A DNA stretch of 64,000 bases, taken from positions 90,148 to 154,147 of the forward strand of contig JAULBX010001558.1 of assembly GCA_032358255.1 (NCBI GenBank). The letters run 5' to 3'. Positions 1-64,000 of this stretch are shown piece after piece. Position 1 is the stretch's first letter; each line of letters opens with the position of its first letter. Origin of the DNA: Heterotrichella gracilis (taxonomy: Eukaryota > Sar > Xanthophyceae > Tribonematales > Xanthonemataceae). A program made the translations under genes and the position numbers. The notes under the pieces were generated by a model. That model had not been told where the DNA came from. It did not search any database and saw only the letters and a list, made by a program, of their open reading frames with translations.

Positions 1-1057
1 TACAACACCTGCCTGGTGTTCAACAAGGAGGGCCAGCTGCTGGCCAAGCACAGGAAGCTGCACCTGTTTGATATCCACATCCCCGGGAAAATCACGTTCA
101 AGGAATCCCTGACGCTCACCCCCGGGGAGAGCGTGACGGTGGTGGACACGGATGTGGGGCGACTGGGGATCGGCATCTGCTATGACATTCGGTTCCCGGA
201 ATTGGCCATGATATACGCGGCAAGGGGGTGCCAGCTGCTGGTGTACCCAGGTGGGTAGCTGCGAACCCTTGTACCCTTAGATAAATATGACTAGGATCTG
301 ATACCATATGCGGGGTGTGCATTAGGGATTGGCATCATGCAGTGTACTGCACAAAATGTTTTCGAGCTGCTCATTAGTATGCCAGGTGCTGGTGGGCCTG
401 CATCTATAAACCCTAAATCCTAACCATAAAGAGTGTGCCCCCTTCAGAAAACCCTAAACCCTAAACAGTGTCCTTGCATACGAAAACCTTAAAGAACCCC
501 CTTCACACCCTGCAGGCGCCTTCAACATGACCACAGGCCCCCTGCACTGGGAGCTGCTGCAGCGGTCCCGCGCCATGGACAACCAGCTGTTTGTGGTGGC
601 ATGCTCACCCGCTAGGGTCACGGATGGACCCTACACGGCATGGGGCCACTCCACTGCCTGCGGGCCATTCGGAGAGGTGTGTACCCTGCATTTTGTGTCA
701 TATAGCTGTGTGCCCCTGTTTGCGCCTCTATAGTTGTCTGCCCCTGATGGTGTCCTGGTTTTGTTCGCAGCGTGCGCCTTCACTCCTACAATGTATCAAC
801 GAGTTCCATTTCCCGTTCAAACGAGTTCCACACCCCTTTCAAATGATTACAGGTTCAGGGTTTAGGGTATTTATTGTCCAGAGGATAACACTGACGAATC
901 TGCACCCCTTGCTCAGGTTCTGTCCACCACTGGTCATGACCCTGACATCGTGTATGCTGACCTGGACTACGCACTGCTGGAGGAGAAGAGGCAGAACCTG
1001 CCATTCAGGGAACAGAAGCGGGCAGATTTGTATGATGTGGCGGACAAGACACGGTGA
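1..1057 (+). CDS. NIT2: Omega-amidase NIT2 (nitrilase superfamily), 5' partial
   Basis: Exons 1-250, 516-676 and 917-1057 join in phase to 183 residues ending at TGA 1055-1057. The family hydrolyses alpha-ketoglutaramate and alpha-ketosuccinamate to the 2-oxoacid plus ammonia, closing the glutamine transaminase cycle, in cytosol or organelles. Visible motifs: the catalytic lysine in HRKLHLFD, the nucleophile cysteine in [10 protein letters not shown], then the family blocks ALLVYPGAFN-like, [16 protein letters not shown] and YTAWGHS. The third catalytic residue, the N-terminal glutamate, lies upstream of the window, as do about 95 residues judged from the usual length near 280. The 3' end converges on ATAT1. 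The FN-T-PLHWELL signature favours NIT2 over beta-ureidopropionase or cyanide nitrilase. The first intron contains CCCTAAA-like tracts (411-476). Confidence 0.92.
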
Positions 1058-1893
1058 TGGGGCGATAGGGTTGCCTAGCAAATTACATTGAATGCCTCAT
1101 GCGCCATGCCATGCGCCACATGGTCACCCTAGGGAGTTTTCGGTTGGATACATTGCAATGTGATGCGGCGCCGCGTTGACTGACTCAGTTTTTTCAGGTC
1201 TCCGTTTTTTTCAGGTCTGAGACTCTCAATGATTGAACAATACATATCATGAGTCGTTGAATGTTTGAACAGTACATCCTATGCAGATTAATTGTGTTCT
1301 CAAGAACTGTTACAAGTTGTATTGAATATTCGAATTCGAATTTCGAATCAATTGACAATGCAGTAAATGCCATCATATCCAATGGAATATCTGGGCTGGG
1401 CAGCACTCAGGCTGGGCAGCATGGAGGCAAGTAAGACAAGTGCTGTCCTCCCAAGCTTGTCCTAGGACATTTTTAAATTGTGAATTCATTTAGGCATGAT
1501 GTCAAGTAGGGCGATGCATCATGACTTATGGGGCCCAACTGGTGGATTAAAAGTTCATGAAGTAATCGGCAAGTCCTCAGCAAAACATTGAGCAACTGTA
1601 CCAGCAACTGATTCAGAACTGAGTGGTACTGAGGATTGGCTGGAACTGTTGAATACATTAATGTTGTCTAATACGTGGCCAGGCTGTGAGCATGACATTG
1701 CACCGCCTGCAGCAACTGGCATTGTGCCATGCCATTTGCATGTGCCTCCAGATGGAGAGCCTCAGAGAGGCGCCCCATCCCACTAGCCAAGCTTGCCCCG
1801 CCATCGTCAGCAAGAACCAGCTCAGCCACCACACCACCATGAGCTGAGCTGTGGCCCACGCTGTACGGTGGCACCCACTGGGATGGCGGGCGC
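1058..1893. other. Intergenic spacer between convergent 3' ends
   Basis: This spacer is AT-richer than the flanking exons, with no ORF carrying splice sites or recognisable motifs. It presumably holds the 3' UTRs of NIT2 (+) and ATAT1 (-). No clear TGTAA or AATAAA poly(A) signal was placed with confidence. Confidence 0.5.
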
Positions 1894-4064
1894 TCAGTTG
1901 GTCTGCCATGACAAGCACGATTTGGTCCCAGTCCCTGCACGCTGCAGCCTGGCCTGGGCCCTGGCTGACACAACATCGTCGTCATCCCCAATGACCGAGG
2001 ACGCCCTGCTGCTGGCCAGGCTCCCAGTAGAGTATGCGTAGTATGGTCCCGCGTTGGCTGGCAGAGAGTACGGGTTCATGCTGGGTTGGTGGTGGAGGTG
2101 CGCTGAGGTGGTGGAGTAGGGGCTGCGCGCACCGCTGGCAGTGCCATGCTGGGGGCCAGCAACATCCTGTGCCTGCATGACACAGGCTCACTTGGTCAGC
2201 TTGATTTTCTACTTCAGGTTTCAAACTGACTGACTCAGGGATGATACACCTTCCTGACATAATAGATCCATCCATCAACTTGACGGTGCACCATTGCTTG
2301 TGTCGCATACATCCCATGGGCGTGACCTCAGATGGTACGGCCACAACTACATATTGAAATAGTGATGTACATGGGCCGTCTGTGCCAGCTACTGCAGTCC
2401 GTACCAGTCATAATAAAATATACACACCTGGTTTTGGTATACCCCCGGGTGACCCTGATCCGCCATACTGGAATGACTGCCATTGTGGGGGAACGCAGTG
2501 GATGCTGAGCCATTCCCAATGCTGCGGCTGCTGCATGGCGTCTGAGTCCCGCTCGTAGACTCTGCATAGTGTGAGCCACCCATGTTCAACCTCAACCTGC
2601 CATCACTGCGCGCTTGCAGGCGGGACTGTCTGCTGCGATCGTCCTGTGCAACCCACGAGATTAATAATTAATCACATGTGATCTGATCTCATAATTTGGA
2701 GGAAAGTACAGAATTTGTCCGTCAGACAGATCATGTGCAGCTGGGTCACCCAATGATTTAGACATGCTTTCAGAGCATGCAGAGTGCGGCACCCGTACCT
2801 GATACCTTGTTTTGCCATGGGTGACCGTGGAGCAGCGCTGGAAAAATGGGGCAAAAATTACAAACTTGTTCTGCTGTGGTACTACATCCGCCAGCCCTGT
2901 ACAGTGAAGACATTAACAGGGCTTAGGGTTGGGTGTTTGGGATTGACTTGCAGGGCCCTGGGGTTTGGGTTTTCTGTGTCGTGTGTGTCAATCGAGAAAG
3001 CCTGTGTTACTGATTTCAACAAAGCCAACCAAATACTGTGTACCTCAAGGGTGGTACATGCACAGCAGCTCACCATAGTGCTTGGCCAGAAACTCCAAGC
3101 ATTTTGCAGAGGGAAGGTCGTACGCAATAGCATCGGGTGTCAAGCCTTCAACTTGAAGGACATGCTGTAGGAACACACCCATATGTATGAGCCAGTCTGG
3201 CAAGGATACAGCCATGGGCAGGAGGATCTAACAGCTTCAAGTTCAACTGTATTACCTCGAATAGAGCTTTTCCATATCCCTGTCGCTGGTAGTTCTCATG
3301 GACGTAGAAGTCGAGCAAGCATATTGGCTCAGCTTCAGTATAGTTTGCGAGTGGGTCGTGCAGGAACAGTTTCCTCTTCCCAACCTTGATGCCTCCAATC
3401 ACAACAGTCCTGTGCAGTTGTATGAGTAGTCAAGACCGTGCACATGAGTATCTAAGGTTTGTCATCTTGAACTATACCCAAACCCTATAAGTTGCACATT
3501 TTTTGCGCACCTGGTACTGCTTGGCCTGAGGGCCACGATGTACACTCTCTGATCACTGGCAAGTATTTTTTCAAGGCTTGTGACTGAGCTTGGGATGTTC
3601 TGCAAGAGGGGCCCGCCACAGGGTCAATACCTTGCTGTAACCACAGTGGTGTGAGACAGGGCATTCTTACAACTACAGGTGCGGCAGTGTGGACACAGAA
3701 AACAGGGGATTGCATAAAATCACCTGTGCTTTTGCTGAGAGCACACCAAACGTCTGCAGTATGTCGGCAAGTCGTGATTTGGCCTCGTTTCCAAGGTTGG
3801 CTGGAATGCCAGGACATGCCAAGTTGGTCAGCATCGGCTGTCAAGGAAAGGAAACACGTTGCAAGCAGTGCTGTGAACGCTAATCAATAACAGAGGTTTC
3901 TTACCTATCCTTTGACGGTCCCAAACAGAGATCAGCTCGGACTGCACAGTGCACAGAGTTGTCAGTTGCTACGAAGGTGTTTTAAACAGGCACAGAACAC
4001 CATGTTCATCGCGCAGGCAGCATACCTCGGCAGGCAGGCCAGCCACTGCGAAGGGAAACTCCAT
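1894..4064 (-). CDS. ATAT1: Alpha-tubulin N-acetyltransferase (MEC-17/ATAT1)
   Basis: Acetylates lysine 40 of alpha-tubulin inside stable microtubules, chiefly in cilia. Nine exons in transcription order: 4064-4026, 3941-3905, 3800-3724, 3599-3511, 3409-3256, 3164-3074, 2896-2799, 2643-2428, 2172-1894. All junctions keep phase and give 359 residues. The start is fixed by the family hallmark MEFPF at 4064. The GNAT core follows: LSAKAQNIPSSVTS, then IGGIKVGKRKLFL, then EPICLLDFYVHENYQRQGYG, which holds the catalytic aspartate (human D157 equivalent) and the acetyl-CoA loop, then the AYDLPSAKCLEFL block and NKFVIF. The last two exons code a low-complexity Ser/Gly/Pro tail with an acidic DDDD patch, as in other long ATAT1 forms. 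The 37- and 39-nt first exons are easy for automatic callers to miss. Divergent from the gene at 4581. Confidence 0.94.
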
Positions 4065-4580
4065 ACGACTTGCTGGCACACCACGAGAAGAGGTGAAGAC
4101 CAACGTCCTTTTTGCTTCAGGGATTTGCCAGTGGGCTCACACTCGAGACAGAAAAGCACCCACACGACAGGGAACCTCGAACACAGATCCACACAGCCTA
4201 CGATGTGATGAAGCAGGAATAGGATACACTGTTGCGAAGGTGGCGGCTTTGTGGGGCTTTGTCAATGGTTTCATCCCCAACTTGATTCAATCTTGCGCCA
4301 AGGAAGCTGGGCAGAGGCAGGGGTGTAATTACAATCAATGGAAAACCTGCCCACTGGGCCCAGTGCAGAGCCAAGCGTTGCTGCCAAGCGTTGGCCTTGC
4401 CTCCAGGGGCAACCGCTGCAAAAGTTGGACAGTGCTTGGCTGCCAATAACGACTGCGCTGCACAACCTCGCGCGCTCGTGAACATGACCCAATTTCGAGC
4501 CCTGCTTCGACCCACATTGGTTGGCTTAGCCTAGTAGGCAAAATAGCACACACCACTCGGGGCCAACGCACGGACCCAGT
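4065..4580. promoter_or_regulatory. Divergent promoter region, ATAT1 / secreted-protein gene
   Basis: This 516-bp spacer separates the ATG of ATAT1 (reading left) from the ATG at 4581 (reading right), so it should hold both promoters. No TATA box or known algal motif stands out. The promoter role is inferred from gene orientation only. Confidence 0.45.
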
Positions 4581-7079
4581 ATGCACGAGAACTCGGATGG
4601 GAGGCTGCCGCTCGTAGCTAGGATGTTGATGTTTCTGCTTGTCCTGGTCAGCGTGCAACCCACGCTGGCTGCCACCAACTCGCAGGGCATGCTCGAAGGT
4701 GGGTGGGTGGCAGGGTGAAGCGGCATGCCCCCTTCGATGCACCGGCATGTCCCCACTTTCTGCTGTTGCAACGCCAACCATAGCCCGTTAGGAGCTCTTA
4801 TACCCTGCAATCTTCCCGCTGGCTGGTTTAAAATCTTGTTTCAAGCCCCTGAACCATGTTTTGGCAGCCAGTTTGTGCTGAAGTGCACCATCCCACCCCT
4901 CTGTGCGCAGCTTTCCACGCTTTCCTCCAAGATGCCGCCAACGGCAGCGCCTCAACCCCCACACCAAGTGACCTCATAGCCACGCTGACGGAGATGGCGC
5001 CGCTCACCCACCCGTTCTACACGACACAGGGTACAGCAACTGAGCCACCACCCACTTGCATGCATGCTGTGAAAGGGTTGTGTGCCACGATTGCAGGGCC
5101 CAACAACTACTAAGCCCCATAACATGTTACAACACTAGGCCGTGCTCTGAATAGTCAAAATCCACTTGTAATCACTTCTATTTGCATCTGGAATCTCATG
5201 CTGGCTTCTTGCTGGGTTCCCCATCAATTTCCCTTGTGACCAAACCCGCTGCACCCCCCCCAGGTGTGCGGAGCTTGGCCACACAGTCAACAACAAGGCA
5301 ACTCATCGTGAGTATGATCTCATCCATCCACCCTGAATTGAAATTTTAATAAGTGATCCATAGAAGTTGTTAAGGTGGTGCTGCCTGCGTTTAGGGTTTA
5401 GGGTGTGAACAGTTTAGGGTTTAGGGTGTGGCAGTGTCCCGCAGTTTACGAGTAGTTGCCAGATGTTCCTGTCATACGTTGCCAGAGCCTACCAAGCCAT
5501 TTGTAGAACTTGAGTGGTCAATAAACAGCCCTTGCCCGGTTGCAGAAAAGTGTGTTGCGGCCGTACGACCTTGTGGCGGGGGGCATGCAGGGTGCCTTCC
5601 TGGGACTGGCGGCAAACGCAACAGAAGCCTACAACAACTTCACCACACAGTAAGGCGCCCGCATTGTGCATCACGCCGTAACATTGGTAGTAACCCCTGA
5701 TTTTCAAAAGCAGCGTTATCAGTGGCAGGGGCAGTGGTCCATTTCCATTGAATTGAATTGGACCGATCAGTACTTGCAATCATTCCAGACCTCTGCCTGA
5801 CCCCCCACATGGCTAGCGCCCTACCCCACCCCCCACCCCACCCCACCTTCCACCCCTCCCAGGTACTGCTCCAATGCCCGCTTCAGCCGCGGCGGTGTCA
5901 CCGGGACCACCCGTTTTTTCGGTCCCAAGTTCCGGATCGTGCTGTCCCTGGGCGGGTGCCAGCTGAGCTTCAACACCTCCATCGACACCACCACCCAGGA
6001 GCTGGTGCTGCGGAGGGAGCTGGTGTGCCTGGGGCCAAGCCTGACGGTGTCAACGGTGCGCGGATATACCCAACAGATGATTTATGAGAATAGCCATCGT
6101 GGGTGCTTCACACTGGTGTGCCTGCTCCAAATAATCCCACCGCCACCACCCACGCCCCTGCGGGCACCTATACCTAAAGCATTGCCACATGTGCATACAG
6201 CTGCCAGCTAGCCATCAAGGCATGTCCAGCTCATCTGCATCATGTCCAGGTATTAAATGAATTACTACTTGGACATGTTGCAAGTTGCAATGAGGTACAT
6301 GAACGGACGTAGTGTACGATAGTGCACTTCACCAGTAATTAGAGAAGAAATTAGTCCAATAACGCCCTCTCTGCTCCCATCGCGCCAGGCCCCCGCCGCT
6401 ATCACCTTTGCCGCCATCAGCGCAGCCAACTTTGCCGACCGCTCCTGCCGCATTGCACGCAGCTTTGGCACAGGGTTCACCGTCAACCTGCTGCCACCTG
6501 GCGAGCAGTTCCACTTCAACAGGTAACACAAAATGCCATACCGCTGGGTAATATTAGGAGTATGGCGTTCATTAATAGTTACTTCTATGAGTATGTAACT
6601 GCTAGCTAATTAAATAGTCTATTAGTACTTTAATTGCATCATGTGTAGTGCACTTTAGCAGTTCATCCAATATGGATGAGTCAGACTGCAGTGCACAATA
6701 ACAGTCAGCCTTGATATCAGCTGCGCCACTCAGCTCTTTCTGTAATGCAAATTCTCTGACTTCATGAATGCGCATGTTCATGGACCAGGCTGTATTGTCA
6801 TTTTAAGTAGTATCATTTCAAAAACAATAATGAGGATATTTATATTTAAAACCGCCCCATTTTTACAGCATCGACGAGGTCACCCGAGCGGTGGCGCAGC
6901 GCAGCTTTGGACTGGGTTTTCCAAAGCTGGTCATCAACAAACCGGCATCCCCCGCGGCGGGCAGCGGGTCCCTGGGAAACGTCCAAAGCCTGTTGGCACA
7001 GCAAATGCAGCAGGAAAGCGCGTGGCAGGGCTTGCTGTCTCAGCCCCTTGGAGGGGTGGGCGACTGGGGAAACCAGTAG
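4581..7079 (+). CDS. Secreted protein of unknown function
   Basis: Seven exons (4581-4698, 4911-5030, 5264-5307, 5546-5649, 5863-6055, 6389-6522, 6869-7079) join in phase to 307 residues. Residues 1-31 form a signal peptide: a charged start, then MLMFLLVLVSVQ, a TLAA cut region, then mature protein. There is no second membrane span and no KDEL. The middle holds small-residue-rich, beta-like stretches (GGVTGTTRFFGPKFRIVLSL, QLSFNTSIDT) with a few spaced cysteines and a predicted N-glycosylation site (AYNNFT). The C-terminus is Gln/Gly-rich. I do not recognise the family. The balanced open frame across six introns with good GT/AG sites argues for a real gene. It converges on the CEP162 homologue downstream. 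Confidence 0.75.
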
Positions 7080-8052
7080 CCCGGGCTGCAGACCACGGTG
7101 GTCAGCGGGCAAGCCTTTGGCAACACAATCAAAGCTCTAGGCTAGGGTTTTAGTGAACCCATGGGTGGATCCGTTGATATCTTGGATTTCTTGTGAATGG
7201 GCAAAGCCGTGACACCGTACATACCGTGCGCCCCTTGGAATTTGGTTACATCCATGTGTCACACGTCTGTGGAGGAGAGTATGAAGCATGGCGTGCCACT
7301 AGCGGTGCCACCAGCTGGGCCCCTTGTATGCTACTGGCTGTGTGAAGGCCTTTCACATGCAGGGCATGCCATGGTGCTCTCACAGTGAGCCATGTGCGGC
7401 TCAAATGGCCAGCATGCCATGGTCCCTGGCATTGCATGCACTGCGCAGCGCCATGCCAAGTTGGTGACCTTGCTTACATGCATGATTGCAATCATCATTG
7501 TGTTTGTACTTGCTGCAAATTTTAAAGCTGCAATTGCCCTACGGCTGCCTAAGTATATTATGCAACTCATGCGCGGCTGCATGCTATATGCATGATGCAT
7601 AGGACATATGATGTACATCCATTACATTTCACAGCATGCATACATGCTCTCATTGCAGACATGATGCTATTGGAATCTCACGCTATTTACTCACGGTATC
7701 AAATAAATTGTCAAAATTCTCGTAGTGGGTTGCCCGGTGATTTGAGGCGAGTTGACGCAATACTTGATGTTAGTTGATATACTGAACAGTTGAACTGCCG
7801 AGGATTATGATTTGTAGAGTAACACTGGCATTGATGCAAATCTCAGCTTGAGACTACATACACATTAGGCCACTGCGCTCAAATGACACATGTACTGTGA
7901 ATGGCACAATGTACTACAATGGTTATGAAAGTGTACTACTTTATTGCAAGTTGAGAAGCCAGGATATCCCCTGTTGTGCCATTGACTCAACACAAGTGCA
8001 GTCGCAATTTTTTTATCACATCAATTGCCCTAAGGCTTCCTTCTAAACAGGA
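7080..8052. other. Intergenic spacer between convergent 3' ends
   Basis: Low-GC spacer rich in GCATGC/CATGCAT stretches (7270-7660). No ORF with coding character or matched splice sites. Expected to contain the 3' UTRs of the secreted-protein gene (+) and the CEP162 homologue (-). Confidence 0.5.
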
Positions 8053-11000
8053 TCATCCAATGAAGCTAAACACAGGGTTGCTAAATCCCACCAGACTCGC
8101 CAGCGCCGTACTTTGCCCCGTCCCCATCCCCAAACCTGCCCCCATTCCCGAACCTGACATCGATCCCTGGGATTGCAGCTGATGCTGCACGAATCCTGCT
8201 GTGGTCACAATGTCATCCAGCTCCCGCCTGAAGCGCTCAATCTCGCTGGTCTTTGCATCCAATGCCTGCTGGTACTGGCGGTGCAGGGCGCTGCTCTGCA
8301 CATAGGGGAGGGGAGGGGTGGGTGGGTGGGTGGGTATCCACGTGGGGAGCGAGATGAGAGGTATTTTTCCAGGGAAAATGATGTCACACATCCAGAGTCT
8401 GGGAATGGCCCAGTGTGCTTGCTTGCCAGGCAATACCACAAATAAATCCCGCACAACACCACCACCCACCTGCACGTCGTACACCTCCTGTGCCCGCCTC
8501 ATGAGCTGGCGCACCTCACCCTCACGGGCAGCCTGCGCACGCTCAAGGGCGCTGACCTGGCGCTCCAGGCGTACAAGCTGCAACACCAAAAGGGGAAGTA
8601 AGAGGGAGGGGGGACAAGCGTAGCGAGAAGGGACCAGGGAGACATAACATGCGCAAGCATACATGGACACCTCATTGGTATAGACGCACTTATGAATGCA
8701 CAGGCTGCAGGTATGAATGCACAGGCTGACAGGATGCGACATCGACTTATGCCATACCAATGTGGCACTGTAAACAAACAAGTTAGATTATTTCAGTTGG
8801 AAAGTTAGTTTGACACTCCACCACCCACCTCCGAAGCCGCCGGCGTCCACGGCGCCCCCGCGCGCGCCCCCCTCAGGTCCTCCTCAAGCATGGCAACCCT
8901 GCGCTGCGCCCCATGCGCCTGCGCCTGCGCCGCATCCAGGCGATCCTGCCAGCGCACCGCCTCCTGGGCCGCAGCCTGCCGCACTGCTGCCGCCAGGTGG
9001 GCGGTGGCCTGTGCCTCGAACAGCTGCAGCGCCTGCTTATGCTGCGCCTGCAGGGATGATGATGGCGTAAAACAAAGCACAAAAATATAAACCAGCAGAA
9101 ATTTATTTACTTTAAAACTGCAAATCAGTGTTATGGGGGGTCGGGGGACTCACAAGGGGAAGGCCCGCTGTACCGGCGGAAGAATCGGTGTTTTTCCCCG
9201 AAAACAAGATTGAATAAACAGCAGGCATGACCATGGCCCATACCGACTCCCCGTGCGCCCTGGTCAGCTAAAACACAAAGAAGCAAAAAACCATTATCTA
9301 CATCTTATACTTATCATCAATCACCTGTGCCTCCTCTGCCCCCTGCACCGCCTCCCCGTGCGCCCTGGTCAGCGCAGCCACCTTGGCCTGGGCAGCACGC
9401 AGCTCCTCCTCAAGCCGCGCAACCACCGCCGGGTCGTGCTGCTGGGGTGGGTGGTGGGGTGGTGGGTGGTGTGTGTGTGCCTCCTCCAGCTGCGCCACCA
9501 GCTTCTCGTTGGCTGCCGACAGCTCCACCACGGTGCGCTGCAGGGAGGCAACCATTTGGGTATCATCGCCTCGGGACGCCTGCGCAATAAGGAGGGCAAT
9601 ATGAGCATGAATGAGCATGTATCCTGCATGTATGAGATTTTTTTCCTGAACAGTTACGTTTTCATTTTCAATCCAATCCAATCTAATCTAAATGACATGA
9701 ACATGCATTAATTTTACTATCAATTCAGTTTCATACCTAAAATGTTCTTTTTTTGCATGCAATCTTGTTTTCAATCTGGTGCTCAATGTCGGTCCCCCAC
9801 TCCCCACCCCACCTGTGCCCTCATCACCCTCAGCTGCCCTTCTGCTGCCGCTAGCTGAGCGCTCATCTCCCGAACCACACCCTCCTTGCGCGCCAACTCC
9901 CGCTCCAGCCGCACCACTTTAGGGTCTCGGCTAGGGTTTGGTTTCCCCCCCTGTGTGGCCCGCAGCGGGTCTCTGTTCTCCCCCCCTGTGGTGGCGCCAG
10001 CCCCCTTGGCTGGCTTTGTGGCCTCCTGTGGGGGATGGGGGTGGGGGTTGGCGGGTTAGGGTTAGGGTTTGGGGAGTTGCGGGATAGGTCAGGGTTTCTG
10101 ACATCCTGTGGCATGGGGGTGAGTGAAGGGCAATGGGGAGATGGTGCCGTGTACATGTATGTGCAGGGTAAGGTTACCACCCAACCCTAAACCTTAAACT
10201 CTAAACACCACCACGACCAACACCAACGCCAACAACACAACAACACCAACATCAACACAACCACCCTCACCCCCCACCTGCAGCTTCTCCTCCAGCTCCC
10301 TCACCCTCCTCCTATGCACCCCCCTTGCCTCCTCCAGCTGGCGTTCCAGTTCACGCACACGGCCCCCGGCACGCCGATTGTGGTCGCTGCTCCTGCACAG
10401 GCGCAAGGCAGGGTGTCAGTGCTGTTAGGTAGGCTTACACAGGATTTCTCAGACGTTCGATTAAATTGATCAATTGATAGGGTGTCGTGGTGAGGTACTT
10501 GTTTAGAGGTTTTCAGATATTGCAAGATGGCGTACGCGCAAAGGAAAATATGTATACAAAAAAATTTTGAAAAAAGGAAAAAAAAGACAACCCACAAAAT
10601 TTAACAGATGCAACATTAGAATGACAAAACCAATTTAATGCCTGCACGCACGATGACAGCCTCCTCTCCATGTCCAGCTTTGCCTTCTCAAACTGCTGCT
10701 GCAGGGCGCGCGCCTGGCGCTCAGCCGCCTCGTCCCGCTCGCGCAGCGCGGCCTGGAGGGAGCGCACACGCGCCTGCACCAGGGGAGGGTACAGGGTGCG
10801 GGTCACCAAGTGGGGAGAAAATGTGGGGGAAAATTGATTTGTACACGAGGCGCATGGTGGAGCAGTGCAAAAGGAGCCTGAAGTTACAATACCATACCGC
10901 AAATTGGGAAATAAAAACCGCTTCTTTCTTTCTTCTTCTTACATTTTACCCTTTTTCTGCTTATTTCCCTAAAGTACCCACTTTGAGCTCTGCCACCGCT

Positions 11001-14000
11001 GTTGTGTCCTCCCCTGCGGCCCCAGCAGGGGGAGGGATGCGGGGAGGAATGGTTGCTGCCACACCGTGCTGCTGCAATGCCTCCTGCATGAGTCAAAGCT
11101 TTACATTCAACCACAACAACCTGTCATGTCAGTCAGCCATTACGGGGGACCATTGCCAGAATACCGCACTGCACTGGGTGAGGCAACCGTTGCACCACAG
11201 TCAGTCATCACAATCACGCGTTACAGTCAAGCATTGCCATCGGGAGTTGCCACCACCCGGGCCCCCACCCACTTACCCTGAGCCCCTCCAGCTCCCTCTC
11301 CAGCTCGCGTATGCGCCTGTAGTGCCCCCCCTTGCCGCTCTTGAGGTCGTACAGCTTGAGGCGCTGCTCCAGGCGGGAGATGGTGGCGGCCTGGTCACGC
11401 ACCAGCTGGTCGTGACGGCCAACAAGCTCCTGGTTGTCTGCGTACCTGAGCAGCCATTAAAAAGTTCACAAGGAGATCCCTGCACCCTCGAGCACCAAGC
11501 CCTGTACCCTGAATCCGTAGGACTGTGTTACATTGTTTCAGTTGGACTGGAGCCTAAAACATTTCTTCAGCTCGAGGGGCTGCTCCAGGTGTGGTGCAGG
11601 CCTGGGTCTTGCGCAAGCTATCCGTGGCGACCAACTAACTCCTGATTGTCAGCCTACCCGCAGGCATCAAACCTTCAAACCAACAACCGTAATCTCCTGG
11701 TTGCTTGCAATCACAATGGCCCTGTGTGCAACAAACCCTAAATCGCAAACCTTACACCCTACCATGCCAGCTTTGCCTGGAGCGCCGCTGCCGCGTCCTT
11801 GTGCCACCTAAGCTAAACCCTACACCCTACACCCTGCACCCTACCATGCCAGCTTTGCCTCCAGCGCAGCTGCTGCGTCCTTGTGCTGCTGCGCCATGGT
11901 GGCCATGTCTGCATGCAGGGACTCAACCTGCTGCGCATACTGCGCCTCAAGCCGCTTGATCACGTCGTCCTCAGCCTGGGGATGGAAAATGTCAGGGTTA
12001 TAGGATTAAGGTGCTGAAGGTTTTGTAGTGTACTGTCTCGAGCTTCATGAGGACATTGTTCTCATCCTGTGGGATGGTTCCTAAGGGTTTGTTTAAGGGT
12101 GCACATACTTGGGTTTATGGCATGCAACTTCCTTAAATCCAGTGCACATCGTGCACCGGGCAATATCATGATGTTACGGTTGCTGGCGAGGGGTATTTGG
12201 TCTGGAGAGGGCATTTTGGTTGCCAACACCCCCCCCACCCACCTCCATGGTTGCCAGGTCCACCCCCCCCGCGCGCGCCTCCACCTCCTTTCTCTCCCTC
12301 CTCAGCCGCTCTATCTCCCCCCTGAGCTCAGCCTCACGTGCACCCGCCTCCTCCCGTGCGGCAGCCAGCTCACCCTCCAGGCGCAGCAGGGAGTGGAGCT
12401 TGGTGGCGGTGTCGGCGGATACCTGCTGGCCCTGCTCCTGGGGGGGTAAGGTTAAGGATTAAGGGTTAAGGATTAAGGGTTTAGGGTTCAACGTGGAGCT
12501 TGCCAGGCTGAGCGTATTGGCCTTGTAAGGGGTGGGAGATTAGTGGCGAGGGTTAGGATTTAGGATATAAAGTGCAGCTTGATGGTGTCGGCGGATACCT
12601 GCTGGCCCTGCTCCTGTGAGGTTTAGGGTCAAGGTTAGGGTGTAGGGTGGTATTAAGGTTCAGGGTTTAGGGTGGAGTTTGGCGGTTGTGTTGGTGGATA
12701 CCTGCTGGCCCTGCTCCTGTGAGGGTTAGAGGACTAGAGGCTGAAAACTAGAGTTTAGCGTTTGAGTCTAGGGTGCTCAAGGCGGAAGATGACAGCGCGG
12801 GAGCCACTGTGGTGGCGCCAGGTGGCGCTTCCACCTCTGTGCAGGTATACATTATCAGTTCTGTGGTTTCGCATACCATAATCCCCACCCACCTGCAGCT
12901 GCATGATCACCCTCTCCAGGCGCACCACCTCCGCTGCAGCCGCCTCCTCCCCCTCCCGCTGTGCCTGCTCAAGCTCCTTGATGCGGCGCATGGCAGACTC
13001 GTTCTCAAGCTGCGCAACACCCCAGCAGGATGAGGGATTGGGCCTTAGGGTTTGAGCCTCAGGGTACTCACTGTGCAGCATCCTATCAGGATTAAACTTT
13101 AGGCCTAATGTAAAACAAATTGTTTAATCTATAACCTGGCCCATCCCCAGGCCCCACCTGGTACCCCTTCATCAGTGCCTCCTGCTCCTGTATGTCCCGC
13201 CTTAGCTCCGCAAGCTCCTCGGGTCCCACCATCAGCTGCTCGCCGCTGGCCAGCACACGCGCGCGCACCTCGTGCCCAGACAACGCCTGCGCCACGGGGT
13301 GCGGGGGAGGTTGCAACATGAGCATGCGGCACGGCACCAGGCTGGCATTGGGCAATTGGGTATGGCATTGGGCATGGAGCAGAGAGACTTTCAAAGAATT
13401 GCATATAAAGGAAAAGTAAAAGAGAGGCCACTAGTTTATTTTAACACCGTATACCGTTATTTAGTTAAGGCGTTAGAATAGCGAGTTTTACGCCATGGGC
13501 AGGGGTCAGCATGGCAGGAGGCTTACCAGGACCTGATAATAAGGACCCATTGCCCTTGAACTGGAACCGTATTAAAGGGTCCTGCCCCAACCCCCACACC
13601 CACCTGCACCTGCGCCTTGAGCATGTTAACCTCCTTCTGCTTCCTGGCCAGCTGCCCCTCGTAATGCTCCTTCAGTTGCCGCTCCCGCCGCTCGCCCTCG
13701 CCCACCGCAGCTGCATGGCGGGCACAGGCACCGCGCCGCGCCTGGGTCTGAGATTGCAACCTGGACTTCAGCTCTGCCACCTGCACCAGATTACCAACCG
13801 TCACACATGCCCCAGCGGGAGCATGGCATTGGGGTAAGGTATGCATGGGATGCTACAGGTCTTGGGCTGTCAAGCTGTCTGGGTCCAGTGCCAGCACTAG
13901 ACCAGTCTGAGGGCAGGTTTGTAGTTTATTCTGTATATCTGGATCATTGCGTGTTGATGCTACGCCGCCTTCTGCATGCTTTTGGCTTTGGACCCCCCCC

Positions 14001-16172
14001 AATGTATATCTTCCTGATGCACCTAGGGCATGGCGGACACCCCACCATGCATGCTGCCCTGTCACCTGCTGTGCGACATCCGCATCCCTCCCACGGGCTC
14101 CAGATCGTGCTTGGGATGGACCGCAGCTGTTTCCCCCCTGCCCCACATGCTTCACCTGCCCCCGGTGGGGGCTCCCCCCTTGGCCTGGCAACGAGATGCG
14201 TTGACTGGGCTCCGGGCTGAAATTGGGGGAGGACAAGCCCTCGCCAGCTGTGCTGCCTGCATGTAAGTAGCACGGGACTGAGCTGAATTACAACTCAGGC
14301 AAAAAGTAAGTGATAAGGTACATTGCGTTCTCCAATTCATGACAAACAGGTAGTAAACACTGCAATTTTGGTGGCGCACATGGCACATGAGATGCCCATT
14401 GGGACGTTTATGCCACAATTCATGAGGGTGTGCATTTGGACGCAGCCACAGCATGCAGCCATGCTTAAACTCCCAGTGCAAACCACGCCCCACCTTGCAC
14501 ACTGCACATTGAGTATACTCAACCCTAACCCTAACATGGGAACCCTAAGCGGTTTATGCTTACCGTGAACCTGGGCCGCACCTCGTACACTGTCGCTGGC
14601 AGCCTGCGCAGGAGATCTGGATGCCGAGGGTTCTGCCACTAAAGAAGTTTTAGCCTCCTCTGGCTCCAAAAGCGGCCCCACACCGCTAGGATGCCCCTCA
14701 TCCACCCCACCAGCAAGACCTTCCGGGCTGCTAAGTTGGGCAATGCCATGCAAGGGGCTGGTTGGCATGTCTTTGGGCGTGGGTGAGGTAAGAAAAGGGG
14801 GCGCGTGGGTAGGCGCATGCTGTGGGCTGCATGGCGGCTGTGAATGTGGGGTGGGGGAGGGTGGGTGCTGCGGGGAGGCAGGGGTGGTGGGTTGGGTCAT
14901 TGTCATCAGGCTCCGGTCCATGCCAGGTGGCAGTGTTTTGGCATCTGCTTGAGCCTGATCAGGCATGGCTGAGCGGTCAAGACTGCTGCTGCTGCTGCTA
15001 GTACTGGAACAGTGTCCAGCAAATCCTGGGCTGGGCAGCGTAGTGATTTCATCCCTAATACCCAGAGTCATGTCATGATCATGGCCTGCATGGGGGCCTT
15101 GCAGGTGCTCTGAGGCAGCTGGATAGCTACTGGCTGCCTGGACCTTGTCTGGCTGGCACACCAGCTTGCTGACACTGGTTGCAACCGTTGCAGGGGCAGG
15201 AAAACCACTGCCGCTGCTGCTGCTGTTGCTGCTAGTTCTACTAGACTGGTCTGCAGCATACCCTGGGCTGGTCAGCTCGCTGTTGCCTGTATACATGGTG
15301 GCATAATCATGGCCGAAGGAGATGCCCTGCCCAGAGTTAGCATCTAGCCTGCTGTCTGTCTGACCAGGTTGGCAGACAAGCTTGCTCATGCTGGTCGCAA
15401 CAACTGCAGAGGCTGCATGACTTTCATGTGCATTATGACCCTCCTCTCTGATTGCCTGGCGATCAACTGCACTGCCACTGGTGGCCACAGATTCCAAGCT
15501 GGAGGTGAGTACGGAGGAAACGCTGTGGACCAGTGCGGCTGAAGACACACCATGACACGTGGCGCCACCATGTGCATCACTGAGGATGGCTCTGTTGGGA
15601 CCGGGGGCGCTGTGGTCCGGGAAGTGGTCTGGGTGCGGTGCATCTTGGGAGGGTGGTTGAGCGACAAGGTCAAGGCTCTGCGCAAGCAGATGTACCCACA
15701 GGTTAGCAGTAGTAAGGACGCATAACATGATAAACCCTAAACTTAAACCCCAAAACCCTATGTGGGGGTACGGTTATGACCCATGAGCTTGTTCACTTGC
15801 ACGTCCTTGGGAGCTTTGCATTGAACAAGGACAGCCCTTGTGCCACTATTACAACAATTATCAGGGGCAGCATGGTATTCAAGTAGAGTCACAACAAGTT
15901 TTTCTTACGTCTGTGACCACGGTGTCTTCATCCAGGGAGGTTGCATGGGAGGAGCTGTAGCTGGCACTCAGCTGGTTCAAAAGCCCATACTGTGGAGGCT
16001 GCTGCGGGTCAATGTGGCGCCACTCCCTCTCAAACTGCTCGAAAAAGCTGTGGTTGTGCTGGGCGTCAGACTCGGTAGTGAGTGCAGGCGACAGCTCAGC
16101 GTGCTGCAGGGGTGGGAGTGGTGTGTCCAGCTGCAGCCCAGTGGAGACACCCTCCTGTCCAACACCCGTCAT
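8053..16172 (-). CDS. CEP162: CEP162/QN1-type ciliary transition-zone protein
   Basis: Fifteen exons, transcription order: 16172-15909, 15677-14564, 13773-13604, 13286-13158, 13009-12893, 12437-12243, 11975-11845, 11445-11277, 10773-10652, 10392-10278, 10025-9813, 9579-9325, 9047-8829, 8577-8470, 8295-8053. All phases agree, giving 1187 residues. CEP162 binds axonemal microtubules and helps assemble the ciliary transition zone. The N-terminal 460 residues are Ser/Thr/Pro-rich and look disordered; the rest is heptad coiled coil. Remembered human CEP162 landmarks recur in order: a LMKGYQ block, LAWYADNQEL across exons 7-8, the QQQFEKAKLDMERRL block, then a C-terminal EIERFRRELDDIV. Long coiled coils align easily, so the assignment rests on these landmarks and their order. 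The ATG at 16172 could be preceded by a further exon. The exon 2/3 junction has an alternative phase-0 option (GTTCAC donor). Confidence 0.8.
9239..9262 (-). repeat. 24-nt exon-edge copy, possible micro-exon of CEP162
   Basis: Repeats the last-third sequence of the exon ending at 9325 (the LTRAHGE codons near 9350-9375). It is flanked by TTTTAG on its 5' side and GTATGG on its 3' side in the minus direction. At 24 nt it would insert eight residues in frame. It is either a decayed duplication or a genuine alternative micro-exon. Confidence 0.4.
11762..11805 (-). repeat. Copy of CEP162 exon 7 donor edge
   Basis: About 44 bp matching 11843-11886 (3' part of exon 7 plus donor) with several substitutions. 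The two copies are joined by ACCCTA-type tracts (11811-11842). Confidence 0.75.
12575..12723 (-). repeat. Two copies of CEP162 exon 6 acceptor edge
   Basis: 12575-12616 and 12681-12723 repeat the acceptor-side edge of the exon at 12243-12437 (about 12394-12440). The shared core is ACCTGCTGGCCCTGCTCCTG. Each copy is followed or preceded by degenerate GGGTTTAGGG tracts (12450-12490, 12618-12670). Confidence 0.8.
15149..15401 (-). repeat. Internal ~74-residue protein repeat in CEP162 exon 2
   Basis: The SKLVCQP motif occurs twice, about 222 bp apart (15370-15401 and 15149-15181). It is followed each time by a similar run including GHD, a SPGxA motif and a serine cluster. This is an in-frame duplication in the disordered N-terminal part. 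Confidence 0.65.
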
Positions 16173-16286
16173 GGGTTCACTTTCCTAGTCTCCAGAGCAT
16201 ACGTGGTTTCTGCAAAGTATGTCAACGGTTTGTTGGAGAACAATGGGCAATGGGCAATGACACTGTCCACTGGCTTCAGGCAAAAC

Positions 16287-16334
16287 CACCAACAGCAACA
16301 GCAACAGCAACAGTAACAGCAACAGCAACAGCAG
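16287..16334. repeat. CAA/CAG trinucleotide microsatellite
   Basis: Alternating CAA and CAG triplets with one TAA interruption. It lies about 115 bp upstream of the CEP162 ATG, outside any supported exon. Confidence 0.85.
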
Positions 16335-16947
16335 TGCCTAAATGCCATTGGAAGGTGGTAATTTTCACAGAGTGTTGTATCATACAGTTGTTCGCTATAT
16401 GGCATAAGGTGCTGCTGCAGTGTTTGGCGGCATGTGGTGCATTTGGCACTGGGATCGATCATGTTGCAAGGACTCCACCAGTTATCTCCCACCTTATATT
16501 TTGGCAAACATAAGGAGTAGATGCGTATTGCTGCCTGAAGGTAAAGGCTGCTGATTGCAGGTCACTGGGGTTGGAGGGGGCTTGGGGTGAAGGGTGTTCT
16601 AAACCGTGATGCAAGATGCCGAAGGATGTCTTTAATTGAATAGCCGCCGTGACTTACCAATATTCTTTGCATTGGGCAGTGGCATCTCTGCTGTACGAAA
16701 ACCGCGTTTCCTTAAAATGTATCCGCAAGGTATGAAGTTCAATTGTTTCGAAAGAGGGAGGCAGGGGAGTTGCCACACGTCAGTTACTGGTGCACCCAAC
16801 CCAGACTGCCCATCACAGCACAACGGCTTGTTTCTCTGATTTATCAGGCAGCAGGCAAGTTGTTAAACAAGGCTTCGTAAAAATATGGGATACTGCTACT
16901 TGATAAGATGCTGATATTTATTAAGTGAATGTGCATGCCATAGGAAT

Positions 16948-17000
16948 GGGGTGAGGCATACCCGGGCATGCTAATCTGGCTCAAAAAGCTGGAATGCAGC
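16948..17000 (+). repeat. Dispersed ~60-bp element, copy 1 of 3
   Basis: Carries GGTGAGGCATACCCGGGCAT and CTAATCTGGCTCAAAAAGCT, matching the other two copies over about 50 bp. Lies upstream of CEP162. Confidence 0.8.
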
Positions 17001-17599
17001 CACTTGCTTGTTAAAACAGACAGTGTTCATGGTGCAGTGCACCTCCAGGCCTGGTGTCAAGATATGACGATCGCACTGCACCAAGTTGCAAGTTGCTCTT
17101 GCACAGTACGTGTATAAACAAAATACATGTAGCCAAAGCCGCTTAGCCTGCCAGACCAGTCAATGGACTCGACCTTGGGATAATTAAAAGAAAAGAGAAC
17201 AAAACCTACATTTATACCTAGACTTCAAGGGCACTGCATATAGATAATCTATTATAAAAAGTATTTCGTGCACCATGACCCACACTGTGGGCCACAGTCA
17301 AACTGCCCCATACACATGACCCACAGTAAAATTGCCACATACATGTGGGCAGCTGGGTCTGGCCGGCCACTGCAGCAGTCATATCAACAGATTACTCAAG
17401 ATTTGAATGACTCGAGCGGTCTGGTGTTCCAACAACACTGTGTGCTGCTGCCACAAACTGCTCTGAAAATACCCTACTCAAACCCTAACCCCTAACCAAC
17501 TCACACGCGACCCGCCGCATCCACCCTGCGCTGCACAGTCTGCTTTGCATTTGCCGCCGTTGTTTGCCCCCCGTGTACTCCATGAGCTCTTTCAAGCCC

Positions 17600-18199
17600 G
17601 CTCTGGTAGACTAGATGGGAAGGTGGAGTTGCCTCGTGAACCTTCCCACGAGCCCACGAGGCAACTCCCAGTGTATGTGGACCCATGCTCCCCCCCCCAG
17701 AGCAGCAGAGATCTGCTGAGCACCCACGCATGTGTTAACGCTGTGGTGGTGTGCGTGTGACAGACAGACACAGCCTCGGCGCCCTCCACTTGCGCAGCAC
17801 CCGCCAGCATTGCGGCGGATGCAACGTTGATTGGCCCCAAGTTCTTTGAAGACCCTCATTGAGCCGCTGTGGCGGTGGCATAGGCTGGATTACTGCCCTC
17901 GCATTGTATGTGTATCCAGGGACCCCCAATGGGCAGCAGCAGCAGCGCGGCAGCCCCCACGATTGCGCAGAACTGCACCCACTATCGCGGCACTGCTCAC
18001 CAGCGCGCTCGACATGTGCGGCATCCGATCTACGCCATCAAACGCCCATTTGTTTACCCCTAGTACCTCATTGAGCCGGCGGTGGCCAAGGCTGGGCCGG
18101 CGGCCTCGCAGTGTATGTGTATTCAGCCCCCCCCCATGGACAGCAGCACCCATCAGGTGCTGTAGATCACTGCTGGACACCCGCTCACGCACCAGCTGC
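17600..18199 (-). repeat. Three decayed tandem copies of the last exon of the 18200-19790 gene
   Basis: Units starting near 17866 and 18070 begin with the same CATTGAG block as the real exon at 18203, and a more scrambled unit lies at 17620-17860. The 17866 unit still reads through the second membrane span and reaches a stop at the same relative position, but an upstream TAG replaces the Lys codon. The copies therefore look like pseudo-exons in the 3' flank. Confidence 0.7.
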
Positions 18200-19790
18200 T
18201 CATTGAGTCGCTGTGACAGTTGCCAAGGCTGGGCCGGCGGCCTCGCAGTGTATATGTATCCAGGGCCCCCCCGTGGGCAGCAGCAGCAGCGCCGCAGCCC
18301 CCATGATTGCGCAGAACAGCACCCACTTGCGCAGCAGCTGCTCGGCGCGCTCCACCGCATCCACCCCCGCGCTCCGGATGGCCCTGTCCAGAATCACCTC
18401 CATATCATCCATGTTCTCCTGCAGGGGCAATGATAATTAATAAATAAATAAGAATAAAAATTGGCGCTGCCCCGCTGTACCACCATGTGACCCCATTCGG
18501 CAGCAAGCAAATTTCACCGAGTGATCCATATCAATCCATCAACCTGTGCTGCCATCTTACTGAATAGAGACGTGTAATGTACAAGTAAGGTTGAACCCGG
18601 TCAATCAAATCTAGGGTATTGAAGGTCACCGGTGTTGACCCCTAAACCCTAACCCCAAAACAAGCCACCCTGGAAGTTTCAGAATCTGGCCTGCAACAGG
18701 TCGCATTGGCCAACCATTACTACTTCTGCTCAAGCATTGTTGGACCACCACTGTACCCCAGATTCCTCCACCCACCTCAAACTTGGCCGCCATTTCCCTG
18801 ACCTCGTCCATCACCCCCTGGCGCATGCGGTCATACTTGCTGGCGTAGGGCTTGAGGAACCACTCGTCAATCTTCCTGTTCACCAAACGCTTCTTCTGGG
18901 CGGGGCGACGCGCGGGCCGCACATGGCCTCTTATCCCTGTGTAGGAGATAAAATCAATATAAATTTAAATCAATTTTTAAGTTGACCACAAGACTTCTGT
19001 TAATTGGTGGTACTCGGCATGGCCCATGCGGCAACGATGCTCCTCGTCTTTGTCCTTCCCAAGAATGCTGGCTCTGACCATGTTCAACCTCCCTTCCAGT
19101 GCAAAGGCAACCCCTTACCTGTGCACGGGACGAACCCCTCGAGGCCCGCGTCTGTGGTCTGCGCAGGCTCCCCTAGGACCGTTGGGCCAGCTCCAGCTGC
19201 ATTGCATGCCCCATGGCCCCCACCAATTGCCTGGGAGTACTGTGAGCCTTGGGCAGGGAGGAACAGCCCAGACGCTGCTGGCCCTGCGCGCACCATACAT
19301 CAGTATACCGCCCAGACTTCATAGGTAGACTCGAAGGTACACTCATGGTAGATCAGGTAGAGCCCTAGGAGGCCCCAGCGCTGTCTGAAGATTTAAGTTT
19401 CAAGGTCTATCGGTTAGGGTTAAGCACCTTGTGCCGCCACAGCTGCTTGCCCGCACGTGGTTGGCCCTGACCACCCCGTGTGCACCATTTAGGGTTTAAT
19501 TTGTCAGAGCTTGGGTTCGTAGGGTTTAGGGTATAGGGTTTCACACCTTGTGACGCCACCGCCGCTTGTCTGCGCACGTGGTCGGCGCTGGTCACTCCAG
19601 GCGCAGTGCCCCGCCAGGTGTCGGCTGCACGCTGCCTGTCTCGGTGGTAGCGTGCGGTTTTGGAGTCATACTCGTTGATGAGGTACAGCCACAGGAGGGC
19701 AGCCACCAGGCCAAAGGCGGAAACCCTAAGGAGGGTGTAGAACGCCGTGAGGAGGGTCCAGCCGGTGCCCAGGGCGAGGCCCAACGCCAT
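18200..19790 (-). CDS. Two-membrane-span protein of unknown function
   Basis: Four exons (19790-19547, 19283-19119, 18936-18776, 18418-18200) join in phase to 262 residues, ATG at 19788-19790, TGA at 18200-18202. Residues about 8-42 form a long hydrophobic N-terminal span ending in LLWLYLINEYDSKTARYHRD. Exon 2 is Gly/Ala-rich and probably unstructured. Exon 3 is strongly basic then helical (RPARRPAQKKRLVNRK, WFLKPYASKYDRMRQG). Exon 4 has an amphipathic helix and a second span (VLFCAIMGAAALLLLP). I do not recognise a family. The sequence suggests a small membrane-anchored helical protein of ER, mitochondrion or plastid. The last exon is the one copied several times just downstream, so the exact 3' end could be different. 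Confidence 0.68.
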
Positions 19791-21900
19791 GGCAAGGGCG
19801 GGGAGCTGTGGTGTGTGAGCTGGCGGAGTTGTATATGGATGTTCAAGCGATGTTTGGGGGAAGAGCTGTCTATATCAGGCTAGATGCTGTTCTGGCGGTC
19901 TTGCTGAAATGCGTCATGTCACTGACTGACTACATAGACTACATAGGCTACCCATACAGTGTGAGGTGGGTCCACGCCTGAATCTTAATTGTTGGTGCAC
20001 TTCAGATCAAGCTCATGTGTCAAGCTTCAAAGTTTTGGAAGGGCCCTGGTGGATGTAGTTGCCGGTGGTTCACACCACTGTCACGTGCCCTGTGAGCAGT
20101 GCAGAGCAATCGCGCAGTCAACACAACAGGCTCTGCACTCGTTCAAGTACGTACACCACGCCCAGGTGGCAAAATTGTGGGCAAATACCAATGCACGGTA
20201 ACCCTGCCTCAAAACAGCAGATACGTTGCCTGGTTGAAGGAAGCGCAAGCCGCAGGTTTGAGGAAAATAACACCGCTGTTTGCATAAGGAATAAGCCAAG
20301 TCCTATCGTACAGCTTTGGCTTTCCAAACAACAGACCTTTCAGTACTGATACACACGCTAGGGACCGGGAGGTAGGTGCTGGGTAGGTGCCAATATAAAG
20401 CAGGACTTGCCCGGACGATGCCGCACACAACTGTGCGAACCAGAAGCATGTAATTCAGCTGCTTTCTGCTGCAGTATGAGGTCAAAGGGTCTAGAATGTT
20501 GACGGAGGACGTACTGTGCCATCGTATATGCATGCATGCATTTAAAACTACCCACTTCAAAACAATGTCGCGAAGATTCGTATGCACACCTACCAGTTGA
20601 ATAAATATAGCGGCTGGAATTGACAGCACAGCGACGATAAAGCTTGCTGGTGGCCAGTGCATGCATACGAGTGTGTGCAAAATTGCATAAATTTTGACAT
20701 GCATGCATGCGGGTTGCAACTGCTTCCACACCTTGCAGTTGCCGAAGCAACACAGACACATACCCACTACCGAAGGACGTCCCAGGCCTCAGCGTGCAAA
20801 ACTTGTCCGTGGGGCCATGTGGGTCATCGCCACCACGTGATCCACTTGCAAGGGGAGGTATTGTGCACCCCCACTGAAGGGCTGTAATGCACATATAAGA
20901 ACAGAAGGCCCAAAGCTGCAACCCTGTTTACACACACAAGTTACATGCACCAGCGACTGCGAACGACAAATGACATCTAACCACCTTCTCAGCGTTGCTC
21001 TGGACCTACTTGCCCTCCTCCTCCGTTTAACTTGCTATCAACCTCACCAACGTGCCTAGTTGATATGACGGCAGCCTGTGCCTTCACACAGTCCTGCCCT
21101 TCGCTACTGCCTGATACCGTTGTTGCAACAACTACACCCAGATTCATACAAGCTCTTGAGCAGAAACGAAGCACCCGCGCTACCCACGCTAGATCTGCAG
21201 TGGTATAGCTGGTACAGGTGTAGTTGGTAGGCCTGCAGGGATTCTGTGTAGAAACTTCCATCAAGAAGCTGCACCTGAATCTGGCTGCGAACGAGTACGC
21301 CTTCTAGTACGCCGGACCCTAACGACCACTCAGTGACGGCTGGTGCTTCACGCAACGCAGTGGGTGAGTCCGCAGAACCCTACCATGCCCCTGGGTGCTT
21401 TTGCTGCAGCTGCGAGTGCTCCTGTCCTGTGTGTAAGGAACAGGCCCTGCCCAACTTGCTCCTGCACACAACAAAGTCTAAAAGAGCTTCATCTTGCAAT
21501 ACGCGAACTAAATGTACGTTGCTACGGCTTCCACGCCGTATTGTAACAGCCACAATGCATGCAGCTGAGCAGGCCGATAACGCGTTAACGCTATTGCTGC
21601 AGCCCCAGTCCTGCATGTGCCCCAGTCGTGCATGTGCACCAAGAAATGCATCTTACGCTTCCTTTCCTGCGTCAGGGTGGGTGGTGACGCACAGGATCTT
21701 CCAGTACGCACCGCCCACTATGCATGCATTTCAACCCGTAGCTTGCGCCCTACTCCGGAGAGCACTCCGGGATCCCCTTCCATCAATTTCCGCAAGTTTA
21801 CCTCCACCACTACACGTATAGTATGGTCTCAGTCCCCGAGTATTCTTCACTATCCCTGCAGGTGATACCTAGTTCCCCTAGCACACACCAGCCAGTTGCA
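19791..21900. promoter_or_regulatory. Divergent intergenic region, no gene seen
   Basis: 2.1 kb between two divergent starts (19790 minus, 21901 plus). Many CATGCATGC palindromes near 20530 and 20700. No ORF with supporting splice sites. A minus-strand open stretch at 21104-21355 looks somewhat protein-like but could not be joined to anything. Shared promoter use is inferred from orientation. Confidence 0.4.
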
Positions 21901-24900
21901 ATGGCCATGGCACTCGAGCCTCAAGGCCCACCCCTCATGCTCGATGACCTGGACTTTGAAACGTCCGATGAGAACTGGTAAGTACGAATGCACGCGCACA
22001 CCACGGCCCAATACCGCCAAACCTGCGTCCCTTCACCCACGCCTGAAAGCCTAGCTCAGCAAGCGCTCCTCCTCGCACCAAACCCTTCACACTGAACTGC
22101 GTTGTGTGACAAGAAACTGGGCGCAGACACTTTGCAGAATCTCGACCAATGGATGTGAAGACGTAGGCTGCGGTGATGTGTTGCCCCCTGAGACACATGC
22201 ATGTGCCTAGCCTACCTACCCACACACTCTACAAGGTACCCACTGAGCTGTCCCACTGCGCTTGCAGGCTGGTTTTCTCCCCGGGTCCAAGCAAGCTCAA
22301 CAAGACGCTCTCAATCACTGGCCAGACAATCTACTCGCTGGATGTCAACTGCTGCAGGTGCGTTTGGTAACCCAACGTTAGCAGAGAGAGATCTGTCCGC
22401 GTGGTTCTTCTGTAGGGGTTTAGGCAAAACCCTGAAAACAGGAAACCCCAGGGACACCCTACACCCCGCCTCCGCTGCAGGTAGGTTTGGTACAACAGGG
22501 TATGCTAGGTGCTAGCTGTGGTTTGCGTTCAGGGTTTAGGGGTTTATCCTAACAACCAAACAGCCTGTAGCTGCAGATAGGGTCGGCAAGTACCCCTAGC
22601 TACCCTAACATGAGTGCATACACCCCTGCGGCTGGACCTATCACACAGCTCAACACCTCTCGCATAGGGTTTAGGGTTTACACTGCCAATTAACCCCGTT
22701 TCCTCCCCCTTGGTCGTGCAGCGCTGCTAGCCCAGCACAGGCCAGCCCCCACTCCCCACACAGGACCAGCAGGGTGAAGGGCCCCAGGGAGGGGAGCACC
22801 CACAGGGGGAGCGCATGCGTGCATGTGGTCACCCGCCAAGCGCCCAGCAGCCCCAGCACGCCTGACCGAGGTATGCGCACAAACATGCACGAAATACCAT
22901 GCTCCAACAGGGGTGGTCATATATAAACCTGGAACCCTAACCAGTTCCTGGCTTATGTATCAACACACACCAGGTTTACACTGCATTATTTCCCTTGCGT
23001 TCACATCACGTCACATGTCCATTCTAATGCAACTCCCCTCACCATTTCCTCCCATGTGTAGGCATTTCTCGGATCCCACGCCCCAGCCCTTCCCCTCCGC
23101 ACATCACCCCAACTCAACAACCAGCCAGCCCCAACACCCCCTCCCGCCTGCAAACACTGGCACAGGCCTATGCCAGCAGCCAATCCCCAAGGAGCTCTGG
23201 GAAACCCCCATTGCCCCCATCAAGGAATGGCGCATCCTTCAAAATCCCCAGCAGCCGCTCTCCATCCCGGACACAGTCCTTGCCCTCCAGTGGGGATGCA
23301 GTGGACAGCCTCTCCCAGTCAAAAATCTGCAAGTCAAGGATCCCCAGTCCCCAGCTGTCCCCGTCCCCATCTACCCCACCACAGCCCCTGTCTTTCAGTG
23401 AGGGTGTGGTGCGCAGCCTGCCCCAGACATTTTCCAATTACAGGGTCCTCACCCCGCCGCGGTCCCCATCCCCGGGAGCCAGCGGTGGCGAGGAGCCTGC
23501 TGCAAGGTTGGCGAAGAGGTGCGGCAGGACATGTGGCGGGAACCCTTCAGATGCCTGTGGGTTGCATTGCAGCTGCACGTGGTGAGCTGCACCCAGCAGG
23601 GTCCTGTTTTGGGATAAGGGTTTGAGTTAGCTTGCTTGTATCCCCATCCTGCAACTCCCTCCCGTCAAATAGATCTCTTAGTATGCTTCCTTGCCTCCCC
23701 CAGGGCTGGATCCAGGATCCCCACTCCCCCGCAATCCCCACAGCCAAGCGCAGGACGGGGTACTGCAGCCCAGGATTTTGTCAAGATGCGCAGCCTCAGC
23801 CGCATCCCTTCACCTCCCTTGTCGCCTGAGAAGGGCAAGGGGTGGGCTGTGCGCGTGCGGGACGGGGAAGAGGGCCTGGTTCAACACCCCAGCCAGAGGA
23901 AGCGGCGGTCAGGTGCGGGGGTGCATGGATGGTGGTGGGTGGGTGGGTGGGTGGGTGGGGGTGAAAGGGTGTGTGGATGGGCCAGTGTTGCACCTTTGTT
24001 TTGGTGAGAAGCATGGCAGGTGTGACATGTCTAGGGTTTCCATATTTAGGGTTGGCCATGTGTGTATCTACTGGTGCAGGGGCTTCTTGTGATGTGGATG
24101 GTGTAGACTTAGTCTTGAGATGCATGCCTTGGGACCTTGTGATGTGTCATGCATGTACAGCTACCTAGGCTGAGGTACGAAAGTGTGCAGATGTATGGCA
24201 ACCTACACCCCACCCTGCCGCAGGCATGCGAGTGTGAGCATGTACCAGGAACAGTTGAATTGCAGTGACTTGGGCCGTAAGGGTTTGTTTAGGGTAAAGC
24301 TCTAGAGGAATGACACATGCTCTCCCATTGCTTCCACAGGCGTTGTCCGTGCCCTTTCATTTGAAGAACCCTCCCCTGCCCAATCACCGCCACCCGCCTC
24401 ACCAGCCATCGCCACATCAGCAGCCACCGCCACATCAGCAACAGCCACACCCCATGGCAGCCCCAGTGGTGCCCTCCCCGCATGGTGCGCACGCACAGGC
24501 TCCACACCCCTGTGTATGGTGGACATGACGGACCAGGAATTCGAGGAGCTGGAGGCTTTTGCCATGAAGGCGGCGGCCATGGAGGAGGGCATTGCTGGGG
24601 AGGCTGCGGTTATGGAGGAGAGCATTGCTTTGGAGGCGGCGGCTACAATTCTGGAGGAGGGCAATTCTGTGGAGGAGGCGGGCAAGAAGGAGAGCATTGC
24701 TGCGGAGAGCAATGCTGTGGAGGAGGTGGCTACTATTCTGGATGAGGCTGAGGCTATGGATGAGACCATTGCTACAAAGCCGGCGGCCATTGAGGAGAGC
24801 ATTGTCGTGGAGGGGGCGGCTAGGGTTCTGGATGGGGATACGGCTGTGGAGGAGGAGGCGCCTGTGGCTGTCAAGGTAGGGTGGAGCATCATGCGGCACA

Positions 24901-25339
24901 TCATGCGATACCCTACGACCTGAAAGCCTTGGATCTAGTGGTGAACCTCTAGCAGTTTTGGAGGCTGCTGTTGTCGAGGTAGCTGACACGGGGGACGATT
25001 TATACTGTGGCTGCCCAGGTACATACCTATAGATAGCACATGCCCTAAAACCCTTACAAACCCCTAAACATAGGGCGGCGCAAAATTAAAGAAGTTGCAA
25101 GCTTAAAAGCCAAGAGAGGATTCTCCTACATCACCATGCAGTGGAAACCCAAACAAACCCTGCTGTTGCCCCGGCTGCTCAACCAGCATGTACCAAACCC
25201 TAAGCCAGGTTTTGCTCTCCCACCCCTGCAGGCCTGCCTGCGCACCACCACCAATCGCTGCGAGGTCCCACAAGCAGCCGCCGAGGATGACGAGGGCTAC
25301 GTGCGCAGGGGCAGGTGGTGGTGCTGCCTGTTCAGGTAA
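21901..25339 (+). CDS. Ser/Pro-rich protein with acidic repeats, unknown function
   Basis: Seven exons (21901-21977, 22268-22357, 22722-22870, 23062-23506, 23704-23912, 24340-24875, 25232-25339) join in phase to 537 residues. An acidic N-terminus leads into a compact hydrophobic block, FSPGPSKLNKTLSITGQ, which may be the conserved part. Residues about 56-330 are low-complexity Ser/Pro with repeated SRIPxP and SPxP motifs, typical of phosphorylated or microtubule-associated disordered regions. Exon 6 carries about a dozen imperfect acidic repeats of the type MEESIALEAAA / ILEEG. The C-terminus is basic and tryptophan/cysteine-rich (RRGRWWCCLFR), which could be a membrane or lipid-modification tail. 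No family recognised. The open frame kept over seven exons supports a real gene. Confidence 0.7.
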
Positions 25340-26347
25340 AAGTACCGCACCCAGGGCACCGCACCGGGCACCCACCGAGCTCAGCACCTGCCATGCTGAG
25401 CGCATGGGGTGGGCACCAGGACGCGATTCAATTTAATTAAGCTGGCATCGTCATGGCACCAACGCCGTGAAAGGTTATCTGTAGTTTTCTTCAGGCTCAC
25501 TCAGGCAGTGCCATATGATGTGTGATACGGGTGCACCATGGTTCTGCCCCGCCGGCCCAATTTGCCAATTTGCAAAATCAGGTGGAATAAACAGATGATA
25601 TTCAATGAATCCGGAATAAACAGATGACAATTTGTGAGTTCAACGAGTCAGCATAAACTTTAGTGAATCCCAGACCGGCAATTGCCAAACATGATTTTAA
25701 TTTTGCACTGTTGCAGTTGTTATCCCATTTTGTTAACAATTGACACCCGCATACGCACGTCACAATGAAGTTTATGTTGAACAGACATTTGAACTTTGTA
25801 GTGCGTACACATGCATGGCGTACAGCGCTGTGTAGCTGCTAGTAGCTGGTCCTAGACTGGCCTTCCAGGATTTTATGTTGGACCTGGAAATGTCTATCAA
25901 TCATGACTCGGCTACAGCGGCAGACTCAGATTCTATGAGCTTTGCGTCCAGCTTGGTTTTTTTTATCTAACGTACATTCGTACTGTAGCACATGGTACAG
26001 CTGTGCCCACATTGGATGGGCATGTTACAACTTGTCGGCCTCGAGGCCAGTGACTGTCTCTGCAATGCCATGGGACAACATTTCTAATGACACATGTACC
26101 CTTTTCAAAGTCAGGCGCCAATCATTGGCATTGATTTACCACATGCATGCTTGGCAATAAAACCAGTGATTGAAAGTCAGTACAGTGCACCACCAGGGTA
26201 ACCCAGCCAGATCAACAGTCAGCCTTGCACAAGTTTGCGCCACCCAGAACGCTATGTTGCTGCGTAAATTGAATGTTTAAAAATTCTTTGCAAAACAGCT
26301 GTCAGAGGTACCGCCCTGTCCCTGGATGGCGCACTGGGCCCCCCTCA
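25340..26347. other. Intergenic spacer between convergent 3' ends
   Basis: AT-rich, no coding ORF found. Contains the 3' flanks of the Ser/Pro-rich gene (+) and the TMEM230 homologue (-). Confidence 0.5.
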
Positions 26348-27618
26348 TCAGTACAAGTGTGGAATAGCGGAGTAATCCTTGTTGCCTCTCCATGCGCAGA
26401 ATGCCAGCCAGCTCTCATACGACCCTGCAAATGCATGGCCATAGGGCGCTTAGGGTTTAGGGTCCGCCACCCTGTACTCACCAATGACCACCCAAACAAT
26501 GCCACACATGGATGCATTGCGAGATGCAATGCACTGACCAATCATGGCACGCTGCCAGTGCACCTATCATGCACAATCATTGGCACGATGCACAACCACT
26601 TCCATCACTGACATCATGGCCTTTAATGCATTTCTGGAGGTGCTTAACCACAAGCCCGTTGCCAATGACGTTGGGTATCCTGGCTGATGCACAGTGCGTA
26701 GGACCATGTGGCGCCTACCTGGTATGAAGGTGATTGCTCCCAGGATGATCAGGCCCCAGCCCTGGGCACAAGGGGATACAATGTGAGAAAGCCTTGTGGG
26801 TATGTGCCTTGTCTGGCAATACAAAAGCTGTGCATCCAGTGCCAGTCTGGACAAAATTCACCGCTGCAGCCAGACTGGCACGAGGCGTGTAGGCACAGCG
26901 TTGACCTTATTATATTGCTTTATATGCTACGTAAATAAGTAATTAATTAGGACACTGACAAGCTATCAGTGCCAACGAGATCCACAGTGATCATTCTGAT
27001 TATTATTTGGAAAGAAACAGCATTGTAAAGAATATCAAAGTAGTGGATCAACACTGTAGCGTACCGCTCCTTCCTTCTCTGCTTCCACATGTCCCACCAC
27101 CACCATTATGCCGCACGTCAACATGAAGCACCCCATGAGCAGCAGCAGGAGGGCCAGCAGGATCTCCTTCACGGGGGCTGGGGCTCGCCGGGGTGCGCCT
27201 CTTGGCTCCTGGAATATGACCAGTGACAGGCTTGGGATACCCGGGGCCATAATTATAGTACAAGATAATCACAGACAAAACACAGTGATACGTGTGGCAA
27301 TACTTTTTTGCTCAGTCATAGGACAGCCTCAAGACTTGCGGGGTACGGGGGGCCATCCACACACGACCCATACCTCAGGGCAAAATGAAAACAGTAAGAA
27401 GCGGGCCATCACAGGCTCATGAGACACTACATACAGTGCATCAAACGGCAGAATGAAATTTTGGCTGTTGTCCTCAGCTTGTGGCCTGAAGTACGTAGGT
27501 CTGTTGGGCACATGCAAGAATATGAACAGTCACAGCAAGGTACCTGGGGTAAGGGAGGCTCTGGTGGAATGGGACGATATGCCACGCCCCGTCGTCGTCT
27601 ATTGCTATTTGATTCCAT
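26348..27618 (-). CDS. TMEM230: TMEM230-family small membrane protein
   Basis: Four exons (27618-27544, 27208-27065, 26761-26719, 26424-26348) join in phase to 112 residues, close to the 120 of the human protein. The N-terminus is short and basic (SNSNRRRRGVAYRP). Two membrane spans follow: EILLALLLLLMGCFMLTCG and GLIILGAITFIPG. The cytosolic tail keeps the family pattern GSYxxWLAFxAWRGxxDYSxIP. TMEM230 family members sit on secretory and recycling vesicles and affect their trafficking. The ATG at 27618 is the first in-frame methionine codon. The 43-nt third exon and the isolated last exon are easy to miss. The gene is divergent from the FAN homologue. Confidence 0.9.
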
Positions 27619-28432
27619 CTGTGAGCTCAACTAGACTCACGCGCTGTGAACGCTCAATGGGTTCGCCTTGAAAGTATGAAACAGCAACTGTACTCGCTGG
27701 CTCTACAACCCAGGAACTAACAACAGTCCCAAAGGGCAGTGAACAATGTGAAAAGCATAACAATACCCGTAAATCTTACTGGAGTTGGCAGTGTTCAAAG
27801 AGAGAGCTGCACTTGGATTCTAAAGGTTGAAAGTCTGCTCACAAATGCATGCATGCATGTAAAAAATGCAGCGGTTGTAATCGTGTGCGATGCTGAGAGC
27901 TAGGAATTAAGCACAGCATAGCAAGACTTATGATGTTGCAATACATCGTCAAACAAAAGCGCTGAGAGTAACAAGATACCAGATTTATTCGATCCGGTGT
28001 GGGGCGCAATGGGGTCCGCTGAGGGGTGGGAAATGGGAACAATCAGACCAAAATGGGGGGTGACGCGTTTTTGGCCCCGACCCAGTTGTGAGGCAAAATG
28101 CTGGCAAAATGCTATGATTGTCGTGCATTCTTCACCGTTTGAAGACAATCATGAAGCAGGTTGAGCCCTATGAAACCGCTGAAACAGATGGGAGCCCTTT
28201 ACTGCCACCCAGCGCGCTGTGTTGCGATGTGACAGGCAGAATATGGCCGCGTCTCTTAATGGAGCTGAACCACGACAGGAAGCAATCTGGGTGGCTGCCG
28301 TTGCCAGTGCACGCCTAACAATACCTGGTGAATCAAATTGATCTAATTTGCGTCGCATGGCAGTCCATCCACGTCTCAGCCCTATGGATTAGGTACAGTT
28401 AACGACAGAAGGACCCTTTGGAGTGGGGTGCC
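27619..28432. promoter_or_regulatory. Divergent promoter region, TMEM230 / FAN homologue
   Basis: 814 bp between two divergent starts, so it presumably contains both promoters and 5' UTRs. No convincing TATA element or coding ORF. Inferred from orientation. Confidence 0.45.
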
Positions 28433-31400
28433 ATGGGCAGCAGGGAAGGCAAGGACCGTTTCAACCTCCTGCTGCTGGAAGAGAACGAATATTACTTCCG
28501 TGACTACAACTGCAACCTCTGGAAGGATGGAGGAGGCTCCAGGTAGTCGTCATATTCGCTGTACTGCTATGTTACTGCCACAGTCAACACCCGTCAATGA
28601 CAACGCCTTGTGCTGCTTCAGGGTGGTTGGGCACCTCAAGATCTGCACACTGTCCCTGTATTTCGTACCCAGGGACTTGCAAGAGCCCATCTGCAGGATC
28701 CCTTGGCGAGCAACTGTGTCAATGCAGAGGTAGGCCAAATGCCATCTGGCAGTTTCCTTTGCTAGCACGAAAGCTGGTATACAGGTGCATACATCAGTGC
28801 CAAAAGATACAGGTTGCATTGTTGAGAGAAGCAGCGATTGGGCATTGGGTCCCTGCATGCATGCCTTCCTGCATGCCTCATGGTCAGTGCCCCTTGCAGG
28901 GTGCAAGGGGAGAAGAGTGCGTCTGGGGAGGACCTCTTCAAGCTCTGCACGGTGGAACGGGTAGATATGGGTGGGGGCAAGCGGGCCGAGCCGTATGTGA
29001 AGAGCCGGGTGAGCCTACAAACCGCAGCTAGCATGTCTAGTCATACCCAACCAACCCACCATCCCCGCATTGCCATGCCCATGCGCATGCCGCACAACCT
29101 GGCCCTCTGCCACCCATCAATTTGACCACAAGCCTTGTATGCTGAGACAATAAATTTCATGCCATGCATGTCCATAGAGCATCCGTTCGTACTCTACCAG
29201 CTCCTCACAGCTTTGGCACATGCCATGCCCCACCATGTATACGGGTTGGCCTTGATCCACAAGATGCATGCCATGGTCATGAAGCCTTCTGCATGCTTTT
29301 ACGCTCATCATGCACGATAGCAGACCAATGGTGACATGCACGCCGCAGTTACAAAGAATAGTGGGCATATTGCCTTTCCATGCCCCAGCATTGACCTGCG
29401 CATCCCCTGCCCGCAGGGCCAAGTCGAATTCCACCTCTCCCTTCAAGAACTTTGCAGATTAAAATGGGCTGATTTCCAAATTTTCCCTTTTGCATGCTGA
29501 ACCTGCCGCGTTCCCTCCCCGCAGGGCCAGTTTGAGTTCCACTTCTCCCTTGTGTACGCTGACCTGGACGAGGTTGTCCCCTTCATGCACCAGCTGCTGT
29601 ACCTGGGCCAGCTGGAGGGGGACAAGACGCAGCAGGCAACGGTGGAGCGACACCTGGCGGAGCTGGTCAAGGTGGGCAGAGCAGTACATAAGTAGTGTTT
29701 GCATGGAGATTTTGGTGGTGTACTCCCGGGCCAAATTTTCACTATGCACGCTCCAGTCTGTTGATTTATATATGGGCTGGGCCAGCTTGAGGGGGATAAG
29801 ACGCAGCAGGCAATGGTGGAGCGACACCTGGCGGAGCTGGTCAGGGTGGGCAGAGCAGTACATGAAATAGGATGGTTTTCAAGGAACTTGTGGTGGTATA
29901 CTCTCGGGTCAAATTTTCATTATGCATTCTCTGGTGTGGTGAATTATGTATGGTTGCTGCAATGGGCTAGGTTGAGGGGGCCAAGGCGCAGCATGCCAGG
30001 GCGGAGCGATATCTGCTGGACCAGGTCAACGCGGGGTAGAGCAGAGTAGATTTTCACGAATTTCTGGACATCCTTGACAGACTTCTCAATCGCAGGGCCC
30101 AACATTTTAAATAATGCATTGCCATGCACTGTTCGGCATAGTGGTCCGTGGTGCAGTGCTGCATCTGACTATCTGGGCGGAGCAGGAACCTTAATCTGCA
30201 CTTCATAACCCTAACCCAGGCATGCATACCCCTAGGAGTACGAGGAGAACGAGACCTTCAACCTGGCCTGGCTGGAGGAGGAGTCTGAGCGCGTGGTGCT
30301 TGAGCTGGTGGCCAGCAGCATCACGACACTGTGCACCCTAAACCGTAAACCCTAACCCTGCACCCTAGGGCACTCGAACACGGGACCTCATACCCCAATT
30401 TCTAACTTCAAACCCTAATTCCCAACCCTAGGAGCACGAGGAGAACGAGACCTTCAACCTGGCCTGGCTGGAGGAGGAGTCTGAGCGCGTGGTGCTTGAG
30501 CTTGTGGCCAGCAGCATCACGACACTGTGCACCCTAAACCGTCAGCCCTAACCCTGCACCCTTGGGCACCCGAACACGGGACCTCATACCCCAATTTCTA
30601 ACTTCAAACCCTAATTCCCAACCCTAGGAGCACGAGGAGAACGAGACNNNNNNNNNNNNNNNNNNNNNNNNNNNNNNNNNNNNNNNNNNNNNNNNNNNNN
30701 NNNNNNNNNNNNNNNNNNNNNNNNNNNNNNNNNNNNNNNNNNNNNNNCTTCAACTTGGCCTGGCTGGAGGACGAGTCCGAGCGCGTGGTGCTTGAGCTTG
30801 TGGGCAGCAGCATCACCCCGCTGTGCAGCCAGCCTGGGCGCGTGGTGGTGAGCGAGCAGCGCCTGTACTTCCAGCCATTCAACGTCAGCATCAGCGCACC
30901 CATAGAGGCCTACCCGCTGGACAAGGTGGGGCAAATGACTATTCATGCATGAATAATAATGTATCAGGGCGTACACGCTGGACAAGGTGAGGCATATGAC
31001 TCTATATATTTATTGATAACAATATATCGAGGCGTATCCGCTGGTCAAGGTGAGGCACATTGCGATAAATAACTCCACCTTTGTGCGTTCCCTTTCTTCA
31101 ATTCGTTCATTTCATGCTATACGGTAACAATGTATCCCATTTCACATGTAATGCTGAGGCCCTGCGATTCCCCACCCTGCAGCTTGTGGACCACCCTCGC
31201 ATGTTCCGCACCCCCCCACATGCATACACACACACAGACCCCACACACATGCTTTTTTTTTATAAACACTCCACCCCACCCCCCCTCCAGGTCGTGTCCA
31301 TCTCGCGGCGGCGCTACCAGCTTGCTGACGTGGGCATGGAGGTGTTCTTCTGCAGCCGCACATCGGTGTACTTCACATTCAGGACCAGCGGGGAGCGGGA

Positions 31401-34400
31401 CGGGGCGGAGCAGGCGCTGCGCACGCTCAGACAGGTGGGTGTATTACACATTAAAGGGGTAGGGGAGCACATGGCTACCTGCTAGCACCCCATTTCAAGT
31501 TGGTGTATTACATGTGACATGGGGCGGAACAGGCGCTGCGCACGCTCAGACAAGTGGGCAATGGGCAGTGCACATGCTGGGATGGGGCAAGGGTAATACG
31601 ATAATGATAGGTCCTACTGTCATCCTATTACTCAGGGATGGGGGGCAGGGAGGGTGGGAGATGGGGGGCGCATGCTGGGATAGAAGGAGTGTGACTTGAG
31701 CAAAGTCAAAGCTGAAAAGTGCACAATTTGACCCCACGCCTGGCCACCAAATCTCCCCACTCCCCGCCCCGCAGCTTCCCCCCGAGACCGCTCGCAAGCG
31801 CAGCGCATGGACACGCGACTGGGTGGCGGGCCGCATCTCCAACTTTAACTATCTCATGTACCTCAACCGGGAGGCCGGGAGGTCGTTCCAGGACCTGACG
31901 CAGTACCCGGTGTTCCCGTGGGTACTCCAGGACTACACCAGCGAGACGCTGGACCTCACTGACCCGGCCACCTTCAGGTGCAAAACCCTAGGAAACCCTG
32001 GTCAGTGGGTGGTGTGAATCCTAGGAACCCTAGTTGCTGGGAACCTGGCCAGTGGTTGGAGTGGATGGCCTGGATATGGCAGATTTGGAAACCCTTGACA
32101 GTGAGTTCTGGAAACCCTAGGGAGTGGAATTTTAGGCTGGCTTGGTGGTGCCACCGTCTTCCTTGCCCTAACTTCAATCTATCCTCCACCGTCCTACTCT
32201 GGCTCCCCTTTCAGCTTGACCCTCACCCCTTGCAGGGACCTGTCCAAACCCTAAACCCTAAACCCTAACCACCCCCCACCCCTCGCAGGGACCTATCCAA
32301 GCCCATTGGGGCCCTCAACCCCAAGCGCCTGGACGACTTCCGGGAACGGTATGCGGAGCTGAGGTCAATGGCGCGATTCGCGGCGGGCAAGATGGGAGGT
32401 GGAGTGGGGGGGCAGAGCCCTGTGGAGCTCACACCCTTCTTGTATGGTGCGTGGGGATGTGTCTGTGGCGAGGGGGTTCGTGTGATTCATGGTGTGGTGT
32501 GGTGTGGAGCTTAAGGGCCTCGTGGTGTTGGGGTGGTGTGGTGTGGTGAGGGCAATTTTTTAGTGACCGGTTATTGTTTATTGCTCCCAAACTCCAGTAC
32601 TTCACCCCGGTTGCTGCAATGTGGACTACATCCTCGCCAAGCTCCCCCTTACTTGTGCGCAGGCTGCCATTACTCCACCCCTGGCTACGTGGTCTACTTC
32701 CTCATGCGCGCGCACCCCCAGCTCATGCTGAGGCTGCAGAACGGCAGGTTTGACGCCCCCGACCGCCTGTTCTGGTCCATGGAAGACACCTGGCGGTCAG
32801 TCACCAGCCTGCCCACAGATCTCAAGGAGCTCATCCCAGAGTTTTACTCGACCGACCCCGCGTTCCTGATCAACAGCGATCAGGTCAACTTCGGCACGCG
32901 GTCCTGTGGTGCGTGGATGCGTAGTTGTGGGGAGGGGGGTGGAAATGGCTGCATGTCTTGTCACACAAATTGTGTGTGATTGGGTGTGTGTGCTGTGCAC
33001 CCGGTGGATGTTGCGGGCATTTGTGGGGTACAACAAATGGCTGGGTAATATGCAAAATTGATTTTGTTATAAATGTATACATGACTGATTCAAAACATCA
33101 AAGGTAGTGCATAACCCCAACATTTCCTCCCCATCTCGTCCAGACCTCCATCGACCCCCTACCACCCCTCAACCCCCGTTTCCTCCCCAGGCCGCGTGGT
33201 GGGCGACGTGGACCTACCCCCTTGGGCCGCCGATGCAGCGGACTTTGTGCACCAGCTGGCGCAGGCACTGGAGTCGCCACCTGTCAGCTCGCGGCTGCAC
33301 AAGTGGATTGACCTGGTGTTTGGGGTGAAGAGCCACCCTCCCAGGGCTGACAAAGCTGACAACACCTTCCACTACCTCACATATGACGAGATGTGGGTGC
33401 AAAAAGACACGCAAGAAACCTCATCGAAATAGCTAAGTAAAGTAATCAAAAACAAAAGTTCTGTAAACAATAAAATAAAGTAAATGGAGTTTAAGGACAA
33501 AGATCAATACTTGTGGGGAGAGGCGGTTGAGTAGGGGGTGCATTGCTGGTGCAACCAATGCATTGTGTTATCCTCTCGGGAATCGAACAATGCAAAATGG
33601 CAATTGCACAACTTGGTGATTCCTCTCAACATGTAGGCTTTTCAATCAACGTGTAGCATTTTCCTCCTTGCGATATTCGCCTTAAGCCCCCCATCCCCCT
33701 TCCCCCCCATTGCCCTTACCTTCCCTTCTTCCCCCTGCAGCGCCCTGTCCCACCTGTCCTCCCAGACCGACCCCTACCTGCGTGAGGCGCTGCGCGTGCA
33801 GATGATGGAGTTTGGCCGCACACCCCGCCAGCTGTTCACGCACAAGCACCCAAAGCGGGGCAGCACCTCAAAGGTAGGCTCATGCCCTAAACCCTAAATC
33901 TGAACTGCCAGCGGTTGACGCGCAAGCACCCTGCGCGCGGCAGCATTCGACCCTAGAAAATAGACGCCTACTGCACAAACCTCTACACACCCCGAATTAA
34001 TCGAAGCGGCCCCGGTGCTCATCTCACCTTAAGCTTGGACGATGTTGGGTACCCTGATCATGGCCATTGCTTTCACCCTGACTTTGGCCAATTGCGCAGG
34101 TCATCTCCTGTTTCGGCTGTGCGCAGCCAAGGCCTTCCCATTATGAGCCCCTGTCCCTCTTCCCATCATAGATCGAATCTCTGACCCCTCGTTCCTAATT
34201 TAGGCCAAACCCCTGACCCCCTCACTTGCCATGTTCTCCCACAGGTCATCTCCTGCTTTGGGCTGCGCACCGTCAAGATCCCGCGCAGCGTGCAGCCGTC
34301 AAACATCCTGGCAGCAGCAGCTAGCGGGGGGTCCAGGGTGGCGCCGGTGACGCGGGCGGTGGCAAGGCTCACCGCCAAAAAGGTGGGTGGTGGTGGTAGT

Positions 34401-37400
34401 GGGTGGGCGGGGGTGGCGGGTGGGTGGGGGAATTGGTTCTGATTGTGGTGTGTTTTGGCGTTGCACGCCCCTTGGAAGATGGGTAGTGGCGAGTGCCGGG
34501 AAGGGCATCTGCCGCCCAAGCACCCCCGCATTTCAGCTGCATGGGGGCGCACGTGCAGGGTCGGTGCCCTTGAGAATGGTGCAAATGGCCACGCATGATC
34601 TGCCCACGGCGTGCACATAACCCTAAACACTAAACACTAAACACTAAACCCTAAACATGTGTCCTCCCCGCCCACGCGCGTTGGTGCCCAAGCTAATGTA
34701 CCCATCACAGCCCTGGGCGCCACCTGATCCCGCTACCTCTTTCACACACCCGCAGGCATCCACTCGTGCCGCCACCCTTGCCTGGCTTGAGCGCACCGCC
34801 ACCACTAAGGAGCCGGACGCGCTGGCGCTGCACTCGCACACGCAGCTGCTGCCGCTGGTCATGGAGGTGAGTTGTGTTTGGGCCCTGCTCAGGGCTTGGC
34901 AAAACTGTGACGGGTCTATTTCTGGAAGGTGGATGGGTCCCTCCAGTCCCTCGTTTTTCTATCTCGATTGTTGGTTGAGAATCACACGGATACGATGGCC
35001 ACACCAATGCGTTGGTGGTCTGTGTGGTGCGAGGAGGATGGTTGGACGTGATGAATACGTAATTGATGACCTGTTGCCTGGCGTGTGCGCAGGTGCGGGA
35101 GTCAGCGGGAGAGGGCGCCATACTGGCTGCCTCCTCCTCCTCCCAGAGGGCTGCTGCCGCCTCAAGGAGAGGGGAGGAGGTACGGCGCCTGTTTGTGCGG
35201 GCCATTCGCGCGCTGGCCACCGCGCCGGCCAACCGCGCTCCCATCCTTGACTCTGGTGCGCTTGAGCCGCTGCTGGAGGTGCTGACGGATGGGGATGCGC
35301 AGGTGGGTTGGTGTGTTGGAGGTGTAAGGGGCAGCGAGTGCTGTATCAAAAATCTGCCTGCAATATTTGTGAAATTACTATATATATTTAAATATTATGG
35401 GTTATTGTTACACTGCGCGCCCATCCTTGACTCTGGTGCGCTTGAGCCGCTGCTGGAGGTGCTGCCGGAGGGGGATGCGCAGGTGGGGGAGAGGGGTGGT
35501 GTGCAGGGTGATGGGGTTTTAAGGTCAGCGAGACAAAGTGGAAATTGTTGATGGTGTACCACTAGAATGGAATATGTGCATCAATTGTTGATGATGTACC
35601 ACTAGTGTGTTTTGAAAAGCGAGAGGTGGTTAGGGTTTGGGCAGGTGGTAGCCCCCTCATTTCTCCAGAGGTATACCATGTATGTATGGGTCTAATCTTG
35701 CGCACCTAATGCCCTTTGATATGAACCTTTGTCGGGAATGATTGGGTAGCACGAAAGAGCGGTAATCGGCACGATTGGTTGGCCACCATCTGCCACACTG
35801 GGAACTGTGTCAAAGAAGCCTTGGCTCTGGGACTGGGTTGAGGCATACCCAGGCATGCTAATCTGGCTCAAAGCTGGAATGGTTGTTTTATTTTCTTAAC
35901 AAATGACCACCACCCGCCCCCCACCCGCAGCTCTCCCAGGATGCTGCCGAGGTGCTGTGCGTGCTGTCGCGAGACGATGACTCGCGGCTACAATCCCTCA
36001 CACCCGATGCATTCCGCGCGCTGCTGGTGCTGGCTGCGGGCAGGGGGGCTGGGACGTCGCCAGGGGCGCGCACAGCCGCCCTCACCACCGTGGCCAACCT
36101 GTGCCAGACCCCAGCAAATAGGTGGGTGGCGGGGGATGCGAGGCTCCTGGTGCGAACAAGTTGATTGGGGGTGGGGAGGCGGGTGGGGTGCACAGTGGCA
36201 GGGGTTTGGGTTGCAGTCTTGGGTAGGGTTTGGGGGTGGGGTTTGTGATGTTTGGGATGCGCGCAGCGGCCCTCACCACCGTGGCCGACCTGTGTCAGAC
36301 CCCAGCAAACAGGGGTGTGTGTGGGGGGGGGGGGCGGGATGGAGGATTAGTTACTCCGACCATGATGGGGGTGGGGCAGCAACGTGGGACTCAGAGCGGC
36401 AGAGGCTTTGCATGCAGCCGTGTGTCGGGGCTTAGGGTCTGGCGCTTGTAGTATTTGGGCAACGCAGGGCGGCGCTCACCACAGTGCTGGATCCAGCAAA
36501 CAGGTGGGGTAGGGCGGGCCAAGCAGGAGTGCCAGTCATGTGTAGGATGTAGGGTGCCGAATGTGGTGTAAGGGGCTCGAGCAGCAGCCCATCAGGTAGT
36601 AATGTATGCACTGTAACCAATAATGTATTAACAACAAGAATGTGAGTGATACATACTTCGACAATCCGCAGGGCTGCCCTGGCCGAAGCGGGAGGTGTCC
36701 CCGTCCTCCTTGACCTAATATCACACTGGCTGGACGCACCCACCTGCGTCGCGCCAACACCCCTCCCCAATGTACCTACCACAATCGCCCACCGCATGTC
36801 CCTGGCGGTGGCTGCGGCGGGCGCTGTGGGGTCCACGGGTGGGGGGTCCAGCGCGCACCTGGCAGGGGGGGCGCTGGTGCTGCTGCTGGGTGAGGATGTG
36901 GTGGCGGAGGGGGCTGCGCAAGCAGGGGGTGGCGCCATCTTTGTGCGGATGTGCGGCCAAGAGGACAGGTGCGTATTAGGCAGGGGTTTGTGGGGAGGTT
37001 ATTCTGTACGGGAGTTGTTGTGCTGGCGCTGGCGATATCTAATACAAGGTTTCCTGTTTTATATTTGAATGGAATGTGATTTATTCATACGTCCCCTGTC
37101 CTCGAAGACTAGGGGCGTAGGACTATGCAGTATCTGCTTTGCAAACTGGCAGTGCATGTTGCACCGCATCCCGCTCTATTGATTTGTCGTGGCGGTTCCT
37201 ATGCCGTGCACCGGGGTGGTGTAGCCCTTACCCCGTCCCAAACCTGGTTTCCCACCCTGCACCCCCCAAAGGGATTTCCACATGATGGGCCTGCACAGGA
37301 GGGGAATAGCACACGCAAAGAAATCCCCCTTAACCCCCCCTGAACATCCCCATCTCAATTTTCCATATCTTTCCCCCTTCCCCCTCTCATCCTGCCCACC

Positions 37401-40400
37401 CACCCACCGCAGGGATCTGCACATCCTGGGCCTGCGGTGCCTCTCCGCCCTCTCCTCAGTCGACTCCCTGCGCGCTCCCTTGGCCTTAACCCCAGGCGCA
37501 CTACCCCACCTAGTAGCGGCGGCAGTGTCAGGGGATGCACAGCTCGCGGCGGCGGCGGGGCCTGCGTTTGGTAATTTGTATGGCGAGCCGGGGCTGTGGG
37601 AACAGCTGGCGGCTGCGGATGAGGGGTGGCGGGCGCTGTTTGCGCTGGCTGTGGCGCCTGATGCGGATGTGCAGGTGGGTGTGGGCTTTTGGGTTTGGTT
37701 ACAATATGATATGTAAGCCTAGCCAGTGCATAGGTGTGTGCTTATGCTTTGGTACTTATGGGGCGGCGCCGTATGCAGATTTGGGTGTGGGTGTGGTGGG
37801 TTTGTGTGACTGAGCTTTGGCTAGAATGCCTGGACTGGCTTGAATGTTGCTAGCTGGATTGGTGAATGGAAATAGCTATATTATAAATATTTATAATAAT
37901 GCACCTGGTGTGGATGCATGTTTTATTGGGTTGGCATGATGTAACAGTTGGGGTGCATTCTAGCAGTATGCCCTCCCCTCCTTGCGCCATTAACACCCTC
38001 CACCCCCTCTGCCCCCTCCAGCGCCACGCCGCGCGCGCCTTCTGGCACCTGGTGGTGGCTGACGGCATGCGGCGGCGGCTGGTGGCGGGTGGTGCGCTCC
38101 CCCCACTGCTCCACCTGGCGCAGGCCCCCACCCGCCACTACCGCTCCAAGGTGCTTGCCAGGCAGGCACTGAGGTACATTGCTGAGGACCCGCAGGTATG
38201 GATGGTGGGGGGTTGAGGAGGTGCGGGGGGGCATGGTAGTGGTGGGTGCGCAGGCTCGGTGGATGATGGTGGAGGATTGGCAAATGAGGGTGGTGGAGAG
38301 GGTGGGTAGGGGTTGGAGGTGCTGGTGCTGGTCAGGCGTGCACTGAGGATGCCAGGTGCTACGGGTGGTGGGAGAGCTCCATATCCCATGGTGACACCCC
38401 TCCCATCCACCATCCCATAACCCTCCCTCCCCATCGCAGACCATCGACGCCCTATTGGAGGCCACTGGAGTAACCAACTGCTCCGACCACCCGTTGCTAG
38501 CCGGGCTGTGGAGCGGAGCAGCGCTGTCATTTGCATCTGGGTCGGGACAGACCACGCCCGGGTCAGACAGGCCCAGTGTGAGGTGAGGAGTGGGGGGGGC
38601 TGCAGCAGTGTGGTAAATCCTCTATTTTAGAGTACTGACAAGCATAGCAAGGAGACACTGCCCCTCTTGAAGAAATATACCTCTATGGTGCTGTTGTTGC
38701 TGTCTTAGGTGCACATCATCCCCTATCATCTGGACGCCTGGTCCCACAACCCACCCACGCCTGTCCAATCTGCCCTGCACCCCTGCAGGAGTGGCACCAC
38801 CAGTGTCCGCCGCCGATCTGCACGCCATTCCGTCGACTTAAACGATCCCCCACCCCCCTCCTCTTCCACCTCCTCAACGGTGGGGGGTGGGCTGGGCCCC
38901 CACACGCGCTCGGGCAGCGGGCTGGGGGTGGGTGGCAGGGGGCCCTCCCAGGGGCCCCGCACAGCCAGCGCAGGGGGATTGATCGGCCTGGAGTCAGGTG
39001 AGGGTTTAGGGATTAGGGCTTAGGGTTGACCTTAGCAACAGGCGTTCGAGGTTGAACAGGCAGCGGAGGGGGAGGATTGGTTGGCCTGGAGTCAGGTGAG
39101 GGTTCAGGGTTTGTTTAAGGGCCATATGTTCAGGATTCCAACCTGTGATAGTCACAACAATGGCCACCATGGATACCAGCAGATCAGCATGTGATAGCTA
39201 CTGCATGCGGTACCACTGGGGCATGGGTTCCGGTGGTAACAGCGAGGGTGCTGCCTAGTGATAAGGGTTGGTGGGCATTGAAGACAGGCATGCACTCTAC
39301 CAGCACAGCCGGGGTCAGGCAGGCCTGGTGGATTGCATGCATTGCTGTAGCTTGCCGTCCAGCCGGCAATGCATTGCTGGATTGGATTGGATTGGATTGG
39401 ATTGGATTGGATGCATTGCTTGTCCTCCAGCCGACCAAGAAGGAAGGAAGGGTTTAAAACATGCATTGCGTCAGTGTGCAAATGCCTCACATTCCCCTGT
39501 CGCGGGGCATGTGCATGCAGGTGGGAAGAACCACGGGGCCAGTACCCGTTGGAAACGCAAACCATAAACGCTAAACCCAAAACAGGGCATGTGCATGCAG
39601 GTCCCCCCCGCAGTGCCTCATCAAGCGTGCACCCCACACCCTCACGGTTTACCGCACCAGCTTTGCACCCTAACCCCCACCGCAGCCCCTGGCACTGGCG
39701 CCTGCCATCCTGGCTTGCACCCCACTGGCACCACACAACGACACATGCGGCCACTTTCATTACTCACAACTCCTTGTGCACACCACAGCGGTCAGGTGAC
39801 TTCATTTCTTTTTCACAATATTCATGTCTTTCCCTATCATTATCTACCGTACCCTCCCCCTGTCCCAGAATGGAGCGGTTACACTACCTGGAATTGTAAC
39901 CTCGACCATTGCGTTCCTTGTCCCCAGATGGCCTCCGGCCGTGTTGTGGGTGCAATTTTGCTTCTAGCCGAAACCGTAATGGTAGTGGTAATGGCAACTG
40001 CAAAGATAATGGTTCTGGTCATTGTTAGTGTAATTGGACACTCATTTTGCCCTCTCCCTGTCCCCAGGTGGCCCCATGACGCGCTCACAATCGCTGGGAG
40101 CCAGCCTGGGCCACCCACTACCACCCACTTCCAGGACACCCCGCAGCTCCATCCCCCCGTTGGAGATACTGCACACACCCTCGCCGTCGTCCTCCTCCTT
40201 GGTATCCTCCCCCTTTGCCCCCTCAGCACCAAGAGAGGGCACTGGCGGGTCCTTCAACTCAACCCAAGACCGGTCCCCGGTGCATTCCAGATCCCAAGGG
40301 GACCCAGGCGAGTCCCCGCTTCCCTCCCCATCCAGCGTGGTCGTAAAACAGTCCCCACGCTCGCCTCAGCAGATGAGCCAATTGGACAAAATGCTGCGGG

Positions 40401-40837
40401 GTATGGAGCCGGGCAGCAGGGGGAATGCAAATGGGCATGCACAGGGATCAGCAGAAACGCCGTCGTCCCAGCCGGAAACGCCGGCATCCCGGTCCTCGGA
40501 TGCGGCGCAGGATGGAGATGTAGATGACGGTGCGGGGACGTCAGCACGACCATCAGGATCCCCAGCACGTGAAACAGACGACGCGGCGCATGCCAGGGAA
40601 CCAGACAGGATTGCAAAGCCAGCTGACGGGGATGAGATGGCATCCCCGGGGCCGCCGTCTGCTTCCCCGTCAATTGAGCCGCACGCTGCAGACGATGGCA
40701 TGTCCTCCCCGCCCGGCGTCCCTGCATCCCAATCACTGGATGTGGCCGCGGCGGTCTCAGGGATGGATGGTGGGGATGGCTTGGATTCAGACCAAAGGGG
40801 TGGGGAAGGGGATGATGCAGGCAGCGACCAGCGATGA
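28433..40837 (+). CDS. NSMAF: FAN/NSMAF-type GRAM-BEACH protein with armadillo-like C-terminus
   Basis: Twenty-one exons: 28433-28542, 28622-28729, 28900-29008, 29525-29671, gap to 30925, 31291-31434, 31775-31977, 32289-32446, 32663-32908, 33191-33392, 33741-33873, 34245-34382, 34756-34866, 35093-35302, 35931-36121, 36672-36968, 37413-37674, 38022-38195, 38440-38582, 38789-38997, 40068-40837. About 1420 residues. Exons 1-6 match FAN's N-terminal and PH/GRAM region ([26 protein letters not shown]). Exons 7-11 are the BEACH domain ([88 protein letters not shown]). FAN proteins act as membrane-trafficking scaffolds; in animals FAN couples TNF receptor to neutral sphingomyelinase. After BEACH there are alpha-helical armadillo-like repeats (exons 14-18) and a 340-residue Ser/Pro/Asp-rich tail, not WD40. 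Exon 5's start is hidden by the 100-N gap. Confidence 0.92.
29598..30050 (+). repeat. ~180-bp tandem copies of FAN exon 4 3' edge
   Basis: The end of exon 4 with its donor and following intron (29598-29776) is repeated with increasing divergence at 29774-29962 and 29961-30050. A further partial copy of the exon 4 acceptor edge precedes the exon at about 29407-29459. Confidence 0.85.
30236..30647 (+). repeat. ~197-bp tandem copies of FAN exon 5 acceptor edge, running into assembly gap
   Basis: Units start near 30236, 30432 and 30628. Each begins with a CCTAG acceptor and the first ~105 bp of exon 5, then passes at the same point into ACCCTAAACC-type sequence. The third unit is cut by the N run, and the true exon resumes at 30748. 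Confidence 0.9.
30648..30747. other. Assembly gap of 100 Ns
   Basis: Exactly 100 N characters, likely a nominal gap. It interrupts a tandem array, so the real length and copy number are unknown and FAN exon 5's acceptor is hidden. Confidence 0.99.
30960..31060 (+). repeat. Two short copies of FAN exon 5 donor edge
   Basis: Two stretches (about 30964-30996 and 31028-31058) repeat the exon 5 end CCGCTGGACAAGGTG with substitutions, each still followed by a GTGAGG-type donor. Confidence 0.8.
31517..31560 (+). repeat. Copy of FAN exon 6 donor edge
   Basis: Matches 31400-31440 (GGGGCGGAGCAGGCGCTGCG and donor) with two or three differences. Confidence 0.85.
32220..32275. repeat. Interstitial telomere-type CCCTAAA run
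   Basis: Head-to-tail CCCTAAA units in a FAN intron, just upstream of exon 8 and adjoining a short copy of the exon 8 acceptor edge. One of the clearest of many such tracts. Confidence 0.9.
34617..34660. repeat. Interstitial telomere-like run with variant units
   Basis: CCCTAAA and variant CACTAAA units in a FAN intron, about 95 bp before exon 13. The variant repeats suggest local tandem amplification of a degenerate unit. Confidence 0.9.
35415..35491 (+). repeat. Near-identical copy of FAN exon 14 donor edge
   Basis: About 70 bp repeat 35243-35311 with only a few changes, including the exon end and GTGGG donor. Conservation suggests a recent copy. Confidence 0.9.
35821..35882 (+). repeat. 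Dispersed ~60-bp element, copy 2 of 3
   Basis: Shares GGTTGAGGCATACCCAGGCA and flanking sequence with 16948-17000 and 62262-62326, all in the same orientation. This copy lies in a FAN intron. Confidence 0.85.
36259..36510 (+). repeat. Two copies of FAN exon 15 donor edge
   Basis: 36259-36318 and the shorter 36466-36510 repeat the end of exon 15 (about 36065-36126, CCCTCACCACCGTGGCC to the donor). Confidence 0.85.
38998..40067 (+). other. Last FAN intron, 1.07 kb
   Basis: Exons 20 and 21 join in phase directly across this interval. It holds a copy of the exon 20 donor edge (39058-39105), a GGATT pentanucleotide tract (about 39382-39411) and several pyrimidine-rich stretches. No further exon was convincing. 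Confidence 0.6.
39382..39411. repeat. (GGATT)n microsatellite
   Basis: About six head-to-tail GGATT units. A related AATCC stretch occurs near 9671-9690. Confidence 0.9.
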
Positions 40838-42016
40838 CTTGGGACAAGTTTCTTGAATAGGGTTTGGTCTCTGGGGTGGTGTATGAGCTAGGGGCACCCG
40901 AGCAGGTTGAACTATCCAGTGGGCAAAGGAGAAGCAGCCTGCAGTCGTTGCTTTTTTTCCAGTGTCGGGGCGGGATGTTTGGGCATCCAATGAACTGTTA
41001 CAGGAGCGCATTGCCATTTGCCTCGAATGGCAAATGGAAACAATACATGCATTCGGCACTGCAATTATTGCTTTTGTGGAGGTGTACGCCTATTTTCCAG
41101 TGAAACAGTGACGGTGTGTCTGTATGCGCATTGGTCACAATGCCGTAGCAAGAAATCACATATGGCGCCCGTGCGGGCTGGCCAATGTCCCTGCTTAATC
41201 TTTCTATTCCATTGTGCAACAACTTCTGCAACAGTATTATGCCAGCCGTGTTCAATTTTTTTTGTGATGATTTTGATGGCAAGTTTCCTCTTGCACCGCA
41301 CATGTGGCCCTAGGTAGTACCCATTTAGTGCAGCAGTTTGCATCCTCATGTTCTAGTGCTCTTAGAAATTTCCAAGAAGAATCATCATGCCATTGGCGTT
41401 AACAACGCCGCGTGGTACAGCCTGCTCCATGATAGGCCATGTCATGATTGTGTGTGGTCCAGGAGACATTGCAATCTGAACAGACAGTCTCAGACTGCCA
41501 GTATTGCGGCAATACATTGTGAAACGCTAGGCCCTATCACTGGTATGCTATTGAATTTCATTGTGTATATGCCTGGCAGTGCGCGTTAGTGCGCGGCCAT
41601 AATTAGTACTGGAACATCAATCATTCATTCATTACTTTCATGGAGTCCTGGACCAGCTTTGGGCCCGAAATGATCCTCGGGACAGGCCTTGCACTGTGAC
41701 AGTAACTGCGGTTGCATGCGATGGCCATGTCACATTTAAATTAAATGTGACATTAAATGTCACATTTAATCTAATTTAGTACTGCCAGCTGACACGAGCT
41801 CTAGGGCACAGTGTGTGAATATAATAATTGGAAACTGATCCAACATAAAGGCCCGGCATAATGAGTACCGACGGTCAGCTTGTTATCACACATGAATGGA
41901 CAATGTAGCACATGCGGTGGAAACCCTTTCCATCACTGATGGAAATGTCCAAATGATTTGGAAAGCTTGGCAAACTTCACGTGACTGATTCTCAGTGAGA
42001 CCAATGCGTGCATTTG
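40838..42016. other. Intergenic spacer between convergent 3' ends
   Basis: Holds the 3' flanks of FAN (+) and dihydropyrimidinase (-), plus a palindromic AT-rich cluster (41727-41769). A minus-strand open stretch at 41065-41349 has protein-like composition but no match I recognise and could be an element relic. Confidence 0.45.
41727..41769. repeat. Overlapping perfect palindromes
   Basis: 41727-41753 is a 27-nt perfect palindrome centred on TTTAAATTAAA. It is immediately followed by a second, 17-nt palindrome with a 3-nt centre (41753-41769) built from the same half-site. Confidence 0.85.
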
Positions 42017-45000
42017 TCACAACTCGTCTTTCTCCCCTGTGCCGGGCATATCCCCTTCCCGCCGCACAGGGGTGGCCCCGTACGGTAAATGAGTGGAGAT
42101 GGAGGCCGCGTCCTGCTGGGCCCGGCTGGTATAAACCCAGGGGGAGAAGGGTTTCAAGGGTATGAACCTGCCGGAACCCTTCTCTAGGGTGAGCTTGCCG
42201 CCCTCCCACACCACCTTGCCCTGGCTCAGGGTCACCACAACCTGTGCACATGGGAAGGGGTAAGGGTTTTAGGGTTTGGTCACCACCACCTGCACAAGAT
42301 GTGGAGGGGACACCCCACGCAATTCATGTATTATACTGCTCAATACGATACTGCTCAGCTGAGCTCCAACGGGCATAGCGCAATCGTAAGGATGGCGACG
42401 TAAGGATGGCAAAATTTGGCAAGGTTTAATCATGAATGTGCAAATTTATATAATTCCCATATTTCTCCCGTACCTTCCCCCGTATTTTCTTCCCATCGTA
42501 CACGTTGGTGTCCATGCGCGAGTGGTGGGTGGCCGCCCCAATCACATGCTCCTGCTGGGGGTCCAAAATGGCGATGTCGGCATCTGACCCCACCGCAATG
42601 ACACCCTTTTGGGGGTAAATGTTGAAGATTTGCGCGATGAGGGTGCTCACGGCGTTCACAAATGCTGACCGAGTCATCATGCCTGCCAGGGGTGGAAGAA
42701 GGGTGTCAAAAAACCCTCTTGCAGGGTATTCTGAGACTACCGTGCTGTTGCCTTGCTTAGGAGGTCCCACTTTGCACTAATAAGGATAATTATTCGTGAT
42801 ATGATGGTAGGTAGGCACCCTGAAACCCTTACCGGATGTTGACCATCTCTACCCACACCACTCCTAAACCCTTATAAAAGCCCTTCAACTAAACCCTAAC
42901 AAACCCTACACAACACCCTTATCCAAACCCTTACCGCTGTTGACCATCTCCTCCCACACCACGTGCAGCCGCTCCTCAATCCCGTTCACCCCGTTGGGGA
43001 TGAGTCGGAAGTCGTGCCTCCCCAAAGCTTTCTGGCTGCTGTTGAACACAGCGTGGTCGGTGGCAACAACCTAAACAAGGGTTTGGAAAAACCACGATCA
43101 GAGTTTGGCAGTGCTGTGATTGGGACCCGGTGGTGTGGTCAGAGTTCTGGCAATGCTGTGGTTAGCTGTAGAGCGCAATCTTGAGCCGGAACTCCCCAGC
43201 GCTTTCTGGCTGCTGTGGAACACTGCGAGGTTGGTGGCAACAACCTACGCAAGGGTGTGACAAGGCTGCTGTCAGGGTTATCTTGCAAGCCTATGTGCGC
43301 AGTGGTTGGCCCGGCAGTTTGTAAGATTTGTTATACACGTTAGGTTTTAGGGTTTTGACTGATGTTGATGTCGGCGTCGCCATGGCAACATCCTAAATCA
43401 AGTGGTTGGTGAGGCTGCGATTAAGGGTTGCCAAGGGTATGCCCAACTGTTAAATGTATCTCAATATCAACCCTGATATGCCTTTTCATCCAACCCCAGC
43501 AAGGATATCCCCCCACCTGCAGCGCCCCCCCTGCCAGCGCCGCCTTGAGAGCCGCCCTGTGCTGCTTGCTCCTGATTGGTGGGCTCATCACATACTGAGC
43601 GGCAATGGTGAAGTTGGGGTTCCACCTGCACAGCTCCTAGTCAGCACCAGTGTCAGGGTTTCGAGGGATGAGCATAGCGGAGCTAAAAACAAAGGGTCAT
43701 GTCTTTCTTCCCACAATCTGATCTTGTGATAAGAAAGACCAACAGGGTTGTGCAAGGATAGGAAAGAAGTAGTAAAAGCTTTATAAAACGTTTTATATCA
43801 TTAGTTCGAACATATTCATAAGACGTGAACCCACCCACCCCAGGATCGAACATGAAGCAATCACTCACATGTGGCTCTCATCCAGCGCCAGACCCGACGC
43901 CACCGGCTCCCCGAACACCACCTGGCCCCTGCTTCGAGCCCGCACCACCTCATCCAGCGCATCCTTGCTCATAACGTGAACCACGTACAGGGGTGCGTTG
44001 ACAAACGCAGCAAGCTTGATGGCGCGGGCGGTGGCCTCGCCTTCCAAAATGGCTGGCCTAGGTGTGGGGGCTGGGGATTTGTTAGAGTGAGAGGGGGTGA
44101 GGAATGAATAGTGGGCAAGGGGGGAGTGTTGAGGCGTTGGGGGGAGGGTTGGAGGTGAGACAGGTGGCGGGGGATGCATGACTAAACTGCCCCCCTTGCG
44201 GGTAAATTCTAAACATTGAGCAGGGTTGCAGCAGGGTACAAGGGCACCTGAAACCTACACCCTACAGGGTCCACCCACCTTGACAGCGCGTGCCCCTCTG
44301 GCCCCGTGATCCCCATCGAGTAATACTTCTCCTGGCCTATAGCAACCGCATCCCCATTCTCGGCATGCACCTGTATTGCATCGAAGGGGTTACTATGTAG
44401 TGACAAGCCCACCTCACGGGGGGGAAACAGTGTGATGGTATGTGACCAGTTGCCGCAAGTCGGGTGTAAATTGACAAACGAGTCGACAGGATTTAGTTTG
44501 GTCGACCATTCGGATTTTACCTAGGGTACCCGTAGCAGCGCCCCCAGCTGGAGCGGCTTCCTAGGGTTTGCTTCTAAGGTTTCCTAGGGTCTCTTAGGTT
44601 GGCTCCTAGGGCATTGAATAGGGTACCTGCGGCACCCAAGGGTGAGCGGTTTTTTGGGGTTTCTAAGGTCTGCTCTTAGGGTTTTCAGGGTTTACCTGCG
44701 GCAGCGCCCCCAGCTGCGCGCACAGCTCCATCCCCGCGAGCAGCTGCCTATAACTCATGATACATTAGGGTTTCTTAGGGTTTGCTTAAAGGGTTTTCAT
44801 TAGGATTTACCTGTGGCAGCGCCCCCAGCTGCGTGCAGCGCTCCATCCCCGCCAGCAGCTGCGCATCATCCACCATGAGTGCCCCCTTGTATGCTAGGAA
44901 GAACTTGAATGAATTAATCCCCTTGGACACTAGGGTGGCCATGTCAGCGGCAACCTGAAAAGGGAGGGGAAATCAATTCATAAGTGGCTCTATAGTGAGA

Positions 45001-47028
45001 TCGATAATTTAATTGAGGGATCAGTCCAGTAATTAAATTTGATCAATCATCAATTATCTGCTCACTGATTGGTCCCATTGGCACTGGAATCGCTGTCTCC
45101 ACCCACCATGCATCATGCCAGATGCAGACCTAGATCAAGATCAAGAGGGAGACAAAGTTCTCATCACCACCTCAGAAATAGCTATTTCTATTTCTTTTAA
45201 TAGGTATGTACATCCCCACCACTTACATCCAAGGTCCTCCCACCTTGTCACTCCAGCTGGTCACCCCCATATGGAAGCCATGATCCATCACCGACTTGCC
45301 TCCTCACCCTAAACCCAAAACCCTAAACCCAACACCATCACCGACTTACCTCCCTTGTCTTGCCATGCACGGTACCCCCTTACCAGATCGTGATCAAGGG
45401 GCAAAACATACTACATTCCAACCTCGAAAATGCCTAAATATGGGCGGTATCTGGTACCAAACCCCCTCTCCTCTACACACACTCGCCACCCACCTTGTCG
45501 CTCCAGCTGGTCACCGCCATATGGAAGCCGTGATCCATCACCGACTTGCCCGCCTTTTCTCGCCATGCATCATACCCCCTGATCAGGTCATGATCTACGG
45601 GGAGTGCAAAATCAATGTGCATAGTGGTGCCTCCCGCCAGGGCTGCCGCTTGGCCGCTGCGCAAGGGGGCGGGGGTGGTGGGCGGTCAAGAAATTCGCCG
45701 CTTGCTTTGGCATGCTGTTAGTGAAAAATCCAGCAATGGGACATTGCAGGTTTGGAAAGCAAATAATGGATGGTTCTTTCTTCAGCCAAATCGATGCAGC
45801 TGAAAGTATGACAAACCACAGAGAAAACCGTCCCATGGAAGGCATCTCACCTGGGTTTCAGGGTTTGTGGGTTAGAGGGTATGGATTAGGGTTCCGGATT
45901 TTACCTGTAGAAGTCATCCACCGCCACCTGGCCCATGAAGGGCATCTCAAGGTGGGTGTGGGGGTCAATACCACCTGGGAGGACATACATCCCCGTGGCA
46001 TCAATGACGCGCACCCCTGGACGGGCCTGTGTGGGTGTGGGTGTGGGTGTGGGTGTGGGTGTGAATGTGGGGGGAAAATGGGCAATTGCATATATGTGGG
46101 GATGGCATGGATGTTATAGCGGGGAGAGATGTTCATTTCCAGTCATTTGGGCTGACAGGGGTTTGGCTGAAGGGAAAGGCATGGTCAATCCCTTTTAGAC
46201 AAGAATAGCATAGGGAATACAAGGGGCTGTCACGGATGCTCAGTGATCATTCAGTCAAGTCCAATCGTACCATCTCTGCATATCGACATTTTACGTTATG
46301 CGTTGACTACAGGGTTTAGGGTTGCAACAGTGCACAGGTATGCAAGGTGCCTTGGGTGAGGGGCGCACCTCCAGTCCTGGTCCCACTGCAGTGATTAGGC
46401 CCCCTTGCACCAACACATCGGCAGGGAACTCCCGGTCTTCATTCACTACAGTACCCCCCTGCGTAACACTGGGTTGGTGAGTGTTGCGGAAACCCTAGGC
46501 ACACGTGCAAACCCTGGCCAGCCGACGAGAACCCTATACATGAACCCTAACGCAACCCTAGACCTGAACCCCTGAACTGCCCTGGAGGCAAGACACGGAG
46601 CATACGACCATGGCAGAGTGGGAGTATCGAGACTGGGTCCCTGCAACCACAGAAGCAGCGTGCCTCCCGCTTTGTGCGTGTGCATGCATGCATGTGTGAT
46701 TGGTAGTGGGCCTGGCAACTCCACACAGGGCCGTGCTGCGGTGCAGCCTTATCGGGTTTGGGATGAAGTGTGTAGGTTATATAAGTTTCCGGGCCCTTGG
46801 CCAGGTGGTATATATGGTTCAGTGGGTTCCACCAGAGCTTGACCCCAGGTACCGAAACCCTTGCCTTGGCGCAGATGCCTATCGTGTTTTTGGTATCGCC
46901 CCTTTGTTGCTGTAACTACGCCACGTCAGCTTAGCACTCACCTTGATGAGTACATCCGCGTGCACACTCCACAGCAGTAGGAGAGCGAGCGACAGGGTTC
47001 CAACCAGCTGTGTAGGTGGCACGTGCAT
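42017..47028 (-). CDS. DPYS: Dihydropyrimidinase with ER signals (signal peptide and KDEL)
   Basis: Hydrolyses 5,6-dihydrouracil/dihydrothymine to the N-carbamoyl beta-amino acid, step two of pyrimidine breakdown. Eleven exons, transcription order: 47028-46942, 46458-46369, 46026-45905, 45656-45494, 44954-44811, 44370-44279, 44057-43869, 43625-43517, 43070-42935, 42682-42474, 42241-42017; all phases agree, giving 521 residues. Metal ligands are complete: HTH in [12 protein letters not shown], the carbamylated lysine in FFLAYKG, the histidines in VHAENGD and YVVHVMS, and the aspartate in [19 protein letters not shown] and GSGRFIP also fit. The first 24 residues are a signal peptide ([17 protein letters not shown]) and the last four are KDEL, so the enzyme should be retained in the ER lumen. 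The omega-amidase at 1-1057 is not the next enzyme of this path. Confidence 0.95.
43190..43250 (-). repeat. Copy of dihydropyrimidinase exon 9 acceptor edge
   Basis: Repeats about 43018-43078 (the exon start and CTA acceptor side) with substitutions. A short copy of the same exon's donor edge is at 42826-42860. Confidence 0.8.
44526..44753 (-). repeat. Three copies of dihydropyrimidinase exon 5 donor edge
   Basis: 44526-44555, 44621-44645 and 44687-44753 repeat 44803-44875, each with the donor side and separated by CCTAGGGTTT / TTAGGGTTT runs. Confidence 0.88.
45235..45375 (-). repeat. Two copies of dihydropyrimidinase exon 4 donor edge
   Basis: 45235-45300 matches 45485-45552 with about five changes, including the donor. 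45340-45372 is a partial second copy. AACCCTAAACCC-type filler separates them. Confidence 0.85.
46028..46068. repeat. (GTGTGG)n microsatellite
   Basis: About six GTGTGG/GGTGTG units in a dihydropyrimidinase intron, adjacent to the acceptor of exon 3. Confidence 0.9.
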
Positions 47029-48312
47029 GGTTGCAAGCCAGCGAGTGCGCAGCTTAAGGTCCACTTGTCCCAGCACCTTACTTCCAAAGCTGGCCTCCGT
47101 TGAGACTTTGGGGAGAGCATCTTGCTGCAGGTTTTGTAGAAACTCAATGGTTGTCAACAAGGTCCCGGAAATAATAATGCATTTAAAAAGGAAAACTATA
47201 TAACGTGGCCTTATCCCCGGCCAAGGCAAACACAAGGGTCCCCAACAGCAATACAATCCCGTTGCACACTCAGCGTTGCACTTCCCACTTCTATACGCAA
47301 GCTGCCTATCATCTACGGTCCATTCCCCTTCTGTGCACTGCTATTGAGCGGGAGTTCGGCGGCCATATGCATGCATGCACCCGACCTACCACCTCCTTTT
47401 TCATCACCTACATGCCCACGTGCTGTCTGGTAAACCAACCAACCGTTTCACCCTGTGGGTAAACACATAACCAGCCTCATACAACGTATGCTTATTTCTG
47501 GCGGGCTTGAATCAAGGGTCGGTGGGAGGGCATTACCTGTGGCTACCACCTGGTTTCGGTATGTGGCAGGTGGACAGTCCAGTCGACGAGGCCTCGCACA
47601 GCTGACGGTAAGCCTGCCCCCACAGCACAAACCGTGGTGCAGTTGTTATGCAGCAACAGCCCAAAACAGCGGTGCACAGTGCCCCAACCTGCGCCCCCCA
47701 TTTGATTGTAACCCCAGTGCATGGCATGTAAGTGGGGCAGTACATTACTGCAGGCACACACACGTGCACCCATCCAGGGGGTTGCTGCCACCCGCCTCTG
47801 CCTAGTTCTATAAATGACCGTATACGAAAGCCACGCCACCCCTACCCCACACGCTGCGTCCGGGGGGGTGCCTGGGCCCCACCCGTAACCCTATTGCAAA
47901 CCCTGGCACATGCACCGTTTGATAAGCCAGTAGGCTAATGCACGCTTTTGCACTGCCTTACAAACCCTAAACCCTAACCTAATGGTGCACTTCTCTTCCA
48001 CCTCTCACCCCCCACACACCCTGTCACCACACAGGCAGCAGCTGGCAGTGGAGTGCACCCACAGCGCTAACCCTAGGGTTTTGGGCAGGCCAGAAAGGGC
48101 ACACCCAACCCAGCGTTGCCTCTGCTCTTCAACGGCACACCCACAGTAAGGGTTTCGCTGTCAAGGACGCACCCTCCCCTAGGGTTTTTCAGCCCTGCAA
48201 GGGGCGCCTAAGGCTTGTCCCTCCCCTCCTGTTTCCCCACCCCTTTACATCTACCCCCCTCCCCGTTGCAATCCGACCTGCTGCGGCGGTGCTGGTAGGG
48301 GGGAGAGGCACG
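47029..48312. promoter_or_regulatory. Divergent promoter region, dihydropyrimidinase / transporter
   Basis: 1.28 kb between divergent starts. A TATATA-like stretch at 47197-47204 lies about 170 bp upstream of the dihydropyrimidinase ATG and could be a TATA element, a weak inference. CCCTAAA-type repeats occur at 47965-47985. No ORF was supported. Confidence 0.4.
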
Positions 48313-51300
48313 ATGCGGGGAGCGGGAGGGGCATCCAGTGTGCTCAGCGATCTGCCGCCAGAAGTGCTGGAGCCCTTGCTAGCGTGAGTGCTGGCAAACC
48401 CTACCTTATGGTTGGAACTGCGCAATGTTCAGGGGAACCTACCCTAGGGCATCGAATGTGCTGAGCGATGTGTTGCCAGAGGTGCTGGAACCCTTGCTAG
48501 CGTGAGTGCTGGCAAAACCTCAACCCTAAACCCTAATCCCTGAACCCTAAACCAGAGGTGCTGGAGCTGTTGCTAGCGTGAGTGCATTAAAACCCTACCC
48601 TTGGGCTTATAACCCTTCTTCGCTACGAGCGGTCACCCTTTGGCTACGAGCTGCACATTGTTTAGAGCAAACCCTACCCTAGGGCACTCCATTGCATGGA
48701 TGAAGGTAAAAGCCTACTCTAGGGTCTCTCGCATGTTCACATCCCTTGGTACGCCGCCCACACCCACTGCGATATTACCCCCCGTGGCATTCCTCACCCT
48801 GTTTTCCCCTCAGCTGGCCCTTGGCAGTGATGATATTACATTCACCTTGGAGAACTGAAACCCACATGAGTGAGACGTCTTTTGACAGAATGACTGAGCC
48901 AAGGGTCAATGGTGGGAAGTCAAAGCATTTGTTATACGTTTTCTCAACAAACATGCTCTCCTTTTACAAACCGCTGCATGCTCGTTCTGCCTGTATTGTA
49001 AACCCTAGCTGCTCTGGGAGCAAAACCCTAAACCCTAGCCTCCCCCCTTCCAAATCGCAGGCAGAGCAAGCATGAGCGCCACATCATCGGGGTGGGGAGC
49101 GAAGAGGGGGGTGAAAACGAAATGGGGGGGACGCGCAGGGGGGCGACAACAGTACAAGCCATTTTCAACCTGGTAAGTCCCTGCGGCAGGATGTCAAGAA
49201 CCCTAGTTGTATCTACTACTGGCTGGTCTCATTCACGCACCCCTTTGTGCCCCGTCCTCCATCCAGTGACCGAGCCAGTTACAAATACTGAGCCCACTAT
49301 GTTTTATTTCACCCCTTTCCCTTCCTCCCCCTCCAGGTCAACATTTACGTTGGCATCGGCTTGCTCACCATGCACTATGCGCTCAAGCTGAGTGGGTGGG
49401 TGGGATTTGGACCCCTGCTGGCGGTGGTGGTCACATTTGGGACCACGGGGTATTTGCTGGTGCAATGCCTGGACAAGGTGCCCATCAATGTGCCCCACAG
49501 CTACCCTGAAATAGGTGCGCACGAGTGCCCTTGGGATCCTAAGTCCTTTTACAGCATTTACAGCATGCCCGCGGTATGATACCACGGGCAAGAACGCACA
49601 GCATGTGTAGCACTGGCACTTGTAAAAACAATCCTCCCGTGTTACTACCTACGCATCTTGCATTATGAGCAATGCGAGACGAACACTATCCCCTTGTGTG
49701 TGAATGCAGGGGGTGTTGCGCTGGGAGTGAAGGGGAGGTACCTGGTCACTGCTTTTGCCTTTCTGGAGATATTTGGCAGCTGCTGCCTGGCTATCATCGT
49801 GCTCATCAGGCAGCTGCAGGTCATACTGCCAGCGCAAGGTGAGTACATGAAAAAATGGGGAAGTCAACAGTGGCATGGGAGTGTGATGTTGGCATTTTTG
49901 GGTGAATTGTAGCTCATGGAGGTCATAGGTATCTTGTCAGGCAGTGGTGAAGTGAGAGAAAATGGGCTTTGGCAGCTGCTGGCTAGCTATCCTTGTGCTT
50001 ATCAGGCAGCTGCAGGTCATACTACCCGGGCAAGGTGAGTAAGGAAATGTGGTTGCCATTTAGGTGGAATGTGTGCTGCCATTTGTTCAAGGGGGGTTCC
50101 ATGCGCTCATACTGTTGCCTCTTCAGCTTTAACGGGTACGTGTACGTGTTATCGCCAGGTGACCCTCACACACCCTCTAGGATAGGTTGAAACTCTCCTG
50201 AAAACGTTGCAATACGGCCCCTCACTATACCCCCCCCCCCGATTTCACCACCTTGACCTTCACTCCCCTTTTCAATCCCCCTGTTCATCCCATTCATCCC
50301 CCCGTCCCCCCTGCAAGGCACCACAGTGGTGTAATAACAACCCCTTTCCATCATTTGCCTGTCCAACTCCTACCCCCATGTGTCACATATTAACACCCCC
50401 TCTTCCCCCCCCCTCTTGCAGCCCTGCTATTGGGGGTGCACATGCAGACCTGGATCACCGCACTGGTGCTGCTGGCAATTGTGCCCCTGCTGCTCATACC
50501 ACATTTGAAACACATTTCGTGGCTGGCGCTGGCGGGGGTGCTGTCCAATGTCATGGTCATCGGCTCGGTGGTGGCATGCGTGGCACTGGATCCCCACAGA
50601 ATACACGCGATCCCCAGGCACCAAGAGGTATGGCTGCTCTTTCCATATCAACAGCTTCGTCTCTCCATGTCATCCTTAAGGTTGTGTTTGCACAGATTTT
50701 CTTGAAGTTTTGTGCTGCTGCTGCACTGCGTGCAATGCCAAATGGGCGTACATCCTTTGCGGAACCCTGACCCTGAACCCCAAACTATAAACCCCTACCC
50801 CCCGGGGGTGCTGCGTCTGTCCACCATAGTTGAACCCGAGTGCAAAAACAATTCTGGGGTCCACAAACTATTGGTAAACCACTGCATGCAAATACAACCT
50901 TTCCTCTCAACCACACCCACCCACCCCCCTCCCATTTCTTGCAGGGCCAGCCGCCCCCCGGCCACTCCCTTGCCCACTGGGGTATCTTCCAGGCCATCGG
51001 CATATTTGCTGTCTCCCTGTCTGGACACTCCACCCTCCCCGCGCTGCGCTCAAGCATGCATGCACCCCGCCACTTCCCTAAGGTGCCCGCCAACACCCTC
51101 AACCCTAAATGCAAAGGTGTTGCAAACTGAATCCCTACCATGCACCCTCTGCATGCATGTCTGGCCTGCGTCCCAAATGTGCCCGCCGATCTCCAGATCG
51201 CGTTTGTCTTTGGCTCGGCAGGCTCTGCTTCATTCTGCTTGACAACGTCATGCAGAATGCACCCCTATACTTTGTCGTGCAATTGTACCCCCAGCTGCTT

Positions 51301-54300
51301 TCCCTGTTTGTTAAGCCTGACGTAGCAGGTCTGTCATTTTGGACATTTTTTTATATTATAAACCGGAGTCAGATGTGATATGTTTTGATAGAACAACACT
51401 TTTGCGTGTGTGTGACCCCCCAACCATTGCCATTTCAGGTGCTGGCCATCTCCTTTGGTGCAATGCTGGTGGTGTACGGGGTCACTGCTGGGCTGGGATA
51501 CTACTATTTTGGGGATGGCGCCATGCAGCTCATCCCCGACGATTTTGCGCAGCATTCTGTGTTCAGCGGGGATTGGCTCCTCATCCCGGGGCTGACGCTG
51601 GATCGGGTGATGGCGGCCTGCATCGCCATGCATGCCTACACCACCTACCCTGCCCTCATCCTGGTGCTGCAGGTACGTGGGTAGGGTTTAGGGTCATGTT
51701 CTAGGGTTCAGGATTTAAAGGTAGGGTTTTAAGGTCATGTTTTGGTGCGGCCTGCATCGCGATGCATGCCTACACCACCTACCCTGCCCTCATCCTGGTT
51801 CTACAGGTACGTGGCTAGGGTTTAAGGACACATTCAAGGGTTAGGTTGTAGGGTCATACTCAAGGGGTGGCATGCATTGTTTGCGTTTCTACACTACAGT
51901 GGCAGCAGCCACTCAGCCTCTTGCTGCAGCTGCGCAATCATGGTTACAATACACAATCAAACCCCCAAACGAATAAATAGTGCCAGGGTGGAACTATTTG
52001 GCACGGCGGTTATGCACTCTCAGGCATGCATTCGTATGCAAGCATTTACGCAATGCCGAGCACTCTCAGGCATGCATTCGTATGTGAGCATGTACGCAAT
52101 GCCGAGTACCTCCCAGCGGCACTCAAATCACAGGTAAGCACTGCTCTCCCCGCTGGGAAGGGGCAAAGGTGGTATCTACAATTTAGTCCTATATCTGCCA
52201 CAAATTTAACCTAAACCCTCAATCCAAGTGGTACTCTCGCCAGCACACGCCATAGCACAGGTTGACATCTCACTCCTGGCAGATCAGCTTGGTCTGGCCG
52301 CATCCCGGGGACATTTCAATGGGGGGCCCAGGTGTGCCGCTGCCCCTTTTCTGCCGCCGCTTTGCGTTGCCACAATGCGCGCACCTATAAAGAATTCGAA
52401 CATTTCTTGGTACATAAACATATTACAGTAACATACATGGTTTATTACACCATTGGCAAGCAAATTGCTTTATACGGTCTATATGATGTATAAAGTAATC
52501 CATATGTATTGTTTCAATGAGGAGTTACTTACTTTATATGGTTTTTGTATATATAGTTAATTACCCAGTCAGACTCCTCATAATGAGATACCCGTTGTGG
52601 CTCTTACGGGGCATAGGCACCATGCTGTACGTGGGGATGGGCAGCATCCCTGTAGCGGCCAAGCGCGTCCATATGCAAAGAACAGCTACTCACCGTGTGC
52701 AATAATACGCAGCTTTGAGGTGAAAAGGAAAACAAAGGCTTGTTTTTAAAAGTAATGAAGTGCGCACACCTCCGGGCTTCCCTCTCGTCGGGTGTGTGGA
52801 TTGCATCTTGCTGCTGGGGGGATACTGGGTGGGGTGGTAGGGGGGCTGCGGGTGCAGTACCTGGGATACAAATGGACATTAACGTGAGATTAGCTTCAAC
52901 GTCCAACTTGGGGATGGAAGTTAGAGATAAAATCGAGGTTGGATATGCAAGTTGCAATCCAATTTGAGGAATAATTCCATCTCATCCGCATTCCCGCCAT
53001 GCATTTCAACATCCACGGATGCATCATTCACTTCAATCTGCAAATGAAAAGTACAGTACCTGAGGCGGGTGCAGGACCTCGCCTATTGTTACCTCGTTAC
53101 CCTTGGCAGGTTGGCAGATCACCTATAATTCAAGTAGGTCAAGCCTATCAAATAGTATAAAGTACTAATAAAGTACGGTACCTGGCGGCTCCAGGCGCTC
53201 TGCCAGTTGCACCATGTCCTTGCTCAGCTGGTCAACCTCACGTGCATCCAGGTCTCTGACAAGGTTGTTGCGGAAATTGGGTAGACCGGGCGTGACCCTT
53301 GCCAAGACCAGGCTGTATAGCGGCCGGAGGGACTGCAATCTGTGGTGGGGTGGGCAGTGTCAGGGTGAAACGGGGTTTTTAGCGGTCAGGGTTTGATGAA
53401 CGGTGGGTGAAGGGTTTTTTTAAGGGTTAGGGGTTCCGCGGGGGGTGCATCGGGTTTTCTAGAGGTCAGGGGTTTGATCACGCTGGGTATTTGGGGTGAC
53501 GTGGCAGGACTAAGAGGGTGGGATGGTTTGCAAATGGCGATTTGGTGAAGTGTTTCTGGGGACAAGATGATGACACCGGCAGGTTGGAAAGGGGTTTTGG
53601 AAGGGCAAGGGTTCGATCCTCTGATGAGCTGACATGGGTAGCACTACTGACAGTGACAGGGGTGAGGTTTATGGTTTAGGGTTTTTGGGAGGGCAGGGGT
53701 TCGATCCTCTGCTGAGGTGGCATAAATAGCACTTGTGGTAATGTCACTGACGTGGAGGTGTAGGGTTTAGGGGTTGAACGCGTACCCCTGGGCGGTCACC
53801 GTGCCCAAGGCCTGCCACCTCACAAATGTAGGGGAGCGAAGCATATGTCGAGGGGCCGTGGGTTCGATCCACGGTGGGGGTGGCTTTAGGACCACTGCCC
53901 TGGTGCAACTTGAGGCACACACCCTCCCAGTGCAAGGCTGAGTGCTACATTGCTAAAATCACATAAGTAGCTATGTATATATACACACTTCCTACCCCAA
54001 TTAAATGAAGGCGCTAGTGGCAAACAAACATAAAGGCAGATACTTACTGACTGTGGCGTTGGCTGCCCAGTGGTGGTGGCGTCCCGTTCACAGAGTGCAA
54101 GAAACGGGTGACCATGCACAACAGCTGCTCGGAACGCTCCAACGTCAGCTGCCGCACCACGAAGTCGTGCTGGTAGCACGCCGACCAGTAGTCCTCCGTG
54201 TCGTGCATGGCTACCACCCCATGTACAGCAGCACGGCCACGAGCCTGGCCACCTCCCCATGCGTGCATGCCTCCGAAGGGGTTGTGGATGCACCTGTGGG

Positions 54301-55699
54301 CTCTGCCCGCTGCTGTGCTGCACACTCGTTGGTTTCGTCGGCGATCAGGGTGATCACCTCCTCGTTGTAGAGCTGCCTGAACCAGGCTGTGTCGGGGGAT
54401 CGAGGCAGGTGACCGCCCAAAAAGCCGGTGGCACGCAGCGTGGGTTGGGCAGGCCCATCCTCATACTCGTGTGGCTCCCCCCGATCTCTCGCTGCCTGCT
54501 GGCTTTGCCGATAGCGCGTCGCTCGCGAAGTTGAAGCAGGCTCCTCCCAGTCACTGTCGCTCAAGTCGATGTCAGACCCGCTGTCCCTACCAGCATCACT
54601 GTCTGTCTCGAACCCGTCTGGCCGGGTGAGCCGTTGCGGGATGTCCTCATGTGGGATCCAACACCTGACACCGTCAACGAACACCACCTGTACTTGCCCT
54701 GGGCGCGAGGGCCTGACCATAGGCAGCACGCGACCCTTGTTGTGCACTTTGCGACGCATGTCGTCGACGAACACCGAGGGAGGGACGTAGACATCTTGGT
54801 CAAAGAGCGCGTGCCAGCTTGGCAGCGGTATTGTGGTTAGTTTCTGGCTGCTACCGGGCGCATTCCTGTACAGTTATACGTTTTTCGACGCATGCATGCA
54901 TATAAACATGCATGCATGCATATTACACCCCAGGGGGAGGCACAAGGGGAAGAATTGACCTCCCCTCTCAGCCACACCCCTCACAAGGGTTCGCAAGGTT
55001 TTTGCAGTTCTTAAGCTCACTAGTGCAGGTTCATGTTCTCCACCCTTTTATCCTTCTAATTACCTTGTAAAACCGTCCCACATATCAATACTTTCCCCTT
55101 TTTCCCCGCAGGACATGATGCTGTCAATGGTCCCGGCGCTGCGCGTGGGGACTCGAGGCGTGGTGCGCCATCCCCGGCAATCGGTGCTCCTGGGCCTCAG
55201 GGGGATGCTGTTTGGGGCGACTGCGCTGCTGGCGGTCATGGTGAGTTACCCTAGTCTAGGGTGCATGCGGTGGTCGAGAAAATGCCCTCGGATTAGGGTA
55301 GCGCTGCCCCCGGGGGGTGCTGTTGGGCACAGCTGCACCCCTGGACAGCTGCCTCCCCTGCATTCAGAAAACCCTAAACACCACTCCCTGGCCGGACCCC
55401 ACCCCCCTCTCCTGCAGGCGCAAGGGGTGGTAGGAAACGTGATGAGCATCATGGGGGGGCTGTGCTGCCTCACCACGTCCCTCCTCTTCCCCGTCATGTT
55501 CCACACAATATTATACTACCCCTCCATCTCTCCTGCCCGCCGCGTCGCGTGTTACGCCACCCTGGCGGTGGGGGCCGCCCTGGTGGTGCTGGTGGTGGGC
55601 CAAAATGTGCAGGATTTGGTGCACAAATCGCTCGGGCCCCCCCAGGGCACCAGCCCAGGCCTACAGTATGCGCTCCCCTCACAGTGGCGGGGGCAGTGA
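48313..55699 (+). CDS. AAAP-family amino-acid transporter (AVT-like)
   Basis: Nine exons: 48313-48383, 49061-49172, 49337-49514, 49710-49838, 50422-50627, 50945-51082, 51439-51672, 55112-55240, 55418-55699; phases agree, giving 492 residues. The protein shows about eleven hydrophobic spans typical of proton-coupled amino-acid permeases of vacuole or plasma membrane. Family-like blocks: AIFNLVNIYVGIGLLTMHYALKLSGW at the start of the core, FAFLEIFGSCCLAIIVLI, IFAVSLSGHSTLPALRSSM followed by PRHFPK, then VLAISFGAMLVVYGVTAGLGYYYFG, and a C-terminal pair of spans. Substrate cannot be told from sequence. The core resembles AVT1-type vacuolar carriers. Exon 1 and the ATG are the least certain part. 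The 3.4-kb intron before exon 8 contains other material. Confidence 0.9.
48448..48587 (+). repeat. Two copies of transporter exon 1 donor edge
   Basis: 48448-48518 and 48554-48587 repeat the end of exon 1 and its GTGAGT donor (about 48335-48395), with CCCTAAACCC-type filler between them. The spacing is about 106 bp. Confidence 0.88.
49968..50037 (+). repeat. Copy of transporter exon 4 donor edge
   Basis: Repeats about 49773-49845, from TTTGGCAGCTGCTG to the GTGAGT donor, with roughly ten changes. Confidence 0.88.
51744..51820 (+). repeat. Copy of transporter exon 7 donor edge
   Basis: About 75 bp nearly identical to 51611-51690, including the exon end and GTACGTGG donor, separated by degenerate TAGGGTTTAGGG. 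Confidence 0.92.
52921..53341 (-). CDS. Possible small spliced gene or relic inside transporter intron
   Basis: Three minus-strand open blocks fit a gene-like reading: 53341 to about 53178 (contains LRPLYSLVLARVTPG and EVDQLSKDMVQLAERLEPP), 53119-53062 (CQPAKGNEVTIGEVLHPP) and about 53040-52921, ending in TAA. The first junction works only with a weak GTACTT donor. No start codon or upstream exon was settled, and no family is recognised. It may belong with the transposase fragment upstream on the same strand. Confidence 0.3.
53380..53890. repeat. Diverged tandem repeat with tRNA T-arm-like core
   Basis: The motif GGTTCGATCC recurs within GC-paired flanks near 53615, 53698 and 53855, with weaker GGTTTGATC forms near 53385 and 53470. 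Unit spacing is about 80-90 bp for the clearest pair, and each carries GTTTAGGG-type sequence. The last unit can pair its ends as a 7-bp stem. Confidence 0.6.
54044..54840 (-). mobile_element. piggyBac-like transposase fragment, frameshifted
   Basis: A minus-strand open stretch reads FDQDVYVPPSVF, then an acidic DSDAGRDSGSDIDLSDSD run, then WFRQLYNEEVITLIADETNE, then RLVAVLLYMG. It breaks at about 54213 and resumes one frame over as EDYWSACYQHDF...LERSEQLLCMVTRFLH. This order (ETN block, then small-span VLLYMG, then DYWS and RFLHF) resembles the N-terminal third of piggyBac-type DDE transposases. The catalytic DDE part was not found, so it is a dead fragment. The assignment is by remembered pattern, not search. 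Confidence 0.55.
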
Positions 55700-56771
55700 T
55701 TTGGTCCCAGGCCAGCGCAGACCATTCCCCAGCTCTCGGGATGTTTCACGCGAAACAATTGGGCTATGAATAGCTGAAGCAGAGCTATCACCAGCTCTAG
55801 GAATCTTTCTTCCACACAGAAATGGACCTCCCCACCCTGGAGCGCTGCACTGCACGTTATGCTAGGGATGGCTATTGTTATTGTTTTGTTAGACATGACA
55901 GTGTCTGTTTATCGATGACCGCTTCTCAGACTGGCAGGGCACTTTACAGTAATTGGTACATGTACGTACATCGCCCTTGTCAATGACAACAACCGGTACT
56001 CAGTACAGTCTGTACCTAGCTTGGGTCCCCAGTTTGCTGCTGGTTTTGGGGCACAGCAGTTGAGCACCACTGGAAGCTGTTTTCCTTTCTTTCCGCTCCA
56101 GAGCAATTTTGCTTGTGGTCGTGGTTGAATGCCCATTGCGCCCCTGGTTTGTTGGCCCCACTTGACTGCAACAGTTGACAATGTGGCACGTGCTGGTTTC
56201 CTTGTCCCACGTCAAACTTTGCAGGCACTTGCATTTATTTCCAGCCAGTGGCACACAATTTTCAATTTCTTCTTTCAAGAGGCAGTGCAATTATTGCAGA
56301 TTAACACACCTTCGGCATGGCATACAATCAACCATTTGTCAAGTTGACAGTGCCATGCTGACGACCAATGGCATGGGCTTCCCGCCAGCTGTTGCGCCTA
56401 AACAGCCCTTTCAGGGAGTCTACATGAAATCCAGGTCACCACTTTGTACCCTGATTGAATTTATCATGACCTTTTCTGAGCTCATGAGAATCGATTCTAT
56501 CGTCGCAATGGTCACTCACTGAGAGGCTGAAACCTTCATACATGTTACACGTGTCATGAGTCGTACGGCAGGATTTGCAAACCCTACCATAACTGAACCG
56601 GTGGTCCTCTAACCATACAAAATATCTGCCTGCAGCTGTGTGGTACAACACATTTTCCCCCCTTTTATTCCATAGTAGTACTGCCCTGTGCCACCAGGTG
56701 GCTGTCTAGCCCCCCGGGACACCAACCCAATGCCAAACAAGCATTGCAATGCCCTGAAAATACCCTGGTCT

Positions 56772-56826
56772 TGTCCTGGGATGTACCAGGGTATGTTCAG
56801 GGCATGCCCTGGTACATCCCAGGACA
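56772..56826. repeat. Long perfect inverted repeat (hairpin)
   Basis: Arms 56772-56791 and 56807-56826 pair perfectly over 20 bp around a 15-nt loop. GC-rich (TGGGATGTACCAGGG core). It could be a small-RNA hairpin or the tip of an inverted-repeat element. Confidence 0.85.
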
Positions 56827-57579
56827 CTAATGTATGTCGAACCTTTCCCACGAGAAATTCCTAGGTTGCCCTACCCCACGTTCGCCAGCTGCCCCAGGGT
56901 GCCGCAGGGTAGCCCAAAACCCTAAAAGGAATCTTATTGAAGGGCATTTCCCCACCAGCTACCAACCGCCCTTGGCCCCCCACCCAGCCCAAAACCCCGT
57001 AGGGCAGCCCAACTTCCTATAGATGGAAAATTATTGAAGGGCTTCCACCCCACCAGCTACCAAACACCACCCCCAGCCCCCACCCAGCCCCAGGCGACTT
57101 GACCGTCACCATGCGACACCACAGCCCCCACCAGCCCTACCAGGACACATGCACACACGTAACACCCTCGTCCAAACAGAAAAAAACCCAACATGTTGAC
57201 AGGGATAGCGCCCTCTCCAACATCCCAAATCCCGGATAGGGGCCCAAAAAGGTACCCACCCCCTAGGAGGTGCCACCAGCCGCTTAGCCGCGCCCCATGC
57301 ACCACCACTGCGAGATTGTCCGCACAACCGTAAACTCTGAACCCTAATTCCTAAACCCTAAACAACCCAGGCTTGCCCCCTGCACCACCCCCACCACCGC
57401 AAGCTTGTCCACGCAACCCCCTCCCTCCCAACTGTACATCATGAAGACCAGAAAATTTAGGATCTGTTGACCGAAAACCACCACCACCACCATCATCCTA
57501 AGCCATCTGTCAAACACCCCCCACACCCACTAATACCACCATCAAGGTGCCAGCTGTACAACACCCACCACCACCACCT

Positions 57580-57655
57580 CCCTCAGAAGGCCAGCTTATC
57601 CGCACCCAGATCTTCCAGGCTCGCATGCCCCTCTCCCCCATTCTCCCTGCACCAC
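57580..57655 (-). repeat. Duplicate of DCAF11 3' coding end
   Basis: Repeats about 57776-57850, including the stop region and the GGCCAGCTTATCCGC segment, with about ten changes. The CAC triplet tract at 57647-57680 follows. Confidence 0.85.
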
Positions 57656-57777
57656 CACCACCACCACCACCACCACCAGTATCCCAGTGGTGGAGAGAAG
57701 CAACCCCTCTTCCCACAGAAGCACCGCCGCCACCATCACCATCACCACCGGTATCCCAGTGGTGGCAAGAGGCACAG

Positions 57778-60700
57778 TTAGAAGGCCAGCTTATCCGCGC
57801 CCAGATCCTCCAGGCTTGCGTGCCCCTCCCCCCCTTTCTCCCACAGCAGCACCGCCCCGTCAAAGGCAGTGGACACAAACAGGGGCAGGTGCGGGTGCCA
57901 GGAGCAGTCCCGCACCACCTCCTTGTGGTAGCGCAGCTGCCAGGCTGGCAGGCCGGTGACCAGGTCTGCAGGGAGGAACAGGGAGGATCTAGGGTATGGA
58001 GGGAAGAACACGGGTTTTACTGAGGGTAGTGTGGTCCTTGGACTGCACAGGGTTTCATTAGGGTTCATAAGGCCAGGTACACGTAGCGCTGCCACATGAT
58101 TTGGGGTTTTATTAGGGTCTTGGTAAGGCTTGCACCGTACACGTGCACCGCCCCGTCATTAGACCCGTGCACGCACAGCCCTGCCCCGTGATTTAGGGTT
58201 TTGTTAGGGTTTTGCTAGGGTCTCACCATACATGTGCACCACTCCATCATTAAACCCATGCACACACAGCCCTGCCCCGTGGTTTAAAGTTTTGTTAGGG
58301 TACTCACCATACACGTGCACCGCCCCGTCATTGGACCCCGTGTACACGTAGCGCTGCCACATGATTTAGGGTTTCACTAGGGTTCTGGTAGCGTTCACTA
58401 GGGTTTTGGTAGGGTACTCACCATACACGTGCACCGCCCCGTCGTTGGACCCCGTGTACACGTAGCGCTGCCCCGTGGACTCGGCAGGCGAGAAGTAAGC
58501 CCTCACTAGGGTCTGGAGCACCGCGTGTCCCCTCAGGGTCATGACCGACACATCATGGGGGTGGCGCACGCGCCTGCCTCGGTCGGGGTAGCTGTGCCAG
58601 CGGTAGTCCCTACAAGGGTTTTGCAGGGATTTGGTTAAGAGGAGACAAGGCAGGGGGCTGTACCAATGGAAGGGTTTGGCTTGCGATGCGAGTACAAACC
58701 CTACGAAACCCTACCGATGCCATGCTACAGAGTACAACCCCCGCCACAGTAGCCTGGCATGAGCCCTCCCTGTCACTGTACCCTATCAGATTGGGACCTT
58801 TGGGACCTTTGGGTTGGGCAGCTGTGCGTGCGCCTGGTGCGAGCACCAAACCCTAACCAAACCCTAGGAAACCTCCAAAAAGAACCCTTCAAACCCTACA
58901 AGATGTCACGGAAACCTCGCCTCCAGAGGGCACCAACACTGCCATACGGCCCCAGGCCCTTACCAGTCAAAGGTGGGGATCTTTGGGTTTGGCAGCTGCA
59001 CGTGCGCCTGGTGCGAGCATAAAACCCTAACAAAACCTTAACAAAACCGTACCAGTCGAAGGTTGGTATCTTGGGGTTTGGCAGCTGCACATGCGCCTGA
59101 TGCGAGTACATCTTTCGAATGTCCCACAGCTTGATGGTCTGGTCCTTGCAGTTGGAGATCAGGTAGCGCCCGTCGCCCTGGACAAGGACAAAGGGGAAGG
59201 GGTCATGTAGGAGGAGGGTCGAGGTTAGGCATGGAGATGTGTTGAATATTGCCCCGTGTGATTATGTGCTCATGTAAGAAAAGTAGGAGGTACATGCAAT
59301 CCAGCTGTGAAGCCAGGGTAGGTAGCATGCCTGGGTACCCATCACCCCACTCGAGGCTTGTCTGACACAGTCTCCAATATGTGAACAAAGTCCCATGTGA
59401 CATGTGGCCCCATGTGCCCATATGAATGGGTCCCCCATGTGGCCCTCTAACCACACCATTTGGTGGGTCACCACCCACCCATCGCCCTGTATGCCTTCCC
59501 CGCCTTGCTGTCCAGGCGCGCCCGCCATTGACCCTAGAATTTCAAAAAACCGCACCATCCAGACCCACCGTCTGTCCACCGTTGAGTTTCAGCGGCACGC
59601 CATAGGCAAGAACAATCACCCGACATAATCCCCCCTTTTCCCCCATAACAAAGACCACCACTTCACCACCACTCCCACCACCCCCACCACCCACCTTGCT
59701 GTCCAGGTGCGTGAGCCCCTCCGTGTGTCCCACAAGCACACCAGCAGGGGAGTGGCTGGTGCCAAAGCACCGTCGGTCCCACACCTGCGGAGGGGGATGG
59801 GAATCATTTACCCAATTGCCACACCACCAACAGACTTCCAGCGTAGGAAAGTGCGTTGGGCTTCTTAGTGGCTAAGATTTCGTGTCAGTTGCTAGGGTTT
59901 TGGGGCAGCTTATGAAGCGGGGGGTTTGCTGTGTGTCCCAGCCCAGGATGCTTGTGAGTACCCTATTAAGGTTTGCATGGCTATTAGGTTTGCAGGCAAG
60001 CGGGGCGCACCAGAGCTGGGCGGGATTTGGGTCCTGATAGGGTTTTGCGTATAGAGTTTTCCTCACCTTGATCAGGTGGTCGTCACTGGCTGAGTACACG
60101 ATGTTGGAGGCCTCGTCAGCAAAGGCCACCGAGTTGATGTCGTCGGAATGCGCCTCAATGCGGGTGGTCCTCTGGGGGCAGGGGGGAAAGGGCCACAATC
60201 AGGATAACGAAATTGATTGTCTACCATTATATGTGGGTGGACCATTGGCGTGGGGTCAGGAATAGAAGCGCACATGAGGGGGCGGGCATGCATGTGTACA
60301 TTGGGTTACCATTGGCAGGGCACTACCCGTCACCACAGAGATATTGCCTGCTGCCGCACAGCTTCACACCAAGCCCTAAAACCTTAACCCCTGCGCATGG
60401 AGCGGAGACCACATGTGCCCAAAACGCTAGCCCTGGACCCTTCCCCGCAGTGCCTCCACAGCGTAGATACACACACTGTTGCCCCCAGTCCCCACCACCA
60501 CCACCCGGTTGTCTGTCTGTCACTCCAACACTTAGACAATATGCCAAAAATGGAGGTAATGGCACCCCCAAAACCCTCATAATATAAGCCAAACCCCAAT
60601 GCTGTCCACTCACCCGCTGCGCCTCCAGATCGTCGATGTACATAGAACCCTCATACTAAGCCAAAACCTAGCCCTGCCCTCACAATCTACCAAACCCAAA

Positions 60701-63700
60701 CCCTAGCCCTCATATTCTGCCCAACCCTAACCCTGCCAGACCCTAACCCTCATACTATCTCAAGCCCCAGCCCTCGCGCCTTACCCGCTGCGCCTCCAGA
60801 TCGTAGATGTACAGGCTGTTGTCCCCTGTCCCCGCAACCACCTCCCGGTTGTCGGCGCTCCATTTTATGGACCAGATGCCAAAGCTGGAGGTCATGACTC
60901 GATCGCCCGCCCCTACAAAGTTGAGCGGCTCGTGCACGTCGGTCACGTTGGCCTCGCTCTCCACGCTGCCCCAGGTCTCCACACCCACGTTCACCTGCAG
61001 GGGGGTGGGGAGGGTGCATGGTGGTGAGGGGAGGAAAGAGGTGGGTGGTGTGTGGGTGGTGGAGGATACCATGTGCACCAATTGGGTACAAGGTGGTAGA
61101 GGGGGGTATGTGTCACAGTTGAGCGGCTCGTGCACATCTGTCACGTTGGCCTTGCTCTCAATGCTGCCCCAGGTCTTCACACCCACGTTCACCTGCAAGG
61201 GGATTAGGGTTTAGGGATTGGGGTTTAGGGTGGCCTTGCTCTCCATGCTGCCCCAGGTCTGCACACCCACGTTCACCTGCAGGTATATTATGAAACAGGG
61301 TGAGGAAAGCAGGTCTTGACCCTCAGGCCCTAAATAAAACCTTCCCCCAGCTCCCTGCCCCAAAGACCAACCCAAAAATTAGCAAGTCGCGTGCATCAGC
61401 CCAGTCCCAGAAGCCCTAACCAAACCCTGCTGCCAACCGCGCACCATGTGCACCACCGGCGTGATTGACGAGTAGAGCAGGAACCGCTGATCCGGCGACA
61501 GGCAACTGACTTTGACGGTCAAAATTTGACCCTCAGTCACACCCTCGAAAACCCCAAATCCCGACCCGACAATTAGAAGGCCATGTGTATCAGCCCCGCC
61601 CCAGAACACTTGACCCAACAACCCAACCCCCCACCCCGCACCATGTGCACCACCGGTGTGATTGACGAGTAGAGCAGGAAGCGCTGGTCGGGCGACAGGC
61701 ACGTGTCTGTCACCGTCCACCTCAGGTTGCGCGCATACACGTCCTTCTTCATCTTGAACCCGCTGGCCACGTGGTACATGCGGATGCGCCGCTGGTGCTG
61801 GAACGCGGCTGCGCGGTGGGGTTAGGGTTTTGGTCAGGTGTTGAATTTGGTAGTGGAGGCATGCATGCGGGCGCCCAATGGGAACAGGGTAGAGGTTAGG
61901 GTTTTTTGGGAGGCCATAAGAGGGTGTGAAGTGCACGTCCTTCTTCATCTTGAACCCACGTAATACATGCAGACACCGCTGGCCCTGGAATGAGGATTGA
62001 CATGGGGATTGCCGCAGGTATGGTGGGGTTCTGGGATAAAGGAATCAGGCTTGCCATGGGCAGCCATGGGGTACGGTGCAGATGCAGCATGTCCAATGCG
62101 CAAATAGATACTTCTTTTGGCAATGGCCAACATTCTACAGGGTGTGGTACATGCGGATGTGGCGCTCATCCCACCCACCAGGGACATGCGTCTGTGATGC
62201 ATATTTTGCACATGCGCAGATTAATGGTGTATCAGCGCCGCCATTAACAGTGTCAGTTAAGCCTTGGCTCTAGGACTGGGTTGAGGCATACCCAGACATG
62301 CTAACCTGGCTTCAAAGCTGGAACGCAAATAGAGAGAGAGAGAGAGAGAGCGCCGCCCGCACGCACCCACAAAGAAGCTCCCCCCCTGCGAGAACTGCCC
62401 TATGTACGCCCTGCTCTCCATTTGGTCGATGAGCTTGGTGACGTGGTTGGGCACAGCAGTGGAGATGGTGATGCCGCGCTGCTGGGAGGGGGACAGCTGG
62501 CCGGAACCTGGGGACAAAGTATGATTAACATTTGCATAAATTGCATGAAAGAAGAGGGCAGAAGAGGGCAGATAATGAACAATGGGAGCTTTTTCTCAAG
62601 TGAGTATGGTGACAACAACAACCATTAACAAAGCTACCTGAAGGAACGAGCAAAACCCGGCCATGGCAAGAGCGACGCGAACACAATTGTTCATGAAATG
62701 GTTTCAAAACATTTATATTCGGCCTCACAAAGACCTGCACCCGCACCTGTCAGGTTTGCTTGGCGCGCCAGCAGCATGTGGGTCACGCTGGGGGGCGTCT
62801 GGAGGCGCAGCAAGGGGGGGGAAGCGGAGGTGGACGCAGCGGGGGGCGGTCTCTGCAGGAGCCAGGAAATCATGTGGGTGTGAGTGTGGTGGTGGTGGTG
62901 TGGGGGTGCAGGATGGGGTGCAGGATGGAAGGGGGGACAGAGGGAGCATTTTTGGGGATTGCGAGCTTCTCTGCCACTTGCGCGCTTGCAACATCGGCAC
63001 CAAGGCCAGCCATGTAAACACTCCATTCTCTGTGGCATGTCTGGCATGCCCCGCACAGCACTGGTCGCTGCTCTACCCACCCCAGTCGCCATAGGTAGAG
63101 GCGGCATGCATGAAATCCTGGCCCAGTGGTGTGTGGCGCGGGGGATAGGTTTTTATTGCGGGGCAGGGCGGTGCAAAATGTGCGTGCTATACAACAAGGT
63201 GGGCATTTTAACCCGCATGCAGTGTGTGGCATGCAATCATGACAGAGCCTGCCCAACACACCTGTGTGGGCCACTGCCGGTGGGTGTAAGTGGCGGTGGC
63301 GCATACCGACCTCATGGTGTGTGGGAGCGCAGTGCATGCTACATATGCGCGCTATGCGACATCGCAACAAGGCCTACGGTGGCCATTCCAACCCCACATG
63401 CAATGTATGGCATGCAGTCATGCCCGCCACCATGCCCCCCCCAGCCCGCCCTCACCTGCGTGGCCCGCTGCCGGTGGTCGTAGGTGGCGGTGGCGAGTAT
63501 CAACTCCTGACCCAGGTCGGTGCCGCCGGTGACCAGGGGCGACAGGCGGGTGGTGGCGGGGGCGCGCCCATCCACAAACGTGGGGCCGGGCGTGGGGTCG
63601 CCCCGCCGCGGCCGCTCGTCCAGCAGGTCGTCCGCGTCGCCGCCACTGGCGTCGCTGCCGACGTCCTCGTCGGACCCCTGCTCCTCGTCGCTCGTGCTGG

Positions 63701-63950
63701 CATCCATGGCGTCGGCATCCCCGCTGGAACCGAACGCGCTGGAGCCGTCCCCTATGTCGCTATCGCTGTCGTCGTCGTCGGTTTCGAACCCGGAGCTTCC
63801 CTCCTCGTCGCTGTTGTCCATCGGGATGGCAGGGGCCGCACCCGGGAGCCGCGCGAACCCGCCGTTTGCAAACCCCGCCCGCAGCTGTGCCATCACCTCT
63901 TCCGGGATGTCGGCAAGCCCCAGGGGGTCCGCCTCGCGGGCGTCCGCCAT
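57778..63950 (-). CDS. DCAF11: DCAF11 (WDR23) WD40 substrate receptor of CUL4-DDB1
   Basis: Ten exons, transcription order: 63950-63456, 62852-62747, 62507-62367, 61808-61642, 60994-60785, 60171-60067, 59784-59695, 59177-59053, 58609-58422, 57965-57778; phases agree, 604 residues. Residues 1-165 are acidic and Ser/Asp-rich; the WD40 propeller follows. Family blocks in order: YIGQFSQGGSFFVGA, IRMYHVASGFKMKKDVYAR, LSPDQRFLLYSSITPVVH, EAHSDDINSVAFAD, VYSASDDHLIKVWDRR, GHTEGLTHLDS, YLISNCKDQTIKLWDIRK, LRGHAVLQTLVRAYFSP, then WHPHLPLFVSTAFDGAVLLW. The WDRR and WDIR sequences are DWD (WDxR) boxes that bind DDB1. The animal homologue (DCAF11/WDR23) targets NRF2/SKN-1 for degradation. Nuclear or cytosolic. 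Starts at the ATG 63950, just inside a run of G at the window edge. Confidence 0.94.
58075..58369 (-). repeat. Four tandem copies of DCAF11 exon 9 donor edge
   Basis: Partial copy 58075-58097, then 58128-58196, 58222-58290 and 58303-58369 repeat the end of exon 9 and donor (58420-58478). Units are about 90 bp and joined by GATTTAGGGTTTTGTTAGGG-like filler. Confidence 0.9.
58778..59025 (-). repeat. Two copies of DCAF11 exon 8 donor edge
   Basis: 58778-58850 and 58955-59025 repeat 59047-59107 (the GGCAGCTGCACRTGCGCCTG segment and donor), each next to AAACCCTAAC-type sequence. Confidence 0.88.
60425..60645 (-). repeat. Two copies of DCAF11 exon 5 donor edge
   Basis: 60425-60548 is a diverged copy of about 60785-60890, and 60605-60645 is a short, closer copy. 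Between them and the exon lies a long CCCTAACCCT-like run (60650-60780). Confidence 0.8.
61117..61282 (-). repeat. Two copies of DCAF11 exon 5 acceptor edge
   Basis: 61117-61201 and 61230-61282 repeat the beginning of exon 5 with its acceptor (60927-61001). A GGGTTTAGGGATTGGGGTTT filler lies between them. Confidence 0.9.
61438..61520 (-). repeat. Copy of DCAF11 exon 4 donor edge
   Basis: Repeats 61639-61710 including the GTGCGG donor; the last ~20 bp diverge. A further scrambled partial copy of the same exon is at 61930-61990. Confidence 0.88.
62262..62326 (+). repeat. Dispersed ~60-bp element, copy 3 of 3
   Basis: Shares TTGGCTCTxGGACTGGGTTG and the following GAGGCATACCCAGxCATGCT core with the copies at 16948 and 35821. 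Lies in a DCAF11 intron. Confidence 0.85.
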
Positions 63951-64000
63951 CTGCGGCCGGGGTGGGGGGAGCCGGGTGGGGGGGGGGGGGGGGAGGGGGG

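What the first reader, a model, noticed from the sequence alone, without database searches (positions are those of the whole stretch)
8053..63950. Introns built from repeated local copies of exon edges
In at least six genes (CEP162, the two-TM gene, FAN, dihydropyrimidinase, the transporter, DCAF11) introns contain partly diverged copies of the adjoining exon end or start, usually including the real splice donor or acceptor. I counted roughly thirty copies of 25-120 bp. The four genes NIT2, ATAT1, the secreted-protein gene and TMEM230 seem free of them. This is a recurrent structural process, not chance similarity, and it plants decoy splice sites next to true ones. I know of no standard name for it.
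Basis: partly seen in the sequence, partly recalled or inferred. Interest (0 to 1): 0.85.

Follow-up and report, generated by a model that had tools for sequence, protein, structure and literature searches.

The report
Exon-edge copies beside telomere-like repeats
In this alga many genes carry, just outside the ends of their coding segments, slightly decayed copies of those very ends, often beside fragments of telomere repeat, which looks like a scar of DNA repair at the borders of coding DNA.

Summary
With gene models from an HMM trained on this genome, a copy of the adjoining exon end or start lies in the neighbouring flank at 52 of 373 donor and 32 of 389 acceptor edges, against 0 in other-gene, reverse-complement and shuffled controls (score >=40). 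Of 59 gapped direct repeats at >=85% identity, 50 include exon, 6 are intergenic and 3 intron-intron; random placement predicts 15.5% exon-containing. Copies reach the exon edge in 74 of 81 cases and stop a median 7.5 bp beyond it. The same border appears at 5 of 31 stop codons, so it is the end of coding sequence, not splicing itself. Copies decay about neutrally. Per gene they track telomere-type repeats in introns (rho 0.75, 53 genes). Best reading: short repair or template-switch duplications (edge - filler - edge), kept when the junction leaves coding sequence. Why coding edges are favoured, and what the telomere repeats do, is unresolved. No outgroup, RNA or reads were available.

The parts
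9242..9268 (-). copy of exon end (source 9347-9373), CEP162
   Evidence: 96% over 27 bp; the source stops 22 bp short of the exon edge at 9325
11568..11657 (-). copy of exon start (source 11352-11445), CEP162
   Evidence: 79%
11763..11804 (-). copy of exon end (source 11845-11886), CEP162
   Evidence: 90.5%
12571..12613 (-). copy of exon start (source 12392-12437), CEP162
   Evidence: 95%; a second copy 279 bp from the edge
17855..18013 (-). copy of the last coding exon end with stop codon, downstream of the two-TM gene (source about 18199-18355)
   Evidence: 81% over 160 bp; stop-edge test
19428..19477 (-). copy of exon end (source 19547-19598), two-TM gene
   Evidence: 82%
29777..29843 (+). 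copy of exon end (source 29603-29669), FAN; the copy is itself called an exon by the HMM
   Evidence: 95.5%
29972..30028 (+). copy of exon end (source 29787-29843), FAN
   Evidence: 77%
30432..30502 (+). copy of exon end (source 30236-30306), FAN; tandem unit of 196 bp next to an assembly gap (N 30648-30747)
   Evidence: 98.6%
30748..30787 (+). third related segment beyond the assembly gap, FAN
   Evidence: 92.5%
31521..31552 (+). copy of exon end (source 31402-31433), FAN
   Evidence: 97%; one search shows it
35412..35482 (+). copy of exon end (source 35232-35302), FAN
   Evidence: 94%; homology ends 5 bp past the donor
36259..36312 (+). copy of exon end (source 36068-36121), FAN
   Evidence: 91%
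39056..39095 (+). copy of exon end (source 38961-38997), FAN
   Evidence: 89%
43192..43244 (-). copy of exon start (source 43018-43070), dihydropyrimidinase
   Evidence: 89%
44696..44747 (-). copy of exon end (source 44811-44862), dihydropyrimidinase
   Evidence: 90%
45244..45300 (-). copy of exon end (source 45494-45550), dihydropyrimidinase
   Evidence: 95%; second, more diverged copy 45335-45401
48447..48501 (+). copy of exon end (source 48329-48383), transporter
   Evidence: 85.5%
49968..50034 (+). copy of exon end (source 49772-49838), transporter
   Evidence: 88%; homology ends 7 bp past the donor
51747..51806 (+). copy of exon end (source 51613-51672), transporter
   Evidence: 95%
57585..57662 (-). 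copy of the last coding exon end, downstream of the DCAF11 stop codon (source 57780-57856)
   Evidence: 86%
58321..58358 (-). copy of exon end (source 58435-58472), DCAF11, in a tandem cluster 58073-58478
   Evidence: 97%
60445..60513 (-). copy of exon end (source 60785-60853), DCAF11
   Evidence: 81%
61114..61192 (-). copy of exon start (source 60916-60994), DCAF11; called an exon by the HMM
   Evidence: 91%
61231..61276 (-). second copy of the same exon start, DCAF11
   Evidence: 96% to 61147-61192
61445..61520 (-). copy of exon end (source 61642-61717), DCAF11
   Evidence: 87%
61934..61990 (-). copy of exon start (source 61738-61803), DCAF11
   Evidence: 89.5%
63262..63301 (-). copy of exon end (source 63456-63495), DCAF11
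   Evidence: 85%

Best explanation
These are scars of short DNA duplications made during repair (or replication restart) in and around coding DNA. The typical product is P-Q-X-Q'-R: a coding-sequence edge Q (about 30-100 bp plus a few bases outside) is present twice in direct orientation, separated by a stretch X of about 60 or 120 bp that was unique in the genome where tested and often holds telomere-type repeats. A staggered break filled in on both ends, or a polymerase that slips back and re-copies the edge, would give this. An event whose junction falls inside coding sequence breaks the gene and is lost; one whose junction falls a few bases past a donor, before an acceptor, or past a stop codon keeps the protein intact and stays. 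The outer copy is then free to decay, and some pairs grow into arrays by later unequal exchange. Shown: the anatomy, orientation, border rule, near-neutral decay, gene-level link to telomere repeats, some arrays of even period. Inferred: breaks or fork stalls as the cause, the order of events, X as filler, unequal exchange. Not explained: why coding edges are hit far more than intron interiors.
For: Edge copies 52/373 and 32/389 against 0 in three controls. Outer limit at or beyond the CDS edge, to within 12 bp, in 74 of 81, and between 2 bases before and about 16 bases past the stop codon in the 5 stop-codon cases, as expected if the insert sits at the outer end of Q and must leave the CDS. 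Donor bases +1 to +5 are kept (match 93, 91, 88, 73, 86% against 100, 98, 53, 28, 66% for random intron pairs) while acceptors keep mainly the last three. Substitutions at codon positions 1:2:3 = 116:96:239 (reciprocal pairs counted twice), and 17 of 19 indels in the 56 copies not called exons are not multiples of 3. X found only at its own place, 3 of 3 queried genome-wide. Telomere heptamers cover 23% of X in the short-offset class (28 pairs) and 7% in the long one (37 pairs) against 2.9% of introns; the genome's own telomere is CCCTAAA. Copies per exon correlate with intron telomere-repeat cover, rho 0.75, p 9e-11, 53 genes. Several of 22 multi-copy edges have an even period, e.g. 113/233/348, 221/442, 194/386. 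Literature: telomere-repeat insertion at staggered breaks with target duplication and random sequence (PMC7215372, passages); proximal repair duplications (PMC2671141, abstract, first part of Results and passages); Pol alpha-primase/CST tandem duplications (PMC8355091, abstract).
Against: Neutral random duplication plus purging predicts mostly intron-intron pairs (84.5%), but 3 of 53 were seen, so a bias to coding DNA must be added without a known cause. The outer limit lies closer to the edge than random placement allows (median 7.5 against 25 bp). In 10 of 45 donor and 5 of 29 acceptor pairs the ungapped homology stops less than 5 (donor) or 3 (acceptor) bases past the edge, so there X itself must supply the splice site. 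If telomerase had extended both broken ends, repeats should run G-type on the left and C-type on the right of X; instead C-type in sense orientation prevails on both sides at acceptors and next to donors, and is mixed at the donor-side inner junction. For gaps of 96 bp or more the telomere signal at the inner junction is weak (8 of 45 against 7.6% background, p 0.018). Among the 53 pairs with homology ending within 12 bp, 23% still show similarity in the repeat-masked flanks above the 95th percentile of unrelated pairs, so part of them may be plain tandem duplications. In 22 edges with two or more copies the nearest was more similar in 13 and the farther in 8, so no clear order of insertion. 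No empty site was seen.
Confidence: 0.5

Rival explanations
1. Telomere-repeat-anchored template switching: a break inside a telomere-type repeat in the intron is repaired by copying the nearby exon edge until the new strand reaches the repeat beside that edge and anneals back to the broken repeat.
For: Repeats sit 10-50 bp inside both intron ends; edges with copies have them more often (40 of 81 against 122 of 681, OR 4.5); repeat orientation agrees between real edge and copied edge (17 of 20 informative), real edge and inner junction (18 of 20), copied edge and inner junction (14 of 16); 18 of 29 short-gap inner junctions carry an exact heptamer.
Against: The copy's outer limit does not track where the repeat starts (rho about 0, permutation p about 0.7); long-gap cases have few repeats at the inner junction (8 of 45); 15 of the 53 pairs with a limit within 12 bp have no repeat hexamer at any of the three places.
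Confidence: 0.15
2. Ordinary tandem duplications spanning the exon-intron border, whose intron half has simply diverged beyond recognition.
For: Long alignments of tandem units exist (23, of which 13 span exon-derived and other columns); some residual flank similarity in pairs with short limits.
Against: In those alignments non-exon columns keep 83% identity against 88% in exon-derived columns pooled (they were picked for being alignable, and the exon figure includes one purely coding repeat at 76%), so flanks of 90-96% identical copies should still align; yet homology stops abruptly. Intron-intron pairs are nearly absent.
Confidence: 0.12
3. Copying defined by the transcript or the spliceosome, with splice-site-marked RNA serving as template.
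For: Copies end a few bases past splice sites, strong preference for exon edges.
Against: The same border rule holds at stop codons, where no splice site exists (5 of 31, one of them in a low-complexity GAGGAG stretch). In the cases read, the next exon does not follow the copied donor, as it would in a spliced template (the latter cut).
Confidence: 0.06
4. Intron gain by tandem duplication of an AGGT-bearing exon segment (Rogers model) or by mobile introners.
For: Local duplication of exon segments with splice sites is the hallmark of the first.
Against: In the Rogers arrangement the copy of the exon end abuts the acceptor: 1 of 45 copied donor edges lies within 20 bp of a called exon start. 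Introners are multi-copy; X was unique in 3 of 3 genome searches, though 44 of 74 X had some match at E <= 0.01 within 324 kb, those shown being local copies, telomere-like or simple stretches.
Confidence: 0.05
5. Functional alternative exons or assembly artefacts.
For: 25 of 81 copies are called exons by the HMM, with 1 indel among them, a multiple of 3; two young repeats abut N gaps (window 30648-30747, L015 from 6105).
Against: 17 of 19 indels break the frame in the uncalled copies and the codon-position pattern is near neutral; median identity 91% with indels and no reverse-complement edge copies at score >=40 do not look like assembly duplicates.
Confidence: 0.05

Closest known systems
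Repair-mediated duplication by capture of proximal DNA (PMC2671141; abstract, first part of Results and passages seen)
   Same: Short local copies of nearby sequence with filler at junctions; exons and splice sites can be copied.
   Different: In human 824 proximal events were found and the authors say virtually any sequence can be affected; one copied exon named there lies in the opposite orientation. Here edge copies are direct, end at coding-sequence borders and are common per gene.
Insertion of telomere repeats at double-strand breaks in mammals (PMC7215372; passages seen)
   Same: Telomere repeats, random sequence and direct duplication of the target at a staggered break.
   Different: There 3 of 66 horse loci had duplication alone (2 more with deletion and addition), and the 31% of human loci in introns was judged compatible with random insertion; here repeats cluster 10-50 bp inside exon edges and go with exon-edge copies.
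Pol alpha-primase/CST small tandem duplications (PMC8355091; abstract seen)
   Same: Duplication by fill-in of break ends; the complex is, from recall, also the telomere C-strand fill-in machine.
   Different: Products there are described as tandem duplications; here a gap of about 60 or 120 bp separates most copies.
[quoted passage not shown] passages seen)
   Same: A duplication across an intron-exon border; in potato it made a new intron.
   Different: Here the copies lie inside existing introns or after stop codons and no new intron is shown.
Plant telo boxes (PMC3022908; passages seen)
   Same: Short AAACCCTA motifs inside genes; the authors propose telomerase acting at free 3' ends in open chromatin.
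   Different: In Arabidopsis introns 150.7 per Mb against 155.2 genome-wide; here 1459 per Mb in introns, 473 in intergenic and 89 in coding DNA, both strands counted.

Membership tests
Repair-mediated proximal duplication | Donor and copy within 5 kb, not retroposed | tested here: met
   Edge copies were sought within 1 kb and found at offsets 75-442; self-comparison to 2.5 kb gave 3 of 181 direct pairs beyond 600 bp; the copies read show no joined exons; poly(A) was not scored
Repair-mediated proximal duplication | Filler, deletion or microhomology at junctions | tested here: inconclusive
   Gap sequence X of 38-384 bp lies between copies, but junctions cannot be polarised without an outgroup and microhomology was not scored
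Repair-mediated proximal duplication | Empty orthologous site | not testable with these tools
   No relative of this genome is held
Telomere-repeat insertion at breaks | Inserted repeat matches the organism's own telomere | tested here: met
   Contig C717 starts with 32.9 copies of CCTAAAC; intron repeats are the same heptamer
Telomere-repeat insertion at breaks | Repeat strand orientation expected from extension of broken 3' ends | tested here: not met
   C-type prevails at three of the four junction classes and the fourth is mixed
Rogers tandem-duplication intron gain | Copy of the upstream exon end abuts the acceptor | tested here: not met
   1 of 45 copied donor edges within 20 bp of a called exon start
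Introner | Multi-copy dispersed element | tested here: not met
   3 of 3 gap sequences found only at their own place; 3 of 74 gaps were queried in the whole genome
Tandem repeat array | Copies adjacent with homologous spacers | tested here: inconclusive
   True for a subset (23 long alignments), not for most gapped copies
Duplicated functional exon | Copy under coding constraint | tested here: not met
   17 of 19 indels not multiples of 3 in 56 uncalled copies; the 25 called copies had 1 indel, a multiple of 3, so some of these may be functional

The most novel reading that the evidence does not exclude
This alga has a mutational process directed at the borders of coding sequence: breaks or stalls at coding ends, associated with telomere repeats, that repeatedly copy the border outward by preferred distances near 110 and 192 bp (the second close to a nucleosome repeat, from recall). 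It would be a distinct route by which introns lengthen and splice-site look-alikes multiply.
Probability: 0.25. Interest if true: 0.9.

Novelty: new variant of a known kind. Interest (0 to 1): 0.73.

Why it matters
How introns lengthen and where cryptic splice sites come from is usually inferred from rare events. Here one genome shows dozens of half-decayed events in 314 kb that can be ranked by divergence, with a clear border rule and a gene-level link to telomere repeats. It makes testable whether telomere-type repeats promote local duplication, and whether coding DNA is broken or mis-copied more often than the introns beside it. It also warns that gene finders will call many of these copies as exons (25 of 81 here).

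Tried and rejected
Rogers-type intron gain (copy should abut the acceptor): rejected. Introner or other mobile element: X unique in 3 of 3 genome searches; within 324 kb 44 of 74 X had an outside match at E <= 0.01, those shown being local copies, telomere-like or simple stretches. Functional exons: rejected for most. Fast intron divergence as the cause of the abrupt limits: weakened, with the caveat that its alignments were chosen for being alignable. Telomere-anchored annealing: its specific prediction failed. Splice-site- or RNA-defined copying: weakened by stop-codon copies. Nearest-is-youngest order of copies: 13 to 8, no support. Intron length and intron GC do not explain which genes are affected, and GC3 shows only a weak trend (rho 0.26, p 0.06). 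Rfam scan of the window: 0 matches. tRNAs: 0. RuBisCO_large search: no match, not informative since plastid DNA may be missing.

Limits of the data: 28 stretches of 10 kb were fetched. L009 was dropped (36% GC, bacterial-looking) and L014 (all N); L034 stayed in the 27-sequence set before I saw that it is also bacterial-looking, but no gene was called in it, so it adds 0 edges; repeat cover was recomputed without it. Gene models are ab initio, without RNA evidence. The 81 edge hits (score >=44) and the 74 edge-reaching pairs include reciprocal counts where the copy was itself called an exon. Start codons gave 0 of 24.
Full report
What was examined. The window is contig C18:90148-154147 of a 68.5 Mb, 903-contig genome. 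It is a photosynthetic eukaryote (43 chlorophyll a/b-binding matches); its telomere repeat is CCCTAAA, seen as 32.9 copies at the start of contig C717. I fetched 28 more 10-kb stretches, dropped two (L009 low GC and bacterial-looking, L014 all N) and trained a gene-finding HMM on the remaining 26 plus the window (531 exons, 469 introns; donor consensus CAG|GTG, acceptor TGCAG|G). One of the 26, L034, later proved bacterial-looking; no gene was called in it. Of eight window models or parts given to Pfam, six matched a family (CN_hydrolase, Amidohydro_1, Aa_trans twice, WD40, and Beach at 3e-102 for a part of FAN); the two-TM model and the model at 52607-55034 matched none; the CEP162 and secreted-protein models were not submitted.

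Is it real. For each exon edge I aligned the 100 bp of exon inside it with the 1 kb outside it. At score >=40, 52 of 373 donor edges and 32 of 389 acceptor edges have a copy in their own flank; 0 of 3 x 762 other-gene flanks, 0 of 762 reverse complements and 0 of 762 shuffled flanks do. The flank on the far side of the exon gave 10 of 373 and 16 of 389; I did not examine these one by one, and they may come from short exons lying wholly inside the query and from copies called as exons. Later steps use the 81 hits with score >=44 (49 donor, 32 acceptor).

Anatomy. Edge copies are direct. Local repeats of every kind are mostly but not wholly direct (54 of 60 in the window; 62 direct and 15 inverted in stretches L009-L028). 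Donor bases +1 to +5 are usually carried along, beyond what the consensus explains; at acceptors mainly the last three bases are. In 10 of 45 donor and 5 of 29 acceptor pairs even less is shared. I saw no common motif at the inner limit (by eye). Between the copies lies X, with offsets in two groups, 110 +- 15 and 192 +- 20 bp (two components better than one by 22 BIC units for offsets up to 260). X was found nowhere else in the genome in 3 of 3 searches.

Not a matter of chance placement. Among 59 gapped direct repeats of at least 85% identity and 35 bp, 42 are exon-part (at least 10 exon bases), 8 exon-exon (a copy also called an exon), 6 intergenic (4 of these also touch a called exon) and 3 intron-intron, although introns are 53% and coding exons 29% of the 314 kb. 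Random placement of the outer end in introns gives 15.5% exon-containing; 50 of 53 observed. Faster loss of intron pairs hardly explains this: in 23 long alignments of tandem units, exon-derived columns are 88% and other columns 83% identical pooled; these were chosen for being alignable, and only 13 hold both kinds of column.

Fate of the copies. Substitutions between exon and copy fall 116:96:239 on codon positions 1, 2 and 3 (reciprocal pairs counted twice), about as expected if the copy is neutral and the exon changes mainly at silent sites; 17 of 19 indels in 56 uncalled copies break the frame. GT remains in 38 of 45 copied donors and AG in 24 of 29 copied acceptors. Copied donors score a little below real ones (median 7.45 against 7.82, p 0.015), copied acceptors clearly below (4.69 against 8.62, p 0.03). 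So splice-site look-alikes are indeed planted. Whether they are used cannot be said without RNA.

Beyond splicing. Of 31 stop-codon edges 5 have a copy downstream whose homology ends between 2 bases before and about 16 bases past the stop codon; one of the five lies in a low-complexity GAGGAG stretch. Of 24 start-codon edges none has one; controls 0. The border is therefore the end of coding sequence. This argues for a DNA-level event filtered by selection and against copying defined by the spliceosome.

Telomere repeats. Exact telomere heptamers cover 2.9% of introns, 1.0% of intergenic and 0.3% of coding DNA, and in introns they concentrate 10-50 bp inside both ends. Within 8-68 bp of the edge the cover is 13.2% at 80 edges with copies, 5.6% at 348 other edges of the same genes and 2.1% at 418 edges of genes without copies. 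Per gene, copies per exon and repeat cover correlate (rho 0.75, 53 genes); intron length and GC do not, GC3 shows a weak trend (rho 0.26, p 0.06). Copying can itself multiply repeats, so cause and effect are open. At the inner junction, which has no splicing role, 26 of 74 have a heptamer within 30 bp against 114 of 1508 control windows in the same loci and 3 of 74 on the exon side, but this comes mainly from short gaps (18 of 29) and less from long ones (8 of 45).

Interpretation. The simplest product that fits is P-Q-X-Q'-R, a short duplication with filler inserted at the outer end of Q. Such products follow staggered breaks or polymerase slip-back, and in mammals telomere repeats and random sequence are known to be inserted at breaks, sometimes with a target duplication (PMC7215372, passages). 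Selection then removes events whose junction lies in coding sequence. Two facts remain outside this account: the strong preference for coding edges over intron interiors, and the two spacings. I tested one way to link repeats to the border, that the copy ends where the telomere repeat begins, and it failed.

Novelty. Paper searches for intron gain with tandem duplication, filler and patch-mediated duplication, introners, interstitial telomere repeats and introns, partial exon duplication and decoy sites, and border duplications with intron length listed no paper that, from the titles and abstract starts shown, describes this pattern; only open-licence papers are held and for the longer lists only the top was shown. 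I file it as a new variant of repair-type local duplication, not as a new category, because an ordinary repair origin is the most likely.

Noticed in passing
L009 (C1:50001-60000) and L034 (C100:40001-50000): Bacterial-looking contigs in the algal assembly: long intronless ORFs, low GC in L009; from recall the proteins look like Bacteroidota. Probably a co-cultured bacterium.
   Followed up: partly
window 55115-55696 and 48313-51815: The small gene at 55115-55696 matches the C-terminal part of Aa_trans (profile 318-405) and the transporter model matches 2-270, so both may be one gene with other exons missed.
   Followed up: partly
window 3072-3414, minus strand: ATAT1 (Acetyltransf_16) exons, missed by my HMM.
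   Followed up: partly
window 30648-30747: 100-base N gap inside a cluster of near-identical FAN copies; copy number there is uncertain.
   Followed up: no
window 41727-41774, 56749-56826, 6236-6282: Short palindromic inverted repeats.
   Followed up: no
window 54218-54847, minus strand: ORF of about 210 codons in the 52607-55034 model without a Pfam match; its acidic Ser/Asp-rich part recalls transposase-like ORFs (recall only).
   Followed up: no
window 24559-24875: Coding repeats at offsets 66, 177 and 210 bp (all multiples of 3) within one FAN exon, of another kind than the edge copies.
   Followed up: no
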